DNA of 64,000 nt from Microbispora bryophytorum. GTDB lineage: Bacteria; Actinomycetota; Actinomycetes; Streptosporangiales; Streptosporangiaceae. The stretch spans positions 1 to 64,000 of the forward strand of contig NZ_VIRL01000017.1 in assembly GCF_006874465.1 (NCBI RefSeq), given 5' to 3'. The notes beneath the pieces were generated by a model. It did not search any database, was not told where the DNA came from, and saw only the letters and a program-made list of their open reading frames with translations. Positions within the stretch are counted from its first letter, which is position 1; each line of letters starts with the position of its first letter. This document shows positions 1-64,000 of the stretch, in pieces. Position numbers and translations under genes: made by a program.

Positions 1-241
1 ATCCGACGAAGTCGGTCGTGTAGCGGCCCGCGGCCAGGCGCTGCCACAGCCCGATCCGGTAGCCGCCGGGCACCTGCGTGCCCTCGGTGATCGAGTCGCC
101 CAGCGGCATCACCCGCACCCCGCCGTTGGACTCGGCGCGGGCTACGGCGGGCGCGATCGCCAGGACGGTCACGGTCAGAAGCGCGGTGGTCAGCCGGCGT
201 CTCCACCGGCTCTGTCCGCGCTGGTTTGTGAGCGTTAACAT
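1..241 (-). CDS. SGNH/GDSL hydrolase, probably a secreted acetylxylan-type esterase (N-terminal part)
   Basis: Partial gene running off the left edge; only the first 80 codons are present. A basic N-terminus (RWRRR) is followed by a hydrophobic stretch ending in AVARA, which is a signal peptide. Next comes VRVMPLGDSITEG, block I of SGNH hydrolases with the catalytic Ser in GDS. The following PGGYRIGLWQRL is typical of actinobacterial GDSL/CE3-like esterases (family knowledge). The start is ATG at 241, with GGAAGGG about 14 nt upstream. It is divergent from the GH10 xylanase, so removal of acetyl groups from xylan is a reasonable inference; the substrate is not shown. The start codon lies inside a LacI-type operator-like palindrome, which suggests sugar-dependent repression. 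Confidence 0.85.
   Translation of the reverse strand, partial: MLTLTNQRGQSRWRRRLTTALLTVTVLAIAPAVARAESNGGVRVMPLGDSITEGTQVPGGYRIGLWQRLAAGRYTTDFVG
227..240. promoter_or_regulatory. LacI-type operator-like palindrome overlapping the esterase start
   Basis: TGTGAGCGTTAACA is a near-palindrome centred on CG, the usual form of LacI-family operators. It overlaps the esterase ATG and closely matches the site at 351-364. The function is inferred. Confidence 0.5.
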
Positions 242-350
242 CGCTGGTTGGTCAACCCTTCCGTGACGGTGAGGTGGGTGGGCGGGTCCCCGCCGTGGCC
301 GACCCGCACGCCGCCGGGGGCCGGGCTCCGGTAGCGCTCGGCGGCAGTCT

Positions 351-364
351 TGTTAGCGTTAACA
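351..364. promoter_or_regulatory. LacI-type operator-like palindrome in the esterase/xylanase intergenic region
   Basis: TGTTAGCGTTAACA matches its own reverse complement at 12 of 14 positions. With the related site at 227-240 it forms a pair 124 bp apart (start to start), a spacing that would permit looping. It probably controls the esterase. The regulator is not identified; either LacI protein in the window or one outside is possible. Confidence 0.5.
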
Positions 365-546
365 TCGGTGCTGCGAGTCGTTCGCTCCTCTCCTCGGATG
401 GCCGGGGTGGTGGTGCGCCGGAGCAAATACGACGTGAGGAGTGCCCGTCAAGTGCGCGCCCGCGCCCTGTTCCGCCCCTCCGTCCGGCCCGCGCGTTTCA
501 ACTGGCGGGATGGGACGCGAACGCTCCGCCGGGACGGTCGCGGGGG

Positions 547-707
547 TGAAACGTTCATCACGACCGGCATCGCGACGGCCGGTCTCGGGAGCGACAGGAA
601 AATTACATCGGCATGTCAGTGACATCGATGCAGCATGATGGCCTCTCGGACCGCTTCGGGCCCCTTTGGGCAGCGAAACGTTCTGGTGACACCCTTGACA
701 CGTTTCG
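547..707. promoter_or_regulatory. Xylanase upstream region with three GAAACGT boxes
   Basis: The gap 365-861 contains no convincing gene. It holds TGAAACGTTCATCA (547-560), CGAAACGTTCTG (674-685) and an inverted ACGTTTCG (700-707). GAAACGT half-sites with a CG centre look like LacI-family operator halves and resemble the palindrome before the lacI gene at 3430. The promoter hexamers are not clear. Confidence 0.4.
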
Positions 708-840
708 AGTCTGATTCCCAGACTGACCCCCGAGGCGGCTCCTCCTGCCGGGGTCGGTGGTGAGCGGCAGGAGCCGCAGTTCCGACGCGACGACGAGCGC
801 GTGCCGTTTCCGCGGCCGTCTGTCCGCGTTCCCTCATTGA

Positions 841-2334
<1,494 letters not shown>

Positions 2335-2349
2335 CGACATCCGGGGGAA

Positions 2350-2393
2350 GCGGATCTCCGGTGCGGCGGACCCCCGTCGCACCGGAGATCCGC
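2350..2393. terminator. Bidirectional terminator between xylanase and lacI
   Basis: A perfect 16-bp inverted repeat (2350-2365 with 2378-2393, 12-nt loop) sits between two convergent stop codons. Confidence 0.85.
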
Positions 2394-2395
2394 CT

Positions 2396-3430
2396 TCAGT
2401 GCTTCGGAGGAGCGGTGCTCTCGCGTACGACGAGGGTCGTGGCGAACTCCTTGCGGTGATGGGGGAGGGGCTCTCCCCTGGAGAGCGTCACCAGCATGGA
2501 GGCCGCCGCCCCCGCCATCTCGGTCAGCGGCTGATGGACCGTGGTCAGCGGCGGAATGGCCCACCGCGTCGGGGGCATGTCGTCGAAGCCGACGACGCTG
2601 AGGTCCTCGGGGATGCGCAGCCCCAGCTGGTGGGCCGCGTGGTAGACCCCGATGGCCTGGCCGTCGTTGGAGGCGAAGACGGCCGTGGGAGGGTCGGACA
2701 GGCGCAGCAGCCTGTGGGTGTGCGTCAGGCCGTCCTCGATCTGGTAGTCGCCCTGGCAGATCAGATCCGGGTCGACGGGCGCTCCGGCCGTGTCGAGCGC
2801 GGCGCGGTAGCCGTCGAGACGGGCCCGGCTGGACAACGCGTGCGGCGGCCCGGTGATGATGGCGATCCGCTGGTGGCCCAGCTCCAGCAGGTGGCGTGTG
2901 GCGGTGAGCCCGCCGTTCCAGTTGCCCGCGCCCACGGAGGGGACGCGGTGTCCCGGATCGCCGGTCGGGTCGAGGAGGACGAGGGGGATCTTGTGAGTGG
3001 CGAGCCGCTCACGCTGGACGTCGGTCAGGCTGGAGAAGACCGCGATGACGCCGGCGGGGCGGCGGCCGAGCACGTCTTCGAGCCAGTCGGCACCGGGGAC
3101 GTGGTTGCCCTGTAACTCGGAGATCGCCACGGCCATGTGATGGTCGCGCGCGACCTGCCCCACCCCCCGGGCGATCTCCGTCGGGTAGTCGCCCGCCAGT
3201 TCGTGGAAGACCAGCTCCAGCACGGCGGCGGGACTGGAGCGCCGCCGCTGCCTGCGGAAGCCGTGCTCGCGGATGAGGCCCTCGATGAGGGCGCGGGTCT
3301 CCGGCGCCACCGCGGACCTGCCGTTCACCACTTTGGAGACCGTCGCCTTCGACACTCCCGCGAGTTCGGCGAGCTGCGCGAGAGTCAGCGGTTCGGAGTC
3401 GGATGCGGGCGGCTCGTCGACAACGGTCAC
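2396..3430 (-). CDS. LacI-family transcriptional regulator (xylanase-linked)
   Basis: This 344-residue repressor-type protein has the LacI helix-turn-helix near the N-terminus (LAELAGVSKATVSKVVNGR, about residues 19-37) and a periplasmic-binding-protein fold. The latter carries typical marks such as GVIAVFS, LLELGHQRIAIITG, PTAVFASNDGQAIGVYHA and DLSVVGFDDMPPTRWAIPPLTTV. The start is GTG 3430; no strong ribosome site is visible. It is convergent with the GH10 xylanase, and CGAAA-type palindromes lie upstream of it and before the xylanase. Sugar-responsive control of the xylan genes is therefore likely but inferred. Confidence 0.93.
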   Translation of the reverse strand: MTVVDEPPASDSEPLTLAQLAELAGVSKATVSKVVNGRSAVAPETRALIEGLIREHGFRRQRRRSSPAAVLELVFHELAGDYPTEIARGVGQVARDHHMAVAISELQGNHVPGADWLEDVLGRRPAGVIAVFSSLTDVQRERLATHKIPLVLLDPTGDPGHRVPSVGAGNWNGGLTATRHLLELGHQRIAIITGPPHALSSRARLDGYRAALDTAGAPVDPDLICQGDYQIEDGLTHTHRLLRLSDPPTAVFASNDGQAIGVYHAAHQLGLRIPEDLSVVGFDDMPPTRWAIPPLTTVHQPLTEMAGAAASMLVTLSRGEPLPHHRKEFATTLVVRESTAPPKH

Positions 3431-3473
3431 AAGGCGCAGTCTAACGTCGGGACACGGGGAAAACCCTGAATGT

Positions 3474-3542
3474 TTCGGCGATTAGCCGAATTGTTTCAGT
3501 CGGTCGGCGAGTTCATCCTGATGCCGCCCACGAAAGTTTTCG
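3474..3542. promoter_or_regulatory. lacI upstream region: hairpin and CGAAAGTTTTCG palindrome
   Basis: TTCGGC-GATTA-GCCGAA (3474-3490) is a perfect 6-bp inverted repeat. CGAAAGTTTTCG (3531-3542) is palindromic except for its central two bases. Both lie upstream of lacI and before the next plus-strand gene. An autoregulatory operator is likely but unproven. Confidence 0.45.
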
Positions 3543-3626
3543 TAAAACCGGTTTATCCTGCGAGTATTCCCCCTGTCGCCAGGCACACCGGTGTGCACCC
3601 CGGCGCTCTCCGGCATGATGGCATGC

Positions 3627-4031
3627 ATGGCTTCGGAATCCCGGCACATCAGCGTGTGGATCGACCGGCACGCGGCCGACGTCTACGAATACGCGTCGAA
3701 CCCGGCCAACCTCCCGCAATGGGCCCCGGGGCTGGGCAGCTCGGTGGAGAACGTCGAAGGACGGTGGTACGTGGAGACCCCGTCGGGCCGGGTCGGCCTG
3801 GCCTTCGCCGAGCGCAACGACTACGGCATTCTCGACCACGACGTCACGCTGCCCTCCGGGCAGGTCGTCTACAACCCGATGCGGGTCATCCCCGACGGCG
3901 ACGTCTGCGAGGTGGTCTTCACCCTGCGCCGCCTTCCGGGGGTGAGCGACGAGGACTTCGCCCGCGACGCGGGCCTCGTCCAGGCCGACCTCACCCGGTT
4001 GAAAGCGGTCATGGCACGACCGATGAGGTGA
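3627..4031 (+). CDS. SRPBCC (START/polyketide-cyclase-like) family protein
   Basis: A protein of about 134 residues. ISVWIDRHAADVYEYASNPANLPQWAPGL is the usual opening of an SRPBCC helix-grip domain (first strand, helix, and the N-x-P-x-W segment), and the rest alternates strands with a long C-terminal helix. Such proteins bind hydrophobic ligands; none can be named here. The start is chosen at ATG 3627 because the domain begins right after it. ATG 3615/3618 and GTG 3591 are in frame upstream, and no ribosome site separates them. It lies 25 bp before the MFS gene, so it is probably cotranscribed. Confidence 0.8.
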   Translation: MASESRHISVWIDRHAADVYEYASNPANLPQWAPGLGSSVENVEGRWYVETPSGRVGLAFAERNDYGILDHDVTLPSGQVVYNPMRVIPDGDVCEVVFTLRRLPGVSDEDFARDAGLVQADLTRLKAVMARPMR

Positions 4032-4056
4032 GGGACCGGGCGAGGCATTTCGTAGC

Positions 4057-5316
4057 ATGCGCAGTCGCTTGGGGAAGCTCAGAGGTCTGACTGGTTCGGC
4101 GGGTGGATCTCTGGCGCGCAATCGCGAATTCCGCCTGCTGTGGCTCAGCTTCACGATGTCGGTGGCGGCCGACCAGATATTCCCGGTCACGGTCACCATC
4201 GCGGCCCTCAACGCGGGCGGCACCGCGTCGACCGTCGGCGCGATCTTCACCTGCCGGTGGATCGCGTTGATCGTGTTCGCGTTGCTCGGCGGGCTGTGGG
4301 CGGACCGGCTGCCCCGCCGTGCGGTGATGGTCGCCTCGATGGGTTTCCAATGCTGCGTGGCCGCCGTCGGGTTATGCGGCGCCGCCTCACCGTGGCTTCT
4401 CGCGCTCCTGGTCTTCCTCGTCGGAGGGGCGGAGGCCTTCCACCGGCCCGCGTACCAGGCCTGCTTGTCCTCGGTCCTCACCCCCGAACAGCGTCCGGCC
4501 GGCGCTGCGCTGACCGCTGTCTCCTGGCGGCTCGGCGCCATGATCGGGCCCGGTCTCGGTGCGTACGTCGTGACGGTGTGGTCCCCCAGGATCGGATTCC
4601 TCGCTGTGCTGACGGCCTATCTGCTCGGCCTCGTCCTTCTCCTGCCGTTGCGCGAACCCGTCGTCACACCGGGGCGGCGGGCGTCCGCCGTGCGGGAGAT
4701 CGCCGACGGCGTCTTCGAGGTCGTCCGGCGGCGGTGGGTCCTGGGGATCATCGTCGCCGTCGCGTTCCAGCAGATGCTCACGATCGCGCCGGCGCAGGTC
4801 CTGCTGCCTCTCGTCTCTCGCGAGACCTTCGGCGGCGACGCCGTGTACGGAACAGCCCTCGCTCTTCTGTCGGTCGGCGGCCTGGTGGGAGGGCTCGTCA
4901 GCATGAGGTGGAAGCCCGGCCGGCCGGGGCTGGCCGCCATCGCCGGGCTCGCCGTTTACGGCGTCGTGCCGCTCGCGCTCGTGTGGCCGGTGTCACCGGG
5001 ACTCGTGTACGCGTGCTACATCACCGCGGGCCTGGGGCTGGAGATCTTCGCCGTGCAGTGGGTGGTGAACCTCCAGCGGGAGATCCCTCCGGAGCGGCTC
5101 GCCCGGGTCACCTCCGTCGACTGGCTGGCCGCCTCGGTCATGACGCCCCTCGGCCTGACGCTCACCGGTCCGGCCGTCGCTGCGATCGGCCGCCCGGCGC
5201 TTCTGGCGATCGGCGCGGTGGCCGGATTCGCCGTGCCGCTGGCCACCGTGTTCCTCCGCGGGATGACGCGTTTCCGGAGCGACGTGACCTCGTTGAACTA
5301 CGGTCACAGCCCATGA
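4057..5316 (+). CDS. MFS transporter (12-TM exporter type)
   Basis: This 419-residue integral membrane protein has many hydrophobic helices and MFS hallmarks: loop 2-3 motif GGLWADRLPRR, R-x-LGAMIGPGLGAYV in the fifth helix, and a second-half GGLVGGLVSMRW loop. The overall form resembles the enterobactin-exporter/MFS_3 group of proton-driven drug or metabolite exporters (family knowledge). ATG 4057 has a GGGCGAGG stretch upstream. It follows the SRPBCC gene closely. Its stop overlaps the ATG of a broken reading frame (5313-5366) that looks like the start of a lost downstream gene. Confidence 0.92.
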   Translation: MRSRLGKLRGLTGSAGGSLARNREFRLLWLSFTMSVAADQIFPVTVTIAALNAGGTASTVGAIFTCRWIALIVFALLGGLWADRLPRRAVMVASMGFQCCVAAVGLCGAASPWLLALLVFLVGGAEAFHRPAYQACLSSVLTPEQRPAGAALTAVSWRLGAMIGPGLGAYVVTVWSPRIGFLAVLTAYLLGLVLLLPLREPVVTPGRRASAVREIADGVFEVVRRRWVLGIIVAVAFQQMLTIAPAQVLLPLVSRETFGGDAVYGTALALLSVGGLVGGLVSMRWKPGRPGLAAIAGLAVYGVVPLALVWPVSPGLVYACYITAGLGLEIFAVQWVVNLQREIPPERLARVTSVDWLAASVMTPLGLTLTGPAVAAIGRPALLAIGAVAGFAVPLATVFLRGMTRFRSDVTSLNYGHSP

Positions 5317-5366
5317 GGATCCTCATCGTGGGCGGCAGCGGCTGCGCGGCGCGCGGGAGTTCGTGA
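5313..5366 (+). pseudogene. Remnant of an NAD-dependent epimerase/dehydratase start
   Basis: The ATG overlaps the MFS stop (ATGA) and opens MRILIVGGSG, the first strand and glycine turn of a Rossmann-fold epimerase. The frame then stops after 17 residues and no further homology is visible. It looks like the 5' end of a translationally coupled gene whose remainder was deleted. Confidence 0.5.
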
Positions 5367-5383
5367 GATAGCTGCCGCTGCCG
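5333..5383. terminator. Inverted repeat between convergent genes
   Basis: CGGCAGCGGC (5333-5342) pairs perfectly with GCCGCTGCCG (5374-5383) across a GC-rich 31-nt loop, just before the convergent stop at 5389. It is a plausible bidirectional terminator. Confidence 0.45.
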
Positions 5384-5388
5384 ACGGC

Positions 5389-7953
5389 TCAGGCGAGGAT
5401 CTCGACGTACCCGCCGGTTCCGTGAACGCGGATCCGCTGCCCGTCCCGGATCAGCCGGGTGGCCTGCTCCACCCCCACGACGGCCGGCAGGCCGTACTCC
5501 CGCGCGATGACCGCGCCGTGCGTCATGAGGCCGCCCACCTCCGTCACCAGTCCGGCGACGGAGACGAACAGGGGAGTCCAGCTGGGGTCGGTGTAGGCGG
5601 TGACCAGGATGTCGCCCGCCTCAAGGTCGGCCTGAGCCATGTCCAGGATCACACGGGCGCGGCCCTCGACGGTCCCGGCCGAGACCGGGAGCCCGGCAAG
5701 CGCGCCGGGTGGGGCGTCGTCGCGCCGATACCCGCCGGTGACGGCCTCGCCGTCCGAGGTGAGGACCCGGGGCGGTGTGAGCGCCTCGTACGACCGGAAC
5801 GCCTCCCGCCTTTCCCCGATGAGCTGGGCGTCCACGTCGCCGGTGCGCACGACCTCCCGCAACTCCTCGAAACGGAGGAAGAAGATGTCGTCCTTCTCGC
5901 GCAGGACGCCGGACCGGACAAGGCGATCGGCTTCTCCCAGCAACGCCTGCTTGTAGGCGAAGTAGCGGCTGACCATGCCGTATTTGGGGTACTCCCGGTA
6001 TCCGGCGAAGGTGCGGACGCGGTCGATCATCCGCTTGGCCTCCTCGGCCTTCTGCTCCCCGCCGGGCAGGGCGCGCAAGCGCGTGAGCAACTCCTGCTCT
6101 TTGCGCCGCGACTCCCGGCGTCCTTGTTCGAAGCGTCGCTTGCCCGCGCCCGGCTCGAAGTTCTTGACGTTGCCGAGGATGGCGGGCACGAGCATGGCGG
6201 GTCGCTCGCTCCAGCGCGTTCTGGTGATGTCGATCTCGCCCGCGCAGCGCATGCCGTACTGGTCGAGGTAGCCCCGGACGGCGTCACGCGCCTCCCGTCC
6301 GCCGGGCAGCCCGGCCAGCTCGTCGAGGAAGCCGTCGCCCTCGCGGCCTTCGTCCACGACGCGCTGCAGGAACGCCACGACGTCCGCGTACGGCCGGATC
6401 GTGTCCGCGACGTCGAGGAGCGCCAGCCCCATCTCCGACGTGACGTTGTGGGGCACGGATTGCGTGAGCGCGTCCGCCGCGTTCTTCTCGCCCAGCCACT
6501 CGTCGAGGTGGTCGTTGAGCCACCAGGTCGCCTCCATCCCCGCCATGATCACCCGAGAGCTCAGCGGATCGAACAGGACGCGCTTCAGCTCCGCGATGTC
6601 GGTCAGGATGAAGTCGAGCAGCGCCGGCCCGGACAGACCCTGGATCTCGCGCCGCAGGGTGGCGACGGACGCCTCGCTGTGTCGGATCAGCCGGGTGACG
6701 ACGGCCGGATCGGTCTCGATCGGGGCGGGCGCGGCACCGGCGGGCGCGGGGCCGGCGGATGTGGGGCCGGACGCCTCGTCCGGGAGTGAGCGGACAAAAC
6801 CGCGGTCGAGTACGGCCTGCAGCGCGTCCCGGACCAGCGGGTCGGAACTCCCGAAGGTCCCGAGGAGGCGCGCGCGGCCCGCGGGTGTCGCCAGGACGGG
6901 GGCCACGTCGACGAACAACCGTCCGCCCGCCTCATGCATGGGCCGCGGGGTCGTGAGCTGCCACAGGGACAGTCCCAGCGGCTTCATCGCGTCGGTCATC
7001 ATCTGCTGGTGACCGACGGAGACGTAGACGTGATGGTCCTGGTCGTCGGTCGTGGGGATGGGAAACAGGGTGGTGATCGCCCGGCTCTGGACGAAGTGGA
7101 AGTCGTCGCCGGCCAGGCACCATTCGATGTCCTGGGGCCGGCCGAAGTGCGCCTCGATCCGCCGGCCCAGCCGCACCAGGCGCACGACCTGCGCATCCGT
7201 CAGAGCCGGCCCCGGCTTGGTGGCGACGGCTGTGGCGGCCCTCCTGGAGACGACCTGGTCGTCGCGCACCGCGTAGGCGTCTCCGGAGACCAGACCGGAG
7301 ACAAGCGCGTCGCCGAGCCCCCAACCGGCCTCCACGGTGGCGATCTTCCGATTCGAGGTCACGGGGTCGGCGGTGAACAGGATCCCGGCCGCGTCGGGGA
7401 ACACCATCCGCTGCACGACCACGGCCATCCGCACCTTCCGGTCGTCGAAGCCGTTACGGCGCCGGTAGGTCACCGCCCGCTCGGTGAACAGCGAGGCCCA
7501 GCACCGCCGGACGTGCCGAAGGATCTCCGTCAGGCCCACGACGTTCAGGTAGGAGTCCTGCTGGCCGGCGAAGGACGCGGTCGGCAGGTCCTCGGCCGTC
7601 GCGCTGGAACGCACCGCGTAGGAGTCCTGCTCCCCGAGCCGGGTGAGTGATTCGCCGATCGCCGCCACGAGGTCGTCGGGCAACACGACGCCCTCGACGG
7701 CCCGGCGGATGTCCGCGCTCAGGGCGCGGATCGCCGCGCGGTCGTCCGGTTCCACCCGCGACAGCAGGTCAAGCTGAGCGTCGATCGACGGGACATCGGC
7801 CACGACCCGCCGGAAGGCGTCCGTCGTGACGCAGAAGCCGTCCGGCACGCGGATGCCGTCGATTCGCGAGAGCTCGCCAAGGTGCGCCCCCTTTCCGCCG
7901 ACGTCCGCGACATTCGTCGAGTCGATGTGCTCGAAACCCATCACATAGCGCAA
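5389..7953 (-). CDS. rph: Rifampin phosphotransferase-like PEP-synthase-family enzyme
   Basis: This 854-residue protein has the three-part layout of RPH: an N-terminal ATP-grasp domain (VGGKGAHLGELS, SYAVRSSATAEDLPTASFAGQQDS, GILFTADPVT), a long helical middle domain, and a C-terminal swivelling phospho-His domain with His812 in MTHGAVIAREYG. RPH transfers phosphate from ATP to a rifamycin hydroxyl using this His. PEP synthases have a further large C-terminal domain that is absent here. The start is TTG 7953: GGAG lies 8 nt upstream, and the encoded YVMGF matches the family N-terminus, whereas ATG 7941 has no such site. It is divergent from a drug-type ABC exporter, consistent with antibiotic self-protection. 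I see no rifamycin-associated element. The exact substrate is unproven. Confidence 0.85.
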   Translation of the reverse strand: MRYVMGFEHIDSTNVADVGGKGAHLGELSRIDGIRVPDGFCVTTDAFRRVVADVPSIDAQLDLLSRVEPDDRAAIRALSADIRRAVEGVVLPDDLVAAIGESLTRLGEQDSYAVRSSATAEDLPTASFAGQQDSYLNVVGLTEILRHVRRCWASLFTERAVTYRRRNGFDDRKVRMAVVVQRMVFPDAAGILFTADPVTSNRKIATVEAGWGLGDALVSGLVSGDAYAVRDDQVVSRRAATAVATKPGPALTDAQVVRLVRLGRRIEAHFGRPQDIEWCLAGDDFHFVQSRAITTLFPIPTTDDQDHHVYVSVGHQQMMTDAMKPLGLSLWQLTTPRPMHEAGGRLFVDVAPVLATPAGRARLLGTFGSSDPLVRDALQAVLDRGFVRSLPDEASGPTSAGPAPAGAAPAPIETDPAVVTRLIRHSEASVATLRREIQGLSGPALLDFILTDIAELKRVLFDPLSSRVIMAGMEATWWLNDHLDEWLGEKNAADALTQSVPHNVTSEMGLALLDVADTIRPYADVVAFLQRVVDEGREGDGFLDELAGLPGGREARDAVRGYLDQYGMRCAGEIDITRTRWSERPAMLVPAILGNVKNFEPGAGKRRFEQGRRESRRKEQELLTRLRALPGGEQKAEEAKRMIDRVRTFAGYREYPKYGMVSRYFAYKQALLGEADRLVRSGVLREKDDIFFLRFEELREVVRTGDVDAQLIGERREAFRSYEALTPPRVLTSDGEAVTGGYRRDDAPPGALAGLPVSAGTVEGRARVILDMAQADLEAGDILVTAYTDPSWTPLFVSVAGLVTEVGGLMTHGAVIAREYGLPAVVGVEQATRLIRDGQRIRVHGTGGYVEILA

Positions 7954-7993
7954 TTCGCCTGCTCCATTGTTCGTCGGGCCGGTTCGACCGTAC

Positions 7994-8008
7994 CGGCAGA
8001 TACTGCCG
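7994..8008. promoter_or_regulatory. Palindrome in the rph/ABC divergent promoter
   Basis: CGGCAGATACTGCCG is a perfect 6-bp inverted repeat with a 3-bp spacer, in the 174-bp gap between divergent rph and the ABC exporter. It is a candidate operator for a shared repressor. Confidence 0.45.
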
Positions 8009-8127
8009 CCGGAGCCGACGAAACCGCCAGGTCAGAGGTGAAACCGGCATGAAGCCGCGATGAAGCCGGCAACGCGGAAGCTCATCTCGGACGCCGGGAG
8101 GTACCCGGCGGAGAGAGGAGACGCGTC

Positions 8128-9111
8128 ATGGCGGACCTCAGTGCCGTCCGGGCCGAAGGCCTGGTCAAGAACTTCGGGGACTTCCGGGCCGTGGACGGCA
8201 TCGACCTCGACGTACGGCAAGGCGAGATCTTCGGGGTCCTGGGCCCGAACGGAGCGGGTAAGACCACGATGCTCCGGATGCTCGCGACCCTGCTTCCCAT
8301 CGACGGCGGCCACGCGGAGATCTTCGGCGTCGACGTGCGGCGGGAACCCCACCGCATCCGGCAGCTGGTGGGCGTCACCGGCCAGTACGCCTCGGTGGAC
8401 GAGGACCTGACCGCCCGGGAGAACCTCTGGCTGTTCGCCCGCCTGCAGGGCCTGGCGAGCACCCGAGCCAAGAGCATCGCCGGTGACCTGCTCGAACGCT
8501 TCGACCTCCAGGAGGCGGCCGACCGTCCCCTGTCCCAGTTCAGCGGCGGCATGCGCCGTCGCCTGGACCTGGCGTCGAGCCTCATCACCCGCCCACCCCT
8601 GATCTTCCTGGACGAACCCACGACCGGCCTCGACCCGAGAACCCGAGGCCAGATGTGGGGCACCATCCGCGAGCTGGTCACCGATGGCTCCACGATCCTC
8701 CTGACCACCCAATACCTGGACGAGGCCGACCAGCTGGCCGATCGCATCGCCGTGATCGACCGAGGCCGGAAGGTCGCCGAGGACATCCCCGACGCCCTGA
8801 AGACCCAGGTCGGCGACTCGACCCTGCAGCTCAGGCTCGCGGACGCCTCCGACACCGCCCTGGCCGCCGACGTCGTACGCCGGTTGCTGGGCGAGGAGCC
8901 GGTCCTGACCCCGGAGTCGGGACGCATGAACATCCCCCTCCCCGACCCCGATCGGGCCGCGGACGTCCTGATCGGCCTGCGCGAAGCAGGCCTCGGCATC
9001 TCCTCGGTGAGCGTCGCCAAGCCGACGCTGGACGAGGTCTTCCTGGCGCTGACCGGCCACGGCGCCCACGAATCCCAGGCCCGCGAATCCCAGATGGAGG
9101 CGACTCGATGA
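8128..9111 (+). CDS. DrrA-like ABC exporter ATP-binding protein
   Basis: This 327-residue cytoplasmic ATPase has Walker A GPNGAGKTT (39-47), signature FSGGM (138-142), Walker B LIFLDEP (158-164), then TTQYLDEADQLADRI, and a C-terminal DrrA-type extension ending in PTLDEVFLALTG. This extension marks the daunorubicin-resistance ABC-2 group (family knowledge). ATG 8128 is preceded by GGAGAGAGGAG. Its stop overlaps the permease start (ATGA), so the two are translationally coupled. With the divergent rph it probably forms a resistance locus. Confidence 0.95.
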   Translation: MADLSAVRAEGLVKNFGDFRAVDGIDLDVRQGEIFGVLGPNGAGKTTMLRMLATLLPIDGGHAEIFGVDVRREPHRIRQLVGVTGQYASVDEDLTARENLWLFARLQGLASTRAKSIAGDLLERFDLQEAADRPLSQFSGGMRRRLDLASSLITRPPLIFLDEPTTGLDPRTRGQMWGTIRELVTDGSTILLTTQYLDEADQLADRIAVIDRGRKVAEDIPDALKTQVGDSTLQLRLADASDTALAADVVRRLLGEEPVLTPESGRMNIPLPDPDRAADVLIGLREAGLGISSVSVAKPTLDEVFLALTGHGAHESQARESQMEATR

Positions 9112-9953
9112 CCACCACGACCACCGCGACCCCGCTCGGCTCCCGGCGCGTCGACCCGTCCGCCGCGGTGGCCCGCACCACGTCCCACCCCTCGTTCCAG
9201 GAAACCTGGGTCCAGACCCTGGCGATGGCGTGGCGGGGCCTGAAGAAGATGCGCCGCAAGCCCGAGCAGTTCTTCGACGTTCTCATCCAGCCCTTGCTGT
9301 TCACGGCGATGTTCGCGTTCATCTTCGGCGGCGCGATCTCCGGCAGTGTGTCGGACTACCTTCCGGTGCTGATCCCCGGCATCCTCGCCCAGACGGCCAT
9401 GACCGTCTGCATGGCGACGGGCGTGCAACTGCGCGAAGACATGGACAAGGGGGTGTTCGACCGCTTCAAGTCCCTGCCGATCGCGAGGATCGCCCCCCTG
9501 GCCGGCCCGATGATCGCCGACCTGATCCGTTACGGCATCGCGTCGGTGCTGACGGTCGCCACCGGCCTGGCCATCGGCTACCGTCCCGGCGGTGGTGTGC
9601 TCGGCTGCGTCGGCGGCGTCGCACTCACCGTGGTCGCGGGCTGGTCGCTGGCGTGGATCTTCACCTGGCTGGGCACGATCGCGCGCTCGGCGCAGAGCGT
9701 CCAGGGCATCTCAATGATGATCATGTTCCCGCTCACCTTCCTGTCCAACGCCTTCGTCCCCGCCGACACGCTGCCCGACTGGCTGGAGGCGTTCGTGAAG
9801 GTCAACCCGGTGTCGCACGTCGTCTCCGCGGTGCGGGACCTGCTCAACGACGGGGCCGTGACGGGCGAGGTCGGCTGGGCGGTCTTCGGCTGCGCGGTCG
9901 TCGTGGCGATCTTCGCTCCGCTGGCGGTCCGGTCGTACTCCCGCAAGATGTAG
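9108..9953 (+). CDS. DrrB-like ABC-2 type permease
   Basis: This 281-residue membrane partner of the preceding ATPase has a cytosolic N-terminal tail (about 55 residues) ending in MRRKPEQFFDVLIQPLLF, followed by about six transmembrane helices. The ABC-2 signature region MMIMFPLTFLSNAFVPADTLPDWLEAFVKVNPVSHVV is followed by a last helix. The start is ATG 9108 overlapping the ATPase stop. The stop lies only 6 bp from the convergent stop of the giant regulator, leaving no room for a separate terminator. Confidence 0.95.
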   Translation: MTTTTTATPLGSRRVDPSAAVARTTSHPSFQETWVQTLAMAWRGLKKMRRKPEQFFDVLIQPLLFTAMFAFIFGGAISGSVSDYLPVLIPGILAQTAMTVCMATGVQLREDMDKGVFDRFKSLPIARIAPLAGPMIADLIRYGIASVLTVATGLAIGYRPGGGVLGCVGGVALTVVAGWSLAWIFTWLGTIARSAQSVQGISMMIMFPLTFLSNAFVPADTLPDWLEAFVKVNPVSHVVSAVRDLLNDGAVTGEVGWAVFGCAVVVAIFAPLAVRSYSRKM

Positions 9954-9959
9954 CCGGTG

Positions 9960-12900
9960 TCAGACCACCCGCTCCAAAACGGCGCGAGCCTCGGCCAGCA
10001 GGGCCGGGCCGCGCCGTTCGCCGTATTCGGTCTCGATCCGGGAGATGGCGCCGGGGGCGATCCGTTCGGCGTGCGCGGACAGCACCGACCACTGCATCGT
10101 CGGGACGAACCGGTTGTAGGCGAACCGGTCGGCGAGCACGAGCAGCCGCACCGCCTCCTCGACCGGCAGCGCCCCCCTTCGCAGGCCCCAGATGCCCAGC
10201 CCGGCGAGCACCATCCCCACCAGCGGGTAGTCCCTGAAGGCGTGGTCGGAGTCGAACGCGATCAGGACCTTGGCCCGCAGCGACGCGAAGAGGTCCGCGC
10301 CGTCGTCGCCCCCGCCGTACTCCGCGAACGCCGAGACCGCGACGACCTCGCCGACGATGGCCCACATCGTCGAACCCTCCGGCACGCCCGGCATACGCAG
10401 GTTCCGGAGCGCCTCGGCGGTCTCGCGGTGCTGCCGCAGTCCCTCGGCGATGTCGCCGTCGACGAGGGCCAACTGGGCTATGCCGGAGGCGACCGCCAGG
10501 ACCTCGCCGTAGGTGCCCTGGGAGGCGACCGTCTCCAGTTCGTCGAGCATCCTCGCGGCGTCGTCTCGGCGGCCCTCGGCGAGCGCCGACATGGCGAGGG
10601 TGGCGCGGATCTGTACGGCGTCCTCCACCGCCCCGAGGCGTTCGAGCACGGGGATTGCCTCGGTGGCATGCAGGGAGGCCGACGCGGAGTCACCGAGGTG
10701 CGCGTACAGAGCGGCGAGGTGGATGCGCAGCACCGCCCGGTGCCAGGGACCGTCGTCGTCGCCGACGAGTGCGAGGGCGGCCTGGGCCGCTTCGACGGCG
10801 CCGACCGGGTCGCCGGTGTTCTCCCGGCCGTGGCTCAGCCAGTGCAGCGCGATCCGGCGAGTCAGCGGGTCGGGGTCGGCGGCCAGCTTTTCCAGGCCGC
10901 GCTCCTGGTCCGACAGCATGGTGAGCAGTGCGGTCACCAGCGCCCGCACGGCCGGGTTCGCCGAGTCGGCGCCCAGCTCGGACAGCAGCCGCGTCAGTGT
11001 CCCGGTCTCTTCGAGGGAGATGACGCTGGTGGTGAACAGCGCGATGCTCAGGGCCAGCCGGGTCCGGTCGAGGAGCCGGGGCGGAGGCGTCCAGTCGCTC
11101 AGGGCGGCGGCGATGGCCGGGGTGAGGACGACGGTGCGCGTATGGTTCCCGCAGATCGTCCAGTAGGCGCCCAGAGCGGAGAACAGCACCACGACCGTCT
11201 CCGGAGCGGGATCGGCGAGGGCCTCGCGCAGGACGTCGGCGAGGTTCGTCTCCTCGGCACGCAGCCGGTCCATCGCGTCGACCTGCTCCGGCGAGTACAG
11301 CCGTGCGCCGTGCCGGTCGGCGTAACCGACGGCCCAGGCGCGTACGGCGGCCCGTGCGTCGGCGGTCTCGCCGGCCGAGTCCAGCCGCATACGGCCGAAC
11401 TCGCGCACCGTCTCCAGCATGCGATATCGGACCCCGTCGGCTGTCTCCACGACGGTGAGGAGGGACTGCTCCACGAGCTCCTCGACGTCGCCGAGAGCGT
11501 CGTCGCCGAGCACCTCCTCCGCCGCGTCCAGGGTGAAGCCGTCCGGGAAGGCCGAGAGGCGGCGCAGGGCCCGGCGCTCCCGCTCGCCGAGAAGGTTCCA
11601 GGACCAGTCGATCACCGCCAGCAGCGTCTGGTGCCGGAAGGGGGCGCTCCGATCGCCGCCGCGCAGCAGCGCGAACCGGTCCGCCAGCCGCCGGGCGATC
11701 TCGGCCGGTGACATCACCCTCACCTTGGCGGCGGCCAGTTCGATCGCGAGCGGCAGGCCGTCCAAGCGGGACACGACGGCGCGTACGTCGTCCTCGTCGA
11801 GGTGCACACCGGGCCGGGCCGCGGTCGCGCGGTCGCCGAACAGCTCGACGGCGTCGGCGGTTCCCAACTGGGGCAGCGGATAGGCACGTTCGGCGGCGAT
11901 CGCCAGCGGCGAGCGGGTCGTGGTGAGGACGCGCAGCTCCCGGGTGGTCGCGGTCAGATAGGCGACCAGGTCGGCGACCGCCTCCACCAGATGCTCGCAG
12001 TTGTCGAGGACCAGCAGCGTGGGGGCCAGATCGAGCTGCTGGGCGATCCGGGCCCTGATGTCGGCGCGCTGCTGCGGGGTGAGCGTGCGGCGCCCTGTCA
12101 CCGAGTCGCGGACGCCGAGCGCGGACCCGACCTCGCCGACCAGGTCCTCGGGTGCGGTCACGCCGACCAGCTCGACGAAGTGCACCACCGGCTGCGAGGC
12201 CTCGCGGGCGACGGCATGGGCGAGCCGGGTCTTGCCGAGCCCGCCAGGACCGAGGATCGAGACCACCCGTGAGGTGGCGAGTAGCGCCCGCACCTGCCGG
12301 AGGTCGTCGTCGCGGCCGAGCAGCGGGGTGGTCTCGAACCGCACGCCGGCGCGTACGGGGCTGTCGAGTGCCAGCAGCTCACGATGGATGCGTCGCAGCT
12401 CAGGGCCGACGTCGGCGCCGATCCGGTCGCGCAGGCCGGACCGGTAACGCTCGAAGCGGTCCAGCGCGGCGCCCGTTCCGCGCACCGCCGCCTCGCTGTG
12501 CAGGAGGTCGGCGAGCAGTCCCTCGTCCTCGGGGTGGAGCCGCACCGCCTCCTCGATCTCGGGCAGGGCGAGGTCGTGGTCGCCGCTGCGGCTGCGGGCC
12601 CGGGCGAGCACGACCCGCGCGGCCGCCAGATCGCGTTCCGCGCGCTGGCGCGCCTCGGCCAGCGGGCCGCCGCCCTCGGGCGGCAGCGCTCCGACGCCCA
12701 GCGCGAGCGCCTCCTGCGCCGCCGTGACCGCCGCGGCCGGATCCTCGGCGAGCAGCGCCCGCGCGCGGTCCGACAGACGGTGCAGCCGGCCGGCGTCGAC
12801 CCGCTCGGGCGGGACCTCGAGCCGGTAGCCGCCCCCCTCCGTGACCAGCGTCTCCGCCCCCACGACCGACCTGGTCCGGGACACCAGGACCTGCAGCGCC

Positions 12901-13070
12901 TTCGCCGGATTGGCCGGTTCGCTGTCCCCCCACACCTCCGCGACGAGCTGGTCCGCGTTCACGGTCCGGCAGGCGAGCGCGAGGGCCGCGAGCAGTGCCT
13001 GGGCCCTCTCGCCGACCACCGGCTGCCCCCGCCACCGCACACGGTCGAGCAGGGTCAGATCGATCGGCAT
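9960..13070 (-). CDS. AfsR/SARP-type regulator with BTAD, NB-ARC ATPase and TPR-like region
   Basis: This 1036-residue protein has in order an OmpR-like winged helix (about 1-85), a bacterial transcriptional activator domain (about 90-240), an NB-ARC/AAA STAND ATPase with P-loop GPGGLGKT (274-281) and LLVLDNCEHLVEAVADLV, then a long Ala/Leu-rich helical TPR-like region. STAND regulators of this kind switch on antibiotic or efflux genes (family knowledge). The start is ATG 13070. Its position next to the exporter suggests control of it, but the genes are convergent, so this is inference. It is transcribed alone. Confidence 0.92.
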   Translation of the reverse strand: MPIDLTLLDRVRWRGQPVVGERAQALLAALALACRTVNADQLVAEVWGDSEPANPAKALQVLVSRTRSVVGAETLVTEGGGYRLEVPPERVDAGRLHRLSDRARALLAEDPAAAVTAAQEALALGVGALPPEGGGPLAEARQRAERDLAAARVVLARARSRSGDHDLALPEIEEAVRLHPEDEGLLADLLHSEAAVRGTGAALDRFERYRSGLRDRIGADVGPELRRIHRELLALDSPVRAGVRFETTPLLGRDDDLRQVRALLATSRVVSILGPGGLGKTRLAHAVAREASQPVVHFVELVGVTAPEDLVGEVGSALGVRDSVTGRRTLTPQQRADIRARIAQQLDLAPTLLVLDNCEHLVEAVADLVAYLTATTRELRVLTTTRSPLAIAAERAYPLPQLGTADAVELFGDRATAARPGVHLDEDDVRAVVSRLDGLPLAIELAAAKVRVMSPAEIARRLADRFALLRGGDRSAPFRHQTLLAVIDWSWNLLGERERRALRRLSAFPDGFTLDAAEEVLGDDALGDVEELVEQSLLTVVETADGVRYRMLETVREFGRMRLDSAGETADARAAVRAWAVGYADRHGARLYSPEQVDAMDRLRAEETNLADVLREALADPAPETVVVLFSALGAYWTICGNHTRTVVLTPAIAAALSDWTPPPRLLDRTRLALSIALFTTSVISLEETGTLTRLLSELGADSANPAVRALVTALLTMLSDQERGLEKLAADPDPLTRRIALHWLSHGRENTGDPVGAVEAAQAALALVGDDDGPWHRAVLRIHLAALYAHLGDSASASLHATEAIPVLERLGAVEDAVQIRATLAMSALAEGRRDDAARMLDELETVASQGTYGEVLAVASGIAQLALVDGDIAEGLRQHRETAEALRNLRMPGVPEGSTMWAIVGEVVAVSAFAEYGGGDDGADLFASLRAKVLIAFDSDHAFRDYPLVGMVLAGLGIWGLRRGALPVEEAVRLLVLADRFAYNRFVPTMQWSVLSAHAERIAPGAISRIETEYGERRGPALLAEARAVLERVV

Positions 13071-13090
13071 GGCGCAAGTCTAGGCTGGCG

Positions 13091-13960
13091 TCACGGGGTC
13101 GACAGAAAGCGGAAATGATCCTTGCCCGCGACAACCGGATTACGGAGTTCGCCGACCTCGTCGATCGACACGGTGATCAGGTCGCCCACATGCAACAGGA
13201 AGTCGAGCTCGGGCACGATGCCGGTCCCCGTGGAGAGAACGGCCCCGTGGGGATGGTTCTCGGAGTGGAAGAGATAGGCGGTCAGCTCGGTGAGCGGGCG
13301 CCGGATCTGCCTTGTGGAGGTCGTGCCGTCCCAGATGACAGCGCCCTCGCGAGTGACCGTCAGGCGGATGGCGAGGTCGGAGGGGTCGACCTCCCACGCG
13401 GGTCTGATGCCGGAGGACAGGGCGCATGCTCCGGCGTACATCTTGGCCTGCGGTAGGTAGAGCGGGTTTTCGCCCTCCACCGATCGCGAGCTCATGTCGT
13501 TGCAGACGAGGTAGCCGACGATCTCCTCGAAGCGGTTCACCACGAGAGCCAGCTCGGGCTCGGGAACGTTGAGCTCGGAGTCGGAGCGGATGCCGACGGG
13601 TTCGCCGTCGACGACCACGCGCCAGGCGGGCGACTTGAAGAACAGTTCGGGACGCTCGGCGTCATAGACCAGCTCGTAGACCGATTTGAGGTCGCTTTCC
13701 TCCACCCGCGCGTCCCGGGAGCGCAGGTAGGTCACGCCCGCGGCCCACACCTCCGTGGCGCCGTCCACGGGGGCGAGCAGACGTACCTCGCCGAGCACGC
13801 GGTCGGGGACGGCGTCGGCGCACATCCGCTCGATGTCCTCGATCCGGTGGTTCAGAAGCTCGAACATGCCGGCGACCGGGAGGGTGGACAGCACGCCCTC
13901 ATCGATTACGGCGATGCGTGGGCGGGGGTCGCTGTCACTCCTGTATCGAACGATGTGCAT
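13091..13960 (-). CDS. FAH-family 2-keto-3-deoxy-pentonate dehydratase-like protein
   Basis: This 289-residue protein belongs to the fumarylacetoacetate hydrolase fold. Metal-site segments are visible as NVPEPELALVVN and the NDMSSRS..GENPLYLPQAK block. The latter is characteristic of 2-keto-3-deoxy-D-arabinonate dehydratases (family knowledge), which yield 2-oxoglutarate semialdehyde in oxidative pentose breakdown. The start is ATG 13960 with GGGAAAG upstream. It is divergent from the GH3 glycosidase across a LacI-type operator. The IlvD/Edd dehydratase at 23692 would supply its substrate. The exact pentose (arabinose or xylose) cannot be told. Confidence 0.82.
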   Translation of the reverse strand: MHIVRYRSDSDPRPRIAVIDEGVLSTLPVAGMFELLNHRIEDIERMCADAVPDRVLGEVRLLAPVDGATEVWAAGVTYLRSRDARVEESDLKSVYELVYDAERPELFFKSPAWRVVVDGEPVGIRSDSELNVPEPELALVVNRFEEIVGYLVCNDMSSRSVEGENPLYLPQAKMYAGACALSSGIRPAWEVDPSDLAIRLTVTREGAVIWDGTTSTRQIRRPLTELTAYLFHSENHPHGAVLSTGTGIVPELDFLLHVGDLITVSIDEVGELRNPVVAGKDHFRFLSTP

Positions 13961-14069
13961 TCGGGTCTTTCCCTTCTGCCGTGAATGGCTGACGTCAGGG
14001 CCGGCGGATGGCGGAATCCGCGGTTCGAGATCTGGACAAAACGCACAAGATCGGTAACGGTGGCATTGT

Positions 14070-14089
14070 AAACGTTATCGATTACGTTT
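14070..14089. promoter_or_regulatory. LacI operator at the FAH/GH3 divergent promoter
   Basis: AAACGTTATCGATTACGTTT equals its reverse complement at 18 of 20 positions (AAACGT-N-ATCGAT-N-ACGTTT). A close relative lies at 16657-16676 before the nearby lacI. It is the probable binding site of the LacI protein at 16696-17718. Its position excludes GH3 starts upstream of it. Confidence 0.75.
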
Positions 14090-14127
14090 GCGAGGGAATG
14101 GGATCGAGCAGTGATTGGAGTGACCGG

Positions 14128-16503
14128 GTGACCACTGTGAGGCGGGAATCGGGAGCGGCGTACACCGATCCGGGCGTGCCGGTGGGCGAGCGCGTGGCGG
14201 ATCTGATGGGCCGGATGACCCGGGCGGAGAAGCTCGCGCAACTGGGGAGCGTCTGGGCGTTCTCCCTGATCGAGGCGGGCCGATACTCACCGGAGCGGGC
14301 GCGTGCGGTCCTCCGGCACGGGCTGGGGCACGTGACCCGGGTCGCGGGAGCCACCAATCTCAAGGCGGCGCAGGTCGCGCGGGTCGCCAACGAGATCCAG
14401 CGATTTCTGGCGACGGAGACCCGGCTGGGGATCCCGGCGATCGTGCACGAGGAGGTGTGCTCCGGATTGATGGCGCGGGAGGCGACCGTCTTCCCCCAGG
14501 CGATCGGTGTCGCGAGCACCTGGGAACCGGAGCTCAACCGGCGGCTGGCGGACGCCGTCCGCGCGCAGATGCGCGCGACGGGAAGCCACCAGGGGCTCTC
14601 ACCGGTGCTGGACGTGGTGCGGGACCCGCGGTGGGGCCGGACCGAGGAGACCTACGGGGAGGATCCATACCTGGTGGCCCGCATGGGCGTGGCCTTCATC
14701 CGGGGCCTCCAGGGCGCCTCGCTGACGGAGGGCGTCATCGCGACGGCCAAGCACTTCGTCGGTTACGGGGCGTCCGAGGGCGGGTTGAACTGGGCGCCGG
14801 CGCACCTGCCGCCTCGTCTGCTGCGGGAGGTGTATCTGTACCCGTTCGAGGCGGCGGTCCGTGAGGCGGGCCTCCAGTCGGTGATGGCCGGTTACCACGA
14901 GCTGGACGGCATTCCCTGCCACGCCAACCGTGAGCTCCTCGGCGACGTCCTCCGCGAGGAGTGGGGCTTCGAGGGGACCGTCGTGTCGGACTACTTCGCC
15001 GTGGACGATCTCCACTCGTATCACCACTTCGCCGGGGACAAGCCGCAGGCGGCGGCTCTGGCGCTCACCGCGGGCACCGACGTCGAGCTTCCGGCGACGG
15101 ACGCGTACGCGGGCGCGCTGGCACAGGCCCTGGACGCCGGCGAGGTCGGCGAAGCGGAACTGGACGAGGCGGTCGCACGGGTTCTGCGGCACAAGTTCGA
15201 GCTGGGCCTGTTCGAGAACCCCTACGTCGACGAGGCCGCGGTCGGGGTGGCGGTGAACGCCGAGGGGCACCGCGAGGTGGCGCTCGAGATCGCTCGCCAC
15301 AGCCTCGTCCTGCTCAAGAACGACGGCATGCTGCCGTTGCGGCCGGACGCGGGAACGGTGGCGCTCATCGGGCCGAACGCCGACGACGCCCGCCACCTGC
15401 TCGGCGACTACTCCTTCGCGGCGCATGTCGAGTCGTTGATGCAGGCGCGCGAGCGGCAGGGCCTGCTCGGCCAGATGATGACGATCCCGGACGACCTCGA
15501 GATCGAGGAGAGCACGGACGGGATGCCGACGGTGCGCGACGAGCTCGCGGCCCGCCTGGGCGACCGGCTGCGCTACGCGCGTGGGTGCGATGTGATCGAC
15601 ACGTCGAGGGACGGTTTCGACGAGGCGGTCGCGGCGGCCGCGGCGGCCGACGTCGCGGTGCTGGTCCTGGGAGATCGTTCGGGGTTGACCACCAGGGCGA
15701 CCACGGGGGAGTCGCGTGATCGGTCCAGCTTGGAACTGCCCGGTGTCCAGGAGGATCTGGTTCGCGCCGTCGTCGCCACCGGCACCCCGGTGGTGGCGGT
15801 GCTCGTCGCCGGCCGGCCCGTCGGCGGCGACTTCCTGCACGACAGTTGCGCCGCGGTGCTGATGGCCTGGTTGCCGGGGCAGACCGGGGCGAGGGCGATC
15901 GCCGAGGTTCTGCTCGGCGAGGTGAACCCCAGCGGGAAGCTGCCCATCTCCTATCCGCGCACCGTGGGCCAGATACCCGTCTTCTACGGGCACAAGGTGT
16001 CCGGGGGGCGCTCGCACTGGCACGGTGACTACGTCGACTCGCCCGTCAGCCCGCGCTACCGCTTCGGTCACGGACTCGGATACGCCCCGTTCGTCATCGA
16101 ACGGGCCACGCTGGACCGCACCGAGGTGATCGCCGGGGACGGCGTCGCGGTGGAGGTCGCGGTGGCCAACACCGGCGACCGGGCCGGCGAGGAGGTCGTC
16201 CAGCTCTACATACGGGACCCGCAGGCGACGGTCACCCGGCCGGTGCTCGAACTGAAGAGCTTCGCCCGCGTGTCCGCCGGCGCCGGGGAGCGAACGGTCA
16301 TCCGCTTCCACCTGCCCACGGGCCAGCTCGGCTTCTACGACCGGAACATGAACTATGCGGTAGAAACCGGCAATATCGAGGTGTATGTCGGATTCTCCGC
16401 TGACGCCCACACCCACGCGGGCACGTTCACCATCACGGGCGACGCGGACCGGTCGGAGGTCCGCAAGGCCTACACGGGCGCGGTCACGTCACCGGCCGAG
16501 TGA
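14128..16503 (+). CDS. GH3 beta-glycosidase (beta-xylosidase/glucosidase type)
   Basis: A 791-residue GH3 enzyme with no signal peptide, so probably cytoplasmic, cleaving imported oligosaccharides. The N-terminal barrel has GRTEETYGEDPYL, KHFVGYG and the nucleophile Asp288 in VVSDYFAVDD. The second GH3 domain (RHSLVLLKNDGMLPL, PNADDA, VLVAGRP, LPGQTGARAIAEVLLGEVNPSGKLPISYP) and a C-terminal fibronectin-like domain (YIRDPQATVTRPVLELKSF) follow. The start is GTG 14128, with GGAG 8 nt upstream, because the operator at 14070-14089 lies upstream; ATG 14098 has poorer spacing. The surrounding pentose genes favour beta-xylosidase or arabinosidase activity. Confidence 0.92.
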   Translation: MTTVRRESGAAYTDPGVPVGERVADLMGRMTRAEKLAQLGSVWAFSLIEAGRYSPERARAVLRHGLGHVTRVAGATNLKAAQVARVANEIQRFLATETRLGIPAIVHEEVCSGLMAREATVFPQAIGVASTWEPELNRRLADAVRAQMRATGSHQGLSPVLDVVRDPRWGRTEETYGEDPYLVARMGVAFIRGLQGASLTEGVIATAKHFVGYGASEGGLNWAPAHLPPRLLREVYLYPFEAAVREAGLQSVMAGYHELDGIPCHANRELLGDVLREEWGFEGTVVSDYFAVDDLHSYHHFAGDKPQAAALALTAGTDVELPATDAYAGALAQALDAGEVGEAELDEAVARVLRHKFELGLFENPYVDEAAVGVAVNAEGHREVALEIARHSLVLLKNDGMLPLRPDAGTVALIGPNADDARHLLGDYSFAAHVESLMQARERQGLLGQMMTIPDDLEIEESTDGMPTVRDELAARLGDRLRYARGCDVIDTSRDGFDEAVAAAAAADVAVLVLGDRSGLTTRATTGESRDRSSLELPGVQEDLVRAVVATGTPVVAVLVAGRPVGGDFLHDSCAAVLMAWLPGQTGARAIAEVLLGEVNPSGKLPISYPRTVGQIPVFYGHKVSGGRSHWHGDYVDSPVSPRYRFGHGLGYAPFVIERATLDRTEVIAGDGVAVEVAVANTGDRAGEEVVQLYIRDPQATVTRPVLELKSFARVSAGAGERTVIRFHLPTGQLGFYDRNMNYAVETGNIEVYVGFSADAHTHAGTFTITGDADRSEVRKAYTGAVTSPAE

Positions 16504-16524
16504 GACGACGGCGTGAGGCGAGAC

Positions 16525-16550
16525 GGGCAGCCGCGGCTCCGCGGCTGCCC
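16525..16550. terminator. Terminator after GH3
   Basis: GGGCAGCCGC and GCGGCTGCCC form a perfect 10-bp stem with a 6-nt loop, 21 bp after the GH3 stop. Confidence 0.8.
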
Positions 16551-16656
16551 CACTGTCATGCCTATTTGGGGCACGCCCTAAAGGGAGTACGGTCGTCGTA
16601 ACGAGAAGCCGAAAGGCCTTGTGTTTGCTATCGGTGTCGCTTACGTTAAAGGCCGG

Positions 16657-16676
16657 AAACGTAACCGATAACGATT
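16657..16676. promoter_or_regulatory. LacI operator before the pentose-locus lacI
   Basis: AAACGTAACCGATAACGATT matches the reverse complement of the 14070-14089 operator at 18 of 20 positions. It lies 19 bp before the lacI start, consistent with autoregulation. A further ACGTTA half-site lies at about 16643. Confidence 0.7.
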
Positions 16677-16695
16677 GCAATGCGGAGAGAGCGGC

Positions 16696-17718
16696 ATGGT
16701 CGAGGGCGGTGCGCCGGTGACGATGAGTGATGTCGCGCGCCTGGCGGGCGTCTCCACTGCGACCGTGTCGCGGGTGGTCAACGGACGTTACGGCGTCAGC
16801 GCCAGCACCACCGCGCAGGTCCGTTCGGCCATCGAGCGACTGGGCTACGAGTCGAGCCTCGTGGCGGCGAGCCTGCGGCGCACCCGCACCAACGTTCTGG
16901 GATTGGTGACCCACAGCTTCCAGTCCTACACGGCTGAGGTGCTCAAGGGCGTGATGGACGCGCTGACCCAGTCGGGCTTCGACCTGATCGTCTATGCCAA
17001 CAGCGATCTCTACGGCACCTACTCGGAGGGCTGGGAGCGGCGGCATCTGAGTCGCCTGTCGGGCACCCTCACGGATGGCTGCATCGTGGTCACGCCCTGG
17101 GGCGAGGTGCGGAGCAGCACTCCCGTCGTGGTCATCGATCCGGTGAGGGACTCGGCCGTGCCGTCGGTGACGGCGGACAACCTCACGGGCGCCACCACGG
17201 TGGTCGAGCACCTGCTTGGCCTGGGCCATCGGCGTATCGGGTTCATCGCGGGCCGTTCCAGCCTGGCGGCGGCGTGGTCGCGTGAGGAGGGCTACCGCAA
17301 GGCGCTTGCCGAGGCCGGCGTTCCGGTCGATCCGGCGTTGATCGGAAGAGGCGACTTCAACCCCGAGTCCGCGGTCCCGCTGGCGCGCGCCTTGCTGGAA
17401 AGGCCGGACCGGCCGACGGCGATCTTCGCGGCCAGCGACGGGATGGCGCTGAAGGTTCTGGAGGTCGCGAAGGAGATGGGGCTCGACGTTCCCGGCGACC
17501 TGTCGGTGGTCGGATTCGACAACATCCCGGAGTCGGCGTTGGCGGAGCCGAGGCTGACCACTGTGGACCAGTCGATGTACCGGCTCGGACACGAGGCGGC
17601 GCACATGCTCAAGTCGCTGGTGACCGGTGATTGGGAGGGCCGTCGTCAGATAATGCTCCCGACCCGCCTGCTGGTCCGCGACTCCACCGCGCCGGTGAGC
17701 GTCACGACGAGATCATGA
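16696..17718 (+). CDS. LacI-family regulator of the pentose locus
   Basis: This 340-residue protein has the LacI HTH (VTMSDVARLAGVSTATVSRVVNGR) followed by a sugar-binding core (NVLGLVTHSFQSY, GCIVVTPWGE, GHRRIGFIAGRSS, AIFAASDGMALKVLEVA, DLSVVGFDNIPESALAEPRLTTV). The start is ATG 16696 with GGAGA 7 nt upstream. Matching operators lie before it and in the FAH/GH3 promoter, so it very likely represses the pentose genes and itself. Its last codons lie inside a 14-bp tandem repeat that continues past the stop. Confidence 0.93.
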   Translation: MVEGGAPVTMSDVARLAGVSTATVSRVVNGRYGVSASTTAQVRSAIERLGYESSLVAASLRRTRTNVLGLVTHSFQSYTAEVLKGVMDALTQSGFDLIVYANSDLYGTYSEGWERRHLSRLSGTLTDGCIVVTPWGEVRSSTPVVVIDPVRDSAVPSVTADNLTGATTVVEHLLGLGHRRIGFIAGRSSLAAAWSREEGYRKALAEAGVPVDPALIGRGDFNPESAVPLARALLERPDRPTAIFAASDGMALKVLEVAKEMGLDVPGDLSVVGFDNIPESALAEPRLTTVDQSMYRLGHEAAHMLKSLVTGDWEGRRQIMLPTRLLVRDSTAPVSVTTRS

Positions 17719-17766
17719 CGACGGGATCGTGACGACAAGATCATGACGGCGAGAGCATGACACAGA
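17697..17766. repeat. Five imperfect 14-bp tandem repeats across the lacI stop
   Basis: Units begin at 17697, 17711, 17725, 17739 and 17753; representatives are GATCATGACGACGG, GATCGTGACGACAA and GATCATGACGGCGA. The array covers the last codons and stop of lacI and then runs into non-coding DNA. It recreates TGA stops in several frames. Confidence 0.7.
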
Positions 17767-17770
17767 CCCT

Positions 17771-17806
17771 CATCTGCGACGCCAGTTGCAGCTGACGTGG
17801 CAGATG
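17771..17806 (+). terminator. Hairpin after lacI
   Basis: CATCTGC (17771-17777) pairs with GCAGATG (17800-17806), with an inner ACG/CGT extension and AAAA following. It is a probable terminator or leader hairpin. The remaining leader to 17932 shows no gene. Confidence 0.5.
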
Positions 17807-17932
17807 AAAAGGCACCCCCATGAACGGAGGTAGAGAAACACACACCACTACTTAAACCACTGCACATCCACAAGACGATTCAGACTGGCTAGCGGACCCC
17901 ATCCGCTGCCAGTCATCTTAGGAGTGCTCAGT

Positions 17933-20164
17933 ATGAGTTTATCGTATCACGGCAGCGTGCGCCCCATGGGCGTGCGCCGGCTCTCGGCGGTTGTCGTCGC
18001 CGGGGCCATGGCGATCGCGGCGGTGTCGCTCGCACCGCGTCCGGCGGCGGCGGACACCCCGTGGCTGGACGTCTCCGAGGACGGCTACGCGTCGTTCAGC
18101 GTGCCGGCGGCCTACGTTCAGGCCAACGCGGGCCAGGTGTCGCAGGTGGTCATCGAGGGGAACTTCGGTCCCTCCTTCGGTTGGGCGGAGTTCGGGTTGA
18201 CCCGCCGGGGCGACGTCTGGTCCGGAGTCCTCGGCCCGCTCAAACCGGGGCTGTACTCCTACCAGGTCACGGGCGACGACACCAAGAGTCTCAAGGATCC
18301 GACGAATGCCGCCGGCGTGGCGTCCACGCCCCTGCGGAGCACATTCCTCGTCGCGGGCGATTCGGCGCGTCTGCTGGCGGACGCGCCGGAGGGACAGGGC
18401 GGCAAGGTCGAGACCCTGACCTATGAGGTGAAGAAGCAGGAGCGGTCGGCGCTGGTGTGGACGCCGCCGGGCTACCAGGCCAAGGCTCCCGGTCCCAAGG
18501 GTCCGGGTCCCCAGGGCCCGGGTTCCGAGGGCCCGGGGCCGAAGGGTTATCCGGTGCTGTTCCTGCAGTCCGGCGACGACAGGAGCGCCACCGACTGGCT
18601 CGACCTCGGTCGTGCCAAGCAGATCCTCGACAACCTGTCGATCCAGGGCTCCGTGGAGCCGATGGTGGTCGTGATCAGCGATGGTGACGGGCCGGCCGGC
18701 GACAAGGATCTGAAGGACCTGCGCAAGGCGGTCGGGGACACCTACAACGTCCTGCGCGATCCGGCGCACCAGGCGATCGCCGGGGTGTCCGAGGGCGGGT
18801 CGCAGGCGCTGCGTGCCGCGCTGACCACGCCGGGGCAGTTCGCCTACGCCGGCTCGTTCTCCGGGCTTCTGGAGGAGAGCGCCGGCCGGGTGGACGCGAA
18901 GGCGATCAACCGCGATCTCAAGCTGGTGCGTCTGTACACCGGGAACGTGACCGACCCGGCGTACAACGCGACCAACCGCCTGACCAAGGCGCTCAAGCAG
19001 GCCGGTATCAGGTACGAGTTCGACGGGGTCAACCCCGACGGCGGGGCGAACTGGAACGCCTGGCAGGAGAACCTGATCGATTTCGTGCCGCGGCTGTTCC
19101 GCAACGTGTCGGATCACGGTCCGAGTGCCGGTCACGGGCCGCTGAAGGGCGAGTTCACCCCGCCGCCGGCGGGCACGACTCCGACGCCGTTCGTGTCCGA
19201 GGGCGGCTTCGTCACCTTCGAGACCACGACCGACTTCAAGGACGCCAAGCACGTCACCGTGTGGGCCAACGTGGCTCCCGGCGGAAGCTGGCTGCGCCTT
19301 CCGATGTCCCGTGACGGCGACCGGTGGCGGGTGACCGTGGGTCCGCTGGACCCGTGGTTCTACTACTACCGGGTGATCGTCGATCGGGTCGCGGTCAAGG
19401 ATGCCTCGAACCCGACGAAGGTGACCTCCGAGCCGACCTGGAGCACCTTCCTCGTCCCCGGTGAGAGGTCGCGTCTGCTCTCGGACGTTCCCGAGGGCAA
19501 GGGCGGAAAGGTCGAGAGCCTGACCTACCACAGCGATGTGGCCAACCAGGACCGGACCGCGCTGGTGTGGACCCCGCCCGGTTACGACCCCGATCGCGCG
19601 GAGCCGTATCCCGTCTTCTACCTCCAGCACGGCAGCGGTCAGAGCTACACGGACTGGGTGGAGATGGGCCGTGCCAAGCAGATCCTCGACCACCAGTTCC
19701 TCGACGGCGACCTGGTGCCGATGGTGGTCGTGATGGGCAACGGCAACGTGTCCAACTTCAACAAGGAGTTGCTGGACAACATCGTTCCGGCGGCCCGCGC
19801 TCACTACAACGTCTCCAGCGACCCGTCGCAGCAGGCCCTCGCGGGTCTTTCGATGGGCGGTGGACAGACGATCGGGGTGCTCAAGGCCTACCCGGGCCGG
19901 TTCGCCTACATCGCGGCGTTCTCGGCAGGGTTCGGCGGCGGCACCGGTGTCGACGTGGCGGCGATCAACAGCGGGACCAAGCTGTTCCGTGTGTACGTCG
20001 GCGACGTGACCGACTTCGTGTACCCGTCGTTCATGGCGGGACTGACCACGATGAACGACCTCGGAGTCCACTACGAGTTCGACGGGGTCACCCCTGGGCC
20101 GCACGGCTGGGACGTGTGGCAGAAGAACCTCATCGACCTGGCGCCGCGCCTGTTCAAGCGCTAG
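17933..20164 (+). CDS. Secreted tandem CE1/esterase-D-like protein with two E-set + esterase units
   Basis: A 743-residue secreted protein with a signal peptide ending near AAADT (about residue 40). It contains two consecutive copies of an early-set Ig-like domain plus an alpha/beta-hydrolase of the feruloyl/acetylxylan-esterase group. Copy 2 is complete: LQHGSG oxyanion loop, Ser640 in GLSMGG and His724 in PHGWDVW. Copy 1 keeps Ser286 (GVSEGG) but has LQSGDD instead of HGSG and Ala372 at the His position, so it is probably inactive and may bind substrate. Copy 1 also carries a Gly/Pro-rich insertion (about 188-205). The start is ATG 17933, with GGAG 8 nt upstream. The locus context implies side-chain removal from xylan or arabinan. 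Confidence 0.88.
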   Translation: MSLSYHGSVRPMGVRRLSAVVVAGAMAIAAVSLAPRPAAADTPWLDVSEDGYASFSVPAAYVQANAGQVSQVVIEGNFGPSFGWAEFGLTRRGDVWSGVLGPLKPGLYSYQVTGDDTKSLKDPTNAAGVASTPLRSTFLVAGDSARLLADAPEGQGGKVETLTYEVKKQERSALVWTPPGYQAKAPGPKGPGPQGPGSEGPGPKGYPVLFLQSGDDRSATDWLDLGRAKQILDNLSIQGSVEPMVVVISDGDGPAGDKDLKDLRKAVGDTYNVLRDPAHQAIAGVSEGGSQALRAALTTPGQFAYAGSFSGLLEESAGRVDAKAINRDLKLVRLYTGNVTDPAYNATNRLTKALKQAGIRYEFDGVNPDGGANWNAWQENLIDFVPRLFRNVSDHGPSAGHGPLKGEFTPPPAGTTPTPFVSEGGFVTFETTTDFKDAKHVTVWANVAPGGSWLRLPMSRDGDRWRVTVGPLDPWFYYYRVIVDRVAVKDASNPTKVTSEPTWSTFLVPGERSRLLSDVPEGKGGKVESLTYHSDVANQDRTALVWTPPGYDPDRAEPYPVFYLQHGSGQSYTDWVEMGRAKQILDHQFLDGDLVPMVVVMGNGNVSNFNKELLDNIVPAARAHYNVSSDPSQQALAGLSMGGGQTIGVLKAYPGRFAYIAAFSAGFGGGTGVDVAAINSGTKLFRVYVGDVTDFVYPSFMAGLTTMNDLGVHYEFDGVTPGPHGWDVWQKNLIDLAPRLFKR

Positions 20165-20182
20165 GTAAGCCCGTCGATGCGA

Positions 20183-20218
20183 CACCGCCGGGGCAAGGGC
20201 GTTCCTGCCCCGGCGGTG
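20183..20218. terminator. Terminator after the double esterase
   Basis: CACCGCCGGGGCA and TGCCCCGGCGGTG form a perfect 13-bp stem with a 10-nt loop, just after the esterase stop. Confidence 0.85.
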
Positions 20219-20250
20219 GCCGCACCATATCGGGGCCGGCACGAAGGACA

Positions 20251-20275
20251 GGGCGCGGATCAGCTCTCCGCGCCC
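20251..20275. promoter_or_regulatory. Second GC-rich hairpin in the ABC-importer leader
   Basis: GGGCGCGGA and TCCGCGCCC form a perfect 9-bp stem with a 7-nt loop, 73 bp upstream of the importer operon. It could be a second terminator or a leader structure. Confidence 0.4.
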
Positions 20276-20347
20276 CGTCCCGGCCGAGACATTCGGCCAC
20301 AGCGGCGGCGCATGACCCTTGTGCGCAGTGATCCCGGAGGGGAAATT

Positions 20348-21739
20348 ATGTCAATGAAGACGAAAAGACTGTTTGCCACCGCAGCCATGCTCGCCGCCGC
20401 GGGCGTGCTTGCCGCCTGCTCCCCCGATGCGGGTAGCCAAAGCAACGCGAGTGCGAGCAACGGCGGAAACGACACGACCGGAAACAAGGCGAGCAACTGC
20501 ACGAACACGATCACCAAGAAGGACCTGCCGGTTGTGACGTTCTGGGGCTGGTACCCCAACATGCAACTCGTCGTCGACAACTTCAACAAGCAGAACAACG
20601 AGGTACAGGTCTGCTGGACCAATGTCGGCCAGGGCGGTGACGAGTACGACAAGTTCCAGACCGCGATCTCGGCGGGCACCGGCGCGCCAGACGTCATCAT
20701 GATCGAGGCGGACCGGATCCCGACCTTCCAGATCCAGAAGGCGCTCGTCGACATCAAGAACTACGGCTTCGACGCGGTGAAGGCGAACTACAGCGACGGC
20801 GCGTGGAAGGACGTCTCGATCGGCGGTGCGGTCTACGGCGTGCCGGTCGACGGCGGCCCGATGGCGATGATCTACCGCAAGGACGTCTTCGACAAGTACA
20901 AGATCACGCCGCCGAAGACGTGGGCCGAGTACGAGCAGGCGGCGCAGAAGGTGAAGGACGCCGGGGGCCCGCTGTTCGGCGACCTGGGCGCGAACGTGCC
21001 GGCCGTCATGATGGCGCTGCAGATCCAGAAGGGCGCCACTCCGTACACCTACGACCCGGCGCAGCCCGAGTCGATCGGCATCGCGCTGAACGACCAGGCG
21101 TCCAAGGACGTGCTGGACTACTGGGGGAGCCTCGCCAAGAAGGGCCTGGTCGGGACGCAGGACCAGTTCACGCCGGAGTACATCTCCGGTGTCGTCAACG
21201 GTAAGTACGCGACGTACATCTCGGCGGCGTGGGCGCCCGGATACCTCACCGGCGCGGGCGTCGGCAAGGGCAAGGACACCGGCAAGTGGGCGGTGGCGCC
21301 GCTCCCGCAGTGGGATGCCGGCAATCCGGTGCAGGTGAACTGGGGCGGGTCGGCCTTCTCGGTGACGAGCCAGGCGAAGAACCCCGAACTGGCGGCGAAG
21401 GCGGCGTACGGCCTCTACGCCGACGACGAGTCGCTCAAGGACGGCTGGACCAACCAGATCATCTTCCCGCTGAACCTCAAGGCGCTCAACAGTCCCGAGT
21501 TCGTGGACCTGAAGGTGAACTTCTTCGACGGTCAGCAGGCGAACAAGGAGGTCTACGTCCCCGCGGCGAACGCCTACACGGGCATGACCTACAGCCCGTT
21601 CGGCCAGTACTACTTCGACTCCATGACGAAGCAGATCAGTGCGGTCATCGACGGCTCCGTCACCGGTGCGCAGGCGGCCGACCGCGTCCAGGAGGACGTG
21701 GCGAACTACGCCAAGGAGCAAGGCTTCACCGTCCAGTAG
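20348..21739 (+). CDS. Sugar ABC transporter substrate-binding lipoprotein
   Basis: This 463-residue lipoprotein has a signal peptide with lipobox VLAAC (Cys24), a Ser/Asn-rich tether, then a cluster-B solute-binding fold (VVTFWGWYPNMQLVVDNFN, GAPDVIMIEADRIP, YGVPVDGGPMAMIYRKDVFDKY, TWAEYEQAAQKV, VNWGGSAFSVTSQAKN). This is the CUT1 family, which binds oligosaccharides. ATG 20348 has GGAGGGGA 4 to 5 nt upstream. It is first in an operon with two permeases and a sugar-acid dehydratase. No ATPase gene is present, as is common where a shared MsiK-type ATPase serves several importers (family knowledge). The ligand is probably a xylo- or arabino-oligosaccharide (inferred). Confidence 0.94.
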   Translation: MSMKTKRLFATAAMLAAAGVLAACSPDAGSQSNASASNGGNDTTGNKASNCTNTITKKDLPVVTFWGWYPNMQLVVDNFNKQNNEVQVCWTNVGQGGDEYDKFQTAISAGTGAPDVIMIEADRIPTFQIQKALVDIKNYGFDAVKANYSDGAWKDVSIGGAVYGVPVDGGPMAMIYRKDVFDKYKITPPKTWAEYEQAAQKVKDAGGPLFGDLGANVPAVMMALQIQKGATPYTYDPAQPESIGIALNDQASKDVLDYWGSLAKKGLVGTQDQFTPEYISGVVNGKYATYISAAWAPGYLTGAGVGKGKDTGKWAVAPLPQWDAGNPVQVNWGGSAFSVTSQAKNPELAAKAAYGLYADDESLKDGWTNQIIFPLNLKALNSPEFVDLKVNFFDGQQANKEVYVPAANAYTGMTYSPFGQYYFDSMTKQISAVIDGSVTGAQAADRVQEDVANYAKEQGFTVQ

Positions 21740-21817
21740 GCATCACGGGTGGGCCACGCCGTCCTCGACCGGCCGGCCCACCCGCCCCTCCCCAGCATCG
21801 ACCCCTCGGAGCCCACA

Positions 21818-22759
21818 ATGACCCTGCTGATCGAGGAGAGTGCATCGAGCACTCAAGAGAAAGCGCACAAGGCCCGCGGAAAGGTGCGCCTCCGTGAGCA
21901 CCTGATGGGGTGGCTCTTCGTCGGGCCATTCGGGATCGTCTTCCTGGCGATGCTCATCGCGCCGCTCGGGTACGCGCTGTATCTCAGCCTCTGGCAGAAG
22001 AAGCTGATCGGCGGCACCAGTTTCGTCTTCCTCGGCAACTACGTGAAGGCGTTCACCGACCCGACCTTCCTCTCGGGGGTGTGGTTCGTCGTCCGCTTCT
22101 CCCTGGTCGCCATCCCGCTGCAGATCCTCATCGCGCTCGCGATGGCCCTCATCGTGGACGCCGTGACCTCGCTGTTCACCCGGTTCTCCCGCCTCATGGT
22201 CTTCCTCCCCTATGCCATTCCCACGGTCATCGGGGCGGTCATGTGGGGATTCCTGTACAGCAAGAGCTTCGGGCCGCTCACCGACATCTTCGGACTGTTC
22301 GGCGCCCCCGCGCCCGACTTCTTCAGCAAGAACCTGATCTTCTACGGCCTGATCAACGTGGTCACCTGGCAGTGGGCCGGTTACTACATGATCATTCTGT
22401 ACGCGGCGCTCCAGGGCATCGACCCGTCGCTCTACGAGGCCGCCCGCATGGACGGCGCCGGGAAATGGCAGATCGCGCTTCGGATCAAAATCCCGCTGAT
22501 CGCCCCCGCGCTGCTCCTGATCCTGGTCTTCTCGCTCATCGGCACCCTGCAGTTCTTCAACGAACCACAGATTCTGCGTTACCTGGCGGCCGGCACGATC
22601 GCACCGGGATTCACTCCCAACATGTACGCGTACCAGCAGGCGTTCGGGCTCGCGAACTTCAACTACGGGTCGGCGATCTCCTTCGCCCTCGGCGGGATCG
22701 TGTTCGTCTGCGTCTACGCCTTCCTGTTCTTCACCCGTAAGCGGAGGAGCTTCTTCTGA
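21818..22759 (+). CDS. Sugar ABC transporter permease (MalF type)
   Basis: A 313-residue membrane protein with about six helices. The EAA loop is clear (YEAARMDGAGKWQIALRIKIPLIAP), which couples to the ATPase. The start is ATG 21818, with GGAG 6 nt upstream; an in-frame ATG at 21749 would add an unlikely Pro-rich tail. The stop overlaps the next start by one base. Confidence 0.94.
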   Translation: MTLLIEESASSTQEKAHKARGKVRLREHLMGWLFVGPFGIVFLAMLIAPLGYALYLSLWQKKLIGGTSFVFLGNYVKAFTDPTFLSGVWFVVRFSLVAIPLQILIALAMALIVDAVTSLFTRFSRLMVFLPYAIPTVIGAVMWGFLYSKSFGPLTDIFGLFGAPAPDFFSKNLIFYGLINVVTWQWAGYYMIILYAALQGIDPSLYEAARMDGAGKWQIALRIKIPLIAPALLLILVFSLIGTLQFFNEPQILRYLAAGTIAPGFTPNMYAYQQAFGLANFNYGSAISFALGGIVFVCVYAFLFFTRKRRSFF

Positions 22760-23640
22760 TGACCGGCAGCTCCAGCGCCGGCGCACGCCGCCGTCCCCAG
22801 CGCCACCTCCCTTTGCAGATCTTCCTCGGCTTCCTGGTCGTGTATTTCCTGGTGCCGTTCTGGTGGGTCATCGTCAACAGCTCCAAGGACGCCCCCGGCC
22901 TGTTCGGCGGCAGCAACACCCTGTGGTTCGCCGACCAGGTCGACTACTTCGGCAACATCCAGCGACTGTTCACCTACGACGGCGGCATCTACGGCAGGTG
23001 GATCCTCAACTCCACGCTGTACGCGTTCGCGGGCGGGATCGGCGCCACGATCCTGGCCGTGATGGCCGGCTACGGATTCGCCAAATACCGGTTCGCCGGC
23101 AGGCGCTTCAGTTTCTCGATCCTGCTCGGCGCGTTGATGGTGCCCGCGACCGCCCTGGTGATCCCCACCTTCATGATGTTCTCCGGGCTCGGCCTGACGA
23201 ACACGATCTGGGCGGTGATCCTCCCGTCGCTGCTCAACCCGTTCGGCGTCTATCTGATGCACGTGTACGCGCGCGACGCGGTTCCCGACGAGATCCTGGA
23301 CGCGGCGCGGGTCGACGGCGCGGGTGAACTGCGGACGTTCCTCCAGGTCGCCTTCCCGCTGATGCGGCCGGCGGTGGTCACGGTGCTGCTCCTGTCCGCC
23401 GTGGCGTCCTGGAACAACTACTTCCTGCCGCTCGCCATGCTCTCCGACAACCGCCTTTTCCCCGTCACCGTCGGGCTCGGCCTCTGGCAGGGCATCGCCT
23501 CGGCGAACAACTCGGGTAGTACCTCCCTCTGGAGCCTCATCATCCTGGGCGCGCTCGTGTCGGTGATCCCGCTCGTCATCGCCTTCTTCACCCTCCAGCG
23601 GCACTGGCGCGGCGGACTGTCCGTCGGAGGTCTGAGATAG
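22759..23640 (+). CDS. Sugar ABC transporter permease (MalG type)
   Basis: A 293-residue second membrane subunit of the CUT1 importer with six helices. The EAA loop is LDAARVDGAGELRTFLQVAFPLMRPAVV. The ATG at 22759 overlaps the TGA of the first permease. It is followed 51 bp later by the IlvD/Edd dehydratase in what looks like the same transcript. Confidence 0.94.
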   Translation: MTGSSSAGARRRPQRHLPLQIFLGFLVVYFLVPFWWVIVNSSKDAPGLFGGSNTLWFADQVDYFGNIQRLFTYDGGIYGRWILNSTLYAFAGGIGATILAVMAGYGFAKYRFAGRRFSFSILLGALMVPATALVIPTFMMFSGLGLTNTIWAVILPSLLNPFGVYLMHVYARDAVPDEILDAARVDGAGELRTFLQVAFPLMRPAVVTVLLLSAVASWNNYFLPLAMLSDNRLFPVTVGLGLWQGIASANNSGSTSLWSLIILGALVSVIPLVIAFFTLQRHWRGGLSVGGLR

Positions 23641-23691
23641 TCGCGGCCGGTCGTTCAGCAGTCGATAGAAATGACAGGAAGAGGTGTGCCG

Positions 23692-25419
23692 ATGTCGATG
23701 AGTGATCGCCCCCTGCGCAGCCAGGAGTGGTTCGGGGCGGAGGGCCGTAACGGGTTCATCCATCGGTCGTGGATGCGCAACCAGGGGTTCGCGGACGACG
23801 TCTTCGACGGCCGGCCCGTGATCGGCATCGCCACGACATGGTCGGAGCTGACGCCGTGCAACGCCCACCTGCGCGACCTGGCCGAGTCGGTGAAGCGTGG
23901 CGTGTGGGAGAGCGGCGGCCTGCCGCTGGAGTTTCCGGCGATGAGCCTGGGGGAGCCGCTGATGCGGCCGACGACCATGCTCTACCGGAATCTGCTGGCG
24001 ATGGAGGCGGAGGAACTGATCCGGGCCAACCCGCTCGACGGGGTGGTGCTGCTGTCGGGTTGCGACAAGACCACACCCGGCCTGCTGATGGGCGCGGCCA
24101 GCGTCGACCTGCCGAGTCTCATGGTCACCGGTGGTCCGATGCTCAACGGCAAGTTCCGCGGCCGGGACATCGGGTCGGGCACCGACGTGTGGCGTTTCAC
24201 CGAGGAAATGCGGGCCGGCCGGATGACGGCGGCCGACTGCGCCGAGGCGGAAGTCTGCATGTCCCGCAGCCGGGGGCACTGTATGACCATGGGGACCGCC
24301 TCCACGATGGCCTGCGTGGCGGAGGCGCTGGGCGTGCAGCTGCCCGGGGCCGCCGCCATACCGGCCGTCGACTCCCGGCGGTACGCGCTCGCGCAGGCCG
24401 CCGGGCGCCGGATCGTGGCCATGGTCGAGGAGGACCAGCGGCTGTCCACCGTGCTCACCCGCGACGCCTTCGAGAACGCCATCCGGGTCAACGCCGCGAT
24501 CGGCGGCTCCACCAACGCCGTCGTGCACCTGCTCGCCATCGCCGGGCGCCTCGGCGTTCCCCTGTCGCTGGAGGACTTCGACACGCTCACCGCCGAGGTG
24601 CCCATGCTGGTCAACCTGATGCCCTCAGGCACGTACCTGATGGAGGACTTCGCGTACGCGGGCGGACTCCCGGCGGTGATGCAGGAGATCGCCTCCCTGC
24701 TGCACATGGACCATGTCACCGTCAGCGGAAAGAGCGTGGCCGACAACATCAGCGGCGTCCAGTGCTGGAACCGCGAGGTCATCGGCACCATGGAGAAGCC
24801 GTTCCAGGCCGCCGGCTCGGGAACCGTCGTGCTGCGGGGGTCGCTCGCGCCGTCCGGGGCCGTGCTGAAGGTCTCCGCCGCTTCGCCCCATCTGCTCCAG
24901 CACACCGGACCGGCGCTCGTGTTCGACCGGATCGAGGACTACGTCGCCGCGGCCGACGACCCGGACATGGACGTCACCGCCGACACGGTCATCGTGGTGC
25001 AGAACGCCGGACCACGCGGCTACCCGGGCTTCCCGGAGGTGGGCAACATGCCCATGCCGCGGCGGCTGCTCACCGAGGGGGTTACCGACATGGTCCGGAT
25101 CTCCGACGCCCGCATGAGCGGCACGGGGTACGGCACCTGCGTCCTGCACGTGGCGCCGGAGGCGTCGGTGGGCGGCCCCCTCGCATTCGTGCGTACCGGC
25201 GATCTGGTCCGGGTCGACGTTCCGGCGCGGTCTTTGGACCTGCTGGTCGACGACGCGGAGCTCGAGCGCCGCCGCGCCGCCTGGAAGCCCCCGCAGCCGG
25301 CCGCCACCCGGGGCTGGGCACGGCTGTACAGCGAGCACGTCCTGCAGGCCGACGAGGGCGCGGATCTGGACTTCCTCGTCGGCGGCAGCGGCAGCCCCCC
25401 GCCCCGCCACTCACACTGA
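23692..25419 (+). CDS. IlvD/Edd-family sugar-acid dehydratase (xylonate/arabonate type)
   Basis: A 575-residue cytoplasmic Fe-S dehydratase. Cluster and family motifs are LTPCNAHLRDLAESVK, LLSGCDKTTPGLLMGAASVDLP, RGHCMTMGTASTMACVAEALG, NAAIGGSTNAVVHL and DARMSGTGYGTCVLHVAPE. Length and motifs fit the pentonate dehydratase branch better than dihydroxyacid dehydratase (family knowledge). The start is ATG 23692 with AGGAAGAGG upstream. Cotranscription with a sugar importer and the FAH-type dehydratase nearby imply the route pentonate to 2-keto-3-deoxypentonate to 2-oxoglutarate semialdehyde. The pentose dehydrogenase and semialdehyde dehydrogenase are not in the window. Confidence 0.92.
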   Translation: MSMSDRPLRSQEWFGAEGRNGFIHRSWMRNQGFADDVFDGRPVIGIATTWSELTPCNAHLRDLAESVKRGVWESGGLPLEFPAMSLGEPLMRPTTMLYRNLLAMEAEELIRANPLDGVVLLSGCDKTTPGLLMGAASVDLPSLMVTGGPMLNGKFRGRDIGSGTDVWRFTEEMRAGRMTAADCAEAEVCMSRSRGHCMTMGTASTMACVAEALGVQLPGAAAIPAVDSRRYALAQAAGRRIVAMVEEDQRLSTVLTRDAFENAIRVNAAIGGSTNAVVHLLAIAGRLGVPLSLEDFDTLTAEVPMLVNLMPSGTYLMEDFAYAGGLPAVMQEIASLLHMDHVTVSGKSVADNISGVQCWNREVIGTMEKPFQAAGSGTVVLRGSLAPSGAVLKVSAASPHLLQHTGPALVFDRIEDYVAAADDPDMDVTADTVIVVQNAGPRGYPGFPEVGNMPMPRRLLTEGVTDMVRISDARMSGTGYGTCVLHVAPEASVGGPLAFVRTGDLVRVDVPARSLDLLVDDAELERRRAAWKPPQPAATRGWARLYSEHVLQADEGADLDFLVGGSGSPPPRHSH

Positions 25420-25432
25420 CCACTGGGGGAGC

Positions 25433-25484
25433 TGTCCCGGGTGGTGCGACGGTCACATCGGACCGGTCGTCACCGTCCGGGACA
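25433..25484. terminator. Terminator of the importer/dehydratase operon
   Basis: TGTCCCGG (25433-25440) pairs with CCGGGACA (25477-25484), with further pairing inside (GGTC/GACC segments). Confidence 0.65.
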
Positions 25485-25552
25485 CCTCCGTGTGTGCCTG
25501 GCGGCGACGACGTTGATCGCGGCCCACTCGGCCGGGTGGGACAGTGAGCACT

Positions 25553-25933
25553 ATGAACACCGTCCTTAATGTCATCTGGCTGATCTTCGCCGGCCTGTGG
25601 CTCGCATTAGGTTACGTCGCGGCGGGGATCATCTGCTGCGTCCTCATCGTCACCATCCCGTTCGGTATCGCGTCGTTCCGGATCGCGGGGTACGCGCTGT
25701 GGCCGTTCGGCCGTACCGTCGCCGACAAGCCGTCCGCCGGCGTGTGGTCGGTGCTCGGCAACGTCATCTGGCTGCTCGTCGCCGGGATCTGGCTGGCGAT
25801 CGGGCACGTCGTCACCGCGATCCCGCTGTTCATCTCGATCATTGGCATTCCGCTGGGGATCGCGAACCTCAAAATGATCCCGATCTCGCTGATGCCGCTG
25901 GGCAAGGACATCGTTCCCGTCGGCCGGGGATAA
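25553..25933 (+). CDS. YccF-domain inner membrane protein
   Basis: A 126-residue membrane protein made of two similar halves, each with NVIWL..GxWLAxG and an ITIPFGI or IIGIPLGIANLKM segment. This is the YccF repeat. YccF proteins are small membrane proteins of unknown function. The start ATG 25553 (MNTVLN) matches the family N-terminus; GTG 25544 is in frame upstream. It is transcribed alone. Confidence 0.88.
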   Translation: MNTVLNVIWLIFAGLWLALGYVAAGIICCVLIVTIPFGIASFRIAGYALWPFGRTVADKPSAGVWSVLGNVIWLLVAGIWLAIGHVVTAIPLFISIIGIPLGIANLKMIPISLMPLGKDIVPVGRG

Positions 25934-26141
25934 CTATTTGTGATGACAAGTGGGTCTTCTCGGGGATGAGCGCGTCCCGTGCCCGGAAGGACCGACCTGC
26001 CGAAGTTTCTTGTGAAGTACATGGACGCCGCGCCATCGGCGGTCCTCTGCGACGGAGCGGCTGCAGACCCTGCGTGGACGGAGTTCTGTCGGTGCCGTAG
26101 GGCATGCTGCCCCTGGTACCCCGACGACGCGAAGGACACCG

Positions 26142-27014
26142 TTGGCCCGCCTGCTCCGCCACCTCGACGACGAGCTCTACGTGCAATACGGCGCGCTCTG
26201 CATCTACGGCACTCCCGACGTCCCAGAATTACGTGACGAGGAGTCAGAGGCTCTCCACTACACCGCCGCCCTCCACCTGCAGGCATGGGACGCCGAACCG
26301 CCGGCCCCGGGGACCTCCTGGAGGCTGATCGAGCAGCGAAACTTCACGGCCGAGACGGGGGTGATCCAGATTGGCGTGGTGGAGGACAGCGGCCGTGAAT
26401 TCCTGATCGGCCCTCCTCTCTTCGAGTACGGCCTGACCGTGCACGTAGACGTCCCGGACGATGGCCGGTGGTTGTTCCGATTCTGGCCGATCCGCGATGT
26501 CTTCGACCCGCTCGTCCATATGAAGCCGAGGGAGCCGATCGGATCCACTTCACCGCTGGAACCCCGCCCGGTTCCCGTCCCCGTCACGACAGCCGGACAG
26601 TGGGCGGCCATGCGGCCGGACAAGTTCCGACGTTCGGAAGGCGGCGTGCGGTGGGTGGCCATGCCGCCGGGACTTCCCTGGGCGGATCCGGTCGCCGACG
26701 CGTTGAACCCCGATAATGCGCCCACCTTCCTGATCCCCTATCAGGAGCAGCATGTGCCTGACCTCCGCACCAAGGAGCCGGGCGGCACCTACCGGATGTG
26801 GCGCTGGGAGAGGCAGACCGCGGACGGTAATCCGGAGGACGGCAACCTTCTGACAGGCAGGATCGTGCACGTCCGTGACTCCCTCAGCCGCCGGGTCTTC
26901 GCCTCGGGCATCGTGACGATGCTCGGTATGGACGACGGGCGTTGCCTCGTCCGCGACGCCGAACCTCATGAGGCCGCCCGGGTGCTCTGCTCCGAGGAGA
27001 CCTGGCCGGACTGA
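26142..27014 (+). CDS. Hypothetical protein
   Basis: A 290-residue protein I do not recognise. It has no signal peptide or membrane segment, is rich in Trp and Pro, and ends in an acidic tail. Codon use (GC-rich third positions) supports a real gene. The start is TTG 26142 with GAAGGA about 6 nt upstream. The 208 bp before it show no other gene. It is the last gene before the first tRNA-Gly fragment, so it probably marks the chromosomal side of the island. Confidence 0.6.
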   Translation: MARLLRHLDDELYVQYGALCIYGTPDVPELRDEESEALHYTAALHLQAWDAEPPAPGTSWRLIEQRNFTAETGVIQIGVVEDSGREFLIGPPLFEYGLTVHVDVPDDGRWLFRFWPIRDVFDPLVHMKPREPIGSTSPLEPRPVPVPVTTAGQWAAMRPDKFRRSEGGVRWVAMPPGLPWADPVADALNPDNAPTFLIPYQEQHVPDLRTKEPGGTYRMWRWERQTADGNPEDGNLLTGRIVHVRDSLSRRVFASGIVTMLGMDDGRCLVRDAEPHEAARVLCSEETWPD

Positions 27015-27073
27015 CCTCACGGGTACGCGCGTCCGCGGCTACTCTCCGCTGAGCCCTTGCAGCAGGCTCAGAA

Positions 27074-27157
27074 AAAGATCAAGGCCCGAGTCGGGGCCAC
27101 TTTCCCGACCCGGGCCTTAGCAGTGAAGCGGGTGACGGGAATCGAACCCGCGCTGTC
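27074..27157 (-). repeat. tRNA-Gly 3' fragment A with terminator (distal att scar)
   Basis: Positions 27127-27157 match the 3' part of the intact tRNA-Gly (T arm and acceptor strand) exactly for 31 bp. The adjacent hairpin 27081-27118 is homologous to the terminator beside the intact tRNA (43209-43246). It is probably the displaced original 3' end of the tRNA and the left border of the island. Confidence 0.75.
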
Positions 27158-27220
27158 GGTGTCACAGCGTGCTCGTAATGGACTTGACGTCCTCACGTCC
27201 ACTCCCGCCATGATCATCAG

Positions 27221-27736
27221 ATGTTCGACTTCGGGATCAGTGGATACAGGCCCGCATGGTTGAGCGGGAGTTCGGCGATCGCTGCCGCGCATGGTCGGAG
27301 GCTGGCCATGCTGGAGGGGCGGAGGCTGACGCGCGCTCTGCTGGTGTGGGATCCCGACGAGGACGTTTGGTTCTCCGATGGCCTGGTCCTGTTGGACTTC
27401 GAGGGCGAGCAGGTCGAGATCGTCCATCAGAAGTTCGATGAGATCTCGATCACGTGGAACATGGTCGATCCGGCTCGGCCGCTGGATTGGGCGGGGGAGG
27501 GATTCCGCCTGGCGTGGCGAGGGGGCGTGCCTGACGATCTGGCGCGATTGCAGGGGCAGAGGCTGCAGGCAGTGGAGCTTCTGACGTGGATGGGGGAGGA
27601 CATGGCCCAAGGAATGGTGGCTGTCGGATTCCTCTTCCCGCACGGCAGAGTGACGATTTACAACGCTCTCGATGAGAACGGCATGGAGTTCAAAGACCCT
27701 GATCGGCGGTATGCGCGCCAGAGGCTCAGCGCGTAG
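27221..27736 (+). CDS. Hypothetical protein
   Basis: A 171-residue protein that I do not recognise. It is acidic, with no membrane segment, and contains a regular strand-rich pattern (LLVWDPDEDVWFSDGLVLLDFEGEQVEIVHQKFDEISITWNMV). The start is ATG 27221; no clear ribosome site is seen. It lies directly beside tRNA fragment A and so may be the first cargo gene of the island. Confidence 0.5.
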   Translation: MFDFGISGYRPAWLSGSSAIAAAHGRRLAMLEGRRLTRALLVWDPDEDVWFSDGLVLLDFEGEQVEIVHQKFDEISITWNMVDPARPLDWAGEGFRLAWRGGVPDDLARLQGQRLQAVELLTWMGEDMAQGMVAVGFLFPHGRVTIYNALDENGMEFKDPDRRYARQRLSA

Positions 27737-27873
27737 TGCTCGTGATCCACCGGCGGGTTCCTTTAGACAAGGCGGTGCCAGTGCTCGGTCTTGCGGCCCG
27801 AGCCGCCGGTGGCCGGGACCGGCCCCAGACCGCATGCCCGGCCGTCGAGCGGGCGAGTGCTGCGAGGCGGCGC

Positions 27874-27912
27874 GGAGCGCGGTGACGGGAATCAATCCGC
27901 GCTGTCAGCCTG
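27874..27912 (-). repeat. tRNA-Gly 3' fragment B (decayed)
   Basis: A degraded copy of the tRNA-Gly 3' half, recognisable by GGTGACGGGAATC and CGCGCTGTCAGC. At 28018 a repeat of the form TGGCACGCGTCAGGCACG follows, like those beside the other fragments. From 27913 to 28259 I see no gene. Confidence 0.55.
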
Positions 27913-28259
27913 GCGATCGGTTGGGGAACTGCCCCTTGTGATCGGAAACGAGGATTTGGCTCAGCGGTGGCCGAGTGACCGTGAGTTCTCGTGAAACACC
28001 GCTGATTACCGTTCGTTCTGGCACGCGTCAGGCACGTGTTTCAGCATCATCCACCGTGCACTTCTTCGGATGACCGCCGCTGAATATTCGGTGGCGTCCG
28101 GAGGCCGAGTGCTACACGATGTGGTCCTTCGCGAGCGCATCGACGGCCGCGTCGGCCAGTAAGCGCCGCCGGACAGAACCATGGCCGAAGGCTGGTTGTC
28201 CGTGACGAGCAAAGGGCCGTGGAAACGGTCGAGGCCCGAGTTGCGCGTACTTGCGTCGG

Positions 28260-28706
28260 TCAGGAGAAGTGGACTTCAGGGGCCGGCCAGGTCCCGTCTT
28301 CGGTGAACTGCGATCCCCAGTAAAACGGGTTCACCTCGCGAAGAGTGCGAGCCCTCCATCCCGTCGCGCTGGAGTCGTCGGGCACGCCGACCTGGACGTC
28401 AGGTCCCCACAGGGCCAGGCGCTCCTGGCAGATGCCACACGGAGGCAGGACGAGGACGCGTTCACGTTCGGGGTCCCGATATACGCACACGGAGGCGGTG
28501 ATCTTCTTATCGAGTGTGTAGGCCTGGCAGATGGCGCCGGTCTCGTGGCATAGGGACACTCCGCCGTTGAGGTTGTCCAGGCCGACGCTGGTGAGGATCT
28601 GCCCGTCGTTCAAGTAAAGGGCCGCGGCACCGCCCTGCTCACCAGGGGGCCATCGCCGATCCATCTGTGCGATGGCCGCGTCGACAAGGTTTTGATCAAG
28701 CTGCAT
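28260..28706 (-). CDS. Cytidine-deaminase-like zinc enzyme
   Basis: A 148-residue protein with both halves of the CDA zinc site: CHE in LCHETGAICQ (Cys ligand plus catalytic Glu) and PPCGICQERL (PCxxC). Length and layout fit cytidine deaminase or the blasticidin-S deaminase group. The substrate cannot be chosen from sequence. The start is ATG 28706, with AGGA 8 nt upstream; the frame continues upstream but without support. It lies between two tRNA-Gly scars, so it is probably element cargo. Confidence 0.8.
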   Translation of the reverse strand: MQLDQNLVDAAIAQMDRRWPPGEQGGAAALYLNDGQILTSVGLDNLNGGVSLCHETGAICQAYTLDKKITASVCVYRDPERERVLVLPPCGICQERLALWGPDVQVGVPDDSSATGWRARTLREVNPFYWGSQFTEDGTWPAPEVHFS

Positions 28707-28840
28707 GTCGGCATCCTGACATATCAAGACGTCGCAGCCTCGCCGACCACCCGGTAGACCGCCCGGGCTCCTACCGCGGTCCACCCGATCTTTGGTCGGG
28801 ATAGGGAGTGTGAGTTGCGGACTCAGCCCTGGGCGCCAGC

Positions 28841-28920
28841 CACCCCGTATGCCGTCGCCCGCCCGAAAAGGGAGCGGACCCGGCGGCCTTGGTCTGCTCG
28901 GCTTGTCCCGGGTCGATGGC
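28841..28920. repeat. Segment repeated at 42785-42913
   Basis: CACCCCGTATGCCGTCG and the following GCCCGAA block, then a 43-bp block (28878-28920) with one C/T and one T/C difference, recur at 42785-42821 and 42871-42913. The right-hand copy has about 50 bp more, which restore a long inverted repeat. It is probably the remains of a shared element end. Confidence 0.6.
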
Positions 28921-29075
28921 TGGGGCCGGACGGGCAGCGGCGTACGGGCAGCGGCGTACGGGCTGCTGCGGGCGGTGCTGATGACGGCGGTCGAAGAGGA
29001 CCACATATTCCGCGCAACCCATGCCGGATCCGCAGGGCCGGCGACGAGCACGTGTAGGAATGGCCGGTCCTCACC

Positions 29076-29288
29076 GTGGCTCTGATCTTCGAGCCGGCCG
29101 ACCTCGTGGGCCGTCGTCGTGTCGGCAAGGTCCGCACGCTCAAGAACGGGGCGTACCGGCTCCGTTTCCAGCGGCACGGGGAGACGCGTACGCACTTCGA
29201 GGTCTTCCGGACTCGGGCGGCCTTCGGCGAGCGCTCCACGGGTGAACTGGTCATCGGGCTGTTCCGGCTTTCGGCGACTGCCCCATGA
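29076..29288 (+). CDS. Small hypothetical protein
   Basis: A 70-residue basic protein, GTG start, with GC-rich third positions. It has an Arg-rich strand pattern (GKVRTLKNGAYRLRFQRHGETRTHFEVFRT) and no known motif that I recognise. No strong ribosome site is visible. It could be real or a remnant. Confidence 0.35.
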   Translation: MALIFEPADLVGRRRVGKVRTLKNGAYRLRFQRHGETRTHFEVFRTRAAFGERSTGELVIGLFRLSATAP

Positions 29289-29328
29289 GCGAGATCAAGC
29301 CGGGGCACGTCCGTGAACCCCCCGACAC

Positions 29329-29961
29329 CTAAAGTAGTTTGTCGCGCGCGTAGGCGGCGGCTTCCGTGCGGTTGCGAACGCCGATCTTGGCGAAGGCGTT
29401 GTTGATGTGCGTCTTGACGGTCGTCTCCGCGATGAAGAGGGCCGAACCGATCTCCGCGTTGCTCAGGCCCCTGGCGACGAGCCTCAGCACCTCGACCTCC
29501 CGCACCGTCAGCCCGTCGGGACAGGCCGTGACCGGCGGTGGTGTGGCGCGAGACAGCGCGTCGACCAGCCGGCGGGACACCGCGGCCGAGAACGTCGACT
29601 GCCCAGTGGCGGCGGAGCGGAGGGCGGCGGCGATTTCAACGCGTCCGGCATCCTTGGTGAGATAGCCGCAGGCCCCGGCCAGCAGGGCGGAGTCCACGGA
29701 CTGGTCATCGTCGTAGGTGGTCAACACCACGACGACCACCTCTGGGTACTCGCGGGTGATCCGCCGTGTGGCCTCGACGCCGTCCATCACGGGCATGCGC
29801 AGGTCCATGAGCACGATGTCGGGACGCAGCTCGGCCACCAGCCTCAGGGCCTTTTCGCCGTCCCTGGCGTCGCCCACCACCTCCACGTCGTCAACCAGGT
29901 CCAGCAACGCCACCAGGCCCTCGCGCATGAGCTGCTGGTCGTCTACGACCACAACCCTCAC
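29329..29961 (-). CDS. NarL/LuxR-type response regulator
   Basis: A 210-residue protein with a receiver domain (DD at 7-8, phospho-Asp53 in LMDLRMPVMDG, Thr in LTTYDD, Lys in YLTKDAG) and a LuxR HTH near the C-terminus (LTVREVEVLRLVARGLSNAEI..TTVKTHI). The start is GTG 29961, which overlaps the kinase TGA and has GGAGG 7 nt upstream. It is the partner of the histidine kinase 29958-31064. Confidence 0.93.
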   Translation of the reverse strand: MRVVVVDDQQLMREGLVALLDLVDDVEVVGDARDGEKALRLVAELRPDIVLMDLRMPVMDGVEATRRITREYPEVVVVVLTTYDDDQSVDSALLAGACGYLTKDAGRVEIAAALRSAATGQSTFSAAVSRRLVDALSRATPPPVTACPDGLTVREVEVLRLVARGLSNAEIGSALFIAETTVKTHINNAFAKIGVRNRTEAAAYARDKLL

Positions 29962-31064
29962 TCTGGCACCTCCGCTCGCACTTCCCACAGGCCACCCGCC
30001 GGTCCAGCGATCAAGGTCCCGCCCGCGAGCGCCAGCCGCTCACCCATGCCTTGCAGGCCGTGCCCGGATGAGGCCGCCGCGCGTCCGGCCGCGCACGGGT
30101 TGCGCACCACCAGCCGAACGGCGTCCTCGCCGTAGCCGAGCTTGATCGTGATCGGCTCGCCCGGGGCATGCTTGGCGGCGTTGGTCAGCGCCTCGCGTGC
30201 CGTACGCAGTAGGCAGACCTCCGCCGCCGGGGGGATCGGCCGCCGCGTGCCCGTCGTGCGCAGCTCGGCGGGCACGTCATGGTCCCTGCGGTGCTCGGCG
30301 ACCAGCAGATTGAGCGCGTCGGGCAGCGGCGGTACGTCCTCGCGCAGGGCCGCCACCGCCGAGCGTGCCTCGACCAGCCCCTCCCTAGCCAGAGCCCGTG
30401 CCCTGTGGATGCGCGTCAGCGCTCCTTCCACATCGCCTCGCTCGGAGAGCAGGGCCTCGGCGACCTCCAGCTGCACCCCCAAGGCGCCGAGGGAGTGCGC
30501 GAGCACGTCGTGGAGCTCCCTGGCGATGCGAGCCCGCTCGTCGAGCGCCATGGCCCTGACCCGGTCCTGCTGGGCACGGCGGTAGTGGCGCCGATGCAAC
30601 GCGAAGAGCACGGCGCACATCATGACCGCCCCGCGAACCACGATCGCCGATCGCGGCTGCTCCCACCACAGCATGCTGCCGACCATGAGAGCCAGGTCGC
30701 CCGCGGTAACCGCGACGATCGCTCCCATGCTCGGCGTCACGTGCGCCACGAACAGCAGCAGTGTCGCGAACAGCAGGACCGTGGGCGCCGCCTCGGCCGA
30801 TCCTGAGACCGACGCGGCGATCGCCGAACCGGCCGCGAGCAAGGCCATGGCTACGCGCGGAAATCGGCCGTCGAGCAGGACGAAAGTCAGCCAGCACGCC
30901 ATAGATGCGCCGAGCGCCGACCACACCAGCGCGGGAGCGCGATCGGGCGAGGCGGTCGCGAGCGACCAGGCGAAGACCAGGCTCATCAGCAGCCTGACCA
31001 GGCGGCCGGTTTCGGGGTCGTCGGCCGCCAGTAGCCGCACGACCCGCTCCCGCACCTCCCGCAT
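29958..31064 (-). CDS. NarL-type sensor histidine kinase
   Basis: A 368-residue membrane kinase. About five transmembrane helices fill residues 25-155. A HisKA_3 region follows, with His185 in ERARIARELHDVLAHSLGALG, then a HATPase domain (REALTNAAKHAPGEPI, GHGLQGMGERLALAGG). The start is ATG 31064. It is downstream of a small membrane ORF (gap 3 bp) and coupled to the response regulator by GTGA overlap. Confidence 0.93.
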   Translation of the reverse strand: MREVRERVVRLLAADDPETGRLVRLLMSLVFAWSLATASPDRAPALVWSALGASMACWLTFVLLDGRFPRVAMALLAAGSAIAASVSGSAEAAPTVLLFATLLLFVAHVTPSMGAIVAVTAGDLALMVGSMLWWEQPRSAIVVRGAVMMCAVLFALHRRHYRRAQQDRVRAMALDERARIARELHDVLAHSLGALGVQLEVAEALLSERGDVEGALTRIHRARALAREGLVEARSAVAALREDVPPLPDALNLLVAEHRRDHDVPAELRTTGTRRPIPPAAEVCLLRTAREALTNAAKHAPGEPITIKLGYGEDAVRLVVRNPCAAGRAAASSGHGLQGMGERLALAGGTLIAGPAGGLWEVRAEVPE

Positions 31065-31067
31065 CGC

Positions 31068-31259
31068 CTAGCGCGAGTCCTTCAAGGTCAGAATCATGTC
31101 CACCAAGATAACCCGGAAGGCCACGAAGCCGGCGATCACCAGCAGGGCCACGACCACGATCGCGAGCAGGAGCTTGCCGTTCATCTTTCCCCCGTTGGCG
31201 TCCAGGAGCCGGTGCAACAGGTCGAGCCAGATGCCCGACCGTCCGAAGCGTTTGTCCAT
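31068..31259 (-). CDS. Small single-pass membrane protein
   Basis: A 63-residue ORF ending 3 bp before the kinase. It has an amphipathic N-terminus and one strongly hydrophobic helix (LLLAIVVVALLVIAGFVAFRVILV). ATG 31184 with GGGGGAAAG just before it would give only 38 residues and is an alternative. It may be an accessory subunit of the kinase (inferred from position only). Confidence 0.45.
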   Translation of the reverse strand: MDKRFGRSGIWLDLLHRLLDANGGKMNGKLLLAIVVVALLVIAGFVAFRVILVDMILTLKDSR

Positions 31260-31546
31260 GCCTGGAAGGTAGGGAGAGGGTGGGGTGGAGCGGCACCACC
31301 GAAGGATGGAGAGCGGGATGGAGCTCGACGTTGCCAGTACGCGGAGGGCGGAGTTGAGACTGGAGTCCTTGGCAGGCACCGGCAGCAGGCACGCTCGAGG
31401 GGGAGCCGACACCGGCGACCTGGCCCGCTGGTGCGGAGCTAGGCAGACGGAATGGTGAGATCGTCGGCATCAACCCCTGAGCTCTCCATCGAAGCCGGGC
31501 GCTTCACTTTTGTTCGTGAGCTCCTGGGCTGGCTCAGATTCTTGCG

Positions 31547-31894
31547 TCAGGTGGTGACTGAGTCGGTCTGCTGGCCGTACGCGCTGACGATGGTGTCCAG
31601 GAGACCTGGGAAGCGGTCCTCGAGATCTTCAAAGCGAAGTGCGGTCCAGCGACGGTTGCCGTCCTCGCGCTGGCGGATGATGCCGGCCTCTCGGAGCACC
31701 CGGAAGTGGTGAGTGAGTGTGGAAGGCGCGACGTCGACCGGGAAGGTGCCGCAGGCTCGTTCGGGATCGGCGCGCAGGGTCCGCACGATGGTCATGCGGG
31801 TGGGGTCGGCGAGGGCGTGCAGCACGTCTAGCACGTCGAACTCGTCGACGTCCGGGTGGATCAGCGTCGCGCGACGGCTGTGTGATCGGGGCAT
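31547..31894 (-). CDS. ArsR-family transcriptional regulator
   Basis: A 115-residue winged-helix repressor: DVLHALADPTRMTIVRTL, then VAPSTLTHHFRVLREAGIIRQREDGNRRW, the recognition helix and wing. No Cys-rich metal site is present, so a non-metal signal is likely. The start is ATG 31894 with GAGAGG upstream. It is divergent from the quinone oxidoreductase, and a perfect palindrome lies between them. Confidence 0.92.
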   Translation of the reverse strand: MPRSHSRRATLIHPDVDEFDVLDVLHALADPTRMTIVRTLRADPERACGTFPVDVAPSTLTHHFRVLREAGIIRQREDGNRRWTALRFEDLEDRFPGLLDTIVSAYGQQTDSVTT

Positions 31895-31938
31895 CTCGCA
31901 CCTCTCTTTCGACAAACATCGTACAGGGTGATAAGACT

Positions 31939-31954
31939 TTCGTAGTACTACGAA
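31939..31954. promoter_or_regulatory. ArsR operator palindrome
   Basis: TTCGTAGTACTACGAA is a perfect 16-bp palindrome in the 80-bp gap between divergent arsR and the oxidoreductase. It is the probable site for ArsR autoregulation and control of the oxidoreductase. Confidence 0.8.
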
Positions 31955-31974
31955 CGTCGAAATAGGAGTTCGGG

Positions 31975-32970
31975 ATGCGCGCTTTGGTGATGACAGCACC
32001 GTCACAGGGATCGGACCGCACACAGATCCAAGAGATCGACACACCCCGTCCGGGCCCAGGAGAAGTGACCATCGATGTCGCCTACGCAGGGGTGAACTTC
32101 CTCGACGTGATGGCGCGCCGCGGCGACGTTGGATACGTGCCTGCCTGGCCGTATGTTCCGGGACTTGAGGTAGCCGGCACTGTACGCGAGGTTGGCGCGG
32201 GCGTCAGCGATCTCACCGCTGGACAGCGGGTGGCCGCGTTCACTCCAGGAGGTGGCCTGTCCGAGGTCGCACTCACGCGTGCGGTGCTCACCGTACCGAT
32301 ACCAGACCAGATCTCGTTGCTCACGGCAGCAGGCACCCCGATGATGTTCTCAACCGCCTTGCTACTGCTGACCGACTCCGCCAGGCTCGGCCCCGGTGAC
32401 AATGTGCTGGTGCATTCGGCCAGCGGTGGTGTGGGCAGTGCTCTCGCGCAGTTGGTGCCCGCGATAGGCGGGGGACTGCTCATCGGCACCGTCGGTCGCC
32501 CTGACAAGGTCGCCTCGGCGCAGAAGAGCGGCTACGACGTCGTGATTGCTCGTGGCGATGGTCTGATCGAGGCGGTACGTGCGGCCACCGGAGGGGGCGG
32601 CGTCGATGTCGTCCTGGACCCGCTGGGCACCAGCATGCTCGATGTCGATCTGGCGGTCACGGCGCCCGGCGGACGGATCGTGCTGTTCGGCAATGCCGGC
32701 GGAGGGCAGCCCGCTCCGCTTCCGCCCGCGGGCAAACTCATTGGTGGCAACGTCGCGATCGGCGGGTTCAGCATCAGCAGTCTGGGCGCTTCCGCTCCCG
32801 AGCGTGTCGCCGCAGCCCTGCGCCGCGTCCTGGACATGATCGCGACCGGTCGGCTCGACGTTGCCGTCACCAAGGTCGACTCACTCGCCGACGTGCCCGC
32901 CGTGCACCAGCTGCTCGCCGACGGCCGCGGCAACGGCAAGTACGTGACCCGAGTGACCTCCACGGAATAG
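31975..32970 (+). CDS. Zinc-independent MDR quinone oxidoreductase-like protein
   Basis: A 331-residue NADPH-dependent MDR enzyme: an N-terminal GroES-like domain (PGPGEVTIDVAYAGVNFLDVMARRG, VPGLEVAGTVREVGAGV) and a Rossmann domain with HSASGGVGSALAQL and GTVGRPDKVASAQ. The zinc-ligand Cys residues of alcohol dehydrogenases are absent, as in quinone oxidoreductases. ATG 31975 has AGGAG 7 nt upstream. The divergent ArsR with its palindrome implies induction by an electrophile or redox stress (inferred). Confidence 0.9.
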   Translation: MRALVMTAPSQGSDRTQIQEIDTPRPGPGEVTIDVAYAGVNFLDVMARRGDVGYVPAWPYVPGLEVAGTVREVGAGVSDLTAGQRVAAFTPGGGLSEVALTRAVLTVPIPDQISLLTAAGTPMMFSTALLLLTDSARLGPGDNVLVHSASGGVGSALAQLVPAIGGGLLIGTVGRPDKVASAQKSGYDVVIARGDGLIEAVRAATGGGGVDVVLDPLGTSMLDVDLAVTAPGGRIVLFGNAGGGQPAPLPPAGKLIGGNVAIGGFSISSLGASAPERVAAALRRVLDMIATGRLDVAVTKVDSLADVPAVHQLLADGRGNGKYVTRVTSTE

Positions 32971-33047
32971 AAAATCCTCGCGGCACTGTCGCTGCCTGCG
33001 TTTGAGTTCCGGACGTACACACGGTGCCGGGCCTGGACCGTGAGTGT

Positions 33048-33091
33048 TGGAGCGGGTGACGGGAATCGAACCCGCGCTGTCAGCTTGGGAA
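33048..33091 (-). repeat. tRNA-Gly 3' fragment C
   Basis: An exact 44-bp copy of the intact tRNA from the encoded CCA end to the anticodon loop (ending TTGGGAA on the plus strand). After that it diverges. A GAGCTGGGAAAC motif follows within about 35 bp, as it does beside D; E and F have diverged versions. Confidence 0.85.
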
Positions 33092-33190
33092 CAGGCTACT
33101 GATCTTACTGTGCTGAGCTGGGAAACAAGGGTGCAGGTCAAGGCCGGTCGAGCCCTTGGGGCCGGTCGGCGCGCGGGCGTGGACGCGCGC

Positions 33191-34291
33191 TCATGTCCGC
33201 CGTGGTGCGGCCGGTCGCCACCGTCGGGGAACTTCGAACAGCCACGTCGCGCGCACTGCGAGCAGCCCGCGGTGGATCGCCAGGCTCAGGCCGATCACCA
33301 CGGCGGTCAGCAGAATCGGATACTCCGCCACCGTAAGCGCCTGTCCGCCGCCGCCCAGCCCGGACATCGGACCGACGAGGAACCCGTGCAGCAGGGCGAG
33401 CAGGGGCATGTGGATGACGTAGATCGGCAGCGTTCGTCGTCCAAGGGCGGCGAGCGCGTCACCCACCGGCCGCCACCTGCTCACTCGCTCAGCTGCGGTG
33501 ACGCCGAAGGCCACCGCCGCGACGGACACCGCCGGCCACACCCCCACCCAGCGCTGACTGCCGGCCACGGCCATGACCGTCAGCGCCGCGGCGTACACGG
33601 CGAAGGTCAGGGCCAGGCGGCGGTTCGTGGCGGTCGCCGCCCACCGTTCGACGTACGGCTTGAAGTACAGACCGCCGAGGAAGAACACCAGGTTCTGGTA
33701 GACGCCGCCGCGGTCGCCCGGGGTGGCGAGCACGCCGGCGGCCGTGATGACGGACAGGGCCGCGGCGGCTGCGAGGATCACCGGCCGCGGCGCCCGTCGT
33801 ACGGCTTTCGCGAACGCGAAATAGAGCGCGAGGGCGTACAGGTACCAGAGGTTGGAGGGGGTGATGGTGAGCTGTTCCACCAGCCCGAGCACGGAATCGG
33901 CGTGGGCGGTGGGGAAATCCGGGACCGCGGCCAGGATCGCGGTGTGGATGAGCAGCCAGACGGCGTACAAGTACAGGAATTTGGCGACCCGGGATCTGCC
34001 CAGCACGCGCCACGGGCGATTTACGGCGTTTGCTGCGAAAACCCCTGAGATGGTGAAGAACAGCGGCATCCGGAGCGGCAGGAACTGCTCGCCCAGGGTT
34101 CCCCAGGCACTGGGGACGGGAGAGCCGGCGTGCCAGCTGATCTGCAGATAGTCCTTGACGATGACGTGCCACAACACCACGAGGATGATGCATGCGCCCT
34201 TGGCGACGTCCGCCCACTGTGCCCGTTGCCGGGACGCATCGGCGCCGGGCGCGGTCGGGGCGTTCCCGGCGTGAATCCGAACGGTCGTCAC
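33191..34291 (-). CDS. Acyltransferase 3 family membrane protein
   Basis: A 366-residue membrane protein with about ten helices. It opens with ADVAKGACIILVVLWHV, the acyltransferase-3 His-containing first helix, followed by LPLRMPLFFTISGVFAA and GRRTLPIYVIHMPLLALLHG. Members O-acylate sugars or lipids on the membrane. The start is GTG 34291 with AGGAGAA upstream. It lies within a block flanked by a 23-bp direct repeat (33131-33153, 36428-36450). Confidence 0.9.
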   Translation of the reverse strand: MTTVRIHAGNAPTAPGADASRQRAQWADVAKGACIILVVLWHVIVKDYLQISWHAGSPVPSAWGTLGEQFLPLRMPLFFTISGVFAANAVNRPWRVLGRSRVAKFLYLYAVWLLIHTAILAAVPDFPTAHADSVLGLVEQLTITPSNLWYLYALALYFAFAKAVRRAPRPVILAAAAALSVITAAGVLATPGDRGGVYQNLVFFLGGLYFKPYVERWAATATNRRLALTFAVYAAALTVMAVAGSQRWVGVWPAVSVAAVAFGVTAAERVSRWRPVGDALAALGRRTLPIYVIHMPLLALLHGFLVGPMSGLGGGGQALTVAEYPILLTAVVIGLSLAIHRGLLAVRATWLFEVPRRWRPAAPRRT

Positions 34292-34583
34292 GATTCTCCT
34301 TGGTCAGCGTGAGGAAGGGCGCGCCGGAGCCCCCGGGCGGCTGATTCGGTTTCCGGCCGGGTTTCCTGTTTCAGGGGGCAGCGGCCTGTCAGGGCCAGGG
34401 CGCGCGGGGGTGGGAGGTTCCGCTGAGCGGACCGGGGGGCCTCCCGAAGGCGGCTGTCGGCTCTGGAGAAGCTTCGCTGCCGGGCCCGGGACGGCGCATC
34501 GGCCCCTGGGCAGGGATCTGCCCGGCACCGGCTCTGCCTTTCGGCCGATATCGGCATCCCGCACTCTGACTACGCTGGTCACG

Positions 34584-35774
34584 ATGACGACGCCGCAGAT
34601 CCGACGCTTGTGGTTACGCCTGGGCCAGGTGGCCGGGCTGACCGTGATGGCGATCCTCGGGATCATCGACGTCCGCTACGGCATGCTCCAGCTCTCCCTA
34701 GATGGCCTTGTGCTGTCCCTGGTACGGGTGGGGCTGGCCGTGGCCACCGTGAGGGTCTGGCTTCCCGAACACCCGCAGAACTCCCGGCGCCTGCCGTCGC
34801 TGGCTCTGCTGCTCGCCGCCGCGTCGATCGCCGTCACCGTCGCCACGCTGACCGCCGGGTTCGGCCTGACGGGCGTGTGGGGTCTCGCCGAGACGTGCGG
34901 CCTGCTCGCGAGCATTTACGTGGTGGCGCGCCGGGGGGCGCCCAGGTCGTCGGTCGCCGCGGTTCTGGCCCTCGGGCTGGCCGGCATCCTGCTGCCGTTG
35001 CGCGGTGCCGCCGACGACACGTACGTCATAGCCGCGCTCCTCGTCGCCCTCGGCGTGGCCGGCGCGACCGCGGGTGGGGCCTACCTGCGGTTCCTGGACC
35101 GTGGGCGGGAGCAGGTTCTCGTCACGATGCGGGCCGAGCAGCGCGCCGAGTTCGCCCGGGAACTGCATGACTTCATCGCCCACCACGTCACGGGAATCGT
35201 GGTTCAGGCGCAGGGCGCGCGGTTCATCGCCGAACAGGATCCGCAGCGGGTGATCCTCGCCCTGGAACAGATCGAGCAGGCCGGCGCGGAGACGATGAAC
35301 TCGATGCGGCGGATGGTGGGCGTGCTGCGCGACCCGCACGCCGCACCGGACGCGCCGTTGACGCCGCTGGCCGGGCTGACGGAGCTCAACCCGTTGCTGG
35401 CGGGCTTCAACGGTTCAGGTGCGCCGGTGGCCCACCTGCACGTTGACGGAGATCTGGACGGGATCCCCGTCGAGGTCTCCACCACGGCCTACCGGGTGGT
35501 GATGGAGGCGTTGACGAACATCCGCAGACACGCGGCCGGCGCCCGATCGGTCGACGTGCAGATCTTCCGCGACCCGGAGTCGCTCTTCGTCCGGGTGACA
35601 GACGATGGCGCCACCCCGCGCGCCGCCGGGCCCCGGCGACAGCACCGGTACGGTCTCATGGGCCTCACCGAGCGGGTCCATGCCCTCGGCGGACGGTTCT
35701 CCGCCGGGCCGGGTGCCGTCGGTGGCTGGGTGGTCGACGCGGCGCTGCCGCTCGATCACGAGGCGGCGCGGTGA
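34584..35774 (+). CDS. NarL-type sensor histidine kinase
   Basis: A 396-residue membrane kinase with six or so helices in residues 15-180, a HisKA_3 region (RAEFARELHDFIAHHVTGIVVQAQG) and a HATPase domain (VMEALTNIRRHAAGA, HRYGLMGLTERVHALGG). The start is ATG 34584: TACGCT lies 7 nt upstream and no ribosome site is present, so a leaderless transcript is likely. It is coupled to the response regulator by a GTGA overlap. The 292 bp before it are GC-rich and show no gene. Confidence 0.92.
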   Translation: MTTPQIRRLWLRLGQVAGLTVMAILGIIDVRYGMLQLSLDGLVLSLVRVGLAVATVRVWLPEHPQNSRRLPSLALLLAAASIAVTVATLTAGFGLTGVWGLAETCGLLASIYVVARRGAPRSSVAAVLALGLAGILLPLRGAADDTYVIAALLVALGVAGATAGGAYLRFLDRGREQVLVTMRAEQRAEFARELHDFIAHHVTGIVVQAQGARFIAEQDPQRVILALEQIEQAGAETMNSMRRMVGVLRDPHAAPDAPLTPLAGLTELNPLLAGFNGSGAPVAHLHVDGDLDGIPVEVSTTAYRVVMEALTNIRRHAAGARSVDVQIFRDPESLFVRVTDDGATPRAAGPRRQHRYGLMGLTERVHALGGRFSAGPGAVGGWVVDAALPLDHEAAR

Positions 35775-36409
35775 TTCGAGTGGTGATCGCCGACGACCAG
35801 GCCATGGTCCGGACCGGCTTCAGCATGATCATCGACAGCCAGCCGGACATGGAAGTGGTGGGCGAGGCGGCGGACGGCGTGGCCGCGGTCGACCTGGCCC
35901 GGCGGCTCCGGCCCGATGTGGTGTTGCTGGACATCCGGATGCCCCGGATGGACGGCCTGGAGGCGCTCCGGCTGCTGGCGGGCAAGGGTGTCGCCGACCC
36001 GATCAAAGTGGTCGTGGTGACCACCTTCGATCTCGACGAATACGTGCACACGGCGCTGAGCACCGGCGCGTGCGGGTTCCTGCTCAAGGACTCGGGGCCG
36101 GCACTGCTGGTGGAGGCGGTCCGGGCGGCGGTGTCGGGCGATGCCATGATCAGCCCTTCGATCACGGTGCGGCTGCTGAAGCACCTCAGTCCCCCGGCCC
36201 GGGCGCACGACGACGCGGGCCTGTCGCCGCGGGAACTCGACGTGGTGAAGTTGATCGCCCGAGGCCTGACCAACGCGGAAATCGCCGAGCACCTGTTCAT
36301 CGCCGTCGGCACCGTCAAGACGCATCTGGGCAGCGTGCATATGAAGCTGGGCGCCCGCAACCGGGTGGAGATCGCGGCCTGGGCGTGGGAACACCGCCTG
36401 GTCGATTAA
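35771..36409 (+). CDS. NarL/LuxR-type response regulator
   Basis: A 212-residue partner of the preceding kinase: a receiver with Asp54 in LLDIRMPRMDG, VTTFDLDEYV and FLLKDSGP, then a LuxR HTH (LSPRELDVVKLIARGLTNAEIAEHLFIAVGTVKTHL). The start is GTG 35771 overlapping the kinase stop. Confidence 0.93.
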   Translation: MIRVVIADDQAMVRTGFSMIIDSQPDMEVVGEAADGVAAVDLARRLRPDVVLLDIRMPRMDGLEALRLLAGKGVADPIKVVVVTTFDLDEYVHTALSTGACGFLLKDSGPALLVEAVRAAVSGDAMISPSITVRLLKHLSPPARAHDDAGLSPRELDVVKLIARGLTNAEIAEHLFIAVGTVKTHLGSVHMKLGARNRVEIAAWAWEHRLVD

Positions 36410-36701
36410 GCCGCCGGGCTACGGCGGTGCAGGTCAAGGCCGGCCGAGCGACCGTGAGTCCCCGCGATTCACCGCCGGAACAGAGACGGAACTGAGGTCC
36501 AGTTCGGGCCTGCTCGCTGAACTGTTGACCGTCAGCGCCCCCGATCCTGGCCATCGTGGAGACGCGGGGGGCCGCGCGCAGGATCTACGTGCGCTGACCT
36601 GGGTGGGGCCGGTCGTGAGTAATCGTGGCCGACCCCTCGTCAGCGGTCCCGGTGCCTGAGGTCTGTCGGTCGACTTGTCAAAAAGCAACCACGGTAGGTT
36701 C
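36410..36701. other. Gene-free att-flank remnants
   Basis: There is no gene here. Positions 36428-36450 repeat 33131-33153 with one mismatch, next to a GACCGTGAGTCCCCG stretch that also follows tRNA fragments D and E. A GGCCGGTCGTGAGT stretch at about 36608 recurs beside fragment F. It looks like an att flank without the tRNA part. Confidence 0.5.
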
Positions 36702-37280
36702 TCACCGCTCCGGCCCGCCGCGGCGCCAGGACGATGGCACCGTCCGGCCGAGGGGCTTGTAGTAGCTGAGCAGGATGGTCACGAGCAGCACCCCGGAAGC
36801 TCCCCCGGAGTCCTTGACCAGCCCGTACGTGTCTGAGGGAACTCCTCCGGCCAGTGCCACACCGGCGGCCGCGGAGAGCGTGGGCACGAGAACGAACACG
36901 GCCAGCAGCGTGCCGCCCGCGGTGAGGACCAGCGAGATGAGCACCCACCAGTAGCGCAGCAGCCCCCACGGGGTGAGCAACCCCAAGGCGACGCCGGTGG
37001 AGAGGGCGAGCAGCGCCAGGGGCAGGACGAGGAACTCGCCGAGCATGTATCCGGCCGGATAGACGGTCAGCGGGTTCGACCCCTGCCACCCCGCGACGGC
37101 CAGAGCGAGTACGGCGGCGTCGGCACCCAGCAGTCCCAGCGAGGCGACCACATGCACGATCCGCAGTGCCTTGCGCCAAGGCGGTGACAACCGCATCCTG
37201 GGCCGGCCGTGGGGCTCACGCCTGCCTGCCGGCCGTCCTCCCGCCCGCTCTGGGAACCGGGGGTCGGCGGTGCTGTTCAC
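36702..37280 (-). CDS. Four-helix integral membrane protein
   Basis: A 192-residue protein with a basic N-terminal tail followed by four hydrophobic helices, beginning WRKALRIVHVVASLGLLGADAAVLALAV. The opening helix with KxLRxxHVxxS resembles DUF2269-like membrane proteins, a loose match. The start is GTG 37280 with AGGAAGGG upstream. Its start lies 22 bp after the carboxylesterase stop on the same strand, so it is probably second in a two-gene transcript. Confidence 0.7.
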   Translation of the reverse strand: MNSTADPRFPERAGGRPAGRREPHGRPRMRLSPPWRKALRIVHVVASLGLLGADAAVLALAVAGWQGSNPLTVYPAGYMLGEFLVLPLALLALSTGVALGLLTPWGLLRYWWVLISLVLTAGGTLLAVFVLVPTLSAAAGVALAGGVPSDTYGLVKDSGGASGVLLVTILLSYYKPLGRTVPSSWRRGGPER

Positions 37281-37301
37281 TGGAGGTCCCTTCCTGGTCG
37301 G

Positions 37302-38900
37302 TTACGACGCGTGCTGCGGGTGGCGCCAGAAGGCGCACTGGTGACTGCTCACGAAGTTCACCGGATGCACACCTTGCGGACCGGACGCGAGCGAGAGGAC
37401 CGTACCGCCGGAGTGGTAGGCCGCCCAGTGGGGTAGCCCCGGCAGGTTGGGATCGCCGGTCGCGGCGAAACGCGTCCAGTAAGCGATCATGTCGCGCGAC
37501 AGCCTCTCCTGTGCGGGAGAGAGCGCCAGAGGCGGGTTAGGGCCCTCCATGAGGTACGGCAGCTCGGCCGCGTGCCCGGCTCCGAGCGGGAGGCCGACGA
37601 TTTCCTGCCCCGAGCTCTCGGCGAACTCGAAGGCATAGACGGGGGCACGCCAGGCCGCCGCGTCGTCCGCCGGAAGTTGCGAGCAGGCGCCCAGTTTCGC
37701 GCCCCAGTCGGTCAGCACGGTGGCCAGTGCGAGGCTCGGTGTGGGGAAGCCGGCGACCGGATAACGATCGAGCACGGCGTCGGCGTCGTCCCCGAAGAGG
37801 TCGGCGAGTATCTCCGGATACTGCTGTGCCGTCACGGGTCGGCCCTGCGCGTCGAACTGCACTGCCACGAAAGGCCGCATCTCGTCATGGGTAGCCCCTT
37901 GGAGGAGGGGGACCGGCGCGGCCAGGCCGCGGCGCAACGCCTCCAGCGGCTGCGTCGGCAGCGCAGGCGTGCCCGCCGTGAAGATCCAGGGCATGTCACC
38001 GATGCGGGCGGTCGCGGTGAAGACCTGATCGGAGCCGATGGGGAGCAGTTCGGCCACGGGCTTGGCCCGCAGGCACGCCGCAGTCCGGGTGGCGCACCCG
38101 AGGTCGGCGGCGATCTTCGTGGCCCGCGCCCGCGCCGCCGCCCGGGTGACGAAGGCGTCGCCGCAGGGGCCGCTCTCCACGATCGCCTTCTGGAACAGGC
38201 CGCGCGATCCAGGCGCTGCCAGATGGGCGCACACGCTGAAACCGCCCGCCGATTGGCCGAAGATCGTCACGTTGGCGGGATCGCCCCCGAAGGCCGCGAT
38301 GTTGCGCCGCACCCAGCGCAGTGCCGCCTGCTGGTCGGCGAGCGCGTAGTTGCCCTCGTACGGGTCGCTCATGGCCGGATGGTCCAGGTAGCCCAGGGCT
38401 CCCAGCCGGTAGTTGAGTGTCACCGTGACGACCTTCCCCTGGGTGGCCATCCGGCTCAGGTCGTACTCGCTGCCCGCGCCCGCCACGAACCCGCCGCCGT
38501 GGATCCAGACCATGACGGGAAGCCGCTCGGCCGGCCGGGAGGCAGGCGTGGTGACGTTGAGGAACAGGCAGTCCTCATCGCCGAGCGGCTGCGGTGGCCG
38601 ATCGGGGCCGCCTCCGTCAAGCTGGGGGCAGGGACTGCCGGGTTTGGTGGCGTCACGCACGCCTGCCCACGTCGGCGCGGGGCCCGGCGCCCGCCACCGC
38701 CGATCGCCGGTCGGCGGCGCCGCGTACGGGATCCCAGAGAACGTCCGGTGGTCGGAGCCGGGAAGACCGTGCACGGCGCCCTGGGCGGTTCGCACGAGGG
38801 CCGGATCGTGATCGCCTGCCACCCGTGCGTGGGCCACGCCTCCGCCCAGCGGAACCATCAGGACGGCGGCGAGGACAAGCAACAGCGGCTTTCTACGCAT
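37302..38900 (-). CDS. Secreted type-B carboxylesterase
   Basis: A 532-residue alpha/beta-hydrolase. Signal peptide MRRKPLLLVLAAVLMVPLGG.., GIPYAAPPTGDRRWRAP, EDCLFLNVTTPA, oxyanion loop WIHGGGF, catalytic Ser in FGQSAGG, and His in GAGHAAELPYL are all present. Such enzymes cleave esters of varied substrates. The start is ATG 38900. It is cotranscribed with the small membrane protein downstream. Confidence 0.93.
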   Translation of the reverse strand: MRRKPLLLVLAAVLMVPLGGGVAHARVAGDHDPALVRTAQGAVHGLPGSDHRTFSGIPYAAPPTGDRRWRAPGPAPTWAGVRDATKPGSPCPQLDGGGPDRPPQPLGDEDCLFLNVTTPASRPAERLPVMVWIHGGGFVAGAGSEYDLSRMATQGKVVTVTLNYRLGALGYLDHPAMSDPYEGNYALADQQAALRWVRRNIAAFGGDPANVTIFGQSAGGFSVCAHLAAPGSRGLFQKAIVESGPCGDAFVTRAAARARATKIAADLGCATRTAACLRAKPVAELLPIGSDQVFTATARIGDMPWIFTAGTPALPTQPLEALRRGLAAPVPLLQGATHDEMRPFVAVQFDAQGRPVTAQQYPEILADLFGDDADAVLDRYPVAGFPTPSLALATVLTDWGAKLGACSQLPADDAAAWRAPVYAFEFAESSGQEIVGLPLGAGHAAELPYLMEGPNPPLALSPAQERLSRDMIAYWTRFAATGDPNLPGLPHWAAYHSGGTVLSLASGPQGVHPVNFVSSHQCAFWRHPQHAS

Positions 38901-39062
38901 GCGGCCAGACTTTCGGCTTCCGGGTTGTTCCGCGTCGTCTCGTCGGCGGTCCCGCGACTACGTCTCCTGTCGTATGCGAAACAGGGGACGGCTCCGAGAG
39001 CGCGCACGATCTTCCGCAGGGCCTTCCTGATCACCTGCATGTGCGCGGGGGGTGCGGCCGGC

Positions 39063-39467
39063 GGCGAAGTCGCGCGCGTCGATCATCTGGAGGGCGCGGT
39101 CCGGGTCGCCGGGGGCCAGCACTTTGCCGCCCCGCGCCATCCGGTCCAGCCACCACAGCAGGCGGCCCACGTTCTCGTACGGGCCGACGAGCAGGCCGCA
39201 GTTGAGGATCAGCGAGCGGTCCGCGCCGAACCGCTCCAGCACCGCGCGTTCGCACCCGGCCTTCAAGTGGTTGCCTGCGGGCTGGCCGGGCGGGGTGTCG
39301 GCAGGACAGGGGCACGTGAGGGAGTCCTCGTTCATGGGGCGCTCACCCCAGTCCGAGAACGCGTGGATGGAGGAGACGAACGTGTAGTGGCCGGCGCGCT
39401 CGCGTAGGAGCCCGGCGGAGAGCAGTACGTCGCTCGGCTGCTCCCCGGAGGTGTCCACCACCGCATC
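39063..39467 (-). pseudogene. NAD-dependent epimerase fragment, both ends missing
   Basis: The frame opens directly at DAVVDTSG, a mid-protein strand of extended-SDR epimerases, and continues through SAGLLRERAGHYTFVSSI, LILNCGLLVGP and KVLAPGDPDRALQMIDARDFA. It then reads into unrelated sequence. The Rossmann N-terminus (about 75 residues) and the C-terminus are absent, and a TGA precedes the break. The break lies about 15 bp from tRNA fragment D, so an integration or deletion junction probably cut the gene. Confidence 0.75.
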
Positions 39468-39483
39468 TCAGCTCTGGCCGAAT

Positions 39484-39518
39484 GGCGGGAATCGAACCCG
39501 CGCTGTCAGCTTGGGAAG
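39484..39518 (-). repeat. tRNA-Gly 3' fragment D
   Basis: A 35-bp match from the T arm to the anticodon loop (GGGAATCGAACCCGCG ... TTGGGAA). It is followed by a GAGTCACCGCGAGTCCCC block and TGGCACGCATCTGGCACG near 39621, direct repeats that could be integrase arm sites. From 39640 to 39757 I see no gene. Confidence 0.8.
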
Positions 39519-39757
39519 TCTTTCAAGATCAAGCCGTCCCAGCTGGGAAACCGTTGACCTGGGCCTATGGCGGTCGAGTCACCGCGAGTCCCCGTGGTTG
39601 ACTGCTGATCGCCGTCCGTTCTGGCACGCATCTGGCACGTGATTAACGTCGCCGGGGCGATCTTGGCGAGCAAGCACGATCGAGAAGTGGGCGCGGGGGT
39701 AGGACTGGCATCCGTTCCCGCCGCGGGTTACCATGGAGTGCATATACCATTGACGGT

Positions 39758-40129
39758 ATGCCGCAGTGGGAGATTGACCTAGAGCCGGAGGTGGAGTCTT
39801 GGCTGGACGGACTTTCCTTTCCGCTCTACCAGCGGGTCATGCGGAACGTAGACGACTACCTCGTCACTGGTGGCATCCCTGATGGGGATCACGTAAAGAA
39901 GCTGAAGGATGCCGAAGGTGTGCACGAGCTGCGTGTTGCTCTCGACCGCACGACCTGGCGGTTGACCTTCTGGAAGCCGTCCAACAAGGTGATCGTGATC
40001 CTGACCGTCTTTCGCAAGACACAGGATGGGACGCAGACCGCCGACATCGACCGAGCGATCACTGCTAAGAAGCGGTGTGAGGCAGAGCACGACCTAACCA
40101 CCACGCACGTGTTCGAGAGGAGCGCATGA
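39758..40129 (+). CDS. RelE/HigB-like (Gp49-type) toxin
   Basis: A 123-residue protein: EVESWLDGL, then VKKLKDAEGVHELRVALDRTTWRLTFW and ILTVFRKTQDG, the pattern of phage-Gp49/HigB mRNA interferases. ATG 39758. An ATACC..GGTAT inverted repeat (39744-39759) overlaps the start region and may be the operator. It precedes and overlaps the XRE antitoxin, the toxin-first order of HigBA. Lower GC than the core genes suggests transfer. Confidence 0.85.
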   Translation: MPQWEIDLEPEVESWLDGLSFPLYQRVMRNVDDYLVTGGIPDGDHVKKLKDAEGVHELRVALDRTTWRLTFWKPSNKVIVILTVFRKTQDGTQTADIDRAITAKKRCEAEHDLTTTHVFERSA

Positions 40130-40482
40130 TGAGTCACAGCCGTTGGGAGACCTACAAGGCGAAGCGTCTGCGCGCGATGGAAGCGGATGCGCAGCCCCAC
40201 TCCGAATACGAGCAGGCGGGCCGTGACTTGGAGCTCGGAGACCAGTTGCGTGAGATCCGTAAGCGCCGAGGCTTGTCTCAGAAGGTCGTAGCGGAGCGCT
40301 CTGGCATGTCTCAACCCGCCCTGTCTCGCATCGAGGGCGGTGGCGGCATTCCGGATATAGCGACACTGCTGCGCCTCGGTGCGGCAATGGGGGTTCGGTT
40401 CCGCGTCGAGCTCGTCGTCGATGACGACACCACCGAAGTCGAGCCTCTGAGGTTGCATCACCGGCAGCTCGCGACCGCATAA
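40126..40482 (+). CDS. XRE-family HigA-like antitoxin
   Basis: A 118-residue protein with an HTH in the middle (LREIRKRRGLSQKVVAERSGMSQPALSRIE). The start is ATG 40126 (or 40129), overlapping the toxin stop with AGGAG just upstream. It neutralises the toxin and likely represses the operon (family knowledge). Confidence 0.88.
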   Translation: MMSHSRWETYKAKRLRAMEADAQPHSEYEQAGRDLELGDQLREIRKRRGLSQKVVAERSGMSQPALSRIEGGGGIPDIATLLRLGAAMGVRFRVELVVDDDTTEVEPLRLHHRQLATA

Positions 40483-40640
40483 GTTGCAGATGACCACTTC
40501 GAGGCTGCGTTCGTAGGCTTCCGCTGCGCCTTCCGCGGTAGCGGTCTTCAGCCGCGACAGGCTTACTCGGGAGCGGTCAGCATCAGGGAAGCGAGGAAGG
40601 CTCAGCTCTAGACCGCATTCTTGAGCTGGGCCTTTGAGGT

Positions 40641-40686
40641 TGGAGCGGGTGACGGGAATCGAACCCGCGCTGTCAGCTTGGGAAGC
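40641..40686 (-). repeat. tRNA-Gly 3' fragment E
   Basis: An exact copy of the tRNA from its CCA end to the anticodon loop, about 45 bp. GAGCTGGGTAAAC and a GAGTCACCGTGAGTTCCC block follow, then GGGCACGCAACGGGCACG near 40788. From 40483 to 40640 and 40690 to 40840 I see no gene. Confidence 0.85.
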
Positions 40687-40840
40687 CTTCCGAGATCACG
40701 CGCCCTGAGCTGGGTAAACGCTGACCTGCGCCTACGGCGGTCGAGTCACCGTGAGTTCCCGATAGTTCCCGCTGGTCGCCAGCCGAACGGGCACGCAACG
40801 GGCACGGGCGGTCGACAGGAGTGCCGTGGAAGGTCCCTAA

Positions 40841-41362
40841 TCAAGAGCCCGCCTGCTCCTCGAAGCCGGGAAACCAGGAAACATCATCATCCCTCTCCTC
40901 AGGGGGCGGTGGGAGGATCGTAGACAGATCCTCATCTATTTCGATCTTGTATTGCGTAGCTATCGCGGCAATGTAAAAGCCCATGCGAGACCGCAGATCA
41001 CCCAGTGCAAGGCCGAACCGGTTGGCTCCAGTCGGACCCATCTGGAATCCGAAGTTCCTGCCTCCCGGTCCAGCGGCATCAACAAAGTTGCGGCATGTGG
41101 CCCGCATGGCCTTGAGGATGTGGCGGAGTTCTCGACCTACTCCGTCCCGTCTGAGCTGTTCCGTGAGGAAGGTCCTGATCTGGAGGGCCGAGTGAACGCA
41201 GTCGCCTTCGTCGTCAACATGCCGATCGCCGAAGAGGAGCCTACGGTCTTCCAGGAAGACGATCACCTCGTTAGCGATCTTTCGGTCTGTGCTTGTCTTC
41301 TGCCATTGAATGCCGAAGCCCGGCAGGCTCACGCCTGTAACTTCATAAGGGATGCGACCCAT
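40841..41362 (-). CDS. Conserved-type hypothetical protein
   Basis: A 173-residue cytoplasmic protein: GRIPYEVTGVSLPGFGIQWQK, then VIVFLEDRRLLFGDRH, a helical middle and a Pro-rich acidic tail. It recalls an actinobacterial family of unknown function, but I cannot name it surely. The start is ATG 41362. It is the only gene between tRNA fragments E and F, so it is probably cargo of one element. Confidence 0.7.
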   Translation of the reverse strand: MGRIPYEVTGVSLPGFGIQWQKTSTDRKIANEVIVFLEDRRLLFGDRHVDDEGDCVHSALQIRTFLTEQLRRDGVGRELRHILKAMRATCRNFVDAAGPGGRNFGFQMGPTGANRFGLALGDLRSRMGFYIAAIATQYKIEIDEDLSTILPPPPEERDDDVSWFPGFEEQAGS

Positions 41363-41454
41363 ACGCTTGAGCGTAGTGTCCGCTTACGCCGATCGGAGTG
41401 GAATCACGGTCAGTAGCATGCACGAGGTGGGCATGACCTCATGAGCAGCCGGAA

Positions 41455-41492
41455 TCTGGCGATGGAATCGAACCTGCGCTGTCAGCTTGGGA
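41455..41492 (-). repeat. tRNA-Gly 3' fragment F
   Basis: A slightly decayed copy (GGAATCGAACCTGCGCTGTC .. TTGGGAAG). It is followed by GAGCTGGGATTC, GGCCGGTCGTGAGT, and TTGCACGCTAGTTGCACG at about 41582, almost identical to the repeat at 43163 beside the intact tRNA. Confidence 0.8.
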
Positions 41493-41635
41493 AGTGTATG
41501 GATCAGGGCTCGTAGGGCCGCTGAGCTGGGATTCGGGCCGGTCGTGAGTGACCGTGGTTGACCCTTCGTCACCCTGTCTAATTGCACGCTAGTTGCACGG
41601 TGATCTTGCTGTGGTGCAGCCAGTACGCTCCTGTC

Positions 41636-41884
41636 GTGTTGACCGTGCAGTGGCCCGATGACTTCGGTGACTATGCCTGGGAGGTTGAGGCCAAGGGCTG
41701 GTTCGAAGGCGTCACGGTGGAGTGGAACGGGGCGCGTATCCGACCTGTGTTCTACGATCCGGTACGGCTGAACCAAGAGATCTCGGATGAGCTCGCCGGC
41801 GGCTCCTACTTCCGGGAACCCAACCTCATCGTGATCGAGAAGGTAACGCGTGATCACATGGAGGTGGCCATCGCTGCCCTCTAG
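41636..41884 (+). CDS. Small hypothetical protein
   Basis: An 82-residue acidic protein (LTVQWPDDFGDYAWEVEAKG, NLIVIEKVTRDHMEVAIAAL). The start is GTG 41636; TACGCT ends 6 nt before it and no ribosome site is seen, so it may be leaderless. It lies between tRNA fragments F and G. The function is unknown. Confidence 0.6.
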   Translation: MLTVQWPDDFGDYAWEVEAKGWFEGVTVEWNGARIRPVFYDPVRLNQEISDELAGGSYFREPNLIVIEKVTRDHMEVAIAAL

Positions 41885-41915
41885 GAACAGGACCTGGCTC
41901 GCCTGATCCCCGAGT

Positions 41916-41957
41916 GAGCGCGTGACGGGAATCAGGCCCATGCGGTCAGCTTGGGAA
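41916..41957 (-). repeat. tRNA-Gly 3' fragment G (decayed)
   Basis: GTGACGGGAATC and GGTCAGCTTGGGAA are kept while the T-arm part is altered. It again ends at the anticodon loop. Confidence 0.65.
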
Positions 41958-41987
41958 TTGCAGGGAACACGAGCAAGGGGAGGCCAT

Positions 41988-42670
41988 ATGCCTGAGAACG
42001 GAACGGCTGCGGGCAAGGACTCTGCGAGTGAAACGCGGACCTTCTCTGCGCTGCCGAAGCAGACGGAGGACGGATCGGAGCCCTTCCACAGGTGCGTGGC
42101 CGAATTGATCCGGCTGTTCGGGATCGAGGTCACTCCCGTGCCGGGTGCGCGCACGTGGGTATCGCAGGCGCGAGTAGCGATTCGCAAGGATTCGCCACGC
42201 GATCGGGACTGCCGGGGGAGTGCTTCGACGCGCTGATCGAGGCGGCGGTCTACGACCCGAACCCGAGTTTCAACCGCGTGTTCGTCGAGTCGGCTCTGAA
42301 TGCCTTCGGGCGTCGCCGTGTCCAGTTGGCGCTGCTCGACTATCTGCGAACAGGCACCGACCAGGAGCGCGCGGGCTCGGCACGGGCGTGGTACTGGTCG
42401 GCCCTCCCTCTTCGGCTTCTGCACTTGAGCGCAGAGATGCCGGCCAACGCCGAAGAGACGGCCGAGGCCATCTGGCACGAGTCCGCGCTGCGCGAGTTCA
42501 TCCGCAATGAGCACGTGGACGTCCGGCGTTGCATCCTTCCTGGTCTGCCGCTCTTTCCAAAGGCGTACCCGCCGGAACTTCACACCCTCATCGACACCGC
42601 GGTGGCGATCGCCCGATCGCATCCCGACGAGTACATCCGCCACCGTGTTGAGATCCAGATCCACCACTGA
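41988..42670 (+). pseudogene. HEAT-repeat-like protein gene with a frameshift
   Basis: ATG 41988 has GGGGAGG 5 nt upstream. Its frame reads to about 42188 (ELIRLFGIEVTPVPG..ARVAIRK) and then loses sense. The next frame continues FATRSGLPGECFDALIEAAV, NPSFNRVFVESALNAFGRRRV and RAWYWSALPLRL to a stop at 42670. Joining the frames near 42189 gives one protein of about 226 residues with helical repeats. A one-base loss (or two-base gain) is the simplest explanation. It starts just after fragment G. Confidence 0.6.
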
Positions 42671-42784
42671 CCAACCGCTGGAGAAGCAGGAACGGAGTGG
42701 CGGAAGACTGGCAGCGCAGCCTCATTAGACAACGATCAGCTCGTGACGTCTCCTGCGTGGCGCGCACGCCTCGCCACCCTGATC

Positions 42785-42913
42785 ACCCCGTATGCCGTCG
42801 ACCCGCCCGAAGGGGAAGCGGGCCAAGACCGCCGGGTCCAGGTGGAGCGCCCCGCGGACGAACGACCTGGACCCGGCGGTCTTGGTCTGCTCGGCTCGTC
42901 CCGGGTCGATGGC
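42785..42913. repeat. Element-end segment with a perfect 21-bp inverted repeat
   Basis: Positions 42823-42843 and 42865-42885 are exact reverse complements (21 bp, 21-nt loop), a strong hairpin. The flanking blocks repeat 28841-28920, where the left arm of the hairpin is missing. It may be an element terminator or a recombination site. Confidence 0.65.
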
Positions 42914-42988
42914 GGGCGGGGTGATCAGGCCCTACCTCAACCACCTACGGCCGAGTGACGGTGAGCATGCCCTTGGCGATCACCCGGC

Positions 42989-43162
42989 CTCAAGGACCTG
43001 ATGGCCCGGATGGGGCACGACAACGTCCGGGCGGCCATGATCCATCAGCACGCTGTACGAGGTGCCGACAGAACGATCACGGACGCGATCGACAAGCACA
43101 TCGGCGGGGCCGGTGACGAGGGCGGGGATGGCTCGGCAGGCGTCCCGGTCCCCGTGGGCTAA
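42989..43162 (+). pseudogene. C-terminal fragment of a tyrosine integrase
   Basis: The frame gives LKDLMARMGHDNVRAAMIHQHAVRGADRTITDAIDKHI and ends at TAA 43162. Active relatives read GHxxVRAALIYQHAT with the catalytic Tyr; here that residue is His (CAT codon). Everything upstream of the GH box is absent. TTGCACGCTAATTGCACG follows the stop directly, then the tRNA terminator and the tRNA. It is the remains of the element that last occupied the tRNA. Confidence 0.8.
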
Positions 43163-43208
43163 TTGCACGCTAATTGCACGGAAGATCGAGATGACCTCAG
43201 AAACAATC

Positions 43209-43246
43209 AAGGCCCGGGTCTGGGTTCCTGTCCTGACCTGGGCCTT
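43209..43246 (-). terminator. tRNA-Gly terminator
   Basis: Inverted repeat AAGGCCCGGGTCTGG / CCTGACCTGGGCCTT with two mismatches, just downstream of the tRNA on the minus strand. A homologous hairpin accompanies fragment A. Confidence 0.7.
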
Positions 43247-43252
43247 CGCTCG

Positions 43253-43326
43253 TGGAGCGGGTGACGGGAATCGAACCCGCGCTGTCAGCTTGGGAAGCTG
43301 ATGTTCTGCCATTGAACTACACCCGC
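43253..43326 (-). tRNA. tRNA-Gly (CCC anticodon)
   Basis: A 74-nt gene with encoded CCA. The acceptor stem is GCGGGTG / CACCCGC, the D arm is GTTC..GAAC, the anticodon stem TCAGC/GCTGA encloses the loop TTCCCAA (anticodon CCC), and the T arm is CGGGTTCGATTCCCG. It is the target of repeated integration to its left. Confidence 0.97.
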
Positions 43327-43445
43327 GTGACCGGCTGCTAAGCCCGCCGCTGCCCCTACTGTAGCGGATTCGGGGCGTGCTCCTGCAGTCCCGACGCGAA
43401 GATCCCCGATACCCCCCGGTCAGGGGGCCCACTAGCCTTGCACCC

Positions 43446-44021
43446 GTGCTGCTTTCCGATCGTGACCTCCGCGCCGAGATCGAGTCGGGCAGGGTGAAGC
43501 TCGACCCGTACGACCCGGCGATGATTCAGCCGTCCAGTATCGATGTGCGGTTGGACCGCTACTTCCGGGTGTTCGAGAACCATCGCTATCCGCATATCGA
43601 CCCCGCGATGGAGCAGCCGGACCTCACCCGGCGGGTGGAGCCGGACGGCGACGAGCCGTTCATCCTGCACCCGGGGGAGTTCGTGCTGGCCAGTACGTAC
43701 GAAGTGATCAGTCTGCCCGACGACGTCGCCTCACGGCTGGAGGGCAAGTCGAGCCTGGGCCGGCTGGGCCTGCTGACGCACTCGACGGCCGGCTTCATCG
43801 ACCCCGGCTTCGACGGGCATGTCACGCTCGAACTGTCCAACGTCGCCACGCTGCCGATCAAGCTGTGGCCGGGTATGAAGATCGGTCAGCTCTGCATGTT
43901 CCGGCTCAGCTCGCCCGCGGAGTTCCCCTACGGCTCGGACCGGTACGGCTCGCGCTACCAGGGGCAGCGGGGCCCGACCCCGAGCAGGTCGTTCCTGAAC
44001 TTCCACCGCACCAAGATCTGA
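43446..44021 (+). CDS. dcd: dCTP deaminase (probably bifunctional dCTP deaminase/dUTPase)
   Basis: A 191-residue trimeric enzyme making dUMP precursors. [49 protein letters not shown], the active-site [19 protein letters not shown] and a C-terminal [16 protein letters not shown] loop are all family marks. The length is close to the mycobacterial bifunctional form (family knowledge). The start is GTG 43446 with TAGCCT 7 nt before it and no ribosome site, so it is probably leaderless. Confidence 0.96.
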
Positions 44022-44177
44022 AGTGGCTCAGGCAACAAGTGTGTTACGGGGGACGTTCTGGGCAGCGGGAAGGGGAAGAGTAGGTTACAAGCGGGCTTGT
44101 ATGGCCTGAACTTCGCATTTCCACTGGTAACCCGTACTCTTCTCTGCGGACCGTCCCCGCACATCTGGAGAAACGAC

Positions 44178-44795
44178 GTGCGCCTGCGTCTCACGCCCCG
44201 TGAGGACAGCTACTACGACTTGTTCGCCGACTCGGCGAACAACCTCGTCACCGCATCGCGTCTGCTGGTCGAGATCATCAGCGACGGTTCGGACCGGGAG
44301 GGTCTGGCCGAGAAGATGCGCGCCTGCGAACACGCAGGCGACGAGCGCACTCACGCGATCATGAACCGGCTCAACGAGAGCTTCATCACGCCCTTCGACC
44401 GCGAGGACATCTACCGCCTCGCGTCGAATCTCGACGACGTGATGGACTACATGGAGGCTGCGGCCGACCTGATCGTCCTCTACCAGATCGACCACCTGCC
44501 CAAGGAGGTCGTACGCCAGGTGGAGGTCCTCGAACGGGCCGCCGAGCTGACGGCGGACGCGATGCCGCGTCTGCGGTCGATGCAGCACCTCAACGAATAC
44601 TGGATCGAGATCAACCGGCTCGAGAACCAGGCCGACCAGGTCTACCGCAGGCTGCTGGCGAAGTTGTTCAGCGGCGAGTACGACGCCCTCACCGTCATGA
44701 AGATGCGTGAGGTCATCGAGCAGCTTGAGCTCGCCGCGGACGCCTTCGAGCACGTCGCGAACACGATCGAGACGATCGCAGTCAAGGAAAGCTAA
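44178..44795 (+). CDS. DUF47 (PhoU-like) phosphate-transport accessory protein
   Basis: A 205-residue all-helical cytoplasmic protein: RLTPREDSYYDLFADSANNLVTASRLL, CEHAGDERTHAIMNRLNESFITPFDREDIYRLASNLDDVMDYMEAA. This is the DUF47/PhoU-like family that accompanies Pit transporters. The start is GTG 44178, with GGAG 7 nt upstream. Its TAA abuts the pit start directly. Confidence 0.95.
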   Translation: MRLRLTPREDSYYDLFADSANNLVTASRLLVEIISDGSDREGLAEKMRACEHAGDERTHAIMNRLNESFITPFDREDIYRLASNLDDVMDYMEAAADLIVLYQIDHLPKEVVRQVEVLERAAELTADAMPRLRSMQHLNEYWIEINRLENQADQVYRRLLAKLFSGEYDALTVMKMREVIEQLELAADAFEHVANTIETIAVKES

Positions 44796-45794
44796 GTGGA
44801 GCTTGCGCTTGTCATCGGCGTGATCGTCATCGCGCTGGCGTTCGACTACACGAACGGTTTCCATGACGCGGCGAACGCCATCGCCACCTCTGTCTCCACC
44901 CGCGCGCTGACGCCGCGCATCGCACTCCTCCTCGCCGCGGTCATGAACTTCATCGGCGCCCATCTCGGCACCGAGGTGGCCCAGACCGTGGGCAAGGGGA
45001 TCATCGATGCTCCGGACGGCACCCATGGGCTGCTCATCGTGGGCGGCGCACTCATCGGGGCGATCGTCTGGAACCTCATCACCTGGTACTTCGGCCTGCC
45101 CTCGTCGAGCAGCCACGCCCTGATCGGCGGACTGTGCGGCTCCGCCATCGCCGCCAGCGCGACCGTGCACTGGTCCGGGGTGCTGGAGAAGGTCGTCATC
45201 CCCATGATCTTGTCGCCTGTCATCGGGTTCGTCCTGGGCGGCATCATCATGACCATTCTTCTCTGGATCTTCCGCAAGTCCAACCCCCACCGCACCAGCC
45301 GGGGATTCCGGTACGTGCAGCCCGTGTCGGCGGCCGCCATCGCGCTCGGCCACGGACTGCAGGACGCGCAGAAGACGATGGGCGTGATCTTCCTGGCGCT
45401 CGTCGTCGGCGGATACGCCTCCCCGCAGAGCGGCATTCCCGAGTGGGTCATCACGGCCTCGGCCACGGCGATCTCTCTCGGCACGTACTCCGGTGGCTGG
45501 CGCATCATGCGGACGATGGGCAGGCGGATCATCCACCTGGACCCGCCGAGCGGTTTCGCGGCCGAGACGGCGGCGTCGTCGGTCCTCTACACCGCCGCCA
45601 TCGGGTTCGGCGCCCCGATCTCGACCACGCACACCATGACCTCCGCGATCATGGGTGTGGGCGCCACACGGCGGCTGTCGGCCGTACGGTGGGGCATAGC
45701 CGGCAACATCGTGACCGGGTGGATCCTGACGATCCCCGCCGCGGCCGTCGTCGCGGCGCTCGGCTACTTCCTCCTCAACCTCATCCTCGGATAG
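44796..45794 (+). CDS. pit: PiT-family inorganic phosphate transporter
   Basis: A 332-residue membrane transporter with the duplicated PiT signature: FDYTNGFHDAANAIATSVSTRAL near the N-terminus and FGAPISTTHTMTSAIMGVG in the second half, plus PSSSSHALIGGLCG. It carries metal-phosphate driven by H+ or Na+. The start is GTG 44796 immediately after the DUF47 stop. A terminator follows. Confidence 0.96.
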   Translation: MELALVIGVIVIALAFDYTNGFHDAANAIATSVSTRALTPRIALLLAAVMNFIGAHLGTEVAQTVGKGIIDAPDGTHGLLIVGGALIGAIVWNLITWYFGLPSSSSHALIGGLCGSAIAASATVHWSGVLEKVVIPMILSPVIGFVLGGIIMTILLWIFRKSNPHRTSRGFRYVQPVSAAAIALGHGLQDAQKTMGVIFLALVVGGYASPQSGIPEWVITASATAISLGTYSGGWRIMRTMGRRIIHLDPPSGFAAETAASSVLYTAAIGFGAPISTTHTMTSAIMGVGATRRLSAVRWGIAGNIVTGWILTIPAAAVVAALGYFLLNLILG

Positions 45795-45806
45795 ATCGCA
45801 CAGGAA

Positions 45807-45837
45807 ACGGGCCGGCCCCCGAAGGGGACCGGCCCGT
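45807..45837. terminator. Terminator between pit and mshD
   Basis: ACGGGCCGG / CCGGCCCGT with an inner CCCC-CGAA-GGGG stem-loop, between convergent genes. Confidence 0.88.
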
Positions 45838-45843
45838 CCGCGT

Positions 45844-46734
45844 TCAGCGCCGGTACATCACATCGGTATTCCACCGCGTGAACCCGAGCGACTCGTACAA
45901 CCGGACCGCCGCGGCGTTCTCCTCGTCCACGTAGAGCATGACCTGGGCGAGGCCGAGCGCGCGCAGGTGCGCGAGCCCGGCGAGCGTCAGCGCCCGGCCG
46001 AGACCCGTGCCGCGCTCGCCGGGCGCGACCCCCACCACGTAGACCTCCCCGATCGGCTCGTCGCCGCCGTGCACCTTGGTCCAGTGGAAGCCCGCCAATG
46101 CCTCCCCCCGTACGGCGAGAAAGAAGCCGGCGGGGTCGAACCACGACTCCCGCTCCCGTAGTTCGAGGTCGGCAGGCGTCCAGGAGCCCTGCTCGGGGTG
46201 GGTGGCGAAGGCCAGCGCGTTGAGCGTCAGCCATGCCTTCTCGTCGCGTCCCGGCTCGAACGTGCGCAGCCGTACGCCCTCGGGGAGGGCGGCGGCGGGC
46301 AGGGGTTCGGACAGCGGGCGGCGCATCTGCCACAGGGAGCGCGCCCGGGCCAGGCCCGCGCTCGCGGCGAGACGGGCGGCGCCGGGCAGGTCGCCGTGCG
46401 CCCACAGGCGCAGCCTGCCCCCGCTCGCCTCCAGCGCGTCGCCCAGCAGTCGCCGGCCCAGACCGCGCCCGCGGAAGGCGGGATGCACCACGAGTTCGCC
46501 GCTCGGCCCCTCCGCCGGGTCCGCCGGATCCAGGTGGGCGAAGCCCGCGACCTTTCCGTCCTCGTACAGCAGCACGGCTCTCGCGCCCGGCTCGGCGCCG
46601 TGGCGCACCTGGAGCATCACGTGCTCGTTGAGCGGACCGACACCATCGGCCTCGGCGGCCGCCTCCACCAGGGCGAGCACCGCCGCCACCTGCTCGTCAT
46701 CGAGCCGTTCCGTGATCTCCACGCGTACGTCCAT
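45844..46734 (-). CDS. mshD: Mycothiol synthase (MshD), double GNAT acetyltransferase
   Basis: A 296-residue cytoplasmic enzyme adding the acetyl group in the last step of mycothiol synthesis. Two GNAT domains are seen: the first with LVVHPAFRGRGLGRRLL, the second with GEVYVVGVAPGERGTGLGRALTLAGLAHL and ENAAAVRLYESLGFTRW. LNALAFATHPEQGSWTPADL and ESWFDPAGFFLA between them are typical of MshD. The start is ATG 46734 (MDVRVEI); an upstream in-frame extension has no support. Confidence 0.95.
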   Translation of the reverse strand: MDVRVEITERLDDEQVAAVLALVEAAAEADGVGPLNEHVMLQVRHGAEPGARAVLLYEDGKVAGFAHLDPADPAEGPSGELVVHPAFRGRGLGRRLLGDALEASGGRLRLWAHGDLPGAARLAASAGLARARSLWQMRRPLSEPLPAAALPEGVRLRTFEPGRDEKAWLTLNALAFATHPEQGSWTPADLELRERESWFDPAGFFLAVRGEALAGFHWTKVHGGDEPIGEVYVVGVAPGERGTGLGRALTLAGLAHLRALGLAQVMLYVDEENAAAVRLYESLGFTRWNTDVMYRR

Positions 46735-46864
46735 GTCTGGCACGATAAGTGAAGGCCCGGCGATCTCCCTACCGGGCTTCGGCAATAGACGCCATGGGTT
46801 TACCCCCTGAATCGTTATCTTTGCGCCATTTCCTGCTTAGATCCCGGCCCTACTGTCGGAGGTC

Positions 46865-48649
46865 ATGACCCGAGCATCCCTGACGCGACTGGCCATCGCC
46901 GGCGCCGCTATGGTCGGCGTCGCGGCCCTCACGATGGGCACGGCAGCCGCATCTCCCGGTCCCAAGCCCCCCAAGCCTGACAAGCCCGGCCCCTCCGTTC
47001 CCATCCGGTTGCTGACCATCAACGACCTCCACGGCAACCTGGAGCCCCCGACCGGGTCCAGCTCCCGGATCCTCGACCCGAACGGCGCGAACACCGACAC
47101 CGACGGCTCGCTCACCGGCATCGCCGGTGCGAAATACTCGATCGCGGGCGGCGCGTCCTACCTGGCCGCCCACCTCAAGCAGCTACGCGACCCCAACACC
47201 CTCCTGGTGGCCGCGGGCGACCTCATCGGCGCGTCGCCGCTGCTGTCGGCCGCCTACCACGACGAGCCGACCGTCGCCCTGCTCGACAAGCTCGGCCTGG
47301 TCACCTCCTCGGCCGGCAACCACGAGTTCGACGAGGGCATCGACGAGCTCAACCGCATCACGAACGGCGGCTGCCACCCGGTCGACGGCTGCTCCCCGGC
47401 GGGTGAGTGGAAGGGCACGAAGTTCGACTATCTCGGGGCGAACGTGCTCAAGGAGGGCAACGGCGACTACGCCCTGCCGCCCTTCTACGTCAAGAAGATC
47501 AAGGGGGTGGACATCGGCTTCATCGGCCTGGTGACCCAGACCACTCCGAACATCGTCACCGCCGCCGGCATCAAGGGCCTGCAGTTCACCGAGGAGGTCG
47601 CGGCGGCCAACAAGGCGTCGAAGTACCTCGCCCAGCACGGGGTCAAGGCGCAGGTCGTGCTGGTCCACGAGGGTGACAACATCAACCCGAACCAGGACCC
47701 CAGCTCGTGTCCGGTCGTCCCCGGCAACGGCTCGCGGATCGCCACGGGCCTCGACCCGCAGATCGACATGGTCATCAGCGGCCACAGCCACCAGGCGTAC
47801 GTCTGCAAGGTGAAGGACCCGGCCGGTCAGGACCGCGTCTACACCCAGGGCTCGTCGTTCGGCCGCGCGATCACGCAGATCGACTTCCGCGTCGACCACA
47901 AGACCAAGGACGTCATCCGCTCCAGCGTCGTCGCCAAGAACAACGTGGTGACCCGCACCGTCACCCCGGACGCCGACACCGAGGCGTACATCAAGACCTG
48001 GCAGGAGCGGGTCTCGACCGTCGCAGACAAGCCGATCGGCAAGATCACGGCCAACATCGGGCGCGGCAGCAACGTGGGCGAGACACCGCTCGGCGACCTC
48101 ATCGCCGACGCGCAGCTTGAGGCGACCAAGGACGGCGGCGACGCGGAGATCGCGCTGATGAACCCGGGCGGCGTCCGCACCGACCTGACCTACGCCCAGA
48201 GCGGCTCCGAGGGCGACGGCGTCGTGACGTACGGCGAGGCCTTCCAGGTGCAGCCGTTCAACAACCTCATGCAGGTCGTCACGCTCACCGGGGCCCAGCT
48301 CAAGGCGCTGCTGGAGCAGCAGATCTGGACGGTCGACCCCGCGACGGGCGGGATCACCCAGCGGATCCTCCAGCCGTCCTCGTCGCTGACCTACACCTTC
48401 GACACGACGAAGCCTGTGGGCTCGCGGGTCTCCGACATCAAGATCAACGGCACTGCGGTGACCGACACCCAGCAGATCCGGGTGGCCGCCAACAACTTCC
48501 TCGTCGGCGGCGGCGACGGCTTCGGCGTCTTCACCCAGGGCACGAACCTGTGGAGCGGCCCGCTGGACATCGACGCGTTCGTCGCCTACATGGGCGCGCA
48601 CTCGCCGATCGCCCCGCCGGCCACCGGCCGGATCAACCTCATCCGGTGA
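46865..48649 (+). CDS. Secreted 5'-nucleotidase/UshA-like metallophosphatase
   Basis: A 594-residue extracytoplasmic protein: signal peptide to about residue 30, a Pro/Lys-rich tether, then a calcineurin-like domain (LLTINDLHGNL, VAAGDLIGASP, SAGNHEFDEG, VLVHEGDN, VISGHSHQAYV) with all metal ligands. A 5'-nucleotidase C-terminal domain follows (LIADAQLEAT, LMNPGGVRTDL, YGEAFQVQPFNNLMQVVTLTG). It releases phosphate and nucleosides outside the cell. ATG 46865 is preceded by TACTGT 8 nt upstream and GGAGG only 2 nt away, so initiation may be leaderless. The 130 bp to mshD hold divergent promoters. Confidence 0.95.
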   Translation: MTRASLTRLAIAGAAMVGVAALTMGTAAASPGPKPPKPDKPGPSVPIRLLTINDLHGNLEPPTGSSSRILDPNGANTDTDGSLTGIAGAKYSIAGGASYLAAHLKQLRDPNTLLVAAGDLIGASPLLSAAYHDEPTVALLDKLGLVTSSAGNHEFDEGIDELNRITNGGCHPVDGCSPAGEWKGTKFDYLGANVLKEGNGDYALPPFYVKKIKGVDIGFIGLVTQTTPNIVTAAGIKGLQFTEEVAAANKASKYLAQHGVKAQVVLVHEGDNINPNQDPSSCPVVPGNGSRIATGLDPQIDMVISGHSHQAYVCKVKDPAGQDRVYTQGSSFGRAITQIDFRVDHKTKDVIRSSVVAKNNVVTRTVTPDADTEAYIKTWQERVSTVADKPIGKITANIGRGSNVGETPLGDLIADAQLEATKDGGDAEIALMNPGGVRTDLTYAQSGSEGDGVVTYGEAFQVQPFNNLMQVVTLTGAQLKALLEQQIWTVDPATGGITQRILQPSSSLTYTFDTTKPVGSRVSDIKINGTAVTDTQQIRVAANNFLVGGGDGFGVFTQGTNLWSGPLDIDAFVAYMGAHSPIAPPATGRINLIR

Positions 48650-48697
48650 TCGGCCGAAAGGCGATGATCGCCGAAAAGTAATGATCGGTTGAAAAGC
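48650..48697. repeat. Short imperfect tandem repeat
   Basis: Three units of about 17 bp of the form GATGATCGCCGAAAAG follow the nucleotidase stop directly and lead into the terminator. Confidence 0.5.
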
Positions 48698-48728
48698 GAT
48701 GGCCCGCCCCCGTCAGGGGTGGGCCATC
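48698..48728. terminator. Terminator between nucleotidase and glnR
   Basis: GATGGCCC and GGGCCATC pair around a CCCC/GGGG inner stem. The right arm touches the glnR stop codon. Confidence 0.85.
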
Positions 48729-49434
48729 AGCGTCTGGCGGGTTCGGCCTCGTTCTGTTCGCCGCGATCGGGGACGAAGCGGTAGCCCACGTTGCGGACGG
48801 TTCCGATGAGCGCCTCGTATTCGGCGCCCAGCTTGGCGCGCAGGCGCCGTACGTGCACGTCCACGGTGCGGGTGCCGCCGAAGTAGTCGTAGCCCCAGAC
48901 CTCCTGCAGCAGCTGGGCGCGGGTGAAGACCCGGCCCGGGTGCTGGGCGAGGTACTTCAGCAGCTCGAACTCCTTGAAGGTGAGGTCCAGCGCGCGCCCG
49001 CGCAGCCGGGCCGTGTAGGTGGCCTCGTCGATCGACAGGTCACCGCTGCGGATCTCGTCGGGGACCTCGTCGGCGGATGCCAGCGACAGCCGCCCGACCG
49101 CCATCCGCAGCCGGGCCTCGACCTCCGCCGGGCCCGCGGTGTCGAGGATCACGTCGTCCACGCCCCACTCCGCCGTCATCGCCGCGAGGCCGCCCTCGGT
49201 CACGATCGCCATCAGCGGGCAGGTGACGCCGGTCGTGCGCAGCAGCCGGCACAGGCTTTTGGCCTGCACGAGCTCGCGGCGCGCGTCCACCAGGATGGCG
49301 TCCGCCGGGGGCGTGTCGATCAGTGCGGAGGCCTCGGCGGGTGCGACCCGCACCGAGTGCAGCAGTAGTCCGAGTGCCGGGAGTGTCTCCGCCGATGGCT
49401 CCAGAGCGTTGGTCAGCAGGAGCAGATTGCTCAC
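48727..49434 (-). CDS. glnR: GlnR, orphan OmpR-type global nitrogen regulator
   Basis: A 235-residue atypical response regulator. [37 protein letters not shown] and [53 protein letters not shown] are the GlnR receiver and winged helix. Asp50 is kept, but the acidic pair and Lys of normal receivers are missing, as in known GlnR, which does not depend on a partner kinase (family knowledge). The start is GTG 49434 with GAGG 5 nt upstream. No kinase gene is adjacent. Confidence 0.95.
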
Positions 49435-49581
49435 ATGAGCCTCCTCGCACCATGTCGGCTCGGCGCCGTTTGCAGCACTGGAAACCGCGACAGCCGTACA
49501 AACACGTAAGGACCCGGGGGCCACATCGCCCGAGTCCATTAATTCGTAGGGTAGCTCACACGAAGTTTGGGTCCAATGTGC

Positions 49582-49606
49582 GTCACCCGTGTGAACAACA
49601 CGTCAC
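49582..49606. promoter_or_regulatory. Possible GlnR box
   Basis: GTCAC-n6-GAACA followed by a further GTCAC lies upstream of glnR, resembling the GTnAC-n6-GAAAC form of GlnR sites. The match is loose. The 247-bp gap holds no gene. Confidence 0.3.
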
Positions 49607-49681
49607 GTGGTTTAGCGCCGTAACGTGACGGTGACGGTGAGCTTCCACGAGGTGACGTGAGAGTGAGGGGAGCGGCACGCT

Positions 49682-49930
49682 ATGGCCAGGGGAACGATCC
49701 GCTACTGGGCGGCGGCCAAGGAGGCCGCAGGCGTGCCGGAGGAGCCGTTCGACGCCGAGACGCTGGGAGACCTGCTCGCGGGGATCTCCCGCGATCCGGC
49801 CGTCGAGCGCGTGCTGCGCCGGTGCTCCTTCCTCGTCGACGGCGCACCCGCGGGCACGCGCGATCCGGCGACGATCGACCTTCCCGACGGTGCCGTGGTC
49901 GAGGTTTTACCCCCCTTCGCCGGGGGATGA
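49682..49930 (+). CDS. MoaD/ThiS-family sulfur-carrier protein
   Basis: An 82-residue beta-grasp protein: GTIRYWAAAKEAAGVPEE at the start and VVEVLPPFAGG at the end, with the terminal Gly-Gly that is thiocarboxylated. The likely role is sulfur transfer for molybdopterin or a related cofactor. ATG 49682 has GGGGAG about 10 nt upstream. It precedes the DUF2993 gene by 40 bp. Confidence 0.92.
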   Translation: MARGTIRYWAAAKEAAGVPEEPFDAETLGDLLAGISRDPAVERVLRRCSFLVDGAPAGTRDPATIDLPDGAVVEVLPPFAGG

Positions 49931-49970
49931 GCGACTACTCTGATCACAATGGCGCCTTCGGAGGGGTCGG

Positions 49971-50651
49971 ATGCGCAAGTTGGTCGTTGCCGTGGCCCTG
50001 CTGGCCATCGTGCTCGTCGTGCTCGACCGGGTCGCCGTGGTCGGGGTGCAGCGTGAGATCGCCCGCCAGATCGAGGCGAAGTACGACCTGACGGAGACCC
50101 CGTCGGTGCAGGTCAAGGGCATACCGTTCCTCACCCAGGCCATATCGGGCCGGTACGAGGAGATCAGCATCGGCATCGGGAAGACGGAGCGGGAGGGCGT
50201 GCAGCTCGAACGCATCGACGCCACGCTCTACGGCGTCACCGCCCCGCTCTCCGACCTGATCCAGAACGCCTCGGCCGCCGAGATCAGGGCCGACCGCGTG
50301 ACGGGGACCGTGGTCATCTCCCGGCAGACCCTCTCGGCCCGCGCGCCGCGCGGCATGAAGGTCGAGGGCACCGACGGTGACGAGCTCCGCGTCTCCGGCA
50401 ACGTGACCGCGTTCGGGAACCAGGTGCCGGTCACCGCCGACATGAAGATCCAGGTGGTCCAGGGCGGGATACGGCTCACGCCCACGAACGTGAAGATCGC
50501 CGGCGGTATCCCCGTGCCGAACCCCGAGCGGTACATCTCGTTCACCGTGCCCGTGAAGAATCTGCCGCTCAACCTCAGGATCACCCGCGTGAAGTCGACC
50601 AGCGAAGGGCTCGCGGTGCAGGGCACCGCGTCCGATGTCCCCCTCCGATGA
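49971..50651 (+). CDS. DUF2993 (LmeA-like) lipid-binding envelope protein
   Basis: A 226-residue protein with an N-terminal signal or anchor helix (KLVVAVALLAIVLVVLDRVAV) and a DUF2993 body (ETPSVQVKGIPFLTQAISGRYEEISIGI, NPERYISFTVPVKNLPLNLRIT). Relatives bind envelope lipids (family knowledge). ATG 49971 has GGAGGGG upstream. Confidence 0.9.
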   Translation: MRKLVVAVALLAIVLVVLDRVAVVGVQREIARQIEAKYDLTETPSVQVKGIPFLTQAISGRYEEISIGIGKTEREGVQLERIDATLYGVTAPLSDLIQNASAAEIRADRVTGTVVISRQTLSARAPRGMKVEGTDGDELRVSGNVTAFGNQVPVTADMKIQVVQGGIRLTPTNVKIAGGIPVPNPERYISFTVPVKNLPLNLRITRVKSTSEGLAVQGTASDVPLR

Positions 50652-50712
50652 AGGCTCGCGTGACGGTCGTCACACCGCCGAACCATCGCGCCCCGGCGTA
50701 CGTGATGAGGGT

Positions 50713-51225
50713 GTGAGTCCAGCCGGAACGGCCGACGAGGAGCTCATACGCGCACTTTGGGAAGATCACGGAGGGCCGCTGTACGGCTACGTGCTGCGGT
50801 TGACCGGTGATCGGGGCAGGGCGGAGGACGTGGTGCAGGAGACGCTGCTTCGGGCCTGGCGGCATCCCTCCGGGCTCCAGGGACGCCCGGTTCGCGCGTG
50901 GCTGTTCACCGTCGCCCGCAATCTCGTCGTCGACCAGCACCGGGCCCGCAAGTCCAGGCCGCAGGAGACGGGGGACGAGGCGCTCGCCGTGCTGCCCGCC
51001 GCCGACGAGCTGGAACGGGCCGTCGAGTCGTGGGGAGTGGCGGAGGCGCTGGCCTCTCTCAGAGCGGAGCACCGCGAGGTGCTCCTGGAGACGTACTACC
51101 GGGGGAGATCGGTGAAGGAGGCGTCGGAGGTCCTCGGCATCCCACCGGGAACGGTGAAGTCGCGGACCTACTACGCCCTCCGGGCGCTGAAGCTCGCCCT
51201 GGAGGAACGGGGGCTGGCACCATGA
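50713..51225 (+). CDS. ECF RNA polymerase sigma factor
   Basis: A protein of about 170 residues with region 2 (ELIRALWEDHGGPLYGYVLRLTGDRGRAEDVVQETLLRAWRH) and region 4 (HREVLLETYYRGRSVKEASEVLGIPPGTVKSRTYYALRAL). The start is GTG 50713, just before the conserved part. ATG 50635 would add 26 low-complexity residues and overlap the previous gene. Its stop overlaps the anti-sigma ATG, so the pair is coupled. Confidence 0.93.
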   Translation: MSPAGTADEELIRALWEDHGGPLYGYVLRLTGDRGRAEDVVQETLLRAWRHPSGLQGRPVRAWLFTVARNLVVDQHRARKSRPQETGDEALAVLPAADELERAVESWGVAEALASLRAEHREVLLETYYRGRSVKEASEVLGIPPGTVKSRTYYALRALKLALEERGLAP

Positions 51226-52262
51226 CCTGCGAGGAGGTGCGGATCTCGCTCGGCGCGTACGTGCTGGGGGCGCTCGACGCCGAGGAGACCGCCGAGGTCG
51301 AGGCCCACCTGGACACCTGCGCGGCCTGCCGGGCGGAGCTGGCCGAGCTGTCCGGGCTGCCGCCGTTGCTCGCCCGCGTGTCGGCCGAGGACATCGAGCG
51401 CGCCGCCGCGCCGCCGCGCAGCGTGCTCGACGGTGTCTTCGCTGATGTTCTGGCAAATGCTCTCGCGGATGCGGGTTCCAATCCGCGTGCGGGCGCAGGT
51501 CCCGGCACGGCGCCGGCGGTCGCGGCGTCCGCCCGGCGCGGGCGCCGGTCCCGCGTGCTGCTGGCGCTCGCCGCGTCCGTCGTCGTCGCGGCCGTGGGAG
51601 GCACGGCGTGGGTGTCGGCGGCGCAGAGGGGCTCGGAGGGCACTGCAGCGGGGTCGGTCGCCGCGGCCCCGGACCAGGCGAGCCGTGCGGCGAAAGGCCA
51701 GGCTGCACCGGATCAGGCAGCGCAGGACCGGGCAGCCCAGGACCGTGCGGCCCAGGACCAGACGGCGCAGGACCTGGCGGGCCGGGCCGACAAGTCGGCG
51801 GAGGCATTCGGAGAGCCCTTCGCCGCCCAGGAGTCGCCCGCGCCCTTGTCATCGTCCGGGCCCGTGTCCTCCTCCGCGCCCTCGGCCGCGCCATCCGACG
51901 GAGTCATGGCGAGGAAGGCCGATCCGTCGCGCGCTGAGGCGACCGCCACCGCGCCGGCCACACCGTCCGAGGCGCGCGGAAGCAGCGGCGACGCGCGCAT
52001 CGTCGTGCGGTTTGCGCCGCACGACGGCGGGACGCAGGTCGTCGCCAGGGTCGCCGGAGTCCCCGCGGGCACGGTCGGTACGTGGCGCGCGGTCGCCAAG
52101 GACGGCACGGTCTCGACCCTCGGCAGCTGGACCGTGGGCAGAGGCGAATATCGCGGTCAGAAGATGGTCCTCGAAGGCTCGACGGCGTTGCGGCCCGGCC
52201 AGATCGACCGGATCGAGCTCGTCGACACGGGTGGCCGCGTCCTGGTGGCCGCCAGGCCGTGA
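51222..52262 (+). CDS. Zinc-finger anti-sigma factor, membrane-anchored
   Basis: A 346-residue protein. The ZAS domain has His29, Cys33 and Cys36 in HLDTCAAC plus Cys3. One transmembrane helix (VLLALAASVVVAAVGGTAWV, about residue 110-130) leads to an extracellular part with a 5-residue repeat (AAQDR-like, about 160-185), a Ser/Pro/Ala linker and a C-terminal domain (VRFAPHDGGTQVVARVAGVPAGTVGTW) like anti-sigma-K-type folds. It holds the sigma factor inactive until an envelope signal arrives (family knowledge). Confidence 0.93.
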   Translation: MTCEEVRISLGAYVLGALDAEETAEVEAHLDTCAACRAELAELSGLPPLLARVSAEDIERAAAPPRSVLDGVFADVLANALADAGSNPRAGAGPGTAPAVAASARRGRRSRVLLALAASVVVAAVGGTAWVSAAQRGSEGTAAGSVAAAPDQASRAAKGQAAPDQAAQDRAAQDRAAQDQTAQDLAGRADKSAEAFGEPFAAQESPAPLSSSGPVSSSAPSAAPSDGVMARKADPSRAEATATAPATPSEARGSSGDARIVVRFAPHDGGTQVVARVAGVPAGTVGTWRAVAKDGTVSTLGSWTVGRGEYRGQKMVLEGSTALRPGQIDRIELVDTGGRVLVAARP

Positions 52263-52341
52263 CCCTAGCCGTGACCTCTCACTGTGACTTCACCGTGATC
52301 CGGCGCGGGAATCAGCCGCACCCGGCGTACGGTTGCAGACG

Positions 52342-52791
52342 GTGATGGCAGGGATCGCGACCGTCGTGACCACGCTCGTGCTGGGCGTGGTCATCGGGCT
52401 GGTCCTGAAACGGCGCGACGGAAGGATGCGGGTCGTGGAACACGCCCCGGTGACGAGCGCGGATCTCGCCGCCGACCTCGGCGAGCGTGCCACGCTGGTG
52501 CAGTTCTCGACCGCGTTCTGCCAGCCCTGCCGGGCGACGCGCCGGATCCTGGACGAGGTGGCCGCCATGGTGCCCGGGGTCCGCCACGTGGAGATCGACG
52601 CGGAGTCGCGCCTCGATCTGGTCAGGCGATTCGGCGTCCTGCGCACCCCGACCGTGCTCGTCCTCGACGGGGCGGGCAACGTGGTGAAGAGGGCGTCCGG
52701 CCTGCCGCGTAAGGCCGATGTCATCGGCGCGCTCGGCGCGGCCGTGGACGGCACGTCTCACGGACCGTCTCAAGCATCGGACAAGGTGTGA
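52342..52791 (+). CDS. Membrane-anchored thioredoxin-like protein
   Basis: A protein of about 149 residues: one N-terminal helix (ATVVTTLVLGVVIGLVL), then a thioredoxin fold with LVQFSTAFCQPCRATRRILDEVA (CQPC active site) and the cis-Pro segment GVLRTPTVLVLD. The start is GTG 52342 or ATG 52345. TACGGT 8 nt before the GTG suggests a leaderless message. It lies just before the sulfur-transfer operon. Confidence 0.9.
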   Translation: MMAGIATVVTTLVLGVVIGLVLKRRDGRMRVVEHAPVTSADLAADLGERATLVQFSTAFCQPCRATRRILDEVAAMVPGVRHVEIDAESRLDLVRRFGVLRTPTVLVLDGAGNVVKRASGLPRKADVIGALGAAVDGTSHGPSQASDKV

Positions 52792-52823
52792 CAGATGCCG
52801 AGACGGAAGGTACTGTCGTGGTC

Positions 52824-52907
52824 ATGACTCCCACGACAGAGCTGCTCACGAAGCGCCGCGCGGTGGACTTCTGCCGCGTCGCGACCTCGCTCTGTCGCAT
52901 GGCCTGA
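52824..52907 (+). CDS. 27-residue Cys-containing leader peptide of the sulfur operon
   Basis: The ORF MTPTTELLTKRRAVDFCRVA.. ends with TSLCRMA and has Cys17 and Cys24. TACTGT ends 7 nt before the ATG with no ribosome site, so it is probably leaderless. Actinobacterial leader peptides with RR-x-VDxxRV..xLC motifs occur before sulfur genes, and mycobacterial ones are known as cysteine-responsive attenuators. It lies 57 bp before the DUF4395-rhodanese-DUF1416 operon, the expected target. Confidence 0.8.
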   Translation: MTPTTELLTKRRAVDFCRVATSLCRMA

Positions 52908-52964
52908 GGGTGATTCCTGCGACTTCGTGTCGCTTTCCATGAATCCTTCAGGAGCATCCCCACG

Positions 52965-53375
52965 ATGCAGATCGACCCTCGTGGCCCGCGTTTCGGAGCG
53001 GCCGTAACCAGCGTGGTACTCGCGGTCGTACTGGTCGCGCAGAATCCCTGGCTGCTCGCCGCACAGGCGGTCGTCTTCGCGCTCGGCGCCGTCGGCGCGT
53101 CGCCGTACGGGCTGGTTTTCCGCCGGTTCGTACGGCCGAGGCTGGGGCCGCCGGCCGAGATGGAGGACGCGGCGCCGCCGCGGTTCGCGCAGGCCGTCGG
53201 GCTGGGGTTCGCGCTGGTGGGACTGATCGGATTCGCGGCGGGGATCACCCCACTGGCCTTGGGTGCGACAGCAGCGGCACTGCTGGCCGCCATCCTCAAC
53301 GCAGCGTTCGGCTTCTGCCTGGGCTGCGAAACGTACCTGCTCATTCGCCGTCTACAACCTGGGAGAATCCAATGA
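52965..53375 (+). CDS. DUF4395 membrane protein
   Basis: A 136-residue membrane protein with four helices. It opens IDPRGPRFGAAVTSVVLAVVLV and ends AILNAAFGFCLGCETYLLIRR, the DUF4395 pattern with a conserved CxGC pair. A role in sulfur or thiol traffic is inferred from its constant link with rhodaneses. ATG 52965 has AGGAG upstream. The stop overlaps the rhodanese start (ATGA). Confidence 0.92.
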   Translation: MQIDPRGPRFGAAVTSVVLAVVLVAQNPWLLAAQAVVFALGAVGASPYGLVFRRFVRPRLGPPAEMEDAAPPRFAQAVGLGFALVGLIGFAAGITPLALGATAAALLAAILNAAFGFCLGCETYLLIRRLQPGRIQ

Positions 53376-54211
53376 GCCGCTCCGCCGTTCTGGTGGACGC
53401 CGACTGGGTCGAGGCCAACCTCGACACGCCCGGTGTCGTGCTCGTCGAGGTCGACGAGGACACCAGCGCCTACGACAAGGGTCACATCCGCGGTGCCGTG
53501 AAGATCGACTGGAGGACGGACCTGCAGGACCCGGTCCGCCGCGACTTCGTCGACAAGGCCGGCTTCGAGGCGCTGCTGTCGTCGCGCGGCATCGCCAACG
53601 ACGACACCGTCGTCCTGTACGGCGGCAACAACAACTGGTTCGCCTCCTACGCCTACTGGTACTTCAAGGTCTACGGCCACGGGAACGTCAAGCTGCTCGA
53701 CGGCGGGCGCAAGAAGTGGGAGCTGGAGTCCCGCGAGCTGGTCAAGGACGTCGTCGAGCGGCCGGCCACGCAGTACGCGGCCTCGGAGCCCGACAACGAC
53801 ATCCGCGCCTTCCGCGACGACGTCGTCTCCGCGATCGGCAAGCAGAACCTGGTCGACGTCCGCTCGCCCGACGAGTTCACCGGCAAGCTGCTCGCCCCGG
53901 CCCACCTGCCGCAGGAGCAGGCGCAGCGCGGCGGCCACGTGCCCACCGCCCGCAACATCCCGTGGTCGAAGGCGGCCAACGACGACGGCACCTTCCGCTC
54001 CGACGACGAGCTCCGCGAGCTCTACTCGGGCGCCGGCGTGGACCTCTCCAAGGACACCATCGCCTACTGCCGCATCGGCGAGCGCTCCGCGCACACCTGG
54101 TTCGTGCTGCACGAGCTGCTCGACCAGCCCAACGTCAAGAACTACGACGGTTCGTGGACCGAGTACGGCTCGCTCGTGGGCGTGCCGATCGAGCTGGGGG
54201 AGGCCCGCTGA
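53372..54211 (+). CDS. Two-domain rhodanese (thiosulfate sulfurtransferase)
   Basis: A 279-residue enzyme of SseA/CysA2 type. The first, inactive domain runs from VDADWVEANL to about residue 130. The second carries LVDVRSPDEFTGK and the catalytic Cys233 in YCRIGERSAHTWFVL. It moves sulfane sulfur from thiosulfate to acceptors. It is coupled to DUF4395 upstream and DUF1416 downstream by overlaps. Confidence 0.95.
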   Translation: MSRSAVLVDADWVEANLDTPGVVLVEVDEDTSAYDKGHIRGAVKIDWRTDLQDPVRRDFVDKAGFEALLSSRGIANDDTVVLYGGNNNWFASYAYWYFKVYGHGNVKLLDGGRKKWELESRELVKDVVERPATQYAASEPDNDIRAFRDDVVSAIGKQNLVDVRSPDEFTGKLLAPAHLPQEQAQRGGHVPTARNIPWSKAANDDGTFRSDDELRELYSGAGVDLSKDTIAYCRIGERSAHTWFVLHELLDQPNVKNYDGSWTEYGSLVGVPIELGEAR

Positions 54212-54510
54212 TGACCATCCAGGGTTGCGCTGCTCCTGAGCAGACCGTCGCGCTGCCGGCCGGCATCGACCTGTCCAACCAGGCCGTGATCCAGGGCGTC
54301 GTCACCGGCGCCGGCACGGCGTACGCCCGTCTGCTGGACCACAGCGGCGAGTTCACCGGCGAGGTCGTCGTCTCCGACGAGGGCATCTTCCGGTTCTTCG
54401 CCGCGCCCGGCCAGTGGACCGTCCGCATCATCGCCGGCGGCGGCGTCACCAAGGACGTCCCCGTCGAGGCCAAGCTCGGCGAGGTCGCCCAGCTCGCGGT
54501 CACCGTCTGA
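54211..54510 (+). CDS. DUF1416 (SseC-like) protein
   Basis: A 99-residue protein with a carboxypeptidase-regulatory-like beta fold (AVIQGVVTGAGTAYARLLDHSGEFTGEVVVSDEGIFRFFAAPGQWTVRII). It is last in the rhodanese operon. ATG 54211 overlaps the rhodanese TGA by one base. Function is unknown; it is linked to sulfur metabolism by constant neighbourhood. Confidence 0.93.
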   Translation: MTIQGCAAPEQTVALPAGIDLSNQAVIQGVVTGAGTAYARLLDHSGEFTGEVVVSDEGIFRFFAAPGQWTVRIIAGGGVTKDVPVEAKLGEVAQLAVTV

Positions 54511-54525
54511 TCCACTGCTCGACGA

Positions 54526-54561
54526 GAAGGCCGGTGCGTTCCCGCGAACGCACCGGCCTTC
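54526..54561. terminator. Terminator of the rhodanese operon
   Basis: A perfect 16-bp stem (GAAGGCCGGTGCGTTC and its complement) with a CCGC loop, followed by a TGCGTTTTC stretch. Confidence 0.93.
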
Positions 54562-54583
54562 TGCGTTTTCCTGTGGACGGCTA

Positions 54584-54611
54584 GTATTACGTGCTACTTG
54601 TAATACGTAAT
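54584..54611. promoter_or_regulatory. Overlapping inverted repeats before vapBC
   Basis: GTATTAC-n9-GTAATAC (54584-54606) and ATTACGT-n12-ACGTAAT (54586-54611) are perfect overlapping inverted repeats reaching the antitoxin start. It is the likely autoregulatory operator. Confidence 0.7.
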
Positions 54612-54852
54612 GGGGACGAGCGCGATGCGACTGAACAGCAAGGGACAGGTGACCATTCCCGCCGAGATCCGCGAGAAGTACGGCCTGCACCCCGGCGACG
54701 AGGTCGACGTCGTCGAAGTGGGCAACACCCTGCGGATCATGCGCCGGGAGAGCAGCAGCACGCGGGGCCGGCGGGCCGCGCAGCGACTCCGTGGCAGTGC
54801 GACGACGTCCATGACCACTGACGAGATCATGGGACTGCTGCGTGACGAGTAG
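54610..54852 (+). CDS. AbrB/SpoVT-type antitoxin (VapB-like)
   Basis: An 80-residue protein: MRLNSKGQVTIPAEIREKYGLHPGDEVDVVEV is a swapped-hairpin AbrB domain, and the C-terminal part (MTTDEIMGLLRDE) is the toxin-binding tail. The start is ATG 54610, or ATG 54625 where the AbrB domain proper begins. It overlaps the PIN toxin. Confidence 0.9.
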   Translation: MGTSAMRLNSKGQVTIPAEIREKYGLHPGDEVDVVEVGNTLRIMRRESSSTRGRRAAQRLRGSATTSMTTDEIMGLLRDE

Positions 54853-55276
54853 TACTCTGCGCGTCGTCCGCGAGCAGGTCACCCTTGTGGATTCCTGCGT
54901 TCTGCTCGACGTCGCCACCGACGACCCCAAATGGGGGGCCTGGTCCGCCGACGCCCTGGCCCGGACGCTGGACGAGGGACGGCTGATCCTCAATCCGGTC
55001 GTCTACTCCGAGGTGTCGGTCGGCTTCTCGAGCATCGAGAGCCTCGACGAGGCGTTGCCGCCCGAGGACTACGAGCGTGAGGACGTGCCCTTCGAGGCGG
55101 CTTTCCTCGCCGGCAAGGCATTCCTCGCCTATCGCAGGCGTGGGGGTGAGAAGAGGTCACCACTGCCCGACTTCTTCATCGGCGCGCACGCTGCGGTGCG
55201 GAAATACCGGTTACTCACCCGCGACACCACCCGATATCGGACCTACTTCCCCACAGTCGAGCTCATCGCTCCGTAG
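54842..55276 (+). CDS. PIN-domain toxin (VapC-like)
   Basis: A 144-residue RNase-type protein with the acidic PIN residues: Asp in LVDSCVLLDV, Glu in VVYSEVSVGF, Asp in LPDFFIGAHA and Asp in LLTRDTTRYRTYFP. The start is GTG 54842, inside the antitoxin end. It cleaves RNA when free of its antitoxin (family knowledge). Confidence 0.9.
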   Translation: MTSSTLRVVREQVTLVDSCVLLDVATDDPKWGAWSADALARTLDEGRLILNPVVYSEVSVGFSSIESLDEALPPEDYEREDVPFEAAFLAGKAFLAYRRRGGEKRSPLPDFFIGAHAAVRKYRLLTRDTTRYRTYFPTVELIAP

Positions 55277-55297
55277 GGAGGAGCGAGAGCCGATAGC

Positions 55298-56647
55298 ATG
55301 CGGCAGGTGTCCGGAACGTCCGCACTTGCCGCCCCCCTCCAGGATGCCGCGCCGCGCCGGGCCTCCTGGACGCTGTCACCGTACGCGTTGCCGCTGAACG
55401 CCCTGCGGATCATCGCGAAATGCGCCCTCCCGCTGATCTTCTGGTTCTCGGCCGGACGGCTCGTGCGCTGGGCGCTGCTCCTTCTGGCCGCGACCGTCTC
55501 GCACGGCTCGTGGTATCAGGCCCGGCTGGTGCTGGTGATGTTCCTGTTCACGCTCGTCGTGATGACGTCGCTCGCCACGACCGTCGGCATGCTGTACGTC
55601 GTCCGCGAGGCGCTGCTCGAGACCCAGGCCCGGCGTGTGGCCGGCGAGGCCAAGGAGAGCCTGCTCAACGCGCTCAACCGGACCGCGCTCGTCTTCGCCG
55701 GCCTCTACACGACCTGGGGGTTCGTCGCCGACGACGCCCGCGAGTTCTCAAGCATCGACGTGATGCGGCAGCCGGACCGGTATGTGCTCGATGCCGGCAG
55801 CGGCGACGACAGCGGAGTGATGGGCGGGCTCATCAGCCTCGACCCGAGGATCTCCCTGGCCACGATGGTCGTCGCCTACGCGGTCAAGTGGTATTTCGGC
55901 CGCCGCCACGAGGCGGGCGAGGGCCGTATCTCCGGCATGCTCGCCACCTTCGGGGAGCTCGCGTTCGCCTTCTACGGGCTCAACGCGGTCGCCGCAGCCG
56001 TGGGGGCGCGCTCCGACTGGATCGGCCAGCGGTCCGCCGTCGCGGCCTGGCACGATCTCGCGGCCAGGGCCGAGGAGAGCGTCCCGGGGTGGAAGTCGGT
56101 CTCGGAGTGGCTGGGCGGCGTCTGGCCGTACGCCGTCGACGCCCTTGCCATCCCGCTCACGTGGCTGACGGTCGGCATCCTCGTCTACGGCGCCTACGCG
56201 GAGGACACCCGGACCACGATCAGGGGGACCCGCCTGGAGCAGGCGGCGGTGCACCTGGAGCGCACGCACGACTGGACGCGTCTGGCCCTGGCGAAGCTGA
56301 GCGACGGCTGGACCTCGCGGTGGATCCCGCTGCTCAACTCCCTGCGCCTGACGGCGCGCGGGGGCCCTGCGCTGTTCGGGCTGTTCGCCCTCTGCTACGT
56401 CGGCCTGCACATCGGCGGCGACTATCTCCTCAGAGCGGGCCGCTATCTCACCGCGAGCGGGGAGCCGTACCAGTGGATGGCGACCGGCGAGCCGCTCTCC
56501 TATGTCGTGGACCTGGTCGTCACCCTGGTGTCGATGTGCCTGATCGCCGCCACCTTCGACCTGGCCGCGACACGGGCGCGGGCGGAGGGCGCGGCGTCCG
56601 TCACCGGCGGAACCGCAGAACCTGATCGTCCTTCTCCGTCGCACTGA
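55298..56647 (+). CDS. Multi-pass membrane protein of unknown function
   Basis: A 449-residue protein with about seven or eight helices: two near residues 35-100 (LIFWFSAGRLVRWALLLLAA; VLVMFLFTLVVMTSLATTVGML), several in the middle and two near the C-terminus (GLFALCYVGLHIGGDYLL; VVDLVVTLVSMCLIAATFDL). I see no known motif. The start is ATG 55298 or GTG 55307; TAGCAT 7 nt before the GTG favours a leaderless GTG start. It opens the ATPase cluster. Its last 47 bp overlap the convergent gene. Confidence 0.8.
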   Translation: MRQVSGTSALAAPLQDAAPRRASWTLSPYALPLNALRIIAKCALPLIFWFSAGRLVRWALLLLAATVSHGSWYQARLVLVMFLFTLVVMTSLATTVGMLYVVREALLETQARRVAGEAKESLLNALNRTALVFAGLYTTWGFVADDAREFSSIDVMRQPDRYVLDAGSGDDSGVMGGLISLDPRISLATMVVAYAVKWYFGRRHEAGEGRISGMLATFGELAFAFYGLNAVAAAVGARSDWIGQRSAVAAWHDLAARAEESVPGWKSVSEWLGGVWPYAVDALAIPLTWLTVGILVYGAYAEDTRTTIRGTRLEQAAVHLERTHDWTRLALAKLSDGWTSRWIPLLNSLRLTARGGPALFGLFALCYVGLHIGGDYLLRAGRYLTASGEPYQWMATGEPLSYVVDLVVTLVSMCLIAATFDLAATRARAEGAASVTGGTAEPDRPSPSH

Positions 56648-57539
56648 AGGCGTCCTTCACGAAATCCTCGGCGGACTGACCGGGCACACTACGGTAGGTG
56701 CTCGGCCGCAGCGCGACCTCGACTTCGTCGGCCACGGGCGGCGGGACCACCGCCATCATCTCCAGCCGGTACGGCGTGCCGATCACGTTGTCCTTGGTGT
56801 CGGGTGGCGTCTCGTTGTTCACCATCTCCACCTGCCACGTGCGCCCGGCTCGGTCGGTGAACGTGATCTCCGCCGGCTCCCCGTGGCGAATGGCGCCCTC
56901 GGCGTCGAGCGCGGTCCTGGTCACCAGGACCTTCATCCACTGGCGGTCGGACCGCTCCGGCTTGCCGGTGGGGTCCTTGACCTTCTCCACGGTCACCCGC
57001 CACGACACGTGCTGCCAGACTCCCGCCTGGCCGGGTGGCACGACATGGACGGTGTAGTCGGGGCGGGCGTACTTGTACGTCTGGTAGCCGAACACCGTGG
57101 GGCCGCCGACGGCGAGCACGACGGACAGCACGGCTCCCCCCACGAGCAGGCCCGTACGCCGTGCGGGGGCTGAGGGCTCCTGTGCGGACACTTCGGCGGG
57201 CGGCCCCGTGGGCGCCTCCCCGAGCGTCTCCCCGGGCGCCTCCGCGGACGGGAGAGCGGGAGCGAGCGCCATGGGCGGCGGCTGCCGGTTCGTCCGCAGC
57301 GCGGGAAAAGGCTGTGTGGAGCTGTCCTCCGCTTCGGGCTCCAGAGGCGGCCACACCCGCAGGTCCGTCGGCGGCTTCAGCGTGCCGGGGATGGGCACGG
57401 AGAGCGGCGCCGTCGGCCGCGGCGCGGGAAGCGCGCCGCTGTAGGTGATGTCGGAGGTCTGCTCGGCCGGGGGCGCGAACCAGTCGCGGGCGTCCGGGCC
57501 GTTCCTCGGTGGGGTTCCGTCCATGGGCGTCTCGGTCAT
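56601..57539 (-). CDS. Single-pass membrane protein with extracytoplasmic domain (unknown)
   Basis: A 312-residue protein: a long Pro/Ala-rich cytoplasmic N-terminus (1-130), one helix (GLLVGGAVLSVVLAVGGPTVFGY) and an extracytoplasmic beta-rich domain (VWQHVSWRVTVEKVKDPTGKP, WMKVLVTRTALDAEGAI). Third in a three-gene operon of similar build; ATG 57539 overlaps the previous stop. I do not recognise the family. Confidence 0.8.
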   Translation of the reverse strand: MTETPMDGTPPRNGPDARDWFAPPAEQTSDITYSGALPAPRPTAPLSVPIPGTLKPPTDLRVWPPLEPEAEDSSTQPFPALRTNRQPPPMALAPALPSAEAPGETLGEAPTGPPAEVSAQEPSAPARRTGLLVGGAVLSVVLAVGGPTVFGYQTYKYARPDYTVHVVPPGQAGVWQHVSWRVTVEKVKDPTGKPERSDRQWMKVLVTRTALDAEGAIRHGEPAEITFTDRAGRTWQVEMVNNETPPDTKDNVIGTPYRLEMMAVVPPPVADEVEVALRPSTYRSVPGQSAEDFVKDAFSATEKDDQVLRFRR

Positions 57540-58213
57540 CGGCTCTCGCTCACGAGAGAGTGGTTGTCCTCCGCCTGGGAGATCAGCCGGGCGGCGGCGG
57601 CGCCGGACAGCTTCAGATCGATCTGCGCCTCTGGCGCGTAGTTGTCGCTCACCAACGGGCTGACGGGAGGGACGAAGACGAGGTCGGCGCCCGGCACCGC
57701 GTCTTCCGGCACCTCGAAGACGAGCAGCCCGCTGGTCCAGAACCCGGGCTGGATGTACTTGTTGAACAGTGTCAGCGTGTCGTTGACCTTGTCCGTCGGC
57801 TGGTAGCGCCGGCCGTCCGCGGTCAGCAGGACGGGGGGACCGAGTCTGCTCAGCCTGAAGGGCTCACGCGCGCTCGTCGCCGAGATGTCGACCAGGAGGA
57901 ACAGATTGCTCGTGGCCACCTTGGTCACCTTGTTCGAGTAGTCCGTGGTGTCCACGGCGCGGGCGGCCGTGACCGACAGGACCTTGACGGTGAAGCGCTT
58001 GGTCTCCACCGTCTCGCCGATCCGGCCGTTGTAGGTCAGATAGGAGGTGCGCTGTTCGAAGGACATCGAGAAGTGCTGCTGTGCGTAGACCGCGGCCGCC
58101 GCGAGCACGATCCCGGCCACTCCCGCGGCGATCCGCCGCCCCGCACCGCGCCTCGGCGGCTTGGCGCGGACCGCGCGGCGGGAGACACGGTTGTCCGTCT
58201 GCGTGGCCGCCAT
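57536..58213 (-). CDS. Single-pass membrane protein with extracytoplasmic domain (unknown)
   Basis: A 225-residue protein: Arg-rich N-terminus, one helix (GVAGIVLAAAAVYA), then a beta-rich domain (KRFTVKVLSVTAARAVDTTDYS, SNLFLLVDISATSA) reminiscent of DUF4352-like Ig folds. ATG 58213 overlaps the upstream stop and its own stop overlaps the next start, so all three are translated together. Confidence 0.8.
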   Translation of the reverse strand: MAATQTDNRVSRRAVRAKPPRRGAGRRIAAGVAGIVLAAAAVYAQQHFSMSFEQRTSYLTYNGRIGETVETKRFTVKVLSVTAARAVDTTDYSNKVTKVATSNLFLLVDISATSAREPFRLSRLGPPVLLTADGRRYQPTDKVNDTLTLFNKYIQPGFWTSGLLVFEVPEDAVPGADLVFVPPVSPLVSDNYAPEAQIDLKLSGAAAARLISQAEDNHSLVSESR

Positions 58214-58869
58214 CAGCTGGTCTCCTTCCGTACGGGAAGGGTGATCCGCGTGGCCACCTCGGGTTCGAAGGTGCCCTTCTCGTCCGTGTACGCGCCTGCG
58301 AGCATCCAGTCATAACCCTGGTTCAGCAGTCCGAGTTGCTCGTAGGCGAACGAGCCCACGTCGAGGCTGATCTCCGGGGGCGCGGTCGCGGTGGGCTCGA
58401 GTTCGTACTTCACCACGACTGTGGTGGTGATGCCGGGATGCAGTTGGTGGCTCTCGACGCCGAGACTGAGCACGGAGACCTCGGGGCCGTACTCGGTCTT
58501 GATCTCCGGACGGGTCCGCAGGAGGGAACCGGCGAAGGAGCCGAACGGCGAGTACCTCCCGGCCTCGGGCATGACCCCGACCGAGGCGGTCCTGTCGCCC
58601 ACGTTGGTGACCTTGAGGACGAGCTCCAGGTAGCGCTTGTCGGTACCGAAGTCGCCCTTTTCGGTGATGTCGATCGCCTTGATGAACTGGGTGTGGAACA
58701 GCCCCTGGTCGATCATGTCTCCGGGCGAGACCGTCGCCGGGGGCTTGTCCGGGGCGTCCTTGAAGCCGCCGAAGGCGGCGGTGACGCCGACGCCCACCAC
58801 GGCCAGCGCGAGGGCGACCGGGACGATGACCGGGCGTCGTCGGCGGGCGCCATTGGGGGATGACGTCAT
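58213..58869 (-). CDS. Single-pass membrane protein with extracytoplasmic domain (unknown)
   Basis: A 218-residue protein: basic N-terminus (ARRRRP), one helix (VIVPVALALAVVGVGVTAAFG) and a beta-rich domain (LELVLKVTNVGDRTASVGVMP, ITTTVVVKYELEP) like the two genes downstream. The start is ATG 58869 with TACCAT 8 nt upstream (minus strand), probably leaderless. First gene of the operon, divergent from the ATPase-like genes. Confidence 0.8.
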   Translation of the reverse strand: MTSSPNGARRRRPVIVPVALALAVVGVGVTAAFGGFKDAPDKPPATVSPGDMIDQGLFHTQFIKAIDITEKGDFGTDKRYLELVLKVTNVGDRTASVGVMPEAGRYSPFGSFAGSLLRTRPEIKTEYGPEVSVLSLGVESHQLHPGITTTVVVKYELEPTATAPPEISLDVGSFAYEQLGLLNQGYDWMLAGAYTDEKGTFEPEVATRITLPVRKETS

Positions 58870-59014
58870 GGCAAGCGATGGTAGTACGACCACAGTTGCC
58901 CCATTGGCCGCAATGGTTCGACCCCCCGCGCGGAAATACGTCCGAATGGCGAGAAGCGCGCCCTGACAGGGCTTCCAGCTCCTACGCTGTGACCGAGGCG
59001 GACATGGAGGGCCC

Positions 59015-60961
59015 GTGGGCGACCCGCACCCCGAGCATGCCCAGTTGCAGGCGGATCGGATCTACCTGGGCTGGCAGTATGCGCTGCTGTACCCGGATCC
59101 CGGGCCGCCGCCGAAGCGACCGGCCAGGGAGGATGTCACCGAGCCTCCGGCGGACGCCGACACCGAGTGGATCCACCGGGAGCGGCTCCAGAAGGACCTG
59201 CTCAACCGCCCGGTCAAGATCTTCCGTACGTTCATGGCCGTGGTGGCCGCGGGGATCCTCGTCCTCGGCGTGACCGGCCTGCTGAACTGGTCGTTCGTGA
59301 TGCTGGGCCTGGTCGCCGCGGGCGGCGTGGCCGCCATCTGCACCTACGCCATCAGACAGGGCGACCGTACGGTCAACGAGCGGCTCGACGCGCGCCGCCG
59401 TAAGGCGCTGCGGGAGCAGGAGCGCCGCCGGCAGGAGATCGTCACGGCCCAGGAGGAGCACGCCGCGAAATACCGCGACTGGGCCGAGAAGAAGAACCGC
59501 TTCGACCAGCAGATCAACTGGTACGCCGTGGCGGTGCCCGACGACATCGACCGGGTCGACGTGGCCGGGGGCACGCTGACCGGCTGGTCGGCGCTGCTCA
59601 CGCTGATCGGCGCGACCCGGCTCTACAGCGGCGGCCACCTGACCGTGCTCGACCTGTCGGAGGGCGCGATCGCCAAGGACCTGATCGAGCTGGCGCGCAG
59701 GGGCGGGGACGACCCGCTCGTCTGGGTGCTCCCGGTGGACCTGCCCCGGCTCGACCTCGGCGCGACCCTCAAGCCCGAGGCGTTCGCCGACGTGCTCGCC
59801 CACGTGGTGAGCGTCAGCGAGGAGACCAGCAGGGACATCGGCTTCGACAACGCGATCCTGGAGCGCGTGCTCGAGGTCCTGGGCGAGAACGCGACGATCA
59901 GCCAGGTCACCGCCGCCCTGCGGGCGCTCGCACAGGTGGGCGACCCGCGCGACGACATGAAGGGCGGCCTGCTCACGGCGTCGCAGCTCGAACGCATCGG
60001 CATGCTGTTCGGCCGGGGCGTGGCCGACCGGGTGGTCATCGAGCGTGCCTGGGCGCTGGAATCGCAGCTGCGCAAGCTGGAGACGCTGGGCTCCCAGGCC
60101 GTACGGCTGCCGCCCGCGCGGCTGCGGGTCGTCAGCATGGACCGGCAGGCGGGGGTCTTCGGCAACCGGGTCCTCGGGACCTACGTCGCGACCGCGCTCA
60201 CGCACATCCTGCGCCAGTCGCCGGCCAGCGAGCGGCCCTGGTATCACACGATCATCGTGGCGGGCGCGGACAAGCTGCGCGGCGACGTGCTCGACCGGCT
60301 CATGGACGCCTGCGAGACCTCGCGCACCGGGCTCGTGCTGACCTACCGCAGCCTCACCCCGACCGTGCGGGAGCGGCTCGGCCGCGGACACGCGGCGGTC
60401 GCGTTCATGCGCCTGGGCAACGCCGAGGACGCCCGGGTGGCCAGCGAGCACGTCGGCACCGAGCACCGCCTGGAGCTCGCCCAGCTCACCGAGACGTTCA
60501 GCTCGGCGGTCAACGGCCCGAGCGGCTTCTACACCTCCACCGTCGGCGAGAGCCGTACGGAGGGGGAGGAGAAGGGCGACGGCGACCTGCGGGAGGACAT
60601 CACCGAGTCGACCGAGTGGGGACGGCGCGCCCCCACGGTCGCCGACGGGGTCCTGCAGCGGTCGCGGGAGTTCCTGGTCGAGCCGCACCAGCTCCAGCAG
60701 CTCCCCACGACCTCCGTGATCGTCACCTACTCGACCGCGGAGGGACGCCAGGTGCGCCTCGCGGATGCGAATCCGGCGATACTCACCTTCCCCAAGACGA
60801 CGCTGGGGGAGTTCGAGGAGATCCGGAGGGCCGCCCTCGCGCCCCCGGAGCCCGAGCCGGAGCCGGAGCCGGAGGAGCCCGTGCTGCCCGATGTGCCGCC
60901 GAACCTGCCCCCCAATCTGGGCCCGCCGCCGCCTCGGCTCGACTGGCGCAAGCGGTCATGA
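59015..60961 (+). CDS. Membrane-anchored VirD4/FtsK-like protein with a degenerate P-loop
   Basis: A 648-residue protein. Two helices (about 70-115) follow a cytoplasmic tail, then an Arg/Glu-rich helix, as in type IV coupling proteins. At the Walker A place stands GGTLTGWS (185-192) with Trp191 instead of Lys. At the Walker B place stands IIVAGADKL (413-421) without the acidic pair. GLVLTYRSL and AAVAFMRLGNAEDARVASEHVG match the sensor and C-terminal parts of TraG/VirD4 ATPases. It thus looks like a non-hydrolysing paralogue. A Pro/Glu tail ends it. The start is GTG 59015 with GGAGG about 4 nt upstream. It precedes the HerA-type ATPase. Confidence 0.75.
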   Translation: MGDPHPEHAQLQADRIYLGWQYALLYPDPGPPPKRPAREDVTEPPADADTEWIHRERLQKDLLNRPVKIFRTFMAVVAAGILVLGVTGLLNWSFVMLGLVAAGGVAAICTYAIRQGDRTVNERLDARRRKALREQERRRQEIVTAQEEHAAKYRDWAEKKNRFDQQINWYAVAVPDDIDRVDVAGGTLTGWSALLTLIGATRLYSGGHLTVLDLSEGAIAKDLIELARRGGDDPLVWVLPVDLPRLDLGATLKPEAFADVLAHVVSVSEETSRDIGFDNAILERVLEVLGENATISQVTAALRALAQVGDPRDDMKGGLLTASQLERIGMLFGRGVADRVVIERAWALESQLRKLETLGSQAVRLPPARLRVVSMDRQAGVFGNRVLGTYVATALTHILRQSPASERPWYHTIIVAGADKLRGDVLDRLMDACETSRTGLVLTYRSLTPTVRERLGRGHAAVAFMRLGNAEDARVASEHVGTEHRLELAQLTETFSSAVNGPSGFYTSTVGESRTEGEEKGDGDLREDITESTEWGRRAPTVADGVLQRSREFLVEPHQLQQLPTTSVIVTYSTAEGRQVRLADANPAILTFPKTTLGEFEEIRRAALAPPEPEPEPEPEEPVLPDVPPNLPPNLGPPPPRLDWRKRS

Positions 60962-61041
60962 CCACTCACGAAACGTCACATGCGACCATGACACGGTCCG
61001 CTGTCGGTAAGAGCATCGTCAACCGGGGTGTGCGAGCGTGA
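60958..61041 (+). CDS. 27-residue coupled micro-ORF
   Basis: ATG 60958 overlaps the previous stop (ATGA) and encodes MTTHETSHATMTRSAVGKSI..RGVRA. Its TGA in turn overlaps a GTG (61038) opening a 13-codon ORF that ends at 61079. The chain may couple translation to the ATPase at 61088, or may be chance. Confidence 0.3.
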   Translation: MTTHETSHATMTRSAVGKSIVNRGVRA

Positions 61042-61087
61042 TCGTTCAAGGAGTCTCTCCCCTGTTCGTCGTCACCTGAGGGGTCTG

Positions 61088-64000
61088 ATGCAGCCGTTTC
61101 CCCTGAGCGGGCCGTGGTACCGGATCCAGGCGATCACCGCCCCATCGCGTAGTTCGTCCGCGGAGTGGGACTTCGTCACGGTGCTGCCCGCGGTCCTGTC
61201 CGCCGCCCAGCGCAACCGGCCGTTCGTCATCGGCTGGCTGTCGCGGGGTTCGGGTGCGCCGCTGGAGCTCATCACCAACGCGGGACCGCTCACGCCGCCC
61301 AAGCCGCCGAAGCGCGCGGCCACCACGCCGGAGCCGCCGGTCACCGGCCCGCAGCCGCTGCTGTTCCCCGGCGGCGCGCGCGGCGTGGAGATCGGCGACG
61401 AGTGGCTGGCCGACCTCGCCGACCTCGTCTGGACGCCGTGCCCCGGCCGGCAGGCCCCGCCGCTCTACGGCAGGCGCGAGCCGGAGCCCGACGAGACCAA
61501 ACGGCCCACGCTGTTCGAGTCGACGCTGGTCACGCTCATGTCCCGGCCGTTCGCGTGGGTGGTGGTCGCCGAGCCGACCGACCTGCTCGACGCCGAGGTG
61601 GCCCACCTGCGCACCCAGCTCAACGTGCTGCGCCAGTATGGCGACGCCTCGGAGCGCTCGCGCTTCGACGCCGAGCGGGCCGAGCGCAGGATGCAGGAGC
61701 TGGACGCCTTCCGCGAGGCCGGCCTGTGGAACGTCCGGGTGCTCGCCGGCGCGGCCGGCCCCGACGAGCTGCGCCAGATCGCTCCGGTGCTGGTCGGCTC
61801 GGTGGAGATGAGCCACCACCCCTACCGGCTGCGCAGCGCGATGTCGCTGCCCGCCCTGACCGGCGACGGCACCTGCGAGTCGGTGTACGGCTTCAACGAG
61901 GCGCTGGCCGTCAACCTGCAGGATTCGGCTGACGGCGCGGCGGCGCCGTTCGCGGCGACGGCCGGGGCGCTCGCCGCGCTCGCCGGGCTGCCGCGCCGTG
62001 AGGTGCCGGGTGTCCGGGTGCTCGACGCGGGCTTCTTCGACGTGACGAGCGAGACCGAGGTCGAGGGCTCGGCGGAGACCGTCGACCTCGGCGCGATCGT
62101 AGACGGGCAGGACCGCGCCGTCGGAATGTTCCGGGTGCCGCTGGCCACGCTGAACCGCCACGCCTTCGTCACCGGCGCCACCGGCTCGGGCAAGTCGCAG
62201 ACCGTGCGTCACCTGCTTGAGCAGCTCACCAAGGCGGGCATCCCGTGGCTGGCGATCGAGCCGGCCAAGTCGGAGTACGCCGCGATGGCCGGCCGGGTCG
62301 AGCACCTGGCGCCGCTGACCGTCATCAACCCCTCGGCGCCCGACAACGTGCCGATCAGCATCAACCCGCTCGCGCCCGAGCCCGGCTACCCCGTGCAGGC
62401 CCACATCGACATGGTCAGGGCGCTGTTCATGGCGGCGTTCGACGCCGAGGAACCGTTCCCGCAGATCATGTCGCTGGCGTTGCAGCGCGTCTACGAGGCC
62501 AACGGCTGGGACGTGGTCACCGGGGGCGGCATCCCGGGGGCCGCCGTGCAGCCGGCCGTGCCGACCCTGGAGCAGCTCCAGCAGCACGCGCTGGAGGTCA
62601 TCCAGGAGATCGGGTACGGCAACGAGGTCCAGGCCGACGTCGAGGGCTTCATCAGCCTGCGCCTGCGCAGCCTGCGCGTCGGCAGCGCGGGCCGGTTCTT
62701 CGAGGGCGGCCACCCGGCCGACATCGGCGGCCTGCTCCAGCGCAACGTCGTGCTCGCGATCGAGGACGTGGCCAACGACGAGGACAAGGCGTTCCTCATG
62801 GGCACGCTCATCATCCGCATCGTGGAGCACCTGCGGATGCGCGCCCGCTCGGAACCGCGGGGCGAGGACGGCGCGGGCGGCCTGCGGCACGTCATCGTCA
62901 TCGAGGAGGCCCACCGGCTGCTGCGCGACAGGGGCTCCCAGCGGGCCTCCACGCACGCCGTCGAGCTGCTGGCCGGGATGCTCGCCGAGATCAGGGCGTA
63001 CGGCGAGGGCATCATCGTGGCCGAGCAGATCCCCACCAAGCTCGTCTCCGACGTGGTGAAGAACACCGCGCTGAAGGTCGTGCACCGGCTTCCGGCCGAG
63101 GACGACCGCGCGCTCGTCGGCGCGGCGATGAACCTGAGCGAGGACCAGTCGCGCCAGGTGGTGTCCCTCCAGCCGGGCTTCGCCGCGGTGTTCGCCGACG
63201 GCATGGACCGCCCGTTGCGCGTCCAGGTGCCGCTGGGCGAGGACCGCGAACGCGAGACGCTCGGCCCGGTGCCGCCGATCTGCGGGCGCCGTTCGGCCGC
63301 CTGCGGGCGCGAGTGCCGTACGGGGAAGGCGTGCACGCTGGTCGAGCTGCGCGAGGCCGACCTGCTCGCGGTGGCCCCGGAGTGGGCGTGGCTGCGGATC
63401 TGGACCGACACGGTCGTCCTGGCGTTCGTGACGAACCGGTCGCTGCCGGGCGTGCCGCGCGTGCTCGCCGACATCTGGGCGGAGCTGCCGGCCAAGCGGC
63501 GCGAGTGCCTGCTGGCCACGCTGGCCGAGCGGTCGGTCGCGCGCCGCGCCTGGTCGCTGCGGACGTGGTTCGACCCCGCGCTGCTCACCGAGAAGGCCGC
63601 CGAGGTCGCCGCCGGGCTGCTCGCGGCGGGCCAGGCGGACGGCGGGGAGACTGAGCCGCCGATGCGGGCGGGCGAGCGGCCGGGCGCGGCCTGGGTGATC
63701 CCGCAGGTCCGCTGGCTGCACGAGGTGGACCGGCTGTTCCCGTTCGGCCATCCCGCGCCCAACCTGCGCAGCCCGGCCCCGGCGATGGAGTATCCGCTGT
63801 TCGGCACCGACCCGGCCGGCCGGCCGTACCCGCATCAGGGGGTCAACGGCGCCGAGCCGGCCGAGGGCGGGGTCGCGGTCGGCGTGCGCACCGAGCTGCT
63901 CGGCCACCGCGCCAAGGCGCTGCGCCACCATCCGCTGTCGATGGAGGTGGACCGCAACCGGGCCCTGGCCTGGCGGGTCATCCTGGGCGACGACGAGCAC
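61088..64000 (+). CDS. HerA/FtsK-type ATPase (3' end beyond window)
   Basis: An open frame of 971 codons without a stop to the right edge. An N-terminal domain of about 350 residues (FPLSGPWYRIQAITAPS, LTPPKPPKRAATTPEPP) precedes the ATPase core. Walker A is GATGSGKS (363-370), followed by WLAIEPAKSEY. Walker B is VIVIEEAH (602-609), then IRAYGEGIIVAEQIPTKL (sensor) and NTALKVVHRL. A Cys cluster (732, 739, 743, 749) follows the core. This is the HerA/DUF87 type that pumps DNA or protein. The start is ATG 61088 with GAGGGG 4 nt upstream. It pairs with the degenerate paralogue upstream. Confidence 0.9.
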   Translation, partial: MQPFPLSGPWYRIQAITAPSRSSSAEWDFVTVLPAVLSAAQRNRPFVIGWLSRGSGAPLELITNAGPLTPPKPPKRAATTPEPPVTGPQPLLFPGGARGVEIGDEWLADLADLVWTPCPGRQAPPLYGRREPEPDETKRPTLFESTLVTLMSRPFAWVVVAEPTDLLDAEVAHLRTQLNVLRQYGDASERSRFDAERAERRMQELDAFREAGLWNVRVLAGAAGPDELRQIAPVLVGSVEMSHHPYRLRSAMSLPALTGDGTCESVYGFNEALAVNLQDSADGAAAPFAATAGALAALAGLPRREVPGVRVLDAGFFDVTSETEVEGSAETVDLGAIVDGQDRAVGMFRVPLATLNRHAFVTGATGSGKSQTVRHLLEQLTKAGIPWLAIEPAKSEYAAMAGRVEHLAPLTVINPSAPDNVPISINPLAPEPGYPVQAHIDMVRALFMAAFDAEEPFPQIMSLALQRVYEANGWDVVTGGGIPGAAVQPAVPTLEQLQQHALEVIQEIGYGNEVQADVEGFISLRLRSLRVGSAGRFFEGGHPADIGGLLQRNVVLAIEDVANDEDKAFLMGTLIIRIVEHLRMRARSEPRGEDGAGGLRHVIVIEEAHRLLRDRGSQRASTHAVELLAGMLAEIRAYGEGIIVAEQIPTKLVSDVVKNTALKVVHRLPAEDDRALVGAAMNLSEDQSRQVVSLQPGFAAVFADGMDRPLRVQVPLGEDRERETLGPVPPICGRRSAACGRECRTGKACTLVELREADLLAVAPEWAWLRIWTDTVVLAFVTNRSLPGVPRVLADIWAELPAKRRECLLATLAERSVARRAWSLRTWFDPALLTEKAAEVAAGLLAAGQADGGETEPPMRAGERPGAAWVIPQVRWLHEVDRLFPFGHPAPNLRSPAPAMEYPLFGTDPAGRPYPHQGVNGAEPAEGGVAVGVRTELLGHRAKALRHHPLSMEVDRNRALAWRVILGDDEH

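Follow-up and report, generated by a model that had tools for sequence, protein, structure and literature searches.

What does a row of broken copies of a tRNA gene record, when all of them lie on one side of the intact gene? The window analysed here, 64,000 nucleotides of Microbispora bryophytorum (contig NZ_VIRL01000017.1), poses this question at its tRNA-Gly(CCC) gene, to the left of which partial copies of the 3′ half alternate with small gene cassettes. The copies might be the traces of elements that integrated and died in place, or the borders of units that can still be moved.

Scars, arms and limits of the variable region

A preliminary description had placed seven partial copies of the tRNA 3′ half to the left of the intact gene, all in the tRNA's orientation, and both statements hold. 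When the first 44 bases at the 3′ end of the tRNA are aligned without gaps, the best matches start at 27124 for scar A (36/44), 27873 for B (29/44), 33048 for C (44/44), 39474 for D (37/44), 40641 for E (44/44), 41450 for F (33/44) and 41914 for G (35/44). Apart from these copies and the tRNA itself, no position on either strand of the window exceeds 25/44, which excludes chance for all seven. Copies C to G match through TTGGGAA in the anticodon loop and then depart from the tRNA, as had been described. Scar B reaches this point imperfectly, and the match of scar A ends early, at CGCGCTGTC.

A well-kept scar consists of a left arm, the tRNA half and a conserved right arm of ~120 bp. HMMs of the arms alone, built from other genomes with the window left out, detected a right arm at each scar from B to F and at two hidden places in the window (Table 1), and none in the reversed window. 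The right arms of scars D and E are identical to the AICE arm of genome G001 at 99 of 125 and 106 of 125 positions, respectively, and that of scar F to the AICE arm of G005 at 91 of 109, all above 100 shuffles; the arms of scar C scored no better than shuffles against six AICE arms sampled. Copy A had been thought to keep the tRNA terminator and hence to be the displaced original end of the gene. We reject this idea: the supposed terminator is a left attachment arm, and the right arm has been lost. Nor is the feature special to A, as terminator-like left arms occur at many scars of related genomes, and scar E and the tRNA-side copies in the window resemble it as well.

Each of the 14 other Microbispora genomes searched has the conserved dcd side of the tRNA; the left side is highly variable in length and content. 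Similarity of the left flank to other Microbispora stops at ~25.93–26.07 kb, so the variable region begins at ~26.07 kb rather than at 27.07 kb, as first supposed, and the gene at 26142, once taken for the chromosomal neighbour, lies inside it. No match of ≥150 bp to positions 26066–27073 was seen in eight related stretches compared. An empty tRNA-Gly site was looked for within Microbispora and not found. In genome G009, which is collinear with the window as far as ilvD, no scar was detected when up to 11 of 40 positions were allowed to differ, but 33 kb and an integrase remnant separate ilvD from its tRNA. Outside the genus, G059, G027 and G057 carry a lone tRNA within the stretch fetched; ilvD was not found beside it, and hence these are not matched empty sites.

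Table 1. Features at the tRNA-Gly(CCC) site, in window coordinates
Position	Strand	Feature	Remarks
23671–25933	+	Left flank	ilvD (23671–25419) and YccF gene (25544–25933); common to other Microbispora
26142–27014	+	290-aa ORF	Variable region, left of scar A; no Pfam match
27126–27157	+	Scar A	Left arm and part of tRNA 3′ half; remaining core and right arm missing
27221–27736	+	171-aa cassette gene, unit A-B	Same cassette in G005, G008, G073
27875–27916	+	Scar B	Degraded core; type IV-like right arm then runs to ~28050
28260–28709	-	Cytidine deaminase, unit B-C	NCBIfam NF006155, above cut-off
28953–29220	+	Internal integrase fragment, unit B-C	86.6% to integrase gene region of G005
29329–31064	-	Response regulator and histidine kinase, unit B-C	
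31975–32970	+	Zinc-type alcohol dehydrogenase family gene, unit B-C	
33050–33091	+	Scar C	Perfect core; type II-like right arm 33093–33155
33191–38900	.	Cargo of unit C-D	Acyltransferase (-), histidine kinase and response regulator (+), carboxylesterase (-)
36421–36476	+	Hidden type II right arm	No tRNA half; arm-only HMM, E 2.5e-11
36586–36642	+	Hidden type III right arm	No tRNA half; arm-only HMM, E 9.3e-9
39476–39517	+	Scar D	Type I right arm 39518–39640
39758–40129	+	Toxin-like Gp49/RelE-HigB type protein, cassette D-E	Pfam PF05973; open frame; counterpart in G029
40126–40482	+	HTH antitoxin-like protein, cassette D-E	
40643–40684	+	Scar E	Perfect core; type I right arm 40686–40806
40841–41362	-	DUF6650 protein, cassette E-F	
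41452–41493	+	Scar F	Strong from 41464; type III right arm 41495–41610
41582–41884	+	100-aa ORF, cassette F-G	No Pfam or NCBIfam match
41916–41957	+	Scar G	Decayed, no recognisable right arm (arm score below shuffles)
42092–42670	+	ORF of tRNA-side unit	No Pfam or NCBIfam match
42965–43162	+	C-terminal tyrosine integrase remnant, tRNA-side unit	84% and 82% to open integrase frames or fragments elsewhere, over part or all
43201–43249	+	Left arm of tRNA-side unit	Terminator-like inverted repeat
43253–43326	-	Intact tRNA-Gly(CCC), integration site	ARAGORN
43377–44021	+	Right flank dcd	dCTP deaminase-like

Units D-E, E-F and F-G of the window contain no integrase, Rep or translocase matches, and the sole mobility trace of the tRNA-side unit is its integrase remnant. 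The array in the window is probably dormant and partly decayed.

Arrays, recurrent cassettes and AICEs across the family

Arrays are present across the Streptosporangiaceae and in none of 353 sampled genomes of other families. No description of such an array was found in the open-access literature searched. Units were cut at scars of ≤11 mismatches in 40 (10 of 130 scars have ≥8, and some of these may be false), which gave 107 closed units of 379–18160 bp and, after three arrays were added, 117 units in 39 contigs. Among the arrays fetched, 94 of the 117 units are ≤4.2 kb, a figure that does not describe a random sample, as the arrays were chosen among the matches listed, mostly from many-hit genomes; high-count genomes left out of the set include G036, G201 and G084. 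Scar numbers per site lie between zero detected, in G009, and 13 in G156, of which one is weak. The site thus shows the variation in length that the preliminary description implied. Scar orientation is uniform with one exception among 71 named stretches, that of Planotetraspora kaengkrachanensis (L122), where one scar is opposite to three others.

Ten cassettes recur, in 25 units, each in 2–6 species, with the same limits and different neighbours; no neighbour was seen twice. Between copies of the VapBC cassette, alignment identity jumps at the core and drops after the next core, and the cassette to the right of VapBC in G005 is found inside the unit to the left of VapBC in G011. For cassette D-E and its Planomonospora counterpart (G029), dS is 0.14 and 0.21, versus 0.42–0.65 for four flanking genes. 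Cassette genes are far closer between genera than flanks both for this HigBA-like pair and for a DUF6461-like gene (G007 and G156). Reading frames of cassette genes are open, and dS exceeds dN in every pair tested. Planomonospora and Microbispora copies of VapBC have dS values of 0.8–1.1, without sign of recent transfer. When units were compared with each other, identity was above that of the flank in 25 of the 114 pairs with a flank value, and in 13/35 where the flank value was <85%. Judged by these alignments, some cassettes have moved between genera.

Toxin-antitoxin genes are found in many cassettes. We called 170 ORFs in small units, set aside 7 integrase fragments, and scanned 150 of the remaining 163. 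As a control, 54 flanking ORFs were scanned; the 25 families listed, of 100, include no PIN, Gp49, DUF433 or DUF5615, and single hits could be hidden. Toxin-antitoxin genes are likely enriched in cassettes versus flanks. Defence islands were also considered as a description of the cargo and set aside; PADLOC matches of the 150 cassette ORFs were scattered over 40 families, many of them HTH-type by name, with few members each.

In relatives, pSAM2-like AICEs with open integrase genes occupy the same tRNA, and their arms are common with scars of the window. AICE-sized units adjoin the tRNA in several genomes (e.g. G001, G005, G008, G181 and G029), with open integrase frames 84–106 bp from the tRNA core in the first four. 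The tRNA-side unit of G005 (12.4 kb) encodes GntR, an integrase (PF00589), a replication initiator (RepSA, PF20199), an FtsK/SpoIIIE protein (PF01580; FtsK/TraB-like translocase) and an excisionase (TIGR01764), with scores for the NCBIfam RepSA and TraB equivalogs below their cut-offs. Several units retain integrase fragments, and C-terminal ones lie at the ends of many. The window genome and G002 gave no integrase match at E ≤ 1e-60; no AICE lies at the tRNA-Gly of the former, and the window holds integrase fragments only. We also considered and rejected a phage origin (the scar pattern of types I and II occurred in 0 viral contigs, and all 1170 integrase-matching phage records were <60% identical) and a free plasmid form (1/93 plasmid records exceeded 60% identity, a chromosome-looking record of 11.85 Mb from Nonomuraea gerenzanensis).

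How the arrays may form

We consider it likely, from comparison of sequences, that the array consists of gene-sized CIME-like elements at tRNA-Gly(CCC) that were captured and shuffled by AICE integrases. The route we infer would begin with an incoming pSAM2-like AICE, or a circle with the same attP, that crosses over with the tRNA at the anticodon loop. The newcomer's own 3′ half would restore the tRNA and older units would be pushed leftwards, each junction becoming a scar composed of the older unit's left arm, the tRNA 3′ half and the newer unit's right arm. Integrase arm sequences persist in well-kept scars, so that units without int, xis, rep and tra could still be excised, moved and shuffled given an AICE with a fitting integrase, either singly or along with that AICE. 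Gene-sized cassettes may have arisen by internal deletion of AICEs, and those whose cargo is useful or addictive, for example toxin-antitoxin pairs, would persist and spread. More tentatively, the tRNA gene may be the docking site of an integron-like gene-capture platform, in which AICE integrases would excise and insert single-gene circles in trans and a pool of tRNA-half cassettes rich in toxin-antitoxin genes would circulate family-wide.

That related elements have used this hotspot repeatedly, as the preliminary description held, agrees with our data. Integration and partial loss, the other half of that proposal, do not by themselves explain why cassettes recur with unchanged limits, beside other neighbours, in several species and genera. 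In the standard form of accretion, AICEs integrate in succession and decay in place, leaving units that are dead and have not moved since. Such decay between repeats has been reported for Streptomyces (PMC9513070), and integrase C-terminal fragments at many unit ends, the degraded scars A, B and G, armless remnants, a window genome without a close integrase, and unit pairs that are mostly no closer than their flanks are all in keeping with it. Independent deletions, however, would not yield equal sizes and ends across species with different neighbours, and the closeness of the HigBA-like and DUF6461-like genes between genera and the conserved reading frames, with dS above dN, also speak against decay in place, which we regard as unlikely.

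A better candidate, although still possible rather than probable, is that units adjoining an AICE are excised and transferred with it as one composite, the order changing later via homologous recombination or loss. Accretion with cis-mobilization is a documented route to such tandems (PMC5704250, PMC9513070), and AICE-sized units do lie beside the tRNA in several genomes. The arrangement in G011, with the cassette on the other side of VapBC, would be compatible with it. By itself, however, this leaves unexplained why no neighbour of a recurrent cassette was seen twice and why cassettes are located away from the tRNA.

A true integron-type array, with IntI and attC sites, would share the gene-sized cassettes, single orientation, one-end growth and toxin-antitoxin cargo, and integrase-less CALIN arrays likewise comprise small cassettes and rely on an integrase from elsewhere (PMC11389934). 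But the integrase is a different one, scoring 18.1 bits against the TIGR02249 integron integrase model (cut-off 265), and what the units have in common is half a tRNA gene flanked by conserved arms. General single-stranded folding of four scars gave z-scores of -0.44, -0.86, -0.82 and -2.22, and no attC-like fold was found in these four. This possibility is exceedingly improbable, already on account of the integrase, and the integron is an analogy here, not a matter of membership.

Relation to known systems and implications

The proposed capture of CIME-like elements by AICE integrases has precedents in part. CIMEs lack integration and transfer genes, keep att sites, and can form tandems with an autonomous element at a single site (PMC5704250). 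The small units of the window likewise lack integration and transfer genes, and D-E and E-F retain both attL and attR (core and arms); F-G falls short, ending in the decayed scar G, as does A-B, which begins with the armless A. That a related element may mobilize such units in cis or trans is hinted at indirectly, by cassettes that recur and that have crossed between genera. Unlike the few larger elements of the tandems in the cited parts of that review (PMC5704250), the arrays often consist of gene-size units, up to a dozen in a row, with cassettes common to several genera. AICE accretion in Streptomyces shares RepSA, an FtsK/TraB-like translocase, Xis and Int, several elements per tRNA gene, and remnants between direct repeats (PMC9513070, PMC3218068). 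There, one to three elements and an old trace lie at tRNA-Arg, in the account cited (PMC9513070), whereas here long arrays of small cassettes lie at tRNA-Gly across the family. The 2011 AICE survey, in the portion cited, left undecided whether one site can take up different AICEs and whether these form tandem arrays (PMC3218068). The ssrA islands of Dehalococcoides also lie in tandem, with copies of the end of a small-RNA gene at their borders; an integration module is missing from 15 of 31, which were suggested to be cis-mobilizable (PMC3146451). They differ in their serine recombinase, tmRNA gene, 20-bp repeat and reductive dehalogenase cargo, and the cited sections state no duplicate islands within a strain and describe no gene-sized toxin-antitoxin cassettes (PMC3146451). 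Accretion itself is thus already known; its scale and cassette form here look new.

Island finders that require an integrase per island would collapse such arrays; among 3919 islands, Islander counts 4 tandems of at least three, in the part of its report cited (PMC4383910). If our reading is right, integron-like stockpiling of small genes is possible without integrons, and a tRNA-targeting integrase suffices when its elements lose their machinery and retain the att arms. It would also explain how gene-sized pieces without mobility genes travel between genera of the Streptosporangiaceae, a family with known antibiotic producers. As the limits of cassettes are known almost to the base, the arrays would provide a map for collecting unknown cargo genes.

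Scars, arms and borders of the variable region

When the first 44 bases of the tRNA-Gly(CCC) 3' end were slid over every position of the window, eight matches (29–44 of 44 bases) appeared, all on the plus strand; no other place in the 64 kb scored above 25/44 on either strand. The intact tRNA and its seven partial copies (scars A–G) thus lie where the preliminary description put them. A repeat finder recovered the same eight-copy family, with spacings of 749, 5175, 6426, 1167, 809, 464 and 1339. Genome-wide, the 201-bp tRNA region is matched at 12 places: the eight above, and four more on other contigs that are probably other tRNA genes. Copies C to G do end at the anticodon loop, as had been described: TTGGGAA (plus-strand reading) is common to all five, and tRNA identity stops after it. 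Two ARAGORN calls look spurious: a tRNA-Val(tac) that overlaps scar A and makes use of the tRNA-Gly half, and a tRNA-Arg(cct) inside ORF 26142.

The sequence to the right of the loop is not random, and in related genomes it falls into recurring types I–III and a rarer type IV. HMMs of types I, II and III were built from 16, 30 and 21 scars, all taken from genomes other than the window's and stripped of the tRNA half. On the plus strand they located a right arm at each of scars B, C, D, E and F and two more without a tRNA half; there was also one short weak match. They found no right arm after the core (tRNA half) of scar G, and nothing in the reversed window. On their left side, many scars in related genomes carry a terminator-like stretch. 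Copy A had been taken for the probable displaced original tRNA end because it keeps the terminator, a reading that fails since this terminator is a left arm, of a kind present at many scars. The cassette after A recurs with a partial type II arm in both G005 and G008 and with a full one in G073; the window copy has lost the arm and some of the core. A direct repeat, GCACG-N5-GCACG, lies within 180 bp to the right of 68 of 129 scars (5 of 22 for those without a clear type), compared to 252 of 7800 random segments, and is a plausible candidate for an integrase arm site.

Features of the window and of the scar arms
Feature	Position	Strand	Remark
ilvD	23671-25419		left neighbour common to relatives
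YccF gene	25544-25933		left neighbour common to relatives
tRNA-Arg(cct) call	26687-26781		
tRNA-Val(tac) call	27125-27209		
Cassette after A	27153-27754		
GC-rich repeat, inverted arms	28841-28923; 42784-42916		82-94% alike between places
Integrase fragments	28953-29220; 42965-43162		
Right arms without tRNA half	36421-36476; 36586-36642	+	
Toxin-antitoxin pair, cassette D-E	39758-40129; 40126-40482		
Weak arm match	43151-43185		
Type I right arm			begins gtctttcaagatca
Type II right arm			begins taggctactgatct
Type III right arm			begins ttgcatggatcac
Terminator-like left stretch			cctgacctgggcctt

Each of the other 14 genomes in the genus keeps the dcd flank, and on the left similarity to relatives ends by 26065; together these borders place the variable region at about 26.07–43.25 kb. 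Blocks of G009 align with the window between base 3 and base 25421. ilvD is not the tRNA neighbour in every relative: its best match in G002, and likewise in G006, is on a different contig. On G009:C1, 33 kb separate ilvD from tRNA-Gly; an integrase remnant adjoins the tRNA, and no scar or arm was detected in that interval. Left of the array, the 5-kb block at window 8007-13086 shares 90.3% identity with positions 27541-32599 of the oriented region of G118. There, in another genus, the block is cargo of a 6.7-kb unit and has a scar on either side. Stretches resembling the GC-rich repeat are present in several related units.

Arrays across the family

Between adjacent scars on 39 contigs (28 genomes) we counted 117 closed units, 94 of them ≤4.2 kb; the shortest of the first 107 measures 379 bp and the longest 18160 bp. 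In 36 contigs and two further arrays, all scars point the same way along their contig. The exception to this one-way order is one of 71 named stretches, L122 (Planotetraspora kaengkrachanensis), where a scar at 254 (+) faces three (−) at 1500, 3174 and 6460, possibly through an inversion or a second array. Acrocarpospora pleiomorpha (G156) has 12 scars at ≤1 mismatch and a weak thirteenth.

Within the genus, 13 of 15 genomes have at least two matches on a single contig; G009 and G012 have one each, and the contig of G012 stops beside it. Contigs L012, L013, L014 and L019 (G001:C8, G001:C66, G002:C32, G004:C172) end a few hundred bases past a scar; draft assemblies therefore probably break within arrays and under-count them. 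A scar-plus-arm pattern (types I and II) run on one-per-species genomes returned the 71 stretches, titled Microbispora, Nonomuraea, Herbidospora, Planotetraspora, Acrocarpospora, Planomonospora, Planobispora, Sphaerisporangium, Microtetraspora, Thermoactinospora, Actinocorallia and one actinomycete MAG. In the NCBI taxonomy, Microbispora belongs to Streptosporangiaceae and Actinocorallia to Thermomonosporaceae, its sister family; the grouping used here is that of GTDB. In a class-wide sample of 394 genomes, the pattern for types I–III was present in 12, all among the 41 (hand count) of the window's GTDB family, and in none of the 353 from other families. The tRNA half matched in 220 of 250 genomes of a family sample, the tRNA itself included, and about 95 (hand count) have at least three matches, not always on one contig.

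Scar-plus-arm sequences also occur away from the tRNA-Gly array, in L134 (G003:C1), L135 (G007:C33), L136 (G011:C26), L137 (G008:C34) and L133 (G013:C1 near 3051485). That of G003 accompanies a VapBC cassette, and a search of L133–L137 for a tRNA-Gly gene found none.

Recurrent cassettes and transfer between genera

Clustering on cargo gave 10 recurrent cassettes, comprising 25 units in different species. No adjoining unit was met twice, with the neighbours in G004 and the left one in G005 lying off the contig or stretch; in G011 the unit containing G005's right-hand VapBC neighbour stands to the left of VapBC. This VapB-VapC cassette is the clearest case, at 886–888 bp in five Microbispora, while the copy of Planomonospora (G029) measures 918 bp; G010, G003:C1 and G007:C17 hold extra copies that are partial or off the tRNA. 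When the five Microbispora copies were aligned with 150 bp of flank, mean identity was 0.25–0.66 left of the core, 0.98 in the core, 0.71–0.78 in the arm, 0.80–1.00 in the genes and 0.38–0.66 beyond the second core on the right. The lower identity in the arm than in the genes could reflect arm exchange or weaker constraint. Both frames are open in six of six copies, and dS exceeds dN in all computed pairs (VapB, VapC, and the window–G029 toxin and antitoxin; G005 VapC left out). Pfam hits on 150 small-unit ORFs include PIN (8), HTH_3 (7), DUF6461 (6), Gp49 (5), SMI1_KNR4 (4), DUF433 (3), DUF5615 (3) and some transposases, compared to mostly different families, among the 25 listed, for 54 flanking ORFs.

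The 1163-bp G029 counterpart of window cassette D-E is 86.8% identical over 1244 bp, arms included, versus 69.5% to 82.1% in flanking stretches, one of 332 bp reaching 90.1%. Here dS is 0.14 for the toxin and 0.21 for the antitoxin, compared to 0.42–0.65 in four flanking genes. Against G118 the pair has dS of 0.33 and 0.42 (three flanking genes, 0.43–1.16), and against G156 0.27 and 0.42 (flanking genes, 0.46–1.11). By these values the transfer signal is weaker than with G029, because antitoxin dS is near that of the lowest flanking gene; the comparison used plus-strand matches only, and G159 gave none. A G007 cassette gene (7610-8200, DUF6461-type by cluster) has dS 0.23 against G156, with dcd at 1.08. 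Other data count against transfer: dS is 0.8–1.1 between VapBC of G029 and the Microbispora copies, and cassette identity exceeds flank identity in only 25 of 114 comparable unit pairs (13 of 35 with flanks below 85%). Nine of ten Microbispora VapBC pairs fall 2.5–5.5 points below flank identity, and the tenth, G005–G011, ten points below (88.5% versus 98.5%).

A likely helper and known systems

The tRNA-adjoining units of G005, G001, G008 and G181 terminate in open integrase frames of 439–461 codons that lie 84–106 bp away from the tRNA core; the G008 integrase is a more distant relative. The G005 unit also codes for a GntR regulator, an FtsK/SpoIIIE-type translocase, a RepSA protein and an excisionase and, judged by this gene content, is a pSAM2-like integrative element (AICE). 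Window scar F matches its type III right arm, and D and E match the type I right arm of G001. In a Nonomuraea gerenzanensis record, an integrase of 80% identity sits at the tRNA-Gly; its 10.7-kb unit is accompanied by two further scars. At E ≤ 1e-60, integrase matches occur in 13 of the 15 Microbispora genomes, many partial or to a related integrase elsewhere, and none in the window genome or G002; fragments are left in the window. A tRNA-adjoining AICE is a likely helper for the arrays. The G005 integrase (L021:16347-17684) has an apparent second copy of its N-terminal arm-binding-like stretch (residues about 10–50) inserted before the catalytic domain (local alignment score 69); by eye the more distant G008 protein lacks this second copy.

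Tyrosine integrases cross over in a 7-base overlap of attB and attP, whose arms bind integrase; the overlap here is presumably the anticodon loop. Integration would leave old flank, tRNA half and the newcomer's right arm on one side, and left arm and restored tRNA on the other, and its repetition would yield the observed scar grammar. The integrase may also excise cassettes lying between two scars.

CIMEs (cis-mobilizable elements without integration or transfer genes of their own) and accretion are already established (PMC5704250), at tRNA-Arg of Streptomyces one to three AICEs are stacked, and AICEs there decay between direct repeats (PMC9513070), 15 of 31 Dehalococcoides tandem ssrA islands have no integration module (PMC3146451), and Islander, which requires an integrase in each, lists four tandems of at least three (PMC4383910). 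The units described here are CIME-like but differ in size, number, recurrence and a family-wide pool; the kind is known, and it is the scale and the cassette form that look new. By analogy, these four properties would make the array work like a cassette array.
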